Shown in pieces: positions 1 to 39,779 of a DNA stretch of 39,779 nt. Location: positions 1-39,779 of IMG/VR virus record IMGVR_UViG_3300032342_000022. One strand, given 5' to 3'. The translations under genes and the position numbers were made by a program. The stretch is from a virus. Each line of letters starts with the position of its first letter. Within the stretch, counting starts at the first letter, position 1. The notes under the pieces were generated by a model. That model was given only the letters and a program-made list of their open reading frames with translations, made no database searches and was not told the origin of the DNA.

Positions 1-705
1 CCCGAGCTGTACTCGATGCAGGACCTTCAGGAAGACCGCGAGAGGATGGGCACGATCATCTACAACCGCGAGCTCATGAACGTCTGTCAGGATGACAGCG
101 AGGCGATCGTCAAGTCCAAGTGGCTGACGGCGTGGGAGTACGACTCCGACGTCAAGTGGGCGTCCCTGCTGCAGACTCGAGACGTCCGGATCGAGAGCGT
201 CGTCTTGGGCAACGACCCGTCGACCGGCGAGAAGGAGACGGGAGATCCCGCGGGGTACGCCGTCGTCGTCAAGACGCGCGGCCCGGGCACCCGGTACGAC
301 TACTGGATCGAGCAGCTGCACAACGAAGTCATGTCCTGGGACAACCGGCTCGCTCAGCTCGAGAGGATGCACTCAGCCCAGAACTCCCGCGGCCCGGAGC
401 ACCGGGTCAAGCGGGCGTACGTGGAGGGGATCGGCGGATTCAAGGACTACGCGAACCAGGCGAAGGCGAGGACGTCTCTCCCGATCGAGGTGGTCCACTG
501 GGTGAAGGGGAAGAAGGCGAACCTCGCCGCGAAGTCCGGGCACTTCGAGTTCGGCCGCGTGCACCTCTCGAGCAAGATCCAGAAGAACTTGCGGGACGAG
601 CTGCTCTCGCAGCTGACGCAGAACGAGCCGAAGCACGATGACCTCCGCGACGCAGTCCTGCTGTGTCTCGAGGATCCCACCATGAGCATGAGGGACTGGG
701 TATGA
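1..705 (+). CDS. Terminase large subunit, C-terminal part (5' truncated by window edge)
   Basis: The frame is open from base 1, so only the last 234 residues are seen; the ATPase half lies upstream. This is the nuclease half of the packaging motor, which cuts concatemeric DNA during head filling. The sequence shows an RNase H-like arrangement: a beta strand ending in GNDPSTGEKETGDPAGY (bases 208-261), where the Asp would be the first metal ligand, a middle strand VEGIGGFKDY (421-450), and a late KHDDLRDAVLLCLE helix (631-672) with the paired acidic residues typical of terminase nucleases. The stop overlaps the start of the next gene (ATGA at 702-705), so the polyprotein is probably translationally coupled to it. 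I am confident of the terminase call; the subfamily cannot be decided from this half. Confidence 0.85.
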   Translation, partial: PELYSMQDLQEDRERMGTIIYNRELMNVCQDDSEAIVKSKWLTAWEYDSDVKWASLLQTRDVRIESVVLGNDPSTGEKETGDPAGYAVVVKTRGPGTRYDYWIEQLHNEVMSWDNRLAQLERMHSAQNSRGPEHRVKRAYVEGIGGFKDYANQAKARTSLPIEVVHWVKGKKANLAAKSGHFEFGRVHLSSKIQKNLRDELLSQLTQNEPKHDDLRDAVLLCLEDPTMSMRDWV

Positions 706-3700
706 TCAAGGTAGGGGATAATGTCCGCGACAAGACCTTCGGCAAGTTCTCTCGAGGGGTCGTGATCGCGATCATCGGTGACCGTGCGACGATCAAGTAC
801 GACGCTGGTGGGACGCATGATGGGGTGTCGATCAGTGACTTGGAGGTCTGCAACGCCATGAAGAAGACCGGCATCTACGCGAAGATAGCAGCATCCGTCC
901 GGGAGCTCATGAACTCTGAACCCTCCTGCGCGGTCTGCGGCAAGACCCGGCACGAGGCCGGCGAGCTCGACACGATCGACGGACGCCTCGTATGCGAGCC
1001 ATGCTCCGGCCAGCAGTTTTACCAGCAACCGAACTCGAATGCCGCTCCCCTCACCTGCGAGTGCGGCCATCCCATGGCAGAGCACCAGCTCGACGATGAG
1101 CTAAACGACAAGTGCACCCGGTGCGACTGCTTGTCGGCGATGGTGAAGGAGAACTCCGGCCGCTTCAAGCTCGGCGACGTCGTCCGCATGACGAAGGCCA
1201 AGCAGGACCGTTCGCTGTGGCGCGGCGACGATGTCATCTGCAGCATCGTGACGGTGTACGAACCTGGGGACCGGTTCGACTACCAGCTCAAGGTCCGGGT
1301 GAAGGGAGACTCGAACACCGGGTCCACGGAAGTCAAGGAGTCGGAGATCGAGCTGGCGAACTCCGTCGATCAAGGCCCTACGTGCTCATGTGGTCATTAC
1401 AAAGCGGCACACCGGAATGACGGTGAATGCGAATTCTGTGGCTGGAAGTGCAAGTCGTACAAGGAAGTGGGGAACTCCAAGTGGCTGTCAGCCGTCCCCT
1501 CCGCGTGTCAGGCGTGCAAGCAGCCCTTCACGGGCGGAGTCTTCCACGACGCGCCCACCGAACCAGGCGGTCCCTGGGGCCTGATCTGCGAGGCGTGCTC
1601 TAAGAAAGGAAAGGCAGCCGGGGCGACCGCGGGACAGAAGTATGATCTCACGACCAAGGAGAAGTTGAACGCGGGAGACAAGACGATCAAGTACAAGGGG
1701 TACTCGATCACCTCGGAATCTACCGGCGATGTCATTGTCGGGAAACCGAATGGTGATTACGCGTATAATACGTACAACGTCGCCGATGCTAAGCGGTGGA
1801 TCGATGATCGATCGGAGAGAGGGAACGCCGCCTACAAGGGCGCCCGCGTGTACTCACGGATCAACCCTACTGATCATGGGACCGTGGTGGAGACTGACGG
1901 GGACTCTGCCCTGGTGGACTGGGATGGATCGGGGAAGGCGTGGATCGGACAGAGGGACCTCGTACGGATGGAGAAGACGAACTCCGCCGCCTCGGACTTT
2001 GAGCACCATGTCCACGCGTGCCCCACTTGCAACTGGGAGACGGAGCGGGAGAAGCTCTGTCCCAAGGGGCAGGAGCTCTACGACAAGTTCATGACAGAGC
2101 CCGGATCCCGGATGGGGGAGAGAGGTAATGCGAGCATACCTCGCTGTCCGAATTGTGGGGATCGGTTGTATAAGGTCAAGGAGTGGGACGACTCGACTTC
2201 CTTTGAGTGTCGAACCTGCGGTGATCAAAACGTAAAGCCGGCGAAGAACTCTGGCGGTCCTCACGCCGACGCCGCCTTCGACGCGCACGCCTCCGAGTGC
2301 CCGGAGTGCGGAGCGGGGAAGCCGTGCGCCAAGGGACTGGAGATCAAGAACGCCCGCGACTACGGCGACCTGAACGACGACACCATGGTTAAGTGCCCGG
2401 AGTGTGGGAAGGTCCAGCGTTACGGTGCGATGTACTCGTTCGGCGCGTGCACCGACCCGAAGTGCAGCTTCGAGGTCACCGACGAGACGGTGGGACTGGG
2501 ACTCCCGAGGGCGAACTCTTCCGATATCATGGGCCAGTGCAAGTCCTGCGGCCACGACATCGAGGTGGAGGAGAATTCCGTCGACGTCAACCCCACGTGC
2601 ACCTGCGGTCACTCCCTCCAGGATCACGCCATCGATGGGATCTGCGAGACGTGCCGGTGCCCGGAGTTCACGCTCGAGTCGAAGCTGTACACCCAGCCGA
2701 TCTCGATGAATGCGAACGCCTCCAAGGCCTGCCCGTCCTGCGGCGCGGAGATGCACGTGAGCAACCCTCAGGCTCCCGGACTCATCCAGCGCCAGTGCAC
2801 GAAGTGCGGCGAGGAGACGCAGGGGGAGGAGGGACTGAGGGAGTACGGTAACACTGTCGAGATGGTGTACGACATGCGCAGTTACGATGAGGTCCTGAAG
2901 TGCAAGTGTGGGCACTCGATTCGACAACACGAGGAGTTCGGTAAGGAACCGTGCGAGAAGTGTGATTGTATTGGATACGATGGACCACACATCGGAGATG
3001 CTGCAACGGAAGCCAAGATCAAAAAGATCCCGATGCGCGGGAACTCCAAGGGCTACTGTCCCGACTGCAAAACTGAATTGTGCGAGTGCGGTCGTTGCCA
3101 TAATGTAGTTTGTGGAAAGAGTCCGGTCTGCCGTCGACCTGGGAAAGATACGAGCCCGAAATGCTCGTGCGGGCACTCGAAACTTGATCACGTCGGAAAT
3201 GGGGAGTGTATCAAGTGCGGAGAAGGTGAGTGCACGTATTTCGACTTACGGAACACTGCATCTCCCGCCAAGAAGTGCCCGGAGTGCGGGAAGGAGATGT
3301 GGCTGATCGACGCCGGGGACGAGAGGGTGTGGACTTGCGTCAGCTGCGAGCACCACGAGAAGGCGAATGCCTCTTCCTTTAAGAAAGGTGACCGCGTGCG
3401 CGTCGTGCGGCTCGTCAAGGATCCCGAGGGCGAGGAGGACATCACACCAGGCGCGACGGGCGTCGTGTCGGACGTCTCCGGCGGCTTGGTCTCCGCAGAC
3501 ATGAACCCAGGCGGCCCGTGGCAGGGGCACACGGTCGACTTCCTGCCGGCGGACCTCGAGCTGAAGAACGCCGTCGGCGACGCCGAGTACGACGAACACC
3601 TGAAGAAGTGTGGGATCTGCAGCAAGGCGCAACGCCCCGCCGACCTGTGCGAGAAGGGGAGGGACCTCAAGGAGAAGGGGAACGCCTCCGACTGCCTGGC

Positions 3701-6062
3701 CTGCGGCCACAGCGCCCAGCTCCACGACCGCGTCGACCGGGGTTGCACCTTCAAGGGGTGCCCGTGTCAGCAGTACGACTCGCGGGAGTATAAGAACTCC
3801 GACCCCTTCGACCCGAACTTCAAGAGGCTAGCTGATCATCTCGGTTCGTGCGAGAAGTGCAAGACTCTACTCGGAAATCCGCACGCACGGGGATCAGGAT
3901 TTAATAGAGACGTGTGCCAGGTCGGCTATGATCTAGATCAGAAGGCTAAGTTCACGGACAAAGAAAACTCCGACCCCGACAAGGAGGCCCTCTCCCGCGA
4001 CGTGACCGAGGAGGAGTCCGCGATCCGGCTCTACGAGAAGCAGGCCGCCGACGCCAAGCGCCCCCACGTCAAGGAGCTCATCGAGCACGTCGTCAAGGAC
4101 GAGCGCGAGCACGTCCGCGAGTTCGAGGAGCAGCTGAAGGACGTGGACAAGGCGGGGGCGGTCGAGAACGACATGACCGAGAAACGAGGTGAGTACAACG
4201 GAGTTAGGTATAAAGTTCAATTCGGGGGCGACGCAGGCAAGTCCGGAATCTGGTCGGGGTACGATAATGATGGATTCCGAATTATATTTGCTATGTCCAA
4301 AGAAGAGTTCGAGAGAAAGGTAGATTCCGGTAGTACGGCGTACGCCGGTACTAAAAAGGCACGGGATCGATACCTAAAAGACAAGGGGCGTGGTAACTCC
4401 GCTGCGAAGGGGGTCCGCCCCTATGAGGACCTGAAGTATGAGGTCAAACCTGGAGGTAAGATTCAGGTCGGTCACAAGTGTGCTCACGGCGGCGGTGAGT
4501 GGCTTTGGTACGACAACGGCGGTCGCTGCAGCCAGTGCAAAGAAGTTTACAGCGTTCCGGAGTCCCTTGCGAACGCCTCCTCCGCCCACTGCGACGCGTG
4601 CGGCCACAACCACCCGGCTCCCCTCGCGACGTGCAACACGCCGACCGAGCTCGGGATCTGCAGGTGCCCGAAGGTCTGGAAGAAGGTGGAGCCGGAGACG
4701 AAGAACGTGGAGGATGCCGAGGGCCACGAGCATGACGAGAGCGGCAAGTTCACTTCCGGCGGAGAAGGTGGGGGATCCACTCCAGCCAAGGATCCGGTAC
4801 TCGCGGTAGAGGACCGATTCGATGCGGAGAAGAAAGCCGAGGCAGCCGCCAAGGCACAAGCGAAGAAGGAGCGCATGGCCCGCATCCGAGAGGCGAACAA
4901 GAAGCACAATGCTGCAGACGAAGACGACTGCCGGTCCTGCGGCCACCGACGCAGCAAGCATTCCGGGAATAAGTGCTCCGACTGCTACGCCGGGCGGCTG
5001 TACGCGCACAAGTTCACCGAGAAGGGAGAGCCGACGGCCCCGCTGGGTGACATCGACAACGCCTTGACTCCAAAAGAACAGTGGTTGTTTCAAGAGTACG
5101 GTCAAGCCGGAGTCGATGAGTTCAGAAAAGCCAAGACGGATACCGAGCGCAACGATGTTATCGCGTACGGGCCGGGTAAGGGAAATCCGAACTTTGGAAA
5201 AGGATTGAAGAACGCCAACGACATGACCAACATCCCCGCCGCCGCGTGCGGCAAGTGCGGGGGCTGGACCGACTTTGGCGGCATGAGCCAGCACGCCGAC
5301 TCCAAGGTGCCCGTGTCCGGGCGCACCGGATGCACCTGCCGGGGCAAGTGGCGCGAGGGCGCTGACGGCAACCCTCCTGGCTACGTCGACCTCAAGGACC
5401 CGTCGGGCGCAGAGGCGCGGAGGGCGTTGGGGAACGCCTCCACCGACGACGACCGGACGATGTTCGGCGTGCGCTACCGCAAGGGGATGAAGAGCACCCC
5501 AGGCCAGAAGTTCTTCAAGACGGCGGACGCCCGCTCCAAGTGGGTCGAGCAGCAGGGCGGTGACATCGAGGTCGACGCCTACACGGATCCACAGGGCAAC
5601 GCCGTCCCCGACATCCAGACCCCCGACTCCCGCGAGAATGCGCGCGAGAACGCCTTCACCATGATTTGCCCCGTTTGCGACGACGCGGTCGCGCCGGCGG
5701 TCAACCCCGAGACCGGGATCAAGAGCTGCTCCAAGTGCGGGTCGGCGGACTTGTTGGTCGACCCAGACGAGAACGCCGTCCCCGACATCCAGACCCCCGA
5801 CTCCCGCGAGAACTACGGCGGGCGGCAGTACGGGTCGAGGGAGTACCAGAACGATGACGACTCGCCACTCACCCCCGGTGCAGGTCGCTTCTCCAAAGTT
5901 TCGAGGGAAGACGACAAGCGTTTCGTCGTGTACAAGGACGACCAAGGAAATTTTCAGCTCTTTGACCGCTATTGGCAGAAAGATGCCGGTGGGTTCATGA
6001 GCAAGCACGACGCGTACGCGAAAGCGAATGAGTACAATCGAATGCGAGGCTGGGGAATCTAG
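702..6062 (+). CDS. Giant modular zinc-ribbon polyprotein 1 (1786 aa), predicted protease substrate
   Basis: I recognise no full-length homologue. It is a chain of small domains lying between terminase and portal, where a head gene is expected. Residues 1-67 are SH3-like (VGDNVRDKTFGKFSRGVV). Then follow eight CxCGH/CxxCGH zinc modules, several CPxCG ribbons, four H-x3-C-x2-C modules with a downstream Cys and usually a Gly, further SH3-like modules (FKLGDVVRM, FKKGDRVRVV), a ferritin-like half-domain (about residues 1090-1156), an Ala/Lys-rich stretch after HDESGKFTSGG, and small unknown alpha/beta modules. Nearly every module starts just after Asn-Ser or Asn-Ala (roughly thirty sites), which looks like repeated protease sites. 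Near the C-end lie two copies of a 13-residue segment and RQYGSREY. The ATG at 702 overlaps the terminase stop; an in-frame upstream ATG at 663 lies inside the terminase gene. Patches of lower GC coincide with some modules, suggesting piecemeal acquisition. Internal capsid or injected protein is an inference; the domain chain is seen directly. Confidence 0.8.
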   Translation: MIKVGDNVRDKTFGKFSRGVVIAIIGDRATIKYDAGGTHDGVSISDLEVCNAMKKTGIYAKIAASVRELMNSEPSCAVCGKTRHEAGELDTIDGRLVCEPCSGQQFYQQPNSNAAPLTCECGHPMAEHQLDDELNDKCTRCDCLSAMVKENSGRFKLGDVVRMTKAKQDRSLWRGDDVICSIVTVYEPGDRFDYQLKVRVKGDSNTGSTEVKESEIELANSVDQGPTCSCGHYKAAHRNDGECEFCGWKCKSYKEVGNSKWLSAVPSACQACKQPFTGGVFHDAPTEPGGPWGLICEACSKKGKAAGATAGQKYDLTTKEKLNAGDKTIKYKGYSITSESTGDVIVGKPNGDYAYNTYNVADAKRWIDDRSERGNAAYKGARVYSRINPTDHGTVVETDGDSALVDWDGSGKAWIGQRDLVRMEKTNSAASDFEHHVHACPTCNWETEREKLCPKGQELYDKFMTEPGSRMGERGNASIPRCPNCGDRLYKVKEWDDSTSFECRTCGDQNVKPAKNSGGPHADAAFDAHASECPECGAGKPCAKGLEIKNARDYGDLNDDTMVKCPECGKVQRYGAMYSFGACTDPKCSFEVTDETVGLGLPRANSSDIMGQCKSCGHDIEVEENSVDVNPTCTCGHSLQDHAIDGICETCRCPEFTLESKLYTQPISMNANASKACPSCGAEMHVSNPQAPGLIQRQCTKCGEETQGEEGLREYGNTVEMVYDMRSYDEVLKCKCGHSIRQHEEFGKEPCEKCDCIGYDGPHIGDAATEAKIKKIPMRGNSKGYCPDCKTELCECGRCHNVVCGKSPVCRRPGKDTSPKCSCGHSKLDHVGNGECIKCGEGECTYFDLRNTASPAKKCPECGKEMWLIDAGDERVWTCVSCEHHEKANASSFKKGDRVRVVRLVKDPEGEEDITPGATGVVSDVSGGLVSADMNPGGPWQGHTVDFLPADLELKNAVGDAEYDEHLKKCGICSKAQRPADLCEKGRDLKEKGNASDCLACGHSAQLHDRVDRGCTFKGCPCQQYDSREYKNSDPFDPNFKRLADHLGSCEKCKTLLGNPHARGSGFNRDVCQVGYDLDQKAKFTDKENSDPDKEALSRDVTEEESAIRLYEKQAADAKRPHVKELIEHVVKDEREHVREFEEQLKDVDKAGAVENDMTEKRGEYNGVRYKVQFGGDAGKSGIWSGYDNDGFRIIFAMSKEEFERKVDSGSTAYAGTKKARDRYLKDKGRGNSAAKGVRPYEDLKYEVKPGGKIQVGHKCAHGGGEWLWYDNGGRCSQCKEVYSVPESLANASSAHCDACGHNHPAPLATCNTPTELGICRCPKVWKKVEPETKNVEDAEGHEHDESGKFTSGGEGGGSTPAKDPVLAVEDRFDAEKKAEAAAKAQAKKERMARIREANKKHNAADEDDCRSCGHRRSKHSGNKCSDCYAGRLYAHKFTEKGEPTAPLGDIDNALTPKEQWLFQEYGQAGVDEFRKAKTDTERNDVIAYGPGKGNPNFGKGLKNANDMTNIPAAACGKCGGWTDFGGMSQHADSKVPVSGRTGCTCRGKWREGADGNPPGYVDLKDPSGAEARRALGNASTDDDRTMFGVRYRKGMKSTPGQKFFKTADARSKWVEQQGGDIEVDAYTDPQGNAVPDIQTPDSRENARENAFTMICPVCDDAVAPAVNPETGIKSCSKCGSADLLVDPDENAVPDIQTPDSRENYGGRQYGSREYQNDDDSPLTPGAGRFSKVSREDDKRFVVYKDDQGNFQLFDRYWQKDAGGFMSKHDAYAKANEYNRMRGWGI
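1056..4987 (+). other. Eight CGH-type zinc modules inside polyprotein 1
   Basis: Eight copies of a compact pattern, C-x(1,2)-C-G-H then in most copies x3-4-H, followed by C-x2-C-x-C or a close variant, begin at bases 1056, 1383, 2598, 2901, 3162, 3693, 4590 and 4929; each spans about 60-85 bases. Examples are TCECGHPMAEH, TCTCGHSLQDH and KCSCGHSKLDH. Three copies end in an aromatic residue two or so after the last Cys. The spacing fits one or two Zn ions. Similar C-x-CGH-x4-H patterns occur in many phage and actinobacterial hypothetical proteins, with no function I can name. Copies differ strongly at DNA level, so they are old or separately acquired rather than recent tandem duplications. Confidence 0.75.
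3969..4169 (+). other. Ferritin-like (rubrerythrin/encapsulated-ferritin type) half-domain in polyprotein 1
   Basis: The module between KEN-S (3960-3971) and VEN (4161-4169) predicts two long helices. Helix 1 has TEEESAIRLYEKQA (from base 4005) and helix 2 has EHVVKDEREHVREFEEQL (from 4083). Glu near residue 1105, and Glu1134 and His1137 in an E-x-x-H pattern, match the iron ligands of short ferritin-like proteins that dimerise to complete a four-helix bundle. Such half-ferritins are known as cargo of encapsulins, which share the HK97 fold with phage capsids. Iron binding here is inferred from motif only. The module has cleavage-like Asn-Ser at its start and VEN-D at its end, so it could be released as a protein of about 66 residues. 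Confidence 0.6.
5598..5812 (+). repeat. Perfect 41-bp direct repeat in polyprotein 1 (5598-5638 and 5772-5812)
   Basis: The same 41 bases occur twice, 174 bases apart and in the same frame. They encode NAVPDIQTPDSREN each time, that is, an Asn-Ala junction, a short linker and a second Asn. Between the copies lies one zinc ribbon (C-P-V-C then C-S-K-C-G). Perfect DNA identity in an otherwise diverged protein points to a recent duplication, or to gene conversion of the linker rather than of the domain. Confidence 0.9.
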
Positions 6063-6065
6063 GTC

Positions 6066-7517
6066 ATGGCCTCCACCAAGAAGTCTCCGCTGGAGCTTGA
6101 GAACGCAGTCTTGCGCGGTCGCGTCGAGCACCTGCGCGAGATCGTGTACCTGAAGAAGGCGCAGCTCACCAACTCGCTCACGGGCTTGGCCGGAAGCATG
6201 ATGCACCAGGACAACATCAGCAGCCTGATTCCGCTGTTCTCCTCCAACCTGTACTCCCCGCTGACCCTCAACTACACGCTCCTCACGTACATGTACAAGA
6301 CGCACGGCGTCCTGCAGACCATGATCGACGAGCCGGTCCTCGACGCGTTCCGTGAGGGCCTGGAGCTGCAGTCCCTGGAGCTCAGCGCGGAGAACATCGG
6401 GGAGCTGGAGGACTTCGCCGAGGAGAAGGGCATCTGGGAGACGGTCAAGCAGGTCCTGATCTGGGGCAGGCTCTACGGCGGCGCCGGGGCGATCATCAAC
6501 GTCGGACAGGACTGGGAGAGGCCGTTCGTCGAGGCTGATATGTGCCAGGGCGAGCTCGAGCTCTACGACGCCGACCGCTGGGAGTTCTCCGGCGCCATGC
6601 GCTCCGCCAAGGAGTTCCTGTTCTACGGAAAGAAGCTCGACGCCTCCCGCGTGCTGACCTTCGGCGGCAAGCGCGCCCCGCGCATCATTCGCGCCCAGCT
6701 CTCGGGCTGGGGCATGTCGGAGATGGAGCGCGCCGTCGAGGACTTCAACATGTGGCTGCGCGGCCGCAACGTCCTCTACGAGATCTTGGACGAGGCGAAG
6801 ATCGACGTCTACAAGATCAAGGACTACGCCGCCACGCTGGCGACCGCCGACGGCGAGGGGCTCATCCGCGCCCGCATCGCGGCGACCAACCAGATCAAGA
6901 ACTTCCACAACGCGCTCATCCTTGACAAGGAGGACGAGTACGAGGTGCAGGCAAACTCGTTCTCGGGCATGGCCGAGGTCATGCGGGAGAACCGGTTCGG
7001 CATCGCGTCGGCGCTCCGCATGCCCATGACCAAGATCTTCGGCATGAGCGCCGCCGGGTTCAACGCGGGCGACGACGACCTCGAGAACTACAACGCGATG
7101 ATCACCTCCCAGGTGCGCGAGCCGGCCAAGCCGATCGTGCGCAAGGTGCTCCGGCTCCTCCAGCTCGCCGTGTTCGGGAAGGTCTACGACATCAGCTTCA
7201 AGTTCAAGCCCCTGCGCATCATCGGGGCGGTCGAGGAGGAGACCATCAAGTCCTCCAAGCAGGCCAGGTACGTCGCCTTGTACTCGGCCCAGCTCCTCGA
7301 CGCTAAGGAGATCGGCGAGCTCCTCCACAAGGATAATTTGGTGTCCATCCAGACCAAGGCCCAGCAGGGACTGCTCCCGCCTCACGTGACGGCGCCGAGC
7401 ACCGGGCAGATGTTCGGGGACGCGCCGGAGCCGCAGTCGGAGGCGGAGAGGCTGGAGGCCGCGCCGGTGCCGCCTCCTCCGCCCGCCGCGATGGAAACAG
7501 GGGAGGCTCAACCATAA
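6066..7517 (+). CDS. Portal protein, DUF1073-type
   Basis: The portal forms the ring at the capsid vertex through which DNA passes and onto which terminase docks. The 483 residues have the features I associate with DUF1073 portals: an N-terminal region with YKTHGVLQTMIDEPVLDAFR, a central IWGRLYGGAGAIINVGQD strand region (about residues 135-153), a stem or wing helix region with MRMPMTKIFG-like text (ALRMPMTKIFGMSAAGFN), and a Pro-rich C-terminus. Length is normal for the family. It starts three bases after the polyprotein stop with only a weak Shine-Dalgarno, so coupling is likely. The stop overlaps the next ATG (TAATG). Its position right after a 1.8-kDa-residue-scale polyprotein rather than right after terminase is unusual. 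Confidence 0.85.
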   Translation: MASTKKSPLELENAVLRGRVEHLREIVYLKKAQLTNSLTGLAGSMMHQDNISSLIPLFSSNLYSPLTLNYTLLTYMYKTHGVLQTMIDEPVLDAFREGLELQSLELSAENIGELEDFAEEKGIWETVKQVLIWGRLYGGAGAIINVGQDWERPFVEADMCQGELELYDADRWEFSGAMRSAKEFLFYGKKLDASRVLTFGGKRAPRIIRAQLSGWGMSEMERAVEDFNMWLRGRNVLYEILDEAKIDVYKIKDYAATLATADGEGLIRARIAATNQIKNFHNALILDKEDEYEVQANSFSGMAEVMRENRFGIASALRMPMTKIFGMSAAGFNAGDDDLENYNAMITSQVREPAKPIVRKVLRLLQLAVFGKVYDISFKFKPLRIIGAVEEETIKSSKQARYVALYSAQLLDAKEIGELLHKDNLVSIQTKAQQGLLPPHVTAPSTGQMFGDAPEPQSEAERLEAAPVPPPPPAAMETGEAQP

Positions 7518-7750
7518 TGGACAAGGAAAATCCGCAGACGTCGGACGACATGGTGCACGTGAAGATCGCGTTCGACCTCAAGACGTCGCAGTGCACGCTG
7601 TCGAGCAAGTGCCCTACGGTCATGCTGCTCGGGATCATCGAGACGGCGAAGTCGATCGTGATCCAGCAACAGGTCATGGCGACGCTGAAGGCGATGGCGG
7701 CCAGGCCGCAGATCGTGCCGGCGACGGCGGACATGGTGAGGCCTGCCTAG
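7517..7750 (+). CDS. Small hypothetical protein (77 aa)
   Basis: The start ATG shares one base with the portal stop (TAATG). The protein is short and mixed alpha/beta: an N-terminal strand VHVKIAFDLKTSQCTLSSKC, then a helix rich in Ile, Ala and Gln, and a Pro-rich end. No motif identifies it. Its place between portal and Mu F-like protein suggests a head-assembly or packaging accessory. The sequence ACCATAATGGACAAG around its start recurs exactly around the start of the gene at 9872. Confidence 0.6.
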   Translation: MDKENPQTSDDMVHVKIAFDLKTSQCTLSSKCPTVMLLGIIETAKSIVIQQQVMATLKAMAARPQIVPATADMVRPA

Positions 7751-7751
7751 C

Positions 7752-7961
7752 ATGCGCGACCGAACCTCCCTGCTCAGGCGGGCCGGCAAGCTGGCGGCCG
7801 TGGCGTGCCCGACGTCGGGCGCCTCGCTGGCCGAGCGCGAGACCGCGCGCAGGCTGGCCGAGCGGCTATGGCGGGCGCTCGGCGAGATGGGCGGGGGAGT
7901 GGCGGTCATGGTGGGCGGCCGGACGGCGTTCCAGTTTTCCGCTAATGGGGCGGCCGCGTGA
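7752..7961 (+). CDS. Small hypothetical protein (69 aa)
   Basis: It begins one base after the previous stop and its own stop overlaps the GTG of the next gene. The sequence is basic and helix-forming at the start (MRDRTSLLRRAGKLAA, then ERETARRLAERLWRAL) and ends in a Gly/Val-rich strand (GGGVAVMVGGRTAFQF). No family is recognised. GC-rich codon use and tight spacing support a real gene. The motif GCTAATGGGG lies near its end at 7941-7950. Confidence 0.5.
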   Translation: MRDRTSLLRRAGKLAAVACPTSGASLAERETARRLAERLWRALGEMGGGVAVMVGGRTAFQFSANGAAA

Positions 7962-8968
7962 AGACCCTTCTCCCCCAGCGCCTCGAGTACGGCGACTACG
8001 CCCTGCTGGAGGACCAGATCAACGACATGCTCTGGGAGCTGGTCTACCGACCGGTCGTCGAGCAGGTCCGGAAGCTGATGCCGAAGGGCGCCGTGCCGGC
8101 GGACCGCGACGAGCTCCTGAACGCCGGGGACGCCGAGCTGAAGAGGGCGCTGAAGTCCGGCCAGGTCCAGATGACGACCTCCAAGGACTTGGCGATGTTC
8201 AACCTGGTGGGCGGCAAGTCGAGCCGCGGCATAGCGGACGCCATGCGCTCCTTCGGGGCGAAGCTCGACAAGGTCCGCGGGGCCTACACGTGCCCCGCGT
8301 CGGCGGTGCCGGGCTGGGTGCGCGCCGAGGCGACGGGGTACACGGAGAAGTCGAAGGCGTTCCACAGCGTCCTGGACACGACCCTCAAGGACTTGAAGAA
8401 GGAGATCGCCGACGCCGTGAAGAAGTACGACCTGACCCACGCGACGAAGAAGTCGGTGAAGGGCGTCGACGCCGGGTGGAAGGCGTCAGCCAAGGGGCTC
8501 GAGGTCGGCGTGCCGGAGCTCAACGAGACCGGGATGGCGGAGCTGGCGAAGGGCATGGCCGAGACGGCCAAGATACCGATCAAGGACTTCGCCATCGAGG
8601 CCATCGAGCGTCTGCGCGACCAGGTCGAGGAGAACGCCGAGCAGGGCTACCGCGCCGAGGGCTTGGCCGAGAGGATCCGCAACGAGTACGCCGTCTCCAA
8701 GGCCCGCGCCCAGCTGATCGCCAGGCAGGAGACCGCCAACTTCATGGTCAACTACCGCAAGGCCCGCGCCACCGAGGCCGGATGCACGCACTATATATGG
8801 AGGTCGACCAACGACGACCGGGTGCGCGCCGCCCACAAGGCGCACAACGGCCGCAAGTTCCGCTACGACGACCCGCCGATCGTGGACCCCGTGACTGGTC
8901 GCAGAGGGAATCCCGGAAATGACTTTTTTTGTCGGTGTATCGACCTCCCAGTTTTGGAGCGAGCATGA
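7958..8968 (+). CDS. Minor head protein, Mu F / SPP1 gp7-like (head morphogenesis)
   Basis: Proteins of this family (PF04233) sit inside the head near the portal and are often needed for infectivity. The diagnostic C-terminal domain is clear: a DEENAE-type helix region with QLIARQETANFMVNYRKA (about residues 252-269), then WRSTNDDRVRAAHKAHNGR, DDPPIVDPVTGRRGNPGNDF and CRCID, that is, the D-x-RVR-x2-H ... G-x2-F ... DDPP ... G-x(n)-CRC pattern. The GTG start at 7958 overlaps the previous stop; a G-rich stretch upstream serves as ribosome site. An LLN-A sequence occurs at about residue 54, similar to the proposed cleavage motif, but one such match may be chance. The stop overlaps the next ATG at 8965. 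Confidence 0.88.
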   Translation: MKTLLPQRLEYGDYALLEDQINDMLWELVYRPVVEQVRKLMPKGAVPADRDELLNAGDAELKRALKSGQVQMTTSKDLAMFNLVGGKSSRGIADAMRSFGAKLDKVRGAYTCPASAVPGWVRAEATGYTEKSKAFHSVLDTTLKDLKKEIADAVKKYDLTHATKKSVKGVDAGWKASAKGLEVGVPELNETGMAELAKGMAETAKIPIKDFAIEAIERLRDQVEENAEQGYRAEGLAERIRNEYAVSKARAQLIARQETANFMVNYRKARATEAGCTHYIWRSTNDDRVRAAHKAHNGRKFRYDDPPIVDPVTGRRGNPGNDFFCRCIDLPVLERA

Positions 8969-9573
8969 GAATCGGGGCGCGGTGCCTAGTCGGCGAGCGG
9001 TACGGCGAGGTCTATGACATCGCCGGGAACATGCCGGGCGGCCGGTTCTTCAAGGTCAAGTTCGACGACGGGGAGATCACGACGGAGCAAGAAGAGCACA
9101 TCATGGTCTTGCCGAAGGGGTACAAGGAAAACGTGAACTCCCTCTGCTTTTGTCCCCACTGCGGCGAGGACCTCCGCGGCCCGCTCCTGCCGGAGGGGCC
9201 TTCCACTATGATGGAGACCCCCGAGGGCCTGATGCCGGTCGACCCGTCGCCGAAGCCGCAGCCCCACAAGACGGTCAAGCAGCAGGAGGTCACCGCCAAG
9301 GAGGTCGAGGCCATCTGGGGCCTGCAGCCGCTGCCGACCGGGATGCGCCCGTTCGGCGTGGTGACGGACGGGATCTCGGACCTGCCGCTGGCCCTCGCCG
9401 CGTCGAGCGTCACCGGCGAGCTGTGGGAGATACAGAAGGGCGAGGTCAAGATGCTGGACCTGTCCGCCCCGGTGGCGAGCGTCGTCGCCCGCGAGAACCA
9501 CGCGTGCGCGCCGGACACGTCGATACGGAAGGAGTCGCTGGGCAACTCCAGGTACGGGGGCCGCCTGTGCTGA
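8965..9573 (+). CDS. SH3-like plus zinc-knuckle head accessory protein (202 aa)
   Basis: The ATG at 8965 overlaps the previous stop (ATGA) and has TTGGAG upstream; an upstream in-frame ATG at 8929 lies inside the Mu F gene and is less likely. Residues 1-50 form an SH3-like barrel (GARCLVGERYGEVYDI, then FFKVKFDDGEITTEQEEHI) like modules of the two giant polyproteins. A KENVNS junction follows, then CFCPHCGEDL, a half zinc ribbon. The middle is Pro-rich; the last third is a compact GMRPFGVVTDGISDLPLALA domain. The C-terminus LGNSRYGGRLC resembles the C-end of the protease/scaffold (LGRSRYGS). I infer it is a stand-alone relative of the polyprotein modules, directed to the head; its activity is unknown. 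Confidence 0.65.
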   Translation: MRIGARCLVGERYGEVYDIAGNMPGGRFFKVKFDDGEITTEQEEHIMVLPKGYKENVNSLCFCPHCGEDLRGPLLPEGPSTMMETPEGLMPVDPSPKPQPHKTVKQQEVTAKEVEAIWGLQPLPTGMRPFGVVTDGISDLPLALAASSVTGELWEIQKGEVKMLDLSAPVASVVARENHACAPDTSIRKESLGNSRYGGRLC

Positions 9574-9857
9574 ACTACGGCTACAAGGACCTGATCGTAG
9601 TCGTGCCTCCCTCAGGAGAGGTCGTCAGCGAGTGGATCCCCGCCGACTACGTCCACAGCTGGGCGACCAAGTGCCCGGACATCGCCTCGTACCAGGTGGA
9701 GCTGGTCGACAAGGACGACTACGGCGTCTACTCCGAGTTCAACGCGACGTACACCGGCCCGACGAATCGGCCGGTCGAGAGGAAGTGCGTGGGGTTCAAG
9801 ATTCACATGACCGGAGCGGCTCCGGGGTCGTACGACTTTCGAGTCATGATCCGATGA
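9567..9857 (+). CDS. Hypothetical structural protein (96 aa)
   Basis: A GTG at 9567 with GGGG upstream overlaps the end of the previous gene; the longer open frame back to 9150 is only the third frame of that gene. The product is beta-rich (KDLIVVVPPSGEVV, then SYQVELVDKDDYGVY and KCVGFKIHMTGAAPGSYDFRVMIR), and reads as a small Ig- or jelly-roll-like domain. It resembles many small virion decoration or fibre-head proteins in style, but I recognise no family. It precedes two signal-peptide proteins of similar beta-rich character. Confidence 0.6.
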   Translation: MLNYGYKDLIVVVPPSGEVVSEWIPADYVHSWATKCPDIASYQVELVDKDDYGVYSEFNATYTGPTNRPVERKCVGFKIHMTGAAPGSYDFRVMIR

Positions 9858-9871
9858 GAGGGGATACCATA

Positions 9872-10693
9872 ATGGACAAGAAGATCAAGGCGTACCTGGC
9901 GGTCATGCTCGTGATGGCCCTCCCTGGAATACTGGGCGCCATCACGAACTACGGAGCGCCGCAGACGAACGTGGTGCAGGTGGGCAACGTCGCGGTCGAC
10001 GTCAACACGGGCAACGCCTCCAACGGCACGCAGCGCGTCGTCCTGGCGACCAACCAGCCGGCCATCCCCGTCACGCTGGGCGTCAGCGCGTCGACGCAGG
10101 CGGTCAACGTCGGCCAGTGGGGCGGCACGGCGACGACGCTGGGGCAGAAGCAGAAGGTCGCGTCGGTCCCCGTCGTCCTCGCCTCGGACCAGGACCCGCT
10201 CCCGTTCTCCCTCGCCGGCACCGTCACGGTCACGCCGGGCACCGGGACGTGGAACACGTCGGGCTCGACGGTCTCCGTCCAGAACGTCGGCGGCACCTCG
10301 CTTGACTCGAACCTGAAGACGGTCAACGGCACGAGCATCAGCCTGGGCGCGACGACCGGATCCGCCAGCCTCCCAGTCGTTCTCCCCACCGACATGCTGG
10401 CCTTGGTGACGGTCTCCACGAACGTCGGCACCCCGGTGCAGCACTCCGTGGGCGCCACGGTCACGTCGGCCACGCTGGTCCCGGCGAACGCCAACCGCGT
10501 GGGGATAGAGTGCGACTCCGACTGCTCGAACAACAAGGACGTGTATATCGGCTTCGGCGTGACGGCGACGAACGCCATGAAGATCATCAGCCCGTGCTCC
10601 TCGTGGCAGCCGCCCGCCGGCCTGCGCTTCACCAGCTCCATCACGGTCATATCGGCCTTGGGAACACAGACGGTGCGATGCGTCGAGTACTGA
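9872..10693 (+). CDS. Beta-rich virion-type protein with N-terminal signal peptide (273 aa)
   Basis: The ATG at 9872 follows GAGAGGGG at a suitable distance. The N-terminus MDKKIKAYLAVMLVMALPG followed by ILGA is a classical Sec signal: basic start, hydrophobic core, small residues at the cut. The body repeats a motif of the type VVLATNQPAIPV, PVVLASDQDPLPF and LPVVLPTDM, widespread in phage structural proteins, separated by Gly/Thr-rich beta segments. The C-terminal domain has ANANRVGIECDSDCSNNKDV and two more Cys pairs that could form disulfides, which fits an exported protein. It is probably displayed on the virion or at the cell surface; a cytoplasmically assembled phage protein would not normally need a signal peptide. 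Confidence 0.65.
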   Translation: MDKKIKAYLAVMLVMALPGILGAITNYGAPQTNVVQVGNVAVDVNTGNASNGTQRVVLATNQPAIPVTLGVSASTQAVNVGQWGGTATTLGQKQKVASVPVVLASDQDPLPFSLAGTVTVTPGTGTWNTSGSTVSVQNVGGTSLDSNLKTVNGTSISLGATTGSASLPVVLPTDMLALVTVSTNVGTPVQHSVGATVTSATLVPANANRVGIECDSDCSNNKDVYIGFGVTATNAMKIISPCSSWQPPAGLRFTSSITVISALGTQTVRCVEY

Positions 10694-11328
10694 CCCTAGT
10701 CGGCGTCGCCCTCGCGCTCCTGGCCCCCCGGGCCTGGGGCCTCACGTCCACTGTTTCCAAGTCGACGCAAGTGGTCACCTCATGGCAAGGCGGCGAGTGG
10801 CGCGTCGTCCTGAGCAGCGGCATGAATACGGTAGGCATCGACGACAACAAGCTGCGGGTAGAGACATATCAGGAGCCGTTCACGACCGACACGGTGAAGA
10901 TAGCGAACGGAGGCAACACGGCACAGGTCGACGCATCGGGGCGTCTGGCGGTCTACCTGGCAGGGACGAACGCCCCTTCCGGAGTAACCGTCGCCAGTTT
11001 CACTTCGCTCACCAACATCGCTAATGGGGCGACCGTCGACGCTTTCTACGCCGTACCGAGCGGCAAGACCCTGACCCTGCAGGAGTTCTCGTTCTCCAAT
11101 ACTCCGGGCACGGGCAAATACATGGAGTACTACCTGTACGACGACGTGAACGGGAACCTGACTGGGATGAGCCTGCTTCACGTCTACCACAACGAGGTCG
11201 GTACATTCGGGCGGGTGGACTTGTCTGACGCGCTATTGGGAAACGGCACTCGCAGGTTCCTGCTGCGAGTTACGGCTCAGGGCGCAGCCTTCGAGGTCTT
11301 CCGCTCCTGGCAGGGGTACGTCCAATGA
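10678..11328 (+). CDS. Hypothetical protein with signal peptide (216 aa)
   Basis: The ATG at 10678 lies inside the end of the previous gene. MRRVLTLVGVALALLAPRAW followed by GL is a good Sec signal with cleavage near Ala-Trp-Gly. The mature part is beta-rich: a first section around WQGGEWRVVLSSGMNTVGID, a GRLAVYLAG strand, and a C-terminal jelly-roll-like section (YAVPSGKTLTLQEFSFSN, RRFLLRVTAQGAAFEVFRSW). The pattern resembles receptor-binding or fibre-head domains. Its stop overlaps the next ATG. GCTAATGGGG occurs at 11020-11029. Together with 9872-10693 it forms a pair of predicted exported virion-type proteins. Confidence 0.6.
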   Translation: MRRVLTLVGVALALLAPRAWGLTSTVSKSTQVVTSWQGGEWRVVLSSGMNTVGIDDNKLRVETYQEPFTTDTVKIANGGNTAQVDASGRLAVYLAGTNAPSGVTVASFTSLTNIANGATVDAFYAVPSGKTLTLQEFSFSNTPGTGKYMEYYLYDDVNGNLTGMSLLHVYHNEVGTFGRVDLSDALLGNGTRRFLLRVTAQGAAFEVFRSWQGYVQ

Positions 11329-11984
11329 CTTACGCGGACCTGACGGATATTGTCTCCAAGAAGAACCTGGCCTGGCAGTACAGCGATGACCCGTCCTACT
11401 ACGTGGTGTTCGCCGTCGACAGTGGGATCAGGTACGAGTGCACAATCTACAAAACCGGGCACGAGGCGGAGGGGGTCGATACGGAGCTCAACGCCGAGAA
11501 CCTAGCCGACTTCCTGGCGAACATCGAGCCCAACGCCAACTGGGCCATCGGCCAGCGGCCCTACCCGTTCGCAACCGGGGACTTCGACTACTCTGGCAAT
11601 CGCATCCCCGTTACGACCATCACCGAATGGACGTCAGTCGAGGGGGACAGCTACGCGGACCTGTGGTTCAAGATCGCCGCGTCGAATCTATATATGAACG
11701 GCGGCGAACTCATCATGTACTCTGGGTTCGTGCCCGGCGATTGGGCTGAGATGGCGTTGGCCGATAAAGACGGAGCCTACTCGCCCGCCGGCACCGTCCT
11801 GAAGTCGTGGGTGCGCGGCAAGAACCTTCATCCCGGTCCGCAGGCAGGGACCGCGCTCTGCCACTGCAACACGCCTTACGCGGGGCATCCTCCCATCAAT
11901 GTCTATGTCCGCGTCAGGATTCATCGCGCCGACTCCGGCAACAGGGTCGTCGGCGTGAACCTAGAACTGCACGAGGCGATCTGA
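11325..11984 (+). CDS. Hypothetical structural protein (219 aa)
   Basis: It is coupled to its neighbours by ATGA overlaps at both ends. There is no signal peptide. The N-terminal part (YADLTDIVSKKNLAWQYSDD) is followed by a beta-rich body with many Trp, Tyr and Gly residues (GGELIMYSGFVPGDWAEMAL) and a C-terminal strand pair VYVRVRIHRADSGNRVVGVN. Proteins of this kind, with a beta-sandwich body, often follow fibre-head genes in metagenomic phages, but I cannot name a family. A virion role is inferred from context only. Confidence 0.6.
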   Translation: MTYADLTDIVSKKNLAWQYSDDPSYYVVFAVDSGIRYECTIYKTGHEAEGVDTELNAENLADFLANIEPNANWAIGQRPYPFATGDFDYSGNRIPVTTITEWTSVEGDSYADLWFKIAASNLYMNGGELIMYSGFVPGDWAEMALADKDGAYSPAGTVLKSWVRGKNLHPGPQAGTALCHCNTPYAGHPPINVYVRVRIHRADSGNRVVGVNLELHEAI

Positions 11985-12199
11985 TGGCTAACCTCGGGAC
12001 GCCTACTAAGTTCGGAACGGTCTGGGTCATCGCCGTCTGCGCCGCAGCCCTCATCGGGTGGGACGTCTACGCGGCCATGAGCCCGACGCAGCCGACGATC
12101 TCGGCCCTGGCGCTCATGGTCTCCCGCCACCCGGTGGTCCCGTTCCTGGGCGGAGTCCTGGCGGGGCACCTGTTCTGGCCCCAGCAGGTGAAGGCATGA
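11984..12199 (+). CDS. Small membrane protein, holin-like (71 aa)
   Basis: It starts with the ATG of an ATGA overlap and ends in another one at 12196. Two hydrophobic segments are visible: VWVIAVCAAALIGWDVYAAM (residues 12-31) and HPVVPFLGGVLAGHLFWP (about 50-67), joined by a polar loop. That is the size and layout of a class II holin or of the small membrane proteins often found in phage head clusters. No lysis partner such as an endolysin is visible in the window, so holin is a possibility rather than a firm call. Confidence 0.55.
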   Translation: MANLGTPTKFGTVWVIAVCAAALIGWDVYAAMSPTQPTISALALMVSRHPVVPFLGGVLAGHLFWPQQVKA

Positions 12200-15100
12200 G
12201 CCCGATATTCCGCCTCCTCAACTCCCGACCAGGACGCCGCTGCGAGTTCGCCGGCCTGCCCGTCAACGTGGAGATCGAGGTCGGCGAGGTCAAGAGCGGG
12301 GTCGACGAGAACGGGATGGCCTGGCACCACGAGTACCAATTTCCTTATGGCGAGATCCTCAAGACCGAGGGGGCCGACCGCGACCCGGTCGACGTCTACC
12401 TAGGGCCTGACGAGTCCTCCGACAAGGTCTTCGTCGTCCACCAGGTCCGGGCGGACGGCGAGTTCGACGAGGACAAGGTGCTGCTGGGCTTTTGCGCCGC
12501 CGGCGACGCCGAGAGGGCCTACCGCGACCACGGCCCCGACTGGGGATTCGGGAGCATGGACGAGATGACGCTGGACCAGTTCGTGGAGGGGTACCTGGCG
12601 AGCAACCGGCCTAATCCTCCTTCCGGATCTTGTGATACCATTGAGGGGCACCTGAATACCGCGAGCGAGCAGGACATCAAGGACGTCTGGTCGGCCCTAT
12701 CCTACGACGAGCGCGAGTTCACGCTCAAGCGGGCGGGCCTGCCCCCGGAGTACCGCCAGGGCTGGGCGCTCATCCCGGAGGACGCTCGCGCGAAGCTGCG
12801 CCCGCTCTTGGTCAATGCCGAGCTCTCCAACCCCTCGCCCCGCTCTGGCGAGGCCGAGGGCGACTACGTCTCCCGCTTCATGGCCTCCGCCGAGGCCCAG
12901 CGGGACTACCCCGATCAGAAGCAGAGACTCGCCGTCGCATACTCGATGTACCGTGAGAGGAACTCATCCATGAATAACGCAGCCGCCATCGTCGTGACTC
13001 AAGACGGTAACTCCTACGACCTGGAGATCATGGACGGTACGCACGTGAAGATGCGGTTCACCGGCGGAGACGGCAGGTGGGGCATCCCGCTGCACATCGG
13101 GCAGCTCGCCCCCGAGGTCATGGACCAGCTCAAGGCGAAGGGGCTCGCGGACAAGGGCAACGGATTTTTGAAGGAAAACGCCATGAAAGACCTGGACCTC
13201 TGCAACGCCTGCGGCGGCGCGATGCGGGAGACGGGCCGGGTGGGCGACCTCGTCAGCTCGCGGTGCGAGGGCTGCGGGAACGCGGCCCATGCGGCGGGGA
13301 ACGCCTTCTCCGGATGTCGCTGTGGGCATACCCGCCGGGATCATGTGGATCTGGTGGGAAAGTGCGGGGAATGCACTTGCGCCAAATTCTCTGACGCGGG
13401 TTTGCCCAGCGAAAAAGCCAACTCCGCCCTGGACAGCATCGCCCCGAAGGGCGACGCGTTCCGGCCCATGTTCACCCACGGCAGGGGCGTCAGTTTTTCC
13501 AATTCCCGGTTCACCCCATTGAGCATCACCGGGGAGCGGCTCGACCTCGAGCTGGCCCCCGGCGAGGACGCCAAGATCGAACGCGGGCGCCCGTGGAGCG
13601 CCAAGCTCAAGCTGACGAGCGGGCAGTACGTATACGCCAAGGGCGCGGACTGCGGGGCGCCCGGGTGCTTCTGCGACGCCGAGCTGACGCGGCCCCTGGC
13701 CGGGAACTCCAACTCCGCCCTGGACAGCATCGCCCCCAAGGGCGACGCGTTCCGGCCCATGTTCACCCACGAGGGGAAGCGCAAGGAGTCGGAGATCTTC
13801 GGGCTCAAGCCGGGCGAGACGGAGGCGAAGCCGGCGGCCAACGCCCTCGAGGTGTGCGGCGCCTGCGGCGGGTCCATGACGGAGCTGGGCCGCGTCGGAG
13901 AGATGCGCCACTCCCGCTGCGACGCGTGTGGGCGAGACGAGCACGTCGAGCTGACGGGGGAGGAGAACGCCTCTCCCAAGTCGTGGTACTTCAGCCAGGG
14001 GAACAACTGGGGCTACGTCGACGCCGAGACGAGTTCGGACGCCATGGTAGAGGCGGAGAAGGTCCTGAAGTCGAATAAGGTCTTCACGAAGGAGGAGATC
14101 CACGTCGAGCGCAAGGAGCAGAGGAACATGGCCGGCACCTGTGCCTCGTGCCTGCATGGCCTCGCCGAGCACGACGAGTTCGGCTGCCTAGCCGGTGACT
14201 GCGACTGCGGCGTCGCGGGCCAGTCCCATGACTCCGCGAAGATGGAGCGCCACCTCCAGCCGGGGGACCTGGCGAACGCCTGCAAATTCAAACAAGGAGA
14301 CCGCGTCATCTGCGTCGGTGGCGGAGACAACGACGGCAAGAAGGGACTAATCGAGAAGGCGATCCCGCTTTCCCCTAGCGACTGCAGATACGACGTCCTG
14401 TGGGATGACAAGAGCACTACGAAAAACCTAGAGGAGAAGTGGCTGAAGCTCGAGGTCGGAAACGCCCTCGAGCCTGCTCCCGCGAAGGACCCCCTCGGCG
14501 CCTCCGAGAAGGACAACGCCGAGACCATCAAGGAGGCCGAGAAGGCCCACGCCAAGGTGGAGAAGGCGGCGGACAAGGAGAACAAGAACACCGACGGCGG
14601 CAAGACGAAGGCCGACGCCCAAGCCTGGCTGGACGCCCACAAGTCGGAGTGGATGGATCACGCCTCCGGAATGCTGTACATGCGAATGCTGAATGAGGGG
14701 TTCACCGACGAGGTGATCACACCTCTCATCAAGCAGCTCATCGCGATCGGCGTCGTCACGAACGCCTCCCCCGCGTACGTCCTCGAGTGGCGCTGGAACG
14801 GCAACTGGCGGCGCGACGACGTGGAGAAGCCGCTCGACCTCGCCACGGCCAAGCGCGAGGCGGCGGACCTGTTCGCCAAGCGGAACGAGAAGCTCACCAG
14901 CGTGCGCGTCATCGAGCAGGCCTCCGGCAAGGTGGTGGAGGAGCTCGGGAACGTCTCCATGGAGCCCGAGCGCGACGTCGACTGCGCGGAGTGGTTCGAG
15001 GCGGCGTTCGGCCGGAAGCCTGCGAGCGACCCGCAGTACTTCAAGGAGTGGCAGGAGCGGTGGAAGAAGGGCCCCCGCGACTTCATGAGCTCCCAGTATG

Positions 15101-16833
15101 CCGCTATCTTCGACCGGATGAAGGGGGTCAAGAACTCCCAGGACTCCTGCTCCTCGTGCAACAAGATGGTGGACACCAAGGACCTGAAGACGGTCACCGT
15201 ACAGGGGCAGCTGGCCTCCCTCTGCTCCGAGTGCAGGAAGACCATGGCGAACTCCCGCGACGAGAAGTGCCAGAAGAACATGGACCCGGAAGGCGGGCCC
15301 CACGCGTGGACTATGGGAGACGTCAAGCCGGACGGCACGGCTGCCTGGACTTGCACGTTCTGCGGCAAGTCAGAGGTGCACAAGAACTCTAAGGAGAACT
15401 CCACCGACTGCCCCGAGTGCAAGGACGTGCTCCACAATCCCTCCCTGGTGACGCGGGCATACGGTGACGAGCCGCACAAGATGCGGACTGCGGTGCGGGA
15501 TGGGGTCAAGCACGCCGAGGTCGAGGTCGACGGGGAGTGGGTTCCCTACTGCGGGAACTCCCTCAAGAACGACGCCTACAGCAAGGCCAAGGAAGACGCG
15601 GCCGAGAAGGCCTGGCGCGCCCACTACGACTCCTGCGACTCCTGCAGGGGAGCGGTCGAGGCCGGAGCCCAGGGACCCGGCGCCCTGTGCTCGAAGGGCG
15701 GGAAGCTGTTCATGGCCTGGGAGACGTCGAGCGAGGCGTACAACTCCGTGAAGAACGCCCGGCAGCGCAAGGACGAGTACGGCAGGTGCTTCGCGTGCCA
15801 CCATGACTTGTTCGAGCACCAGGGCAACGGAAAGACGTACAAGTGCTGGGAGTGCGACAAGCTCGGTAAGGAATGCCACGAGCAGGACGAGAACTCCATG
15901 AAGAACGCCGACCAGGGTTCCGGCAAGAAGTGCGAGGAATGCGGGCACCCGGCCGCGAACCACCGCGGAGCGGAGGACGACCTCCGGTGCCAGATCTGCG
16001 ACTGCAAGCAGCTGAAGAACGCCGACCAGTCCGCCCTGGGGTTCCAGCAGGACGCGAAGACCACGACCGCCGGGGCGGTCCATAAGGAGGAGGACAACGC
16101 CTCCCCTGTCCCTGTCGCTGTGACGTACCAGTCGGTCAAGAACCCGCCGTTCGAGGTCGAGATGTCCGACGGCTCGAAGAAGATGATGACCCGCGACCAG
16201 TGCACGGCGGCGGGCGTCCCGAGCGACGCGTGCCGTGAGGCGATCACGGGTGGCGAGCGGGTGGGGATCATGACCAACTCCTCCCCAGATGGCGCGGTGC
16301 ACAAGGAAGAGAAGAACGAGGGCAAGGGGTTGTCCGGTCAGAAGTACGTGGATTGGTGCGACTGCCGGTGGCCGACCGGTAGCAAGCCGCGGCACGTCGA
16401 TGGCTGCCGCGTCCGCGGAGCCGGGGACGACACTCCGATCAATCCGAGCATACCGCTGCCCAAGGAGAACTCCACTGAAGGCACCGACGAGGGCCCCGAG
16501 GCCCACATGACCCCCACCGAGCTCGCCAAGCACGAGCGCTCCGAGACCCCCGGCGTCGAGGCGGCGGAGCACCAGAACGACAAGCGTGACGACGCCTTCA
16601 GGAAAGCGGACGCCCTGAAGAAAGAAGTGAATAAGATGTACGAGAAGCAGGGACGGGAACCTCGCCTATTGGAGGATGACATCTTCCAGGAAGAGCTCAG
16701 GAAACTCGAGAAAGCGAAAGACTCGGCCATGTATGAATGGATGGCCTTGAGCCAGAATTCGATCAACACCGGCCCCTCAGAGGAAGACGGTGCGAGGAAG
16801 TATGGATCCGCGGAGAACGAGGACGGAGAATAG
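12196..16833 (+). CDS. Giant modular polyprotein 2 with pyrophosphatase-like head and zinc modules (1545 aa)
   Basis: The ATG at 12196 overlaps the previous stop; an in-frame ATG at 12058 lies inside the holin-like gene. Residues 10-137 are an inorganic-pyrophosphatase-like domain. Residues 230-260 contain GDYVSRFMASAEAQRDYPDQ, a short helical module common in phage head proteins. Then come paired CGG-[AS]M zinc ribbons, four CGH-type modules (from 13315, 14140, 15787, 15931), an SH3-like module (FKQGDRVICVGGGDN), an H-x3-C-x2-C module (15613-15715), charged coiled-coil stretches (residues 790-830 and 1440-1510) and unknown domains such as VLEWRWNGNWRRDD. Modules are separated by Asn-Ser or Asn-Ala, roughly thirty times. 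LLN-S is at residues 7-10 and ARKYGSAE near the C-end. It fits the published idea of phage polyvalent proteins, multidomain proteins thought to enter the cell with the DNA. The protease gene follows three bases later. Confidence 0.8.
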   Translation: MSPIFRLLNSRPGRRCEFAGLPVNVEIEVGEVKSGVDENGMAWHHEYQFPYGEILKTEGADRDPVDVYLGPDESSDKVFVVHQVRADGEFDEDKVLLGFCAAGDAERAYRDHGPDWGFGSMDEMTLDQFVEGYLASNRPNPPSGSCDTIEGHLNTASEQDIKDVWSALSYDEREFTLKRAGLPPEYRQGWALIPEDARAKLRPLLVNAELSNPSPRSGEAEGDYVSRFMASAEAQRDYPDQKQRLAVAYSMYRERNSSMNNAAAIVVTQDGNSYDLEIMDGTHVKMRFTGGDGRWGIPLHIGQLAPEVMDQLKAKGLADKGNGFLKENAMKDLDLCNACGGAMRETGRVGDLVSSRCEGCGNAAHAAGNAFSGCRCGHTRRDHVDLVGKCGECTCAKFSDAGLPSEKANSALDSIAPKGDAFRPMFTHGRGVSFSNSRFTPLSITGERLDLELAPGEDAKIERGRPWSAKLKLTSGQYVYAKGADCGAPGCFCDAELTRPLAGNSNSALDSIAPKGDAFRPMFTHEGKRKESEIFGLKPGETEAKPAANALEVCGACGGSMTELGRVGEMRHSRCDACGRDEHVELTGEENASPKSWYFSQGNNWGYVDAETSSDAMVEAEKVLKSNKVFTKEEIHVERKEQRNMAGTCASCLHGLAEHDEFGCLAGDCDCGVAGQSHDSAKMERHLQPGDLANACKFKQGDRVICVGGGDNDGKKGLIEKAIPLSPSDCRYDVLWDDKSTTKNLEEKWLKLEVGNALEPAPAKDPLGASEKDNAETIKEAEKAHAKVEKAADKENKNTDGGKTKADAQAWLDAHKSEWMDHASGMLYMRMLNEGFTDEVITPLIKQLIAIGVVTNASPAYVLEWRWNGNWRRDDVEKPLDLATAKREAADLFAKRNEKLTSVRVIEQASGKVVEELGNVSMEPERDVDCAEWFEAAFGRKPASDPQYFKEWQERWKKGPRDFMSSQYAAIFDRMKGVKNSQDSCSSCNKMVDTKDLKTVTVQGQLASLCSECRKTMANSRDEKCQKNMDPEGGPHAWTMGDVKPDGTAAWTCTFCGKSEVHKNSKENSTDCPECKDVLHNPSLVTRAYGDEPHKMRTAVRDGVKHAEVEVDGEWVPYCGNSLKNDAYSKAKEDAAEKAWRAHYDSCDSCRGAVEAGAQGPGALCSKGGKLFMAWETSSEAYNSVKNARQRKDEYGRCFACHHDLFEHQGNGKTYKCWECDKLGKECHEQDENSMKNADQGSGKKCEECGHPAANHRGAEDDLRCQICDCKQLKNADQSALGFQQDAKTTTAGAVHKEEDNASPVPVAVTYQSVKNPPFEVEMSDGSKKMMTRDQCTAAGVPSDACREAITGGERVGIMTNSSPDGAVHKEEKNEGKGLSGQKYVDWCDCRWPTGSKPRHVDGCRVRGAGDDTPINPSIPLPKENSTEGTDEGPEAHMTPTELAKHERSETPGVEAAEHQNDKRDDAFRKADALKKEVNKMYEKQGREPRLLEDDIFQEELRKLEKAKDSAMYEWMALSQNSINTGPSEEDGARKYGSAENEDGE
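12223..12606 (+). other. Inorganic-pyrophosphatase-like domain at the head of polyprotein 2
   Basis: Residues 10-137 contain EGADRDPVDVYLGP, in which Asp61, Asp63 and Asp66 keep the D-x-D-P-V-D-V spacing of the soluble pyrophosphatase signature; the second position is Arg instead of Gly, Ser, Asp or Asn. A second acidic cluster, FDEDKVLLGF (Asp91, Asp93, Lys94), matches the later D-x-D-x-K-like element. Pyrophosphatase-like domains of this kind have been reported in phage polyvalent proteins. Retention of the acidic residues suggests metal binding and perhaps activity on PPi or a nucleotide; the substrate is unknown. The domain is preceded by LLN-S at residues 7-10. Confidence 0.7.
13315..16009 (+). 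other. Four CGH-type zinc modules inside polyprotein 2
   Basis: Copies begin at 13315 (CRCGHTRRDH), 14140 (CASCLHGLAEH), 15787 (CFACHHDLFEH) and 15931 (CEECGHPAANH), each followed by a C-x2-C or C-x-C end. Two have CLH or CHH in place of CGH but keep the ligand spacing. They belong to the same type as the eight in polyprotein 1 and the one in the protease scaffold (from 17560), giving thirteen copies in three genes. Confidence 0.7.
13419..13771 (+). repeat. 62-bp direct repeat in polyprotein 2 (13419-13480 and 13710-13771)
   Basis: The two copies differ at one base (G at 13446, C at 13737) and encode the same peptide NSALDSIAPKGDAFRPMFTH. Each copy is associated with a related zinc ribbon: C-N-A-C-G-G-A-M upstream of the first and C-G-A-C-G-G-S-M downstream of the second, both with a GRVG linker and S-R-C-x2-C-G. 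This suggests duplication of a block made of ribbon plus linker, with the linker kept nearly identical. The repeat begins at an Asn-Ser junction. Confidence 0.9.
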
Positions 16834-16836
16834 GCC

Positions 16837-18519
16837 ATGGAAAATCATCCGAAGGTCCTGCTGAACTCGCCCTACCGCTCCCGCTTCGAGAACGAGATGA
16901 AGCGCACGGAGTGGGCGAAGCTCTTCACGGCGAAGCACCTGGAACCGGGAGTGGTCACCTACGACCAGGCCGACGGCTCCAAGAAGACCTACCTCCTCAC
17001 CCGTGAGGCGATCGCCAAGATGCGCCCGACCGCCGAGGGCAAGCCCATCGTCGGCAAGTCCGGCGACTTCGACCACAAGTCGGTCAAGCCCACCGACTTC
17101 CAGGAGGGCGAGGTTGACGGCGTCGTCGTGGAGGGCTTCGACTCCGGTGACGGGTGGGACTCCATCCGCTTCATGGTCTGGGAGCCAGAGACGAAGTCCC
17201 GCTGCCTGGCAGCCCACGACAACGGGGACGACCACCAGATATCGTGTGCCTACGTGCCTACCGAGACGGACGAGAAGCCGGGCTTGTGGCACAACGTGCC
17301 GTACGACGAGGTGATACTGAGCGGGGAGTACACTCACTTCGCGATCGTACCGAACCCCCGCTACGAAGGGGCCGTGATCCTGGCGAACTCGATGAAGAAA
17401 GGAGGCATAGTGAACAAGGTGCTAAAGTCGGTGCTGAGCTTGGTCCCCGTGGCCGAGCTGAGGGAGATCGTGAACTCGATCGAGTCGGACCAGGAGGAGG
17501 CCAAGAAGATCGACGCGGAGAAGGCCGCCGCGGAGGTGAAGAAGAACGCCGACCCCAAGTGCTCGAAGTGCGGGCACGGTCAGATAAACCACTACGATGA
17601 GGGTAAGCTGACCTACTGTGCCGTACAGGGTCCTAAGAAAGGTGATAAAGGTGGGACCGGTACCTGCGGGTGTGAGGGCGACGGGAAGTTCAACGCCCTC
17701 CCGAACGCCGCCCCAGTCGACTACGAGGGCAAGGCATTGTCCAAGAAGCAACTCGACCAGATGAAGAGTTTGGGTCTTGAACCTTCTAAGCAAAAAGACA
17801 TCGACACGTTTGCCACCGTGCACGGATGGGGTCTCGATAACGCCGCCCCGCCAGACCCCGCCGTGGAGGGTGCCGGAGTCCTCGCCAAGGAGAAGCAGCC
17901 CGAGGCCGGAACCGAGGCCGCATCCCCCGAGGGGAAGGCCAAGGCCGCCGCCAACGACGGCGACGCCCCCGCCGTCCGCCCCGAGCCCGGAGTCGCAGGC
18001 GCGATCCCCGGTCCGGCAGCCAACGCGGACCCGGTCACCTGCGAGAAGTGCAAGAAGGTCGAGTGCACCTGCGCCGCCCCGGTGCCGGAGAAGGTCGTCG
18101 ATGCTGTCGCCGAGTACGAGGCCGCGATCGCTGCTGCCGTCGAGGCGTTCAAGGTGGATGGGGACAAGGCCAAGTACGAGGCGGCCGCGAGCGCAGCGCT
18201 GGACCGCAGGATGGCCTCAGATCCGAAGCCTGCTGCCAACGCGGAACCCGTGAAGCCGGAGGAGAAGCCGGTCATCAACGCCGAACCCTCCAAGGAAGAC
18301 CTGGAGAAGGCGAACGCCCTCCGCCGGCAGGAGAGGCTCAACGCCCTCAAGAAGCTCGCGCTGAAGAACACCGCCGCCAAGGAGGCCCTGCGAAAGCAGT
18401 ACTTCGAGGACCTCCGCAACGCGGCGGAGCTGAGGGGTGCCCGCTCCGGCTCGTGTGAGCTCGGCGTCACCACCTCGGATGACAAGCAGGATCTGGGACG
18501 GTCGCGCTACGGCTCTTGA
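16837..18519 (+). CDS. Prohead protease (DUF2213-type) fused to scaffold with zinc and Asn-Ala modules (560 aa)
   Basis: Residues 1-182 are the protease. The text RYEGAVILAN, the preceding EYTHFAIVPNP and the ISCAYVP strand are typical of DUF2213 head-maturation proteases. By analogy with S78/U35 proteases Ser136 (in QISCAY) and a His (His80 in DFDHKS is my first choice, His133 the alternative) would be catalytic. From about residue 184 the protein becomes scaffold-like: acidic, Ala/Lys/Glu-rich and helical, with a CGH-type zinc module (from 17560), a small EALSKKQLDQ-type helical module, a CEKCKKVECTC cluster and a Lys-rich C-terminus ending LGRSRYGS. The scaffold contains Asn-Ala or Asn-Ser about ten times (ILAN-S, VKKN-A, LPN-A, LDN-A, AAN-A and others), as in the polyproteins; LLN-S also sits at residues 8-11. 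The gene starts three bases after polyprotein 2 and precedes decoration and capsid genes, the standard place for a protease/scaffold. Confidence 0.8.
   Translation: MENHPKVLLNSPYRSRFENEMKRTEWAKLFTAKHLEPGVVTYDQADGSKKTYLLTREAIAKMRPTAEGKPIVGKSGDFDHKSVKPTDFQEGEVDGVVVEGFDSGDGWDSIRFMVWEPETKSRCLAAHDNGDDHQISCAYVPTETDEKPGLWHNVPYDEVILSGEYTHFAIVPNPRYEGAVILANSMKKGGIVNKVLKSVLSLVPVAELREIVNSIESDQEEAKKIDAEKAAAEVKKNADPKCSKCGHGQINHYDEGKLTYCAVQGPKKGDKGGTGTCGCEGDGKFNALPNAAPVDYEGKALSKKQLDQMKSLGLEPSKQKDIDTFATVHGWGLDNAAPPDPAVEGAGVLAKEKQPEAGTEAASPEGKAKAAANDGDAPAVRPEPGVAGAIPGPAANADPVTCEKCKKVECTCAAPVPEKVVDAVAEYEAAIAAAVEAFKVDGDKAKYEAAASAALDRRMASDPKPAANAEPVKPEEKPVINAEPSKEDLEKANALRRQERLNALKKLALKNTAAKEALRKQYFEDLRNAAELRGARSGSCELGVTTSDDKQDLGRSRYGS
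17410..18519 (+). CDS. Nested scaffold protein from an internal GTG start (369 aa, predicted)
   Basis: Within the protease gene, AAAGGAGG at 17398-17405 is a near-perfect Shine-Dalgarno placed four bases before an in-frame GTG (17410, Val192). The site lies exactly where the protease domain ends (ILAN-S, residues 182-185) and the scaffold begins. The product would be the scaffold alone, beginning MNKVLKSVLSLVPVAELR. Independent scaffold from an internal start is known for lambda Nu3 within C and for similar head protease genes. The ribosome site is better than that of the full gene, consistent with scaffold being needed in excess. Expression is inferred. Confidence 0.55.
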   Translation: MNKVLKSVLSLVPVAELREIVNSIESDQEEAKKIDAEKAAAEVKKNADPKCSKCGHGQINHYDEGKLTYCAVQGPKKGDKGGTGTCGCEGDGKFNALPNAAPVDYEGKALSKKQLDQMKSLGLEPSKQKDIDTFATVHGWGLDNAAPPDPAVEGAGVLAKEKQPEAGTEAASPEGKAKAAANDGDAPAVRPEPGVAGAIPGPAANADPVTCEKCKKVECTCAAPVPEKVVDAVAEYEAAIAAAVEAFKVDGDKAKYEAAASAALDRRMASDPKPAANAEPVKPEEKPVINAEPSKEDLEKANALRRQERLNALKKLALKNTAAKEALRKQYFEDLRNAAELRGARSGSCELGVTTSDDKQDLGRSRYGS

Positions 18520-18594
18520 GCCCGGGTGCGCGTCCAGTGAAAAGAAGAGCCGTGACGCCGTCAAAACTAAACCGCAAAGAGAGGTAACACGCAA

Positions 18595-19068
18595 ATGAGC
18601 ACCATCCCGCAAGTCCAGTCAGACCAGTTCGCGCAGTCCGCCGTCAAGGGGGACCTCGACCTCGCCATCATGCACTCCGGCGTGGTCGTCGGCTCCATCT
18701 ACTCGGCCACCCCGGCCCACACGTTCGCCGCCGGGTCGCGCGTCAAGCTCGACGCGTCCATGGCGTCCGCGGGCGCGCTGCCCCGGTTCGTCAAGGCCGC
18801 CGACAACGAAGCCGCGTTCGGCACCATCAAGCGCACCCCGCAGAAGGCGCTGTTCGCCGTGGGCGACATCGTCGAGGTGTGCATGGCCGGAAACCCGGTC
18901 GTCCAGTGGCAGGTCGCCGGCGCGACCCTCACCCCGGGCCTGTCCGTGGGCATGTCCACCGACTTCATCGTGGCCGCCGACGGTTCGCACACCGCCATGG
19001 GCGTCGCGCTCGACTACGCGATCGACTCCACCATGGTCCGCGTCGTGATCGGCGCCGTGGCCTGCTAG
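18595..19068 (+). CDS. Capsid decoration-type protein (157 aa)
   Basis: Position directly before the major capsid gene, small size and Ala/Val/Gly-rich beta sequence fit a head decoration or structural cement protein. Segments such as VVGSIYSATPAHTFAAGSRV, KALFAVGDIVEVCMAG and a C-terminal DYAIDSTMVRVVIGAVA suggest a compact beta-barrel. A strong ribosome site (AGAGGTAA) precedes the ATG; the 75-base gap upstream shows no clear promoter. The family is not certain, and a DUF2190-like relation is only a guess. Confidence 0.65.
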   Translation: MSTIPQVQSDQFAQSAVKGDLDLAIMHSGVVVGSIYSATPAHTFAAGSRVKLDASMASAGALPRFVKAADNEAAFGTIKRTPQKALFAVGDIVEVCMAGNPVVQWQVAGATLTPGLSVGMSTDFIVAADGSHTAMGVALDYAIDSTMVRVVIGAVAC

Positions 19069-19109
19069 GCCGACCGTAAAATCTACGTAAAGGACAAGGT
19101 AACGCAGAC

Positions 19110-20234
19110 ATGAGACACAACGAACTCCTCAACTCCCTCCGCAAGGGAGACCAAAAGACCCTCCGCCAGTACGAGGGCCAGCCCGAACTGCTGAACCAGC
19201 TCCTCGCGATCGCGGCTCACCCGATCGCCTGGAAGCCCGGCCTGGACCGCGAGCTGAAGAACACCAACGGGGCTATCGACCAGTCCTCGCTGGGGTTCCA
19301 GTACACCATCCAGACCACGACCCTCATCGCAGCCGAGGTCGTGCAGCAGAAGTTCTACGAAGAGCCCATCGCTGACTTCGCCCCCGTGCTCGTCGGGCGT
19401 GGCCCGTGGATGGAGGACATCAAGACCAACCTGACGTTCGACGCAGCGGGGCCGTTCGAGCAGGGCATTCAGAACCTGTCTACCCGCAGCGAGATCGCGA
19501 ACGTCGAGGTCGGCATGAGCCCGATCACCGCCAAGATCGCGACTTGGGCGAAGGGCTACATGTACTCCGTGCCCGAGGTCCAGAAGGCGCTCGCCAGCAA
19601 CAACTGGGACATCGTGGCGTCGAAGTACAAGGCGCTCGTCAAGAACTGGCAGCTCGGCATCCAGGCCGTCGGGTTCCTCGGCCGCAAGGCCGACCTGGCG
19701 AACTTCCCTGGCCTCCTCACCAACCAGGCGGTGAACGTGAACGCGTCGTTCATCACCGGCCCGATCAGCACGCTGAGCGCGGACGACTTCGCGGCCTTCG
19801 TGGCCGGGATCATCCAGCTGTACCTGACCAACTGCAACGAGGTCCGCTACCCCAACCGGTTCGTGATGCCCCGGGCGGACTACGTCGGCCTCGCCAGCCC
19901 GGTCAGCGCGCAGTTCCCCATGATCTCCAAGCTCGAGTACCTCGAGAAGGCGTTCAAGGGCGTGTGCGGCGCGGACTTCAAGATCCTCGCGTCCGCGTAC
20001 GGCAACAAGGCCCGCAACGCCGGCTACGACTCGGTCGGCGGCACCAACCGGTACGTGCTGTACAACAGCGACCGGGAGACGATCCACATGGACATCCCGG
20101 TGGACCTGTTCCTCAACGCACCCGCGACGGGGAACAACTTCAACTGGCAGGGCGTCGGCGCCGGCCAGTTCACGGGCATGATCGTGTACCGCGTTCCCGA
20201 GGTCCTGTACTTCGACGACGCGGCCAGCATCTAG
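19110..20234 (+). CDS. Major capsid protein, DUF2184-type (374 aa)
   Basis: The HK97-fold shell protein. The sequence agrees with DUF2184 capsid proteins: an N-terminal helical arm, VVQQKFYEEPIADFAPVLVG (residues 73-92), a long spine helix with EVQKALASNNWDIVASKYKA, NRFVMPRADYVGL in the A-domain, and a C-terminal strand IVYRVPEVLYFDD. Length is normal. There is no long N-terminal delta domain, consistent with a separate scaffold. ELLN-S at residues 5-9 matches the proposed protease motif and could be the maturation cut. The ribosome site AAGGTAAC is strong and shared in form with the decoration and sheath genes. A stable hairpin follows the stop. Confidence 0.88.
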   Translation: MRHNELLNSLRKGDQKTLRQYEGQPELLNQLLAIAAHPIAWKPGLDRELKNTNGAIDQSSLGFQYTIQTTTLIAAEVVQQKFYEEPIADFAPVLVGRGPWMEDIKTNLTFDAAGPFEQGIQNLSTRSEIANVEVGMSPITAKIATWAKGYMYSVPEVQKALASNNWDIVASKYKALVKNWQLGIQAVGFLGRKADLANFPGLLTNQAVNVNASFITGPISTLSADDFAAFVAGIIQLYLTNCNEVRYPNRFVMPRADYVGLASPVSAQFPMISKLEYLEKAFKGVCGADFKILASAYGNKARNAGYDSVGGTNRYVLYNSDRETIHMDIPVDLFLNAPATGNNFNWQGVGAGQFTGMIVYRVPEVLYFDDAASI

Positions 20235-20253
20235 GCTGAGTCTGACTCCGTAC

Positions 20254-20279
20254 CCGCCCATCGGGAAACCGGTGGGCGG
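20254..20279 (+). terminator. GC-rich hairpin with GAAA loop after the capsid gene
   Basis: CCGCCCA (20254-20260) pairs with TGGGCGG (20273-20279), and TCGG (20261-20264) continues the stem with CCGG (20269-20272) through one G-U pair, leaving a GAAA tetraloop (20265-20268). The stem is eleven pairs. No T-run follows (the next bases are TTGAGGG), so a simple Rho-independent terminator is doubtful. An attenuator or a 3' stabiliser of the capsid message is also possible. It lies 19 bases after the capsid stop in an 80-base gap. Confidence 0.5.
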
Positions 20280-20314
20280 TTGAGGGAGCCTGAATCAGGC
20301 AGGAGGAGAGCAAC

Positions 20315-20644
20315 ATGGCGGACGAGAAGATGGTGGACGTGATCAACCAGGGCGGCAGGACGTACGCGACTAGCCAGGGGAAGCTGATCCCGAACGGCGG
20401 GATCTCGCTGCCGGAGGCCGAGGCGAAGAAGATGCTGAGCTACTTCGGAGTCGTGCTGGCCAGCTCGGTCAGCAAGTGCGCGGGTGACGGCGCCGCGCTG
20501 GCCCGCGAGAACGCGGAGCTGAAGGCGTCGGTGAAGGCGCTCGAGGCGAAGCTCGCCGACTTCCTCGGCGCGCAGACCAAGAAGGAGCTCGAGGCGCTGC
20601 AGGAGAAGCACGGGGCCATCAAGGCAGACGAGCCCGTGGCCTGA
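20315..20644 (+). CDS. Small coiled-coil head-tail region protein (109 aa)
   Basis: An ATG with AGGAGGAGAG upstream. Residues 1-45 form a small beta/alpha unit (MVDVINQGGRTYATSQGKLI, then a Pro-Glu helix AEAKKMLSYFG). Residues 62-100 are a clear heptad-type coiled coil (LARENAELKASVKALEAKLA and the following KKELEALQEKH). It is placed between capsid and connector genes like head-fibre or connector-assembly proteins. Function is not recognised. Confidence 0.6.
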   Translation: MADEKMVDVINQGGRTYATSQGKLIPNGGISLPEAEAKKMLSYFGVVLASSVSKCAGDGAALARENAELKASVKALEAKLADFLGAQTKKELEALQEKHGAIKADEPVA

Positions 20645-20654
20645 GGAGAACCAT

Positions 20655-21155
20655 ATGGCTGCCACGCCGCCTGCGACGCTCGCCGAGTTCAAGGTCCGGT
20701 TCGCCCGGGACTTCCAGTTCGGCGACGGTCAAGACAAGGTGATGGACACGGACGTCAACTCCGCCATGGCGGACGCGATGCCCGTGTTCAACCCGGCCCT
20801 GTTCGACACAGACACCGGGAAACTGGCCTTCCTAATGGCCACGGCTCACTTCGTCGTGACGAACGTCCAGGCGGCTGGCGGCCTCTCGGGCAGGCCGCAC
20901 GGGCTAGGGATCGACAACGTGCCCGAGGAGCTCATATCGAGCAAGAACGTCGGGGGGATCAGCCTCAGCGTCGTGGAGCCCCCGGACATCGTGAAGAACA
21001 ACCAGGTCCTTCGGCAGTTCTGGACCACGGACTACGGCCGGCGCTACCTGTCCATGGTCACGCCGAAGCTCCGCGGCGCGTTCGGCGCGGTCGAGGGACC
21101 TCTTATGCCGGACGCCGGCGTCCCTCCCGGAATCCCGTTCTCGGAGTTCACCTGA
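20655..21155 (+). CDS. Head-tail connector, DUF4054-like (166 aa)
   Basis: An adaptor ring protein expected between portal and tail. It has the family layout: AEFKVRFARDFQFGDG start, a helical stretch DVNSAMADAMPVFNPALFD, a second helix FLMATAHFVVTNVQAAGG, SLSVVEPPDIVKNNQ and the closing W-x-TDYGRRYLSMVTPK. TGAGGAGAACC provides the ribosome site. Position after the capsid gene and before completion proteins supports it. Confidence 0.7.
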   Translation: MAATPPATLAEFKVRFARDFQFGDGQDKVMDTDVNSAMADAMPVFNPALFDTDTGKLAFLMATAHFVVTNVQAAGGLSGRPHGLGIDNVPEELISSKNVGGISLSVVEPPDIVKNNQVLRQFWTTDYGRRYLSMVTPKLRGAFGAVEGPLMPDAGVPPGIPFSEFT

Positions 21156-21160
21156 TCCTT

Positions 21161-21706
21161 ATGGCCAAGAAGAGCTCCGCCAAGTTCAATATCAAGGGAC
21201 TCCAGGTTATACAGGAGTCGCTGAAGAAGATGGAGGACGGCGGCTATCACATCCAGGTGGGGATCTTCGGCAGCAAGACAGGGCGCAGGAAGGGCGAGGT
21301 GACCAACGCGGAGGTCGGCTTCGTCCACGAGATGGGGTCGGTGACGCGCGGCATCCCGCGCCGGTCGTTCCTGTGGGCCACGTTCGCCGACCACGGCGCC
21401 GAGCTCATGAAGTCGATAGAGCCGGGCACGATGAAGCTCTTCAAGGAAGGGAAGGTCTCGGAGTACCTGAAGCTGGCGGCGAAGGCCGCCGAGAACCTGG
21501 TGCAGAAGGCCTTCGACACCGGCGGGTTCGGCGCCTGGGCGCCGCTCAAGTACGAGACCCTCCTGGGCAAGCTGAAGGGGTCTCTCAAGAAGCGCATGCA
21601 CCAGGCCAGGGAGCAGGAGATCGCCGGCACGCAGCACTCGCAGATACTGGTCAACACCGCGCAGCTGAGGCGCGCGGTGGCGTCGCGCGTGGTGGGGAAG
21701 GCATGA
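21161..21706 (+). CDS. Tail completion / head-tail joining protein, HK97 gp10-like (181 aa)
   Basis: The N-terminal domain reads HIQVGIFGSKTG then TNAEVGFVHEMGS and IPRRSFLWATF, the classical VGI ... NAxxGxxxEfGs ... IPxRsFL signature of HK97 gp10 / Mu gpG-like proteins. The C-terminus has GFGAWAPLKYETLLGKLKG and SQILVNTAQLRRAVASRV, again typical (W-x-PL ... T ... K ... L-x-x-T-x-x-LR). The stop overlaps the next ATG. Confidence 0.8.
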   Translation: MAKKSSAKFNIKGLQVIQESLKKMEDGGYHIQVGIFGSKTGRRKGEVTNAEVGFVHEMGSVTRGIPRRSFLWATFADHGAELMKSIEPGTMKLFKEGKVSEYLKLAAKAAENLVQKAFDTGGFGAWAPLKYETLLGKLKGSLKKRMHQAREQEIAGTQHSQILVNTAQLRRAVASRVVGKA

Positions 21707-22050
21707 GGATCCCGAACGTCAGGCAGGCGCTGCGCGGGCTCGGCCGCCCCGCCTCGTTCCAGATAATCAAGACCGAGGTCAAGGACCACGAGGCGACGCC
21801 GTCCGTGGTGGCGACGACGTACATCAATCTGGTGCTGCAACCCCAGAAGGCGCGGGACATCGCCGTCAAGCCAGAGGGCGAGCGGCGCTGGCGCTGGTTC
21901 GAGGGGTGGTCGGTCGACAGCCTGGAGCTGGGGTGGACGCTGGTCTCGGAGAAGGGCGTGCGGTACCGGATCATGAGCACCACCGACTGGAGCCAGGGCG
22001 GGTATTACCACTACGAGCTGACCGAGAGGCCGAGGAAAGACTGTGCTTGA
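21703..22050 (+). CDS. Neck / tail completion protein (115 aa)
   Basis: The ATG at 21703 is part of an ATGA overlap; the longer open frame to 21373 overlaps the gene before it in another frame. The protein is beta-rich: SFQIIKTEVKDHEATPSVVA, then INLVLQPQKARDI, WRWFEGWSVDSLELGWTLVS and VRYRIMSTTDWSQGGYYHYE. Genes with this profile (a stiff beta-barrel ending in a W-x-x-x-G-Y-Y-x-Y-E strand) usually lie between gp10-like and terminator genes. The exact family is not certain. Confidence 0.65.
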   Translation: MRIPNVRQALRGLGRPASFQIIKTEVKDHEATPSVVATTYINLVLQPQKARDIAVKPEGERRWRWFEGWSVDSLELGWTLVSEKGVRYRIMSTTDWSQGGYYHYELTERPRKDCA

Positions 22051-22597
22051 GCAACGAGAGGTCACCAAGGTCGTCGCCGACATCCTGATGTCGGAGATGG
22101 CGCTCGACGCCGAGCACTGCCTCCTGGGCGACCAGCAGTACGCGCTGCCGGCGGACGACGAGCTCTTCGTGGTGGTGTTCGACGACGGGTTCAAGCCGCT
22201 CGGCGGGACCAAGTTCATCGAGCTGGACCCGGCGTCCGAGAACTACCTCCACGAGGTCCAGCAGTACTCCGGTTTGCACGACGTGCGGGTCGAGGTCATG
22301 AGCTTCTCGAACGCGGCGAGGCTCCGGATCGGCGAGGTGGCCATGGCGCTCAACTCCATCTACGCGCAGCAGCTCTCAGAGCAGTACCAGATCCAGATCG
22401 CCGACAGAATCAAGACCCCAGTCAACGCCACGGCGGCGGAGGAGACCGGGATGCTGTTCCGCTACTCGACGCACGTCAACGTGACGGCGATGCACCAGAA
22501 GGTCAAGCCGCTGCCGTTCTACAACTACTACGACAAGTACAACGGGGCCTTGCAGGACGGCACCGCAAAATCACCGGAGGTAACTATCAATGAGTAA
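22043..22597 (+). CDS. Tail terminator / neck protein (184 aa)
   Basis: Starts at GTG 22043 with GAGGAAAG upstream and overlaps both neighbours by eight bases. N-terminal LPADDELFVVVFDDGFKPLG and EVQQYSGLHDVRVEVMSFSN, followed by AARLRIGEVAMALNSIYAQQ, fit the neck terminator family that caps the sheath/tube (beta strand, then a Ser-Asn-Ala helix). Direct position before the sheath gene supports it. Confidence 0.65.
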   Translation: MLEQREVTKVVADILMSEMALDAEHCLLGDQQYALPADDELFVVVFDDGFKPLGGTKFIELDPASENYLHEVQQYSGLHDVRVEVMSFSNAARLRIGEVAMALNSIYAQQLSEQYQIQIADRIKTPVNATAAEETGMLFRYSTHVNVTAMHQKVKPLPFYNYYDKYNGALQDGTAKSPEVTINE

Positions 22598-23768
22598 CCA
22601 GCAAGGTCAGACCCTGGACTTGGTCAACGTCGTCTCGGTGGCCCTCCTGCCTACCCCGGCAGAGCTCGGCTCGCCCAACGTCAACACCGTCGCTCTCTTC
22701 ACGCAGGAGCTTCCGTCCGGCTGGGGCTCGGGGCAGACATACGCCGTCTACAAGGACCCGATGTCCGTCGTCACCGACTTCGGGACGAATTCTAGCGCCG
22801 CCGCCATGGCCATCGCCTTCTTCGCGCAGACGCCGAATCCGGTCAACACCGGCGGGTACTTGGTCGTCATCCCCCGCCTGACCAGCCCGACGCTCGAGAC
22901 CGTGCGCGATGCGCTGGCCAGGACCGTCGACCTCGTGTACTACTACGGCGTCCTCATCGACGAGGAGATGGGCTCCAACCCGACCGAGTTCGCCGCGCTG
23001 GTCGCTCTGGTGCACTCCATGAAGAAGATGTTCGGATACTGCTCGTCGAACGTCGCCGACTTGGAGGTCGGGTCCATGCTCGACTTGGTCCGCCAGGCCA
23101 GCCAAAACCGTGGCCGCATGTTCTACCACGGCATGCCTCTCCTTAATGGGGCCGCCGTGCAGCAGACGCAGATCTTCGCGGCGGCGTACATCGGCCGGGC
23201 GCTGTCCACCGACTTCACGGGCGTGGGCACGGCGATGACGATGCACGGGAAGACGCTGGTCGGGCTGATCCCGGACCAGACCATCGCGCAGACCCAGCTC
23301 AACAAGGCGCTGGCCGCCGGCATCGACGTCTACGTCTCCGTCGCCGGCATCCCCATGGCCTTCACCTCCGGGGCGAACACCTTCTTCGACGAGGTGTACG
23401 GGGCGGACTGGTTCGCCTTCTCCCTGCAGGTCGCCGGCTTCAACTACCTCATGCCCACCGCGTTCAAGATCCCACAAACCGAGGACGGCATGAGCGGGCT
23501 CAAGGACGCCTACCGCAAGGTCTGCGAGCAGGCCAAGACGGCGGGGCTGCTGGCGGGCGGGTCGTGGACCGCGGCCGTCCCGGCGGGGCTGCCGCAGGCG
23601 CTGTTCAAGGACAACATCGCGAACGTCGGGTACTTCGTGTCCTCCCAGCCGGTGGCCCTGCAGAACTCCACCGACCGCAAGGCCCGCAAGGCCCCGCTGG
23701 TGCAGATAGCCTCGAAGCTCGCTGGCGCAATCCACAGTTCGAATGTCCTGGTTCAAATGAATGCCTGA
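22590..23768 (+). CDS. Contractile tail sheath, DUF3383-type (392 aa)
   Basis: The ATG is preceded by GGAGGTAAC, the strongest ribosome site in the region. The sequence has the DUF3383 sheath features: an N-terminal VNVVSVALLPTPAELGSPNV handshake strand, YAVYKDPMSVVTDFGTNSSA, the VVIPRL strand and a large middle domain, then a C-terminal LPQALFKDNIANVGYFVSSQ and strand AIHSSNVLVQMN. The presence of a sheath makes the phage a myovirus. The family is widely found with DUF3277 tubes, as here. CTTAATGGGG occurs at 23152-23161. Confidence 0.85.
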   Translation: MSNQQGQTLDLVNVVSVALLPTPAELGSPNVNTVALFTQELPSGWGSGQTYAVYKDPMSVVTDFGTNSSAAAMAIAFFAQTPNPVNTGGYLVVIPRLTSPTLETVRDALARTVDLVYYYGVLIDEEMGSNPTEFAALVALVHSMKKMFGYCSSNVADLEVGSMLDLVRQASQNRGRMFYHGMPLLNGAAVQQTQIFAAAYIGRALSTDFTGVGTAMTMHGKTLVGLIPDQTIAQTQLNKALAAGIDVYVSVAGIPMAFTSGANTFFDEVYGADWFAFSLQVAGFNYLMPTAFKIPQTEDGMSGLKDAYRKVCEQAKTAGLLAGGSWTAAVPAGLPQALFKDNIANVGYFVSSQPVALQNSTDRKARKAPLVQIASKLAGAIHSSNVLVQMNA

Positions 23769-23793
23769 CCACTAGGAGTAAAGGAGAATCTAC

Positions 23794-24252
23794 ATGGAAG
23801 GAATATCGGCGGTAGCCGGAAAGGACGTGGTGGTCATCGACGGCAACGTCATCACTGCCCTGGCGGACGGCGAGGCGGTCAAGCTCTCGTTCGGCACGGC
23901 GGTGGGCATGATGAAGGTATCGAAGGACGGCAACGCGATCTACGCGCTGAACTACTCCGGCCTCGTCGTCACCGTGGAGCTGAGGATCATACGCGGGTCG
24001 CTGGACGACCAGATCCTGAACAGCTCGCTCCAGCAGTGGCTGGCCGACCCGTCGTCATTCTCTCTCATGGCCGGGTCGTTCATCAAGCGCATCGGCGACG
24101 GAAAGGGCAACGTGCTCTCCGAGGTCTACCAGCTCGGCGGCGGGATCTTCGAGAACATCCCGGACGCCCTGATGAACACGGAAGGCACCACGGACCAGTC
24201 CGTCGTGCTGTACAAGATGCTCTTCAGGAACAACGTCAGGCTGATGCAGTAA
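23794..24252 (+). CDS. Tail tube protein, DUF3277-type (152 aa)
   Basis: AGGAGTAAAGGAGAA precedes the ATG. The protein shows the tube pattern: VVVIDGNVITALADGEAVKL, then MMKVSKDGNAIYALNYSGLV, a strand VTVELRIIRGSLDDQILNSS and a helix FSLMAGSFIKRIGDG, ending with SVVLYKMLFRNNVRLMQ. Size, order after the sheath and the ILNSSL-x-x-W motif identify it as the DUF3277 tube. It polymerises inside the sheath. Confidence 0.85.
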   Translation: MEGISAVAGKDVVVIDGNVITALADGEAVKLSFGTAVGMMKVSKDGNAIYALNYSGLVVTVELRIIRGSLDDQILNSSLQQWLADPSSFSLMAGSFIKRIGDGKGNVLSEVYQLGGGIFENIPDALMNTEGTTDQSVVLYKMLFRNNVRLMQ

Positions 24253-24274
24253 ACCCAGGGGAAAGGAGGCGAAC

Positions 24275-24769
24275 TTGTCACAGGGAAACGAGTTCTCACT
24301 GCCGAGCGGGGCCACGCTGCTGGTCAGCATGGCGTCGTTCGCGAACGCGAAGGCGCTGCACGACGCGCTGTGCCGCGAACTGCGCGGGAAAGGCATGGGC
24401 GACGTCGACGTGATCGAGCTCAGCAAGGCGCTGTCCTCGAAGGACCCGAACGGCCTCAACTGGGTAGCCGACAAGATCATGGGGATCGTGTCGTCGAAGG
24501 AGATCGAGTCCGCGTTCTTCGCCTGCGCGGAGAAGGCGCTCTACCGGCACGACGGGCAGGAGGCGTCCTCGGCCCAGGTGACGAAGAGGATGTTCGACGA
24601 GCCGACGATCGCCGAGCAAGCCAGAAGCGATTTCTACCACGTGTTCATGCGCGTGGCGGAGGTCAACCTGCGACCTTTTATCAAGGCGCTCTCTTCCGCG
24701 TTAAAGGCCCGCGCGGACCAGGGCGCCGAATCCCAGGCGTCGAGTACGGAGACGGGGCCGACGAAGTGA
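24275..24769 (+). CDS. Tail assembly chaperone (164 aa)
   Basis: Starts at TTG 24275 behind AAAGGAGG with a good spacing; no better start lies near. The protein is helical, with FSLPSGATLLVSMASFANAK and a helix-rich body with TKRMFDEPTIAEQARSDFYH; the closing helix VFMRVAEVNLRPFIKALSSA is followed by a Ser/Thr-rich tail. The profile and position between tube and tape measure match tail chaperones that coat the tape measure during assembly. A second open frame overlaps its end in the -1 frame (see 24766-24930). Confidence 0.72.
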   Translation: MSQGNEFSLPSGATLLVSMASFANAKALHDALCRELRGKGMGDVDVIELSKALSSKDPNGLNWVADKIMGIVSSKEIESAFFACAEKALYRHDGQEASSAQVTKRMFDEPTIAEQARSDFYHVFMRVAEVNLRPFIKALSSALKARADQGAESQASSTETGPTK

Positions 24770-24930
24770 CCCTGGTCGGTCTCCGCCTGGCCTCGGCTGG
24801 GTACGGCGGGGGAGATCCGGAGAGGGTCGTGCAGATGCGGGCGGACTGGGTCATGAAGATGCTCCAGTACGAGGTCTTCAAGAACGAGTACCAGGACGTC
24901 TTCCTGGAGATGAACAGGGGAGGTGCCTAG
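24766..24930 (+). CDS. Second tail chaperone ORF (54 aa), or -1 frameshift extension
   Basis: A GTG at 24766 overlaps the chaperone stop (GTGA), as do many starts in this operon, and would give a 54-residue helical protein (GGDPERVVQMRADWVMKMLQ, then YEVFKNEYQDVFLEMNRG). Many phages make a second chaperone as a -1 frameshift fusion. The -1 frame is open from 24370 and would allow it, but I see no canonical slippery heptamer. The CCTTTTAT stretch near 24674-24681 lets Phe-tRNA re-pair but is weak. I favour a separate coupled ORF. Confidence 0.6.
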   Translation: MTLVGLRLASAGYGGGDPERVVQMRADWVMKMLQYEVFKNEYQDVFLEMNRGGA

Positions 24931-25983
24931 GTGGCGGGAAAGGTCGGCGAGCTCTTCATAGACCTGGTGGTCGACGCGGCCAGCGGCAACCTGTCCGTGC
25001 GCCAGCTCATTACCGCTATCGGCGACCTGGAGACCAGGACCCTGGGCGGGATGATAGGCGTGTCAAAGATCGCCGACTCCCTGGCCGGCTTGGCTGCGAA
25101 GAGCATGGACACTGCCGCCGCGCTGTCCGACTTGTCTGGCGTGACTGGCGTGTCCCCTGACAAGTTGCAGAAGTGGGGGCTCGCGTTCGAGTCGATGCGC
25201 ATCCCCAGCTCTGAAGTAGCGCAGGGCATCCGGGGCGTGCAGAAAGCGATGTCCGACGTAGGCAAGGGGCACATGCCTTCGGTGTTCAGGGACCTAGGCA
25301 TCAGCCCCCGGGTGCATGGGAAAGCTAAAGACTACTTCACTCTCCTCGAGGAGATGGCCAACAACAAGGTCTTCTGGCGGGCCTATGGTCTCGGCCCAGG
25401 CCAGCAGAGGGAATGGCTCGCCCAGCTGGGGATGTCCGAGAACATGCTTGTGATCATGAAGGAGATGCGGGCGAACAAGTTCGAGAAGCGCCTTGGCGAG
25501 CAGATGGGCCTCACTCCCGAGGAGATCATCCGGCTTACGCAGGCCAAGGACACGACATTCGAGATCCAGCAGATGTCCAAGCACATCGGGCTTGACATGA
25601 TCGGCGGAGCTATGGGCATGGCTGACTGGCTTCGCGATGCCCTGGCCGTATTAACTTTTATACACAAGAAGGAGCAAGAGTACTCCGAATCAAAGAAGAA
25701 GTTAGGGGAACAAATAAAATCTTCCCCAGAGGCGAGCGCTATGGTGGATAAGCTCCCTCTGCACATCCGGGCAGCGCTAGTACCAGTCATGGCCGCAGGT
25801 CAAATGCTTATTCCCGAAGACCTAAAAAATGCGCTTTTGAAAGACCTGACCATCAATTTTTATGGATCGGAGAGGGGCCAGGCCCCCACCTGGATGGGGG
25901 CGACTAGGGTTACAAAAGAAGATATAGCCCGCGGCCATGTCGCGGTAACTATGAATCGCCCGGTTGAGGAGGAGCCCCAGTGA
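24931..25983 (+). CDS. Tape measure protein, short (350 aa)
   Basis: GTG start with GGGAGGTG upstream. The N-terminus KVGELFIDLVVDAASGNLSV and the VSKIADSLAGLAAKSMDTAA helix are typical of tape measures of short contractile phages, as are GVSPDKLQKWGLAFESMRIP and the middle LGPGQQREWLAQLG. At about 1.5 angstrom per residue the tail would be roughly 50 nm. The last third (25640-25960) is clearly less GC-rich than its surroundings. The stop overlaps the GTG of the next gene. Confidence 0.72.
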   Translation: MAGKVGELFIDLVVDAASGNLSVRQLITAIGDLETRTLGGMIGVSKIADSLAGLAAKSMDTAAALSDLSGVTGVSPDKLQKWGLAFESMRIPSSEVAQGIRGVQKAMSDVGKGHMPSVFRDLGISPRVHGKAKDYFTLLEEMANNKVFWRAYGLGPGQQREWLAQLGMSENMLVIMKEMRANKFEKRLGEQMGLTPEEIIRLTQAKDTTFEIQQMSKHIGLDMIGGAMGMADWLRDALAVLTFIHKKEQEYSESKKKLGEQIKSSPEASAMVDKLPLHIRAALVPVMAAGQMLIPEDLKNALLKDLTINFYGSERGQAPTWMGATRVTKEDIARGHVAVTMNRPVEEEPQ

Positions 25984-26780
25984 TCGGCGCCATCATCCCG
26001 CAGGCCCAGGCTGCAGTCGCGTCAGCCGCCATCATCAAGAACCTGCTCGCCGGCATCTTGCCGAAGAAGAACGGGAAGGCAATGCTCGCGTTCCTGGCCA
26101 AGGACATCGGCGGGTGGGAGTTTGACTACATCTCGGATGAGCGGGTCGATGTCAACTCAGAGATTACCGACCACTTCACGGAAGAGAACATCTACGTGCA
26201 GGACCACGTCGCCATGAAGCCTATAAAGCTGACCATGCACGGCTTCGTCGGCGATTTGGCGGTCACTCGGAAGGGGCTCATAGCGACGCTGAGCAGGCTG
26301 ACTGGGCAGGTCTCGTCCGCCCTCGCCGTCGTCCAGCCGTACGTAGGGAAATATTCCAAGGGCACCGCATCGACGATGGGCAAGGCGGTGACAGAGACAC
26401 AGTCCGCCCTGAACAAGATCGGCAAGGTCATGGACATGGTCAGCACTATCTCGAAGCTGGCTCCCGGGATATTCCCGACGAAGTGCGAGAAGGCGTACAA
26501 GGAACTGAAGGGCAAACGCGACGCGGGATTCGTGTTCACGGTCGTCACGCCGTTCGAGCTGTTCACCGACATGCTGATCGAGACCCTGTCGCTCACGTCT
26601 CCCGACAACACTCGTGGATGGACTGACATCACGGTGACCATGAAGCAGATTAGGTTTACGCGGACCTTGGAGTTCGGAAAAAATAACGCTCGGGGCACGG
26701 ATTCGCCCACGAAAACTGGGAGAGCGGCGACGCCTGCTCCTGCTGGATCGGCGGCCTCTGTTACAGGACCGAAGCCATGA
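25980..26780 (+). CDS. Baseplate Dit-like protein (266 aa)
   Basis: GTG at 25980, overlapping the previous stop, with GAGGAGG upstream. The core SERV-type segment DERVDVNSEITDHFTEENIY followed by DHVAMKPIKLTMHGFVGDL matches the Dit-like baseplate family: conserved sequence E-x-V ... ITDH ... P ... L-x-G-x-V-D/G. A C-terminal strand set FVFTVVTPFELFTDMLIETL and TVTMKQIRFTRTLEFGK also fits. Between them an alanine-rich insertion (residues 100-165) is helical. The family forms the ring between tube and hub. Confidence 0.75.
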   Translation: MIGAIIPQAQAAVASAAIIKNLLAGILPKKNGKAMLAFLAKDIGGWEFDYISDERVDVNSEITDHFTEENIYVQDHVAMKPIKLTMHGFVGDLAVTRKGLIATLSRLTGQVSSALAVVQPYVGKYSKGTASTMGKAVTETQSALNKIGKVMDMVSTISKLAPGIFPTKCEKAYKELKGKRDAGFVFTVVTPFELFTDMLIETLSLTSPDNTRGWTDITVTMKQIRFTRTLEFGKNNARGTDSPTKTGRAATPAPAGSAASVTGPKP

Positions 26781-27127
26781 TTCTCCTTGACAATCTGACG
26801 GATTCCGCGAATCAGACAAGCGTCATCCCGCTTGCCGACGGATCCGCGCTACAACTCACTTTCAAGTACCGCCCAGCAGTCCAGCGGTGGACTGTCGATG
26901 CGGCGTACAAGTCGTTCTCGGAGTACGGGATCGGCCTGTCGGCGCACCCGAACCTGCTTAGGACCTGGAGGCACGTGATCCCGTGCGGGCTCCTCGTGAA
27001 GACGGTCGACCTTACCGATCCGTTCATGGCGGACGACCTGTCCAGTGGGCGCGTCACGGTGGTCGTGCTCGATAGCACGGGAAGCACGGATGAGGTGGAA
27101 GCCGTGGAGCAGGAGTACTTTCAGTGA
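26777..27127 (+). CDS. Baseplate plug protein, cyanophage Pam3 gp18-like (116 aa)
   Basis: The beta-rich sequence, SVIPLADGSALQLTFKYRPA then QRWTVDAAYKSFSEYGIGLS and NLLRTWRHVIPCGLLVKTVD, fits the small plug domain found between Dit-like and hub genes (F-x-Y ... W ... G-x-x-L ... N-L-L). The GRVTVVVLDS strand ends the fold. The start and stop are ATGA and GTGA overlaps. Assignment rests on pattern and position. Confidence 0.68.
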   Translation: MILLDNLTDSANQTSVIPLADGSALQLTFKYRPAVQRWTVDAAYKSFSEYGIGLSAHPNLLRTWRHVIPCGLLVKTVDLTDPFMADDLSSGRVTVVVLDSTGSTDEVEAVEQEYFQ

Positions 27128-28050
27128 ACTATAAGTTCCAGCGGGCGTATACGCTGACGGTGCAAGGGAAGGAAGCTAAGCATGTAATATCCTATCCGCT
27201 TACCCTGGACTTCAAAATACAGCGGACCCTGTACTCGGGACTCAACAACGGACACTTTGAGATATACAACCTAAAGAAGGAGGTCAGGGAAGACATATAC
27301 AAAGATGCCCCCGACGCCAGAACACTGATGCCGATCAAACTCGAGGCCGGGTACCTGTCACGATCGTTGCAGTTTGACGAGGAGGAGAGGTTCCACGGGC
27401 CGGTTATATTCCGGGGCACGATCACCTCGGCATGCTCCTATCGGGCGAGCGGGACCGACATAATCACTGAGATCGAGGCTGATGACGGGGCAGTTGCCGT
27501 AAACAATGCACGAGTGAAATTGGCGCTGTATAAGGATGATTGGATAGGTCCTAATTTTAAGTCCGCCATACGTGCCCTAGCTAAAAATATGGAGCAATAC
27601 GGAGTTACTATTGGAGCAGTCGGCAGTTACAATCCTAATGGATTTCGCGGCGTAACATGGGACGGGCTCTGCTGGCCCATACTGAAGAAACTGGCAGGCG
27701 GCGATGGGTCGACGTTCATCGACTTAGAGAAGCTACATATTCTCCGGAACCACGACGCACTCGTCATACCAGAGGCGCTTCCGGCGATCGACGATTCCAT
27801 CGGGATGATCGGGACACCCAGGAAAAAAGAAGATACGGTCGATTTCAAGATGGTCTTCGAGCCCGGGATCACGACAGGCCAGATTATCGAAATCAAGAGC
27901 ACGATCCTCGGCAACGTGAACGGGATATATCGGGTACAAGGATTCTCGCACCAAGGTATGATCTCGAAAGCGAAGTGTGGGGAGTGCGTTACGAATGTGA
28001 CGTGTGTCAAGCCAAATGACCAAGCTATCAACCCAATAACAGTAAGATGA
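27124..28050 (+). CDS. Baseplate hub protein (308 aa)
   Basis: GTG at 27124 overlaps the previous stop, with CAGGAG upstream. The beginning YTLTVQGKEAKHVISYPLTL followed by DFKIQRTLYSGLNNGHFEIY is the hub layout: tube-like first domain, LxF-x-[IV]-x(n)-N-x-x-x-[IV]-x-[IV]-x-N. Later VIFRGTITSACSYRASGTDI and VFEPGITTGQIIEIKSTILG match the hub's second beta domain, and VNGIYRVQGFSHQGM its end. Four Cys lie near the C-end (KCGECV, TCV). Base composition is visibly less GC-rich here, especially 27500-27740. Confidence 0.7.
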   Translation: MNYKFQRAYTLTVQGKEAKHVISYPLTLDFKIQRTLYSGLNNGHFEIYNLKKEVREDIYKDAPDARTLMPIKLEAGYLSRSLQFDEEERFHGPVIFRGTITSACSYRASGTDIITEIEADDGAVAVNNARVKLALYKDDWIGPNFKSAIRALAKNMEQYGVTIGAVGSYNPNGFRGVTWDGLCWPILKKLAGGDGSTFIDLEKLHILRNHDALVIPEALPAIDDSIGMIGTPRKKEDTVDFKMVFEPGITTGQIIEIKSTILGNVNGIYRVQGFSHQGMISKAKCGECVTNVTCVKPNDQAINPITVR

Positions 28051-28868
28051 AAAACGGTAAATTCTATACACCCCCCTCGCTGTCCGACGTGCTCGATCTG
28101 TACGAGCGGTCGATAATGGAGAACCTCCGCGTAGCGCTCCCGGGGACGATATGGGAGTACGACTCCGTCAAGAAGACGGCTAAGATCCAGCCGGGATACA
28201 ACAGGATATACGTGGGGAACGCGATCGTGCCCATGGCGCTTCTGGTGGACTGCCCGGTGTTCACGCTCCAGGGCGGCGGGCTCCATCTCGGGATGCCGAT
28301 CCAGAAGGGTGACGAGTGTCTGGTGATATTCGCCGACGCGAACATCGACGCGTGGTGGCAGAACGGAGACATTCAGACTCCGCTGGACGGGCGCAGGCAC
28401 TCGCTCAGCGACGGGATTGCGCTGGTGGGGATCAACTCTCAGAAGAACCTGATGCTGAGCACGCTTACCCCAACCGAGGGTGGCATAGCCGCCAAGCACG
28501 TGATACTGGGACCGACCAACGCCAAAATTGCGCTTGATACAGTGACGAAGAAGGTCACTGTCCAAAGCGATCAGGCGAGTCTATTAGTAGTTTTGAATGG
28601 ACTCACGACGGCCGTCTCCGGGCTGGCCAATTCTCCAAGTCCGGATAACAACATCTTGGGCATCCTTAATCAGCTGACAGACGCCATTCTGTCCGTGACC
28701 GCCGCATTATCAATCGACAGCGCGCTTGACTTAACAACGAAAGCGGCGGCGCTGGCGCAGGTTCCGATCATGACAGACATCAAAAACAACAAAATCCCGA
28801 ACATGCAGAGCGCAGCCGCGTCGTCTACGGGTAGCGTCAGCACAGATATCGCCAAGCTCCTTTACTAA
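28047..28868 (+). CDS. Baseplate spike, Gp138-type (273 aa)
   Basis: ATGA overlap with the hub gene. Residues 20-125 form the Gp138 OB-fold type: LRVALPGTIWEYDSVKKTAK, then ALLVDCPVFTLQGGGLHLGM, IQKGDECLVIFADANIDAWW and DGIALVGIN. The C-terminal part has a beta-helix-like segment (KIALDTVTKKVTVQSDQASL) then Ala-rich helices. The protein should form the puncturing spike at the centre of the baseplate. Confidence 0.75.
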   Translation: MKNGKFYTPPSLSDVLDLYERSIMENLRVALPGTIWEYDSVKKTAKIQPGYNRIYVGNAIVPMALLVDCPVFTLQGGGLHLGMPIQKGDECLVIFADANIDAWWQNGDIQTPLDGRRHSLSDGIALVGINSQKNLMLSTLTPTEGGIAAKHVILGPTNAKIALDTVTKKVTVQSDQASLLVVLNGLTTAVSGLANSPSPDNNILGILNQLTDAILSVTAALSIDSALDLTTKAAALAQVPIMTDIKNNKIPNMQSAAASSTGSVSTDIAKLLY

Positions 28869-28869
28869 T

Positions 28870-29232
28870 ATGAAATTCAGAGGACTCGACGCCAACGGAG
28901 ACTGGATGTTCGGGCAGGGGCTCGGCTCTTACTCGAAGGAGGAGGACGCCCTGGCCCTCAGCATACGGACTAGGGTCCTGTCGTGGTTCGGGAACTGCTT
29001 CTTCGACCCGGAGGCCGGAATCGACTGGAAGAACAGGATGGACAAGGGGCAGAAGGACGGCTTGATCAACGAGATCAACTCAGTACTCCTCGGGACGAAC
29101 GGGGTCGTCAAGGTCAACTCCGTGAACGCGGTGCTCGACCCCGAGACACGCAACTTCCGGATCCAGTACAACGTCGACACGATATACACGCAGTCGTTCC
29201 AGGCGATCATCAACAGCTTGTCCGGAGTATAA
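28870..29232 (+). CDS. Baseplate wedge, gp25-like (120 aa)
   Basis: The sequence MKFRGLDANGDWMFGQGLGS opens a gp25/DUF2634-like wedge. DALALSIRTRVLSWFGNCFF followed by DPEAGIDWKNRM is the conserved core (R-x-x-L-x-T-x-x-G-E-x-x-x-x-P-x-x-G-I-x-W in typical members), and FRIQYNVDTIYTQSFQAIIN closes it. Order between spike and J-like protein is standard. It links hub and wedge. Confidence 0.78.
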   Translation: MKFRGLDANGDWMFGQGLGSYSKEEDALALSIRTRVLSWFGNCFFDPEAGIDWKNRMDKGQKDGLINEINSVLLGTNGVVKVNSVNAVLDPETRNFRIQYNVDTIYTQSFQAIINSLSGV

Positions 29233-29234
29233 CA

Positions 29235-30407
29235 ATGCCAAATCAGATCGACGCGAACGGACTCCAGGTCAAGACCACCGATGAGATCGTGTCCTCTTTA
29301 GAGGCGGGGATGATCTCGATCTACGGGGCAGACATCGACCTGAACTCGAACTCGCCCGACGGGCAAAACATAGGGATTTTCTCCCAGGCCGTCAAGGACG
29401 TGCTCGACGTGCTCATGGATGTGTACAACATGTTCTCAGTCGAGAGCTCCTACGGTATATCGCTGCACCGCCTAGTGGCCATCAACGGCCTGGCGCTGAA
29501 GGCCGGATCCGAGACCACGACGGTCGTGGATATCACCACGGACCGCGCCCTCGACCTCCCGGGGCTGGACCAGTCGCTCGTCGCTCCGTTCCAGGTACGC
29601 GACTCGAACAACACCTGGACGCTGGTCTCGTCGTACTCTTTCGGCGCCGCCGGCACGCAGGCGCTGGTGTTCCAGGCGGCCGACATGGGGCCTATCCAGC
29701 CCCTCCCAAACACGATCACGGTCCAGGCCACGCCGACGCTGGGCGTCACGAACGTAAACAACCCGACGGTCGCGGGCTCTGTCATCGGGCTGAACGAGGA
29801 GTCCGACGTCCAGCTGCGCGTCCGCCATGGGCAGAGCTTCCAGCTCGCCGCCGTGAACCCGGCCGACTCCGTCGAGGCGGCGCTGCTCGCCGTCCCGAGC
29901 ATCACGGACGCGCTGGTCGTGGAGAACAGCACCGGGAGCCCGATCGGCGGTCAGCCGGCGCACAGCATCTGGGCGATTGTGGTCGGCGGGACGCCGGCAG
30001 AGATCGCCGCGGCCATCTACGGCAAGAAGGCCGCCGGCTGCGACATGTATGGGTCGCAAACCCTGGCGATAACCAGGCCTAATGGCCAGACGGCGACGAT
30101 GAAGTGGGACGCTGGGGTGCAGCAGCGGCTGTACACGCAGTTCGGGATCGTCCCGACGTCGCCCGGCCTGACATTCGACGAGGTGCTCCTCGCCCAGCAG
30201 CTCGCAGCGGCCATGATAGGATACTGGAAGCTGAGCAGGCAGGCCAACCTGGGGGACATCGTCCGGGCCATGTACGTGATCGAGCCCCGAGCGATCCTGG
30301 TCTCGGCCGGCGTGTCGACTGATGGCATGTCCTATACGGACACCGTCAGCCCGACGACGGCGAAGTACTTCTTCAACCTGGCGGTGGCGGACATCGATAT
30401 CATATGA
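29235..30407 (+). CDS. Baseplate J-like wedge protein (390 aa)
   Basis: The ATG at 29235 follows the previous stop by two bases. The N-terminus ANGLQVKTTDEIVSSLEAGM, then DGQNIGIFSQAVKDVLDVLM and ALKAGSETTTVVDITTDRAL, is typical of the gpJ/gp47 family, as are NEESDVQLRVRHGQSFQLAA and DSVEAALLAVPSITDALVVE followed by N-S-T. The C-terminal part (IGYWKLSRQANLGDIVRAMY) also fits. It is the long wedge component holding the baseplate rim. CCTAATGGCC occurs at 30078-30087. Confidence 0.82.
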   Translation: MPNQIDANGLQVKTTDEIVSSLEAGMISIYGADIDLNSNSPDGQNIGIFSQAVKDVLDVLMDVYNMFSVESSYGISLHRLVAINGLALKAGSETTTVVDITTDRALDLPGLDQSLVAPFQVRDSNNTWTLVSSYSFGAAGTQALVFQAADMGPIQPLPNTITVQATPTLGVTNVNNPTVAGSVIGLNEESDVQLRVRHGQSFQLAAVNPADSVEAALLAVPSITDALVVENSTGSPIGGQPAHSIWAIVVGGTPAEIAAAIYGKKAAGCDMYGSQTLAITRPNGQTATMKWDAGVQQRLYTQFGIVPTSPGLTFDEVLLAQQLAAAMIGYWKLSRQANLGDIVRAMYVIEPRAILVSAGVSTDGMSYTDTVSPTTAKYFFNLAVADIDII

Positions 30408-31030
30408 CCGACGCAGAACAGATCATCGAGTACTACCAGAATACCCTGATCGCCCAGTATTACAGGCAGCCGAAGGCGATCGCCACGATAGGCGCCTACG
30501 TGGGGGAGATCTCCGGCGATGCAATCTACACGCAGGTCCGCGACGCCTTCGACCTCGAGGCGGCGATCGGGAAGCAGCTCGACATGCTCGGCGAGCTTCG
30601 AGGTGTGTCGAGGTACCTGTTCTCGCTCGACCTCAGCAAGACGTTCATGGCCGTTCCGTCCTACGACGACGGCGACAAGGGTTCCGTGCTGGGGATGGCG
30701 GACTACGACGACCCGGTTTACCCGTCGAGCTGGTTCACGATGCGCTACGACGACTTCGTGTCCTACACCCTCGAGGACGACGACTTCCGCCGGGTGATCC
30801 AGTACCTGGCGACGCTCCACGCCTGCGACTACTCGTTCAAGACGCTGGACGACCTGTGCTACAGGTTCTTCCTGGGCAACGTGAACATCGTGGAATTGGG
30901 GTCGTATCAGCTCAGGTACAAGCACCTGACGTCGGACCCGGACAAGCTCTTCTCTATCATTTGGCAGATGGGACGGCTCCCGCGACCTGCGGGGGTGACG
31001 GTCACGGCCCAAGAGGTGGCGTCGTTCTAG
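30404..31030 (+). CDS. Baseplate protein, DUF2612-type (208 aa)
   Basis: Begins YYQNTLIAQYYRQPKAIATI, the L-I-x-QY-x-x-x-P-K-A start of DUF2612, followed by FDLEAAIGKQLDMLGELRGV. The middle YDDPVYPSSWFTMRYDDFVS and LEDDDFRRVIQYLATLHACD and the end MGRLPRPAGVTVTAQEV are all characteristic. It probably connects wedges to fibres. It is coupled by ATGA to the J-like gene. Confidence 0.78.
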   Translation: MTDAEQIIEYYQNTLIAQYYRQPKAIATIGAYVGEISGDAIYTQVRDAFDLEAAIGKQLDMLGELRGVSRYLFSLDLSKTFMAVPSYDDGDKGSVLGMADYDDPVYPSSWFTMRYDDFVSYTLEDDDFRRVIQYLATLHACDYSFKTLDDLCYRFFLGNVNIVELGSYQLRYKHLTSDPDKLFSIIWQMGRLPRPAGVTVTAQEVASF

Positions 31031-31040
31031 GAGGCAGGGT

Positions 31041-32159
31041 ATGGCAAAACTTATCAGGAAGACGCTGAAGGTCTTCGGGGGATCGGGAGCCACGAGCAAC
31101 TTCGCGCAGTTCGGGTCGCTCCAATTCGGAGTCCCGCTGAAGACGAAGGACATCGCCTCCATCCAGGCGCTCGCCACCTGGGACGACGGCTACCAGAACG
31201 CGCTCTACACCGGCAACCGGGCGTTGCTGCTCGAGGACCTGAACTCCTGGTCGTACCTGCACTCCTACATGTCGGCCTACCTGCTCCAAGAGGGCATCGC
31301 GGAGTGGGACGCCGGGACCAACTACTTCCTGAACAGCATCGTCAAGCTGCCGGGAACCACCCAGCTCTTCGGCTCGCTGCAGAACAACAACCTAGGCAAC
31401 ACGCCCCCGACGTCCGCGAGCAACGCCTTCTGGTCCTGGCTCAACCCGCCGGTCCCGACCTCCTTCCCCATCGGCAACGGCGTCAAGGAGAACCTGAAGG
31501 TCGTCCCGAACAACGGAGCCCCGCTGAGCAAGGTCGACGTGTCGGCCGACCGCCTGTCGGTGCAGGGCGTCATCCTCGCCCCGGTCAGCTACACCGCCGA
31601 CGTCACCGTCACGGGCGTCAATGGGCGCGACACCGGCACCGAGCAGCTGAGCAGCTGGTACGCGCTGTTCGTTATATGCAACGACGCCGGGACGCTCGCC
31701 GGGTCGCTCTTGTCGCTGGCCACCACCCCGACGCTGCCGGTCGGCTACACGAAGTTCCGGCGGGTGAGCTGGGTGCGCAACAACGCCTCAGGGAACTTCG
31801 TCTCGGCCCGCCGGGTCGGCGACACCGTCCTCTACTACAACCCGCCGGCGAACAACCAGTACAACCCGGCGAACCCGGTCGGCTTCAACTCCTGCATCCC
31901 GCCGGACTGCTGGGAGGCGCTGTTTCAGGTGGACTCCCAGTCGACCAGCGGGTTCTTTGGATACGGGAATATATCGGTGCAACCTTACGGAGCCTTCGGA
32001 GGCGTCACCGGCTCGATCGCATTCGTATTCATGGGATCTACCCCGGGGTACGGATCTGGGCAGCTCGCGTCCATCTTGGGCGACGGCCAGCAGATCACGT
32101 TCACGGGTTCGAGCGGATACAAGAACATCCAGGTCGTCAGCTACGTCGATCCGGTCTGA
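31041..32159 (+). CDS. Tail fibre / receptor-binding protein (372 aa)
   Basis: AGGAGGCAGG precedes the ATG. The N-terminus VFGGSGATSNFAQFGSLQFG followed by IASIQALATWDDGYQNALYT and LLLEDLNSWSYLHSYMSAYL and EGIAEWDAGTNYF is a known adaptor that fixes fibres to baseplates. The remaining part from about residue 155 is beta-rich with Trp and Tyr in strands (WYALFVICNDAGTLAGSLLS, YTKFRRVSWVRNN) and a closing jelly-roll, the likely receptor-binding head. No signal peptide is present, unlike the two fibre-region genes at 32404 and 33742. Confidence 0.75.
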   Translation: MAKLIRKTLKVFGGSGATSNFAQFGSLQFGVPLKTKDIASIQALATWDDGYQNALYTGNRALLLEDLNSWSYLHSYMSAYLLQEGIAEWDAGTNYFLNSIVKLPGTTQLFGSLQNNNLGNTPPTSASNAFWSWLNPPVPTSFPIGNGVKENLKVVPNNGAPLSKVDVSADRLSVQGVILAPVSYTADVTVTGVNGRDTGTEQLSSWYALFVICNDAGTLAGSLLSLATTPTLPVGYTKFRRVSWVRNNASGNFVSARRVGDTVLYYNPPANNQYNPANPVGFNSCIPPDCWEALFQVDSQSTSGFFGYGNISVQPYGAFGGVTGSIAFVFMGSTPGYGSGQLASILGDGQQITFTGSSGYKNIQVVSYVDPV

Positions 32160-32173
32160 GGAGGAGGAGCGCC

Positions 32174-32380
32174 ATGTTCATCGTCGAGAAGGACTCAGGG
32201 GAAACGGTGGTCTGCGTCGCGGAGTTCGTGAGGACGCCGTGGGCGGCTGACCCAAACTGCATCGTGCACAATCTGCCAAAATGGGACTGGTCCAAGGCGG
32301 ACCTGACCGGCGTGGACACGACGCAGCCGGGCTGGATGTCCCAAGTGAAGTGGAACGGAACCACGATCGTCAAGAAGTGA
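32174..32380 (+). CDS. Small hypothetical protein (68 aa)
   Basis: AGGAGGAGC precedes the ATG at 32174. The product begins MFIVEKDSGETVVCVAEFVR and ends in DTTQPGWMSQVKWNGTTIVKK-like charged text. It is small, soluble, beta-type and Trp-rich, with no known family. It sits between two fibre genes, so a chaperone or accessory role is possible, but nothing in the sequence shows this. Confidence 0.6.
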   Translation: MFIVEKDSGETVVCVAEFVRTPWAADPNCIVHNLPKWDWSKADLTGVDTTQPGWMSQVKWNGTTIVKK

Positions 32381-32403
32381 CCCTTATTAGGGAGGAGCGT
32401 GAC

Positions 32404-33717
32404 ATGAAGAAGCTGATCACCGCCGCACTCGTACTTCTGGCCGGCACCGCTGCGGCTGGGCTGTTCCCGTACCCCACCCCGGCTGTAGACGAGGCGGGGC
32501 TGACCGCCGACAAGTCCTACGTCTTCAACGCGGGGCCGTCGTTCTCCAACGTGACCGCCTCCGTCCAGTACAGCTCGGTCACCTTCGGCACCCAGATCCT
32601 GACGAGCGGCCAGATCGCCGTCGGCTCGCTGGTCATCCCCGAGAACGTGACCCAGCTGACCGAGGCCCGGGCGTCGAACTACCTGACCGTGAACTCGACC
32701 TCCGGACTGAAGTCGGCCAAGGTCACGCTCCTCGGCTACCAGCTCCAGAACCAGCGCGACTGGCTGTCCACGAGCAGCAAGGCCACCACGGCTGCCTCGA
32801 TCGCGACGGCCCTGTCGCGGCTTCCGATGCTCAGCGTCTCCCGCGTCGGCGACGTCATCTACACCACGGCGTCGGCCCCGGGCTTGGCCGGCAACTCCCT
32901 CAAGATCTACTCCTCGACCCCGGCGGCGCTGACCATGGCGACCACGTACCTCACCGGCGGTCGCGACAACGCGGTCTTCACGCTGAGCGGCGTCCCCTTC
33001 CGGCAGGGGTACGACTGGGCCGTCGGCGCTGACAGCGCCGCCGCTGCCGTGTCGCTGGCGTACGCCATCAACAACTCGCGCCTGTCGCCGTACCTGACCG
33101 CCACCGCGAACAGCCCGACGAACGGGGTGGTCTCGTTCGCGAGCAAGATGGTCGGCTCCAACATGAACTACACCATGACCAGCTCGCTCCCGGCGGCCCT
33201 GGTCCCGTCCGGCCCCACCATGACGGGCGGAGTCAACGCCTCGTACGCGCTGGGATCCTCGCGGATCAGCCTGGCGTCCCACGGCCTCACGCTCGGGACG
33301 TCGGTGATGTTCACGCTGGGAACGCTGGCCGTCTCCCCGCTGGTCGACCAGACGACTTACTACGCCGCGCCGCTGGGAGTCAACGCGTTCGCCCTCGCCA
33401 CGACCCCGGCTCGGGCCTCCGCAGGGCTCTACGTCACGCTGACCAGCTCGCTGACGCTGACCACGGCGCTGACCTCGACCCTGGTGCCGCTGCCCATCAC
33501 CGGCACTCCCGGGTTCTACTGGGAGAGCTCGAACAACAAGACCTCGTGGACCGACCTGACCCCGACCGTGTCGTCCGTGACAATCACCTCGTACACCGCG
33601 CCGTACGCCACGAAGAGCTTCTCGTTCGGACACTACGCATTCAAGTACGCTCGCTTCCGCGTCGTCGCCCCGGCGTCCGGGGCCGTCAAGATCAAGATGT
33701 CCTTGGTCAGGCAGTAA
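32404..33717 (+). CDS. Exported fibre-type protein with signal peptide (437 aa)
   Basis: GGAGGAGCG precedes the ATG. MKKLITAALVLLAGTAAAG is a textbook Sec signal (basic start, hydrophobic core, Ala-x-Ala cut). The mature part is Thr/Ser/Ala-rich beta sequence with repeated strand units, such as TSSLPAALVPSGPTMTGG, LASHGLTLGTSVMFTLG and YVTLTSSLTLTTALTSTLVP. The segment NSLKIYSSTPAALTMATTYL then LTGGRDN resembles gp of tail-sheath/adhesin-like segments. The C-terminal domain FYWESSNNKTSWTDLTPTVS then YARFRVVAPASGAVKIKMSL is a jelly-roll seen in virion heads. It may be a surface-displayed virion protein; the function is not certain. Confidence 0.65.
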   Translation: MKKLITAALVLLAGTAAAGLFPYPTPAVDEAGLTADKSYVFNAGPSFSNVTASVQYSSVTFGTQILTSGQIAVGSLVIPENVTQLTEARASNYLTVNSTSGLKSAKVTLLGYQLQNQRDWLSTSSKATTAASIATALSRLPMLSVSRVGDVIYTTASAPGLAGNSLKIYSSTPAALTMATTYLTGGRDNAVFTLSGVPFRQGYDWAVGADSAAAAVSLAYAINNSRLSPYLTATANSPTNGVVSFASKMVGSNMNYTMTSSLPAALVPSGPTMTGGVNASYALGSSRISLASHGLTLGTSVMFTLGTLAVSPLVDQTTYYAAPLGVNAFALATTPARASAGLYVTLTSSLTLTTALTSTLVPLPITGTPGFYWESSNNKTSWTDLTPTVSSVTITSYTAPYATKSFSFGHYAFKYARFRVVAPASGAVKIKMSLVRQ

Positions 33718-33741
33718 CTCGTGCACAGGGAGGGATCGGCC

Positions 33742-36700
33742 ATGCAAACCATCATCCTCGCAGTAATGCTCCTCGGAAGGATGGCTGCCGCTGCGCCGAT
33801 CCCTCCCCAGCCCGGGTCGACCGGGATCAACAACTCGGCGTCCGCACAGGACGCCAGGTTCAACGTCGGGACTGGGACCGTGCGCGGTCTCTTCACGGCT
33901 GACCGCATCACGGTCAGGGACCTGACCGCGACCGGGTTCACCTTCTCCGGCGACGGGTCGGCCATCACGAACCTCAACGCGTCGCAGCTCCTGACCGGTG
34001 CCGTACCGGCGGCTCGCCTCGTCGGGGCGTTCAGCGGGATCACCGGCGTCGGCACGCTGGTCTCTGGTGTCTGGCGCGGGACCGCCGTCGGCACGCAGTG
34101 GGGAGGCACCGGACAGAACTGGTCCGCCACGCCGAGCGGCAGCATCCCCGTCTTCATAGGGACCGGCATCATGGGCCTGCTCGCGCCGGGGCCGACGTCT
34201 CAGCTCCTCCAGAGCACCGGGTCTGGGTTCGCCTGGACCGGAGCTCCCGCGATCACGGGCGCGAACATCACCGGGCTGCTCCCCGCCAACCTGTCGGCGG
34301 GCAGCCTGCCGACCAACGTGGCGGTGAGCCAGGCCTCCATCGCCAGCCTCCCCGGGTCGAAGGTCACCGGGAACATCGCCGGCCTGGCGAGCAACTTGTC
34401 GCAGCCGCTCCCGATCGGTAACATCGCCTACGGGATCCTGCCGTACTCCGTCGTGGCCACGTCCATCACCGGGACCGGAGTCACGCCCGGGATCTACGGC
34501 GGCGCGGCGTTCGTGCCGCAGCTGACCGTCCGGTCCGACGGCAGGATGAGCGCCGCGACCCAGGTCGCGCTCTCGATCAACGCCCCGAACATCGGACCCG
34601 GCACTCTGCCTGTCGGCGTCGACGTGCCCCAGGCCAACCTGGTAGCCGGAGCGCTGCCTGCCGGCATCACCGTGCCGCAGGCCAACATCGTACCGGGCAC
34701 GCTGCCGACCAACGTCGTCGCGTCATCCATCGCCCAGACTGGCGTCACCCCAGGGACGTATGGCAGCGCCACGACCTCCGCTAGGATCATCGTCGGCGCG
34801 GACGGTCGGCTGTCATCCGCGTCCGAGTTCTCCATACCCGGCGTGTCGACCAGGACCGCCTTCTACGACCGCGATAACGGGTGGAGCGTGACGCAGACGG
34901 CCAAGAGCCCGTGGACCTTCCAGGCGTCCGGGCCGACGCGGTACTCCCTCGGGACCTCATCTGGAATATCCGTGGCCGCAGGAGGAGTGACGGCTCCCTG
35001 GTTCTCCGGAGCCCACTACGGCGACGGCTCCAGACTGACCAACCTTCCCTCGACAGAGGGGAGCACCTACGCCTCTCCCAAGTTCCTGACGGCGACCGGC
35101 AACACCAGCTACAGCCTGCAGGCGTCGTCCGGCGTCAGCGTCCTCGCCGGGGGCGTGACTGCACCCTGGCTGTCAGGTGACCATTATGGTGACGGCTCGC
35201 GCCTATCAAATCTCCCGATACCACCTGCCGGACCTTGCGGCGCTGGGACGGGGGCCAACACGGTGCTGTGCCAGGGAAGCCTGAACGCGGCCAACGGTGA
35301 CTTCGACACCATCTCCGGAGGGCTCGCCAACCTGACGAACGGCGGCGGGTCGTTCGTCGGTGGCGGGAACAACAACCAGACCCAGCTCCAGTACGCCGTC
35401 GCGGTCGGCGGGCTCAATAACTCCGTCAACTCCGCGTACGGCACTGTCGGCGGGGGCCGTAACAACTTGATCAACGGAGTCAACGACACCATCTCCGGCG
35501 GGAACGGCAATACCACCAATGGCGGACCTTCCGGCGGAGGCGCGACAGTAGGCGGAGGCGCGACCAACTTAGCGACTGGCGAGTACTCTACCGTGCCGGG
35601 AGGGAAGAGCAACACCGCCTCCGGCGAGGCGTCCGTCGCGCTGGGCTACGGGGCGACGGCCTCGCACACCCGGTCGATGGTCTACAGCCAGGCCGCGACG
35701 TCCTCCAACAGGAGCCGCCAGGTCAAGTTCGAGGCGCAGGGCGGGTTCGACGTCGTGTCCCCGGCCCTGACCGTGACGGGCGGGGCGCAGCTGGGCTACG
35801 GCCTGGCGGCGACGACCGCGTCGCTCACCGGCACCGGCAGCGCCCTGTACTCGCTGCAGACGTCATCCGGGGTCAACGTGGCCGCCGGCGGGGTGACCGC
35901 GCCATGGCTGAGCGGAACCCACTACGGCGATGGCTCTAAGCTGAGCGGGATCTCGATAGCGGTTCCGGATCCGCTGCCGATCATCCAGCTCGATGCAAAA
36001 CCCCTGCAGGAAGGAATCACGATTGCCACGAATACGCTGATCTCCGGAGGGTTCTACGTCTACAATACCGCCGGAGGGACGCTATACTATAATAAGGATT
36101 TCACCGGAGACCTTCAGGGCTACTCCGACGGAATCCTGGAGTACAAGTCTGCGACCAGCATGGTCATCGGACCCAAGGCGACGCCGAAGGTGACGCTGAA
36201 CATCACACCGTCCGACACCGTCCCGGCCATCCTAACGTCATCCGGGATCAGCGTCTCTGCGGGCGGCGTCACGGCTCCCTGGCTCAGCGGCACTCACTAC
36301 GGCGACGGGTCCAAGCTCGACAACCTTCCCGGGGAGACGAATACGTACGCCTCTCCCAAGTTCCTCACGGCCACTGGCAACGCGAACTACAGTTTGCAGA
36401 CGACTTCCGGGATATCGGTGCTTGGAGGAGGCGTCACAGCTCCTTGGATATCTGGCACTCATTATGGAGACGGATCCAATCTCTCTGGGATCTCGGGGGT
36501 GACCGACCCGCTTCCCATCATAGAGATCTCGGCGAAGCCGAACGAGGAAGGCGTGATCATCTCGACGAACATCACGGCGCAGGGGGACTTCCTGCTAACT
36601 AATCCTGCCGGCGGCAAGCTCTACATCACTAAAGACTGGCCCGGTCAGCTGCTCACAAACGACACTGGAAAAGTAGAGTGGAAGTTCATCAGCAAGTTCT

Positions 36701-38688
36701 ACATCGGGGATAGCGCGACGCCGTCGGTCACTCTCGATATGCAGCCGTCGAACACGCGCCCATCCGTCACTACCTCGTCTGGGGTCTTGGTGCAGGCGGG
36801 CGGCGTCACAGCACCGTGGTTCTCAGGGGACGGCTCGTACCTCACAGGCATCGTCAGCGGTGGGGAGACGAACACCTACACCTCTACCAAGACCTTCATA
36901 AGCACGGTGTCTGCTGGTGGGTTGATGATCGGAACTACGGCGAGTCCGTTGCTCTTAGCCGACAATCAACCATATGACATCATTGCCGTCGGCCCATCGG
37001 GGGTTCGTGGCGGGCGCATGAGGCTCTACAGCTACGGGTCAGGGGCAACCGCTAATGGGGTCTTTAATTTCTTGACCGGGCGAGGGACCAATGACTCGCC
37101 GCTGGCCCTTGCGAGCGGAGACAACCTTGGAACGATTGGATGGGGTGGCTATGCGGGGCCTTCTTCGACCTACACTGCGGCTGTGATGAACAGCATCGTT
37201 TCCGGTGCTTGCACCGTGGGTGCGGGTTGCCCGTCTAGGTTGCAGATAAGCATAAGCACTGGAGGAGTCAATCCGACCCTGACTGCTCTAGTCATCAGCT
37301 CCGAGGCCGTCGTGCAGATGTCCTCCTCGGCGTGGGTCAGGGGACAGGACGTCAACGGCTACAGCCTCCATGTGTCATCGGGCATCAAGGCGCAGTACAT
37401 CGACCTCCCCGGCGGGCGCGTGGACGGTCCCGGGGGTGGGGGCGGAGAGACGAACACCTACGCCTCCCCCAAGTTCCTCACCGCGACAGGGGACACCGAC
37501 TATAGCCTGCAGACATCCTCGGGGATCTCGGTACTCGCGGGAGGCGTGACCGCCATGTGGCTTTCAGCCTCCAGCGGAATCTTCACCGGCACCGGCGACG
37601 AAAGCATGAGCATCGTGGCATCTTCCGGTATATCGGTCCTCGCGGGGGGCGTGACCGCGCCGTGGTTCTCCGGCGATGCTTCTGCTTTGACAGGAACAGG
37701 TGGGTTCGGGGCATGTAAAGACATATCCGTATCTCGCCATAATATAGTTTGTAGTCAGGTCGCCGGCAATGATGCCTCTCCTAGTTATTCTGTAGTCAGC
37801 GGTGGCGCGAATAATAATGCGAGTGCCAGCTTCATAACCATTGCAGGCGGCTCTGCTAACAATTCAGGGGCCTCACCGAGCAGCGACTACTCATTTATCG
37901 GAGGTGGAAGCTCTAACAGCGTAGCGGGAATATTCTCTACCGTGCCGGGGGGCTCGTCGAACACGGCCTCGGGGAATTGGAGCTTTGCACAGGGTCGCAG
38001 GGCCAAGGCAGTGCATACGGGAACCTTCGTCATCGACGACTCTCAGGACGCCGACTTCTCATCTACCGTGAACGACCAGTTCTCAGCCCGCTATCAGGGA
38101 GGGGTCTACTTCGAGGCCCCATACTCTACCTTTACTGGTCGAATAACTGCGAGTGGCGGCGTCGTGACGACCACGGTGACCGCGAGCGGGAAGGGTCAGT
38201 TCTCCGTTGGAGTGAGCTCGTTCGGGGTAGGCGGGAAAATCTACTACAGAGACTACGCCACCGCAGTCACCACCACGACGACCGGCACCGCCGAGGTGAC
38301 CTTCGCCACGGCGACCATCCCCGGCGGCACCCTGGTGAACGTGGGCGACTGCCTGACTTTCCGGTGCGTGGCTTATGGCGTGCGGGCTGTGTCGAAGACC
38401 CTGTACGTCACGCTCGGAGGCAGCCTGGGCACGCGGATCGAGGTCCAGTCGAACAGCAACAACGGAACAGTCATGGGCACCAGTCCGACGATCTGCAAAT
38501 CCGACGGGGGAGTCGGCTGGCACCTGATCGGCAGGGAGCAGGGAGCGTCCACATCCGGAGTGTTGTCGCAGGCGGTGTCGTTCGACGAGACAGCAAGCAT
38601 AGACGCGACCTGTGGCTGCTCGGTGGCGACCGGGGCGCAGGGCGACTGCAGCTTCTCCTACTTCAAGGTCACGTACGAGCCGCGCTGA
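33742..38688 (+). CDS. Giant repeat tail fibre / adhesin-like protein with signal peptide (1648 aa)
   Basis: The ATG at 33742 follows GGGAGGGA; GTG 33721 in frame is less likely because it would spoil the signal peptide MQTIILAVMLLGRMAAAA. After a Gly/Thr-rich stem (residues 20-370; units such as SAGSLPTNVAVSQASIASLP and GVTPGTYGSATTSARIIVGA) come eight SSGI-x-V-x-AGGVTAPW-type units, two 90-residue paired domains (35968-36237 and 36505-36774), two YadA-head-like Gly/Asn-rich segments (35281-35700 and 37738-38010) and a Cys-containing jelly-roll-type C-terminus (VNVGDCLTFRCVAYGVRAVS). It is most likely a long trimeric fibre or adhesin. The style resembles exported repeat proteins of some uncultured bacterial phyla. 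A signal peptide on a phage fibre is odd: it may be exported and assembled at the surface, or recently taken from a host gene. Confidence 0.75.
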   Translation: MQTIILAVMLLGRMAAAAPIPPQPGSTGINNSASAQDARFNVGTGTVRGLFTADRITVRDLTATGFTFSGDGSAITNLNASQLLTGAVPAARLVGAFSGITGVGTLVSGVWRGTAVGTQWGGTGQNWSATPSGSIPVFIGTGIMGLLAPGPTSQLLQSTGSGFAWTGAPAITGANITGLLPANLSAGSLPTNVAVSQASIASLPGSKVTGNIAGLASNLSQPLPIGNIAYGILPYSVVATSITGTGVTPGIYGGAAFVPQLTVRSDGRMSAATQVALSINAPNIGPGTLPVGVDVPQANLVAGALPAGITVPQANIVPGTLPTNVVASSIAQTGVTPGTYGSATTSARIIVGADGRLSSASEFSIPGVSTRTAFYDRDNGWSVTQTAKSPWTFQASGPTRYSLGTSSGISVAAGGVTAPWFSGAHYGDGSRLTNLPSTEGSTYASPKFLTATGNTSYSLQASSGVSVLAGGVTAPWLSGDHYGDGSRLSNLPIPPAGPCGAGTGANTVLCQGSLNAANGDFDTISGGLANLTNGGGSFVGGGNNNQTQLQYAVAVGGLNNSVNSAYGTVGGGRNNLINGVNDTISGGNGNTTNGGPSGGGATVGGGATNLATGEYSTVPGGKSNTASGEASVALGYGATASHTRSMVYSQAATSSNRSRQVKFEAQGGFDVVSPALTVTGGAQLGYGLAATTASLTGTGSALYSLQTSSGVNVAAGGVTAPWLSGTHYGDGSKLSGISIAVPDPLPIIQLDAKPLQEGITIATNTLISGGFYVYNTAGGTLYYNKDFTGDLQGYSDGILEYKSATSMVIGPKATPKVTLNITPSDTVPAILTSSGISVSAGGVTAPWLSGTHYGDGSKLDNLPGETNTYASPKFLTATGNANYSLQTTSGISVLGGGVTAPWISGTHYGDGSNLSGISGVTDPLPIIEISAKPNEEGVIISTNITAQGDFLLTNPAGGKLYITKDWPGQLLTNDTGKVEWKFISKFYIGDSATPSVTLDMQPSNTRPSVTTSSGVLVQAGGVTAPWFSGDGSYLTGIVSGGETNTYTSTKTFISTVSAGGLMIGTTASPLLLADNQPYDIIAVGPSGVRGGRMRLYSYGSGATANGVFNFLTGRGTNDSPLALASGDNLGTIGWGGYAGPSSTYTAAVMNSIVSGACTVGAGCPSRLQISISTGGVNPTLTALVISSEAVVQMSSSAWVRGQDVNGYSLHVSSGIKAQYIDLPGGRVDGPGGGGGETNTYASPKFLTATGDTDYSLQTSSGISVLAGGVTAMWLSASSGIFTGTGDESMSIVASSGISVLAGGVTAPWFSGDASALTGTGGFGACKDISVSRHNIVCSQVAGNDASPSYSVVSGGANNNASASFITIAGGSANNSGASPSSDYSFIGGGSSNSVAGIFSTVPGGSSNTASGNWSFAQGRRAKAVHTGTFVIDDSQDADFSSTVNDQFSARYQGGVYFEAPYSTFTGRITASGGVVTTTVTASGKGQFSVGVSSFGVGGKIYYRDYATAVTTTTTGTAEVTFATATIPGGTLVNVGDCLTFRCVAYGVRAVSKTLYVTLGGSLGTRIEVQSNSNNGTVMGTSPTICKSDGGVGWHLIGREQGASTSGVLSQAVSFDETASIDATCGCSVATGAQGDCSFSYFKVTYEPR
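34936..37700 (+). repeat. Eight diverged SSGI..GGVTAPW fibre repeats
   Basis: Units of about 28-55 residues read SSGISVAAGGVTAPWFSG-x-HYGDGS-x-L-x-NLP, often followed by TYASPKFLTATGN and YSLQ. They occur near 34940, 35110, 35848, 36238, 36390, 36778, 37500 and 37620. The last three are shortened (SGDGSYLTGI, AMWLSASS and SGDASALTGTG). Several conserve near-identical DNA, so recombination between copies and changes in fibre length are expected. The units probably form a repeating beta-structured shaft. Confidence 0.85.
35968..36774 (+). repeat. Paired 270-base domain duplication in the fibre gene
   Basis: Two blocks of exactly 90 codons, 35968-36237 and 36505-36774, encode related domains that both start DPLPII and end in a V-T-L-[ND]-[IM]-x-PS segment. 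They share AKP-x-x-EG-[IV], a PAGG/TAGG strand turn and KD-[FW]-x-G-x-L. The DNA is diverged, so it is an older duplication than the shaft repeats between them. No family is recognised; an Ig-like or beta-sandwich insert in the fibre shaft is a guess. Confidence 0.75.
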
Positions 38689-38718
38689 GTATCCCAGGAC
38701 GATAGTCACGGAGGAACG

Positions 38719-39306
38719 ATGAGGTACCCGATCGAGACGACGAACCAGCCGGGGATGACGATATACGCCATCATCCACCATCCGGACGGCAGGGTGTGGA
38801 ACGACTCCGACGAGGCCTGGGAGGCGTTCAACGTGGGGAACTGGTCCCTGTACGCCATCCCGCTGGCCGAGCAGGGCGCGTCCGGCTACTACCGGGCCGA
38901 CTACCCGGCGGCGGTCGCCGGCGTGCTGACGACCGAGGCGCTCTACCTCCAGGCCAGCACGGCCCCCAACGTGGGGGATATCCCGTCCATCGGGCTGGGG
39001 CAGAGCCAGGGCTCCGCCATCGCCGCAGTCAACGACGACACGGTCGCGGCCGACAACCTGAAGAAGAACCTGAAGTCGATGGCTCCCGGCAAGGCCGTCG
39101 CCGGGACGCTGACCGTCACGCAGATGACCACCGACCTCAGCGACACCGCCGACGGGGTCTACATCGGCAGGCTGGTCGTCTGGACCACCGGGGCGCTGAT
39201 CCGCCGGACGGCGTACGTCACCGCTTATGCCGGCTCGACGCGCAAGCTGACCTTCGGCGCGGTCTCGGTCGCCCCGGCGGCCGACGACGAGTTCCTCATC
39301 ATATGA
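38719..39306 (+). CDS. Hypothetical fibre-associated structural protein (195 aa)
   Basis: ACGGAGGAACG precedes the ATG. The protein opens with IETTNQPGMTIYAIIHHPDG then VWNDSDEAWEAFNVGNWSLY and GYYRADYPA, a beta-sandwich type found beside BppU-like genes in several phages. The C-terminal part (VYIGRLVVWTTGALIRRTAY, then VTAYAGSTRKLTFG) is a second beta domain. The helix between them (AAVNDDTVAADNLKKNLKSM) may act as trimer stalk. Its stop overlaps the next ATG at 39303. Confidence 0.65.
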   Translation: MRYPIETTNQPGMTIYAIIHHPDGRVWNDSDEAWEAFNVGNWSLYAIPLAEQGASGYYRADYPAAVAGVLTTEALYLQASTAPNVGDIPSIGLGQSQGSAIAAVNDDTVAADNLKKNLKSMAPGKAVAGTLTVTQMTTDLSDTADGVYIGRLVVWTTGALIRRTAYVTAYAGSTRKLTFGAVSVAPAADDEFLII

Positions 39307-39779
39307 TCCAGTCAACGGTGCCGGTCGGAGGGGGCGTCGGCAGGGCGCACCGCCAGTCGCCGTGGCCGATCTGCAAAGTCGAGTACGTCCTCGCGATGGC
39401 CCAGTCGGTCGTCGGCGAGGTGCCGTTCACGGACGAGTGCTCGCCGGAAGACCAGGAGTGGTACATGTCAACAGAATATCAGGGGCTGCAGACCTTTCAG
39501 AAGGGCGACGTCGGCCTGGCCATCGTCGTCATGGTGGTCGACACGGGCGGGAACCCCATCGACCTGCGCGGGGCCTCGGCCAAGGTCATCCGGGTCGGGT
39601 TCCCTAGCGGGATCTCCAAGGACTTCGCCGCGTCGTTCGCCACCGACGGGAGCGACGGCGCGATAACCTACGTCACGGCTGCCGTCGGAGACCTGGACCA
39701 GGCCGGCGACTACACCCTCCAGGGAATCGTGACGCTGAACGGCTCGACCAAGTCGACGCTGGTCCCCTCGCTCATCGGC
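39303..39779 (+). CDS. BppU-like (upper baseplate / fibre N-terminal) protein, 3' truncated by window edge
   Basis: The frame runs off the window, with 159 codons seen. ATG 39303 overlaps the previous stop. An in-frame ATG at 39465 has AGGAG at an ideal distance and begins directly at the recognisable domain (MSTEYQGLQTFQKGDVG), so it may be the real start; the 54 residues before it are unremarkable. The domain FQKGDVGLAIVVMVVDTGGN then DLRGASAKVIRVGFPSG and GAITYVTAAVGDLDQAGDYT has the BppU N-terminal Ig-like pattern: G-x-x-x-x-x-x-V-x-D-x-x-G-x-P-x-DL-x-GA ... LD-x-AG-x-Y. It probably joins fibres or receptor-binding heads to the baseplate. Confidence 0.7.
   Translation, partial: MIQSTVPVGGGVGRAHRQSPWPICKVEYVLAMAQSVVGEVPFTDECSPEDQEWYMSTEYQGLQTFQKGDVGLAIVVMVVDTGGNPIDLRGASAKVIRVGFPSGISKDFAASFATDGSDGAITYVTAAVGDLDQAGDYTLQGIVTLNGSTKSTLVPSLIG

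Follow-up and report, generated by a model that had tools for sequence, protein, structure and literature searches.

Herpesvirus assemblins are synthesised as a protease fused to the scaffold, and they cut ahead of a small P1' residue with alanine, not asparagine, at P1. In bacteriophage T4 the internal proteins IPI-III and Alt enter the prohead by means of a short targeting peptide, which is then removed by the assemblin-like protease gp21 (PMC9026906). The assemblin-like proteases of phiKZ and SPN3US recognise a short motif and cleave a head protein several times (PMC10052503, PMC9026906). A different kind of precedent is provided by the polyvalent proteins of phages and conjugative elements, which are giant multidomain proteins, inorganic pyrophosphatase (InPase) domains included, that are predicted to be packaged and injected (Iyer 2017, PMC5512222). 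Their processing has been proposed to depend mainly on metallopeptidases within the chain, or on a C-terminal assemblin-like domain, while a junction consensus or dicing into dozens of small zinc modules was not found in that account (PMC5512222).

The sequence analysed here, which we refer to as the window, is an IMG/VR virus record of 39,779 bases and carries genes for both head and tail of a phage with a contractile tail (Table 1). We consider it probable, from sequence comparison, that head assembly in this phage involves an asparagine-specific prohead protease, a scaffold-like tag and cargo polyproteins that are diced. What can be seen directly is the enrichment of a motif, its co-occurrence with the protease, a predicted fold and a conserved triad, module edges that fall at the motif, and a shared tag.

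Table 1. Features of the window that bear on the predicted processing system. An arrow marks a predicted cut; residue numbers are those of the protein named.
Feature	Position	Strand	Evidence or remark
TerL, end	16-705		
Giant putative cargo polyprotein 1 (P0001), 1786 aa, between TerL and portal	702-6062	+	33 N↓[SA] sites
Rubrerythrin/ferritin-like stretch, polyprotein 1 residues 1095-1162	3984-4187	+	Pfam PF02915, E 2.8e-5
Scaffold-like tag QTPDSRENYGGRQYGSR close to the C-terminus of polyprotein 1	5790-5840	+	p 0.0012
Portal protein	6066-7517	+	PF06381
Predicted portal N-terminal processing site N36↓S37, LTN↓SLTGL	codons 6171-6176		
Mu-F-like minor head protein	7958-8968	+	PF04233
Predicted Mu-F N-terminal site N55↓A56	codons 8120-8125		
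Candidate third cargo protein, 202 aa	8965-9573	+	
C-terminal tag DTSIRKESLGN↓SRYGGR of the third cargo candidate	9514-9564		
Giant putative cargo polyprotein 2 (P0002), 1545 aa, directly upstream of the protease	12196-16833	+	33 N↓[SA] sites
InPase domain of polyprotein 2	12238-12585	+	PF18823, E 2.3e-32
Scaffold-like tag INTGPSEEDGARKYGSA close to the C-terminus of polyprotein 2	16762-16812	+	core p 0.0002
Prohead protease-scaffold fusion (P0003), 560 aa	16837-18519	+	13 N↓[SA] sites
Assemblin-like protease domain (model-based), P0003 residues 9-198	16861-17430	+	invariant triad, fold, DUF2213 relatives
Triad residue His80	17074-17076		
Triad residue Ser136	17242-17244		
Triad residue His167	17335-17337		
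Scaffold tail of P0003	17431-18519	+	11 N↓[SA] sites
Tag TTSDDKQDLGRSRYGS at the end of the scaffold tail	18469-18516		
Major capsid protein (MCP)	19110-20234	+	PF09950
Predicted MCP maturation site ELKN51↓T52NG	codons 19260-19265		51-residue propeptide
Sheath	22590-23768		

As predicted, the window system resembles that of T4 in its short cleavage consensus and in the digestion of the scaffold as well, but T4 cuts after glutamate and has one gene per internal protein with one or few cuts in each, whereas in the window P1 is predicted to be asparagine, the putative cargo takes the form of polyproteins bearing about 33 sites each, and the tag is copied from the scaffold C-terminus. The heads of phiKZ and SPN3US also hold ejected proteins, ejection being inferred for the window, but there cleavage follows glutamate, propeptides are trimmed and a cargo polyprotein is lacking. 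Herpesvirus assemblins (VZV, PRV, HCMV) share the fold and the His-Ser-His order and differ in having alanine at P1 and no cargo polyprotein. As in polyvalent proteins, disparate domains are brought together in giant phage polypeptides, the two chains jointly holding an InPase, a rubrerythrin-like domain and many zinc-ribbon modules; an in-chain peptidase was not found in the window chains by Pfam or PHROGs, although not every polyvalent protein has one. In the open-access literature we found neither an asparagine-specific head protease nor a phage head polyprotein. The preliminary description named no known system of this design; the T4 internal proteins and the polyvalent proteins have to be set beside it as relevant precedents. 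What is new relative to these is the predicted P1 asparagine, the cargo polyprotein with dozens of sites and the tag copied from the scaffold. If the reading is true, there is, as far as we could find, no earlier known case of a phage delivering its proteins in the form of a diced polyprotein, and asparagine would join the known P1 specificities of head proteases. The tag together with N↓A/S would amount to a readable code predicting head-borne small proteins in a large clade of uncultured phages, and a modular route for loading proteins into capsids is suggested.

Polyproteins 1 and 2 each contain 33 N-[SA] pairs, against 10.8 and 11.0 expected, and the protease-scaffold fusion contains 13 against 4.0; in none of the three did any of 5000 shuffles reach the observed number. 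Counts made by eye in the preliminary description, roughly thirty in each giant protein and about ten in the scaffold part, were accurate, and the excess over chance that it anticipated is present in all three proteins. Clear enrichment is confined to these three, and the remaining window genes lie at or near expectation: the portal has 6 pairs against 2.9 (p 0.05), a 120-aa open reading frame at 28870-29232 has 4 against 1.4 (p 0.025, uncorrected) and the 1655-aa tail-region protein shows no excess at all (12 against 18.3).

By its AF2 model (pLDDT 86) the protease domain is assemblin-like. The closest folds are those of the herpesvirus proteases from VZV (Z 11.0) and pseudorabies virus (PRV, Z 10.3), followed by T4 gp21 (Z 8.9), while a Foldseek search with the same model gave only E 0.028. 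His80, Ser136 and His167 are invariant in an alignment of 41 homologues. The window protease by itself falls below the PF09979 threshold, but 39 of the 41 homologues match DUF2213 (PF09979; best E 2.5e-13), which upholds the family assignment made earlier from the sequence. The fused protease and scaffold lie just upstream of the MCP gene, and the gene order is the same in relatives.

Relatives were gathered via the capsid protein, giving 16 and then 79 viral and 10 genome loci, together with Bdellovibrio phage phi1422. Neither of the giant proteins, nor the whole protease, recovered relatives among viral contigs when used directly as a query, and polyprotein 1 recovered none among phage records. 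A protease-domain profile matched 82 loci, the window included and several of them near-duplicates, and N-[SA] is above expectation in all 82. When dipeptides are ranked by z-score across 61 non-redundant scaffolds, NA comes first among the over-represented ones (238 against 79.9) and NS fourth (111 against 42.2); R-Y and Y-G, which are also over-represented, come from a C-terminal tag discussed below. The 363 downstream (tail) genes of the same loci show no excess, at 458 against 492 and 427 against 427.

Other head proteins carry the signature at defined positions. N↓[SAT][ND]G is present in the MCP of the window and of its 10 closest aligned relatives, directly after an N-terminal extension that differs in length and sequence between relatives, which is the pattern that a maturation cut should leave. 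In phi1422, whose MCP is distant and forms the 12th row of the alignment, this motif is lacking and LLN↓A stands instead; phi1422 is an isolate with a protease of the same clade and an N-[SA]-enriched scaffold, making asparagine specificity immediately testable. In 50 non-redundant relatives of the Mu-F protein the first 75 residues hold 68 N-[SA] pairs against 19.1, the remainder of the protein having no excess. Portal N-termini contain N↓[SA][LIV] 34 times against 9.3, an N↓SL-type motif recurring in diverged portals, and the N-termini of control genes have no excess (180 against 205). Portal bodies are likewise enriched (179 against 109.6), so conserved structural N-[SA] pairs are able to mimic the signal, and pooled counts are not independent because relatives share ancestry.

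Outgroups with related capsid genes, Aaphi23 and Erwinia LS-2018a, lack the signature, apart from a slight surplus of pairs in the protease of Aaphi23 (5 against 2.1, p 0.036). Pbunavirus E217 is not enriched in N-[SA]. The first 65 residues of its MCP are not seen in its structure (PMC10329688), and the sequence at that point is AMD-S, which occurs again in its scaffold, so E217 is unsuited as a direct test of asparagine. InPase proteins, retrieved with the isolated InPase domain as query, provided the cleanest control. Across 63 non-redundant examples at whose loci the protease was not found there is no excess (260 against 267.1), even though 24 of them have at least 900 residues and the largest has 3899, so being a giant multidomain protein is not by itself enough to give rise to the junctions. 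The flanks available were at most 8 kb, and a distant protease gene in some of these phages cannot be excluded. The sole large InPase protein retrieved that is enriched (L100, the same contig as phage L019) belongs to a phage with the protease.

Three more giant proteins, in phages L002, L010 and L019, are also N-[SA]-enriched. Scaffold sites have a recognisable context, with Glu at P4, Leu, Arg, Val, Lys or Met at P3 and Lys or Gln at P2. A profile of this context, trained on scaffolds with the four giant-protein phages left out, scores N-[SA] pairs of the giant proteins above those of tail genes (AUC 0.66, p 5e-10). The effect is modest, and by protein it is significant for polyproteins 1 and 2 and L010 and not for L002 or L019.

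To see what cleavage would release, the five giant proteins of the four phages (two from the window and one each from L002, L010 and L019) were cut in silico. Polyprotein 1 yields 34 predicted pieces, mostly of 30-75 aa, many having 3-5 cysteines or none. Cysteine is rare from -7 to +4 around the sites and peaks at +5 to +10, indicating that zinc modules start just past many of the cuts. Pieces with 3-5 cysteines hold 70% of the cysteines of polyprotein 1 and 93% of those of polyprotein 2, compared with 43% and 45% for cuts moved along the chain (P 0.011 and 0.002); the same partition gives P 0.017 for L010 and 0.003 for L019 and is not significant for L002 (P 0.15). A boundary test on zinc cores defined by regular expression was negative, and was uninformative because knuckles of neighbouring domains were paired. 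The median distance between a site and the end of a segment homologous between giant proteins is 6 residues, against 15.4 by chance, and the interiors of such segments contain fewer sites than expected (39 against 59.1). Modules have clearly been shuffled between phages, and homologous modules keep matching edges. The module AELSNPSPRS...YSMYRERN stands behind N↓[AS] in polyprotein 2 and twice in L019 (one full and one truncated copy), and it also opens the protease gene in L010 and L011. The search of homologous phages that had been proposed thus found the signature in scaffold, MCP and the N-termini of Mu-F and portal, and modules whose edges match.

Not every pair is a boundary. In an AF2 model of residues 1-345 of polyprotein 2 (pLDDT 68) four stretches have low confidence, and each lies at a site or sites: 1-10 at site 9, 137-155 at 154 (N↓T), 257-263 at 256/261 and 328-345 at 328/337. 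Site 207 is in the end of a helix and N272 is within a beta hairpin, so that the protease probably spares a minority of the pairs. In L002 the residues aligned with N272 are D-A, and N337, amid the cysteines of a C-N-A-C pair, is replaced by E-S in the homologue. Conversely, some module boundaries have no N-[SA]. N717 of polyprotein 1 and N154 of polyprotein 2 align with or adjoin N↓A in relatives, so some real boundaries may be N↓T, which by this comparison is probably also cut. The preliminary description had placed the pair at nearly every domain boundary; this is somewhat too strong, since the predicted cuts fall mostly between small modules but a few sites look to be inside domains or structure (207, N272, N337) and some boundaries are without the pair. 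It had also described the pieces as metal-binding, which does not hold for all of them. Pfam matches do include many zinc ribbons and treble clefs, alongside one InPase, which keeps an apparently intact acidic D-x-D-x-V-D stretch, and one rubrerythrin-like piece, and other pieces are free of cysteine and have no assignment; "SH3-like" is our reading of GDxV-type sequences.

The scaffold ends in a conserved peptide, typically [ED]-R-x-x-x-G-x-x-R-Y-G-S, and the giant proteins contain a copy of its G-x-x-[RK]-Y-G-S motif near their own C-termini. Scored over whole giant proteins, only that of L019 beat all shuffles. When the last 130 residues were scored with profiles built from the scaffolds of other phages, each of the five giant proteins, and the third cargo candidate too, had a version of the tag close to its C-terminus, with a combined p of ~3e-10 for the six. 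For polyprotein 2 the core G..xYGS gives p 0.0002 and the full 16-column profile p 0.13, and 2 of 108 control genes pass the core test at p 0.01. These values are somewhat optimistic because the motif was spotted by eye before testing. By analogy with T4 (PMC9026906) the tag is likely to be a removable capsid-targeting peptide that mimics the scaffold, its role being inferred.

A mechanism can be proposed in which the protease, produced in one chain with the scaffold, cleaves behind Asn where Ala, Ser or, more rarely, Thr follows, with a preferred context of roughly [E/P]-[L/M/V/K/R]-x-N↓[A/S]. Its substrates would be its own scaffold, the MCP propeptide, probably the N-terminal extensions of portal and Mu-F, and the two polyproteins, which the tag would bring into the assembling prohead. 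Once activated, the protease would clear the scaffold and cut up the cargo. The dozens of small products, most of them 30-110 residues long, would comprise zinc ribbons together with SH3-like, InPase, rubrerythrin-like and helical modules, and they would stay with the DNA and probably be ejected into the host. Cleavage itself, packaging, ejection and the functions of the pieces are inferred, and there are no proteomic or biochemical data. Asparagine-specific cleavage by the neighbouring head protease is nevertheless the only explanation we found that covers all the comparative data, because the signature occurs in the scaffold, the MCP and the N-termini of Mu-F and portal and is absent from tail genes, outgroups and InPase proteins without the protease, and because module edges lie at the sites. 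The cutting before Ser or Ala predicted in the preliminary description is to that extent supported computationally, with the qualifications made above about sites that are not boundaries and about N↓T.

It is very improbable that the pair merely reflects how linkers are composed, or how shuffled modules were joined by recombination at a common DNA word, and that no protease recognises it. The evident shuffling of modules is in keeping with such an origin, as is the fact that Ser after Asn in the polyproteins is nearly always encoded by TCN (60:3 against 324:112 elsewhere), but this bias equally fits a one-step interchange between Ala (GCN) and Ser (TCN) under selection for small P1' residues. 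In scaffolds the pair is encoded by 20 different hexamers that track genome GC content, so it is not a DNA repeat, and it also occupies the MCP and N-terminal Mu-F and portal positions, which are not shuffled modules; large InPase proteins without the protease lack the excess. We find it barely credible that the sites are cut after cell entry by a different enzyme, such as a host or phage asparaginyl endopeptidase, or by spontaneous cyclisation of asparagine. The chemistry of asparagine cyclisation does exist, being known from inteins and autotransporters. However, the signature co-occurs with the protease clade, sits in the protease's own scaffold and capsid protein, and is missing from outgroup phages outside the clade. 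Neither a peptidase nor an intein-like domain was found in the two giant chains with Pfam and PHROGs, and intein-like or spontaneous cleavage was ranked low.

A more serious alternative, though still an unlikely one, is that the giant proteins are merely enlarged scaffold or core proteins, comparable to gp22 and gp67 of T4, that are chopped up in the prohead, their pieces being lost without any function in the infected cell. Their sites and C-terminal tag are identical in kind to those of the scaffold, whose tail includes a zinc-type CxxC module as well. Mere destruction, however, would not need cut sites that spare the modules, nor does it account for Cys-rich modules conserved between phages with matching edges or for the InPase motif. 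We lean slightly towards the view that dozens of small effectors are made as two giant precursors, enter the head by means of the scaffold-mimicking tag, are released by asparagine-specific cleavage and are injected with the DNA, an arrangement in which modules could be added or swapped by merely keeping an N↓A/S junction. Injection of the pieces is an expectation drawn from polyvalent proteins (PMC5512222) and from T4.

The tag is not confined to giant proteins. In other phages it is carried by small proteins whose genes directly precede that of the protease, in many cases with N↓A or N↓S after it and a zinc or SH3-like module beyond, and the third cargo candidate of the window has another N↓S ahead of a CxxC. 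Of 16 cargo proteins, 10 have N↓[SA] within their tag or just past it; a site within the tag itself is present in 6 of the 16 cargo tags compared with 5 of 57 scaffold tags (p 0.011, post hoc). In phage L101, which was found independently, GARKYGN↓A stands ahead of an InPase and GQKRYGTVVN↓A ahead of another small protein.

Each of the two giant cargo polyproteins contains an exact internal repeat, and every repeat copy starts immediately after a predicted cut site of the prohead protease, between Asn and Ala or Ser. Because the repeats are exact and each begins directly after such a site, the sequences suggest that modules were recently duplicated in both proteins. In the giant proteins (P0001 and P0002 here, and those of the related loci L010 and L019) the Ser that follows Asn is nearly always encoded by TCN (60:3, versus 324:112 elsewhere), while the scaffolds have no comparable TCN bias at this position (143:35 versus 853:269 elsewhere). 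A Cys-free module of about 50 residues, with the pattern W..L....R...L...AG....W..L....R..L, recurs in the cargo of several phages; it is probably helical, and no function has been assigned to it.

Positions of repeats, modules and other features
Feature	Protein or locus	Position
Exact repeat, AVPDIQTPDSREN	P0001 (window 702-6062)	residues 1634-1646 = 1692-1704
Exact repeat, SALDSIAPKGDAFRPMFTH	P0002 (window 12196-16833)	residues 410-428 = 507-525
Cys-free module	P0002	residues 155-207
Cys-free module	L019	residues 250-300, 1042-1100
Cys-free module	L010	residues 422-479, 1062-1115
AMD-S	E217 (L099) MCP, 7215-8363	residues 62-65
AMD-S	E217 (L099) scaffold, 5133-6566	
Head operon	L086	Patescibacteria MAG
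Head operon	L093	Bdellovibrio sp. UBA4095
Head operon	L095	Termititenax

N-[SA] is also in excess in the conserved portal body of the relatives (179 observed versus 109.6), probably reflecting structural conservation. In the Pbunavirus E217 the head protease may cut after Asp: AMD-S in the major capsid protein (MCP) adjoins residue 66, the first seen in its structure (PMC10329688), and a second AMD-S lies in the scaffold.

The bacteria whose genome bins contain head operons of same-clade phages differ greatly from one another. This hints that the clade has a wide host range, or else that phage contigs were mis-binned.
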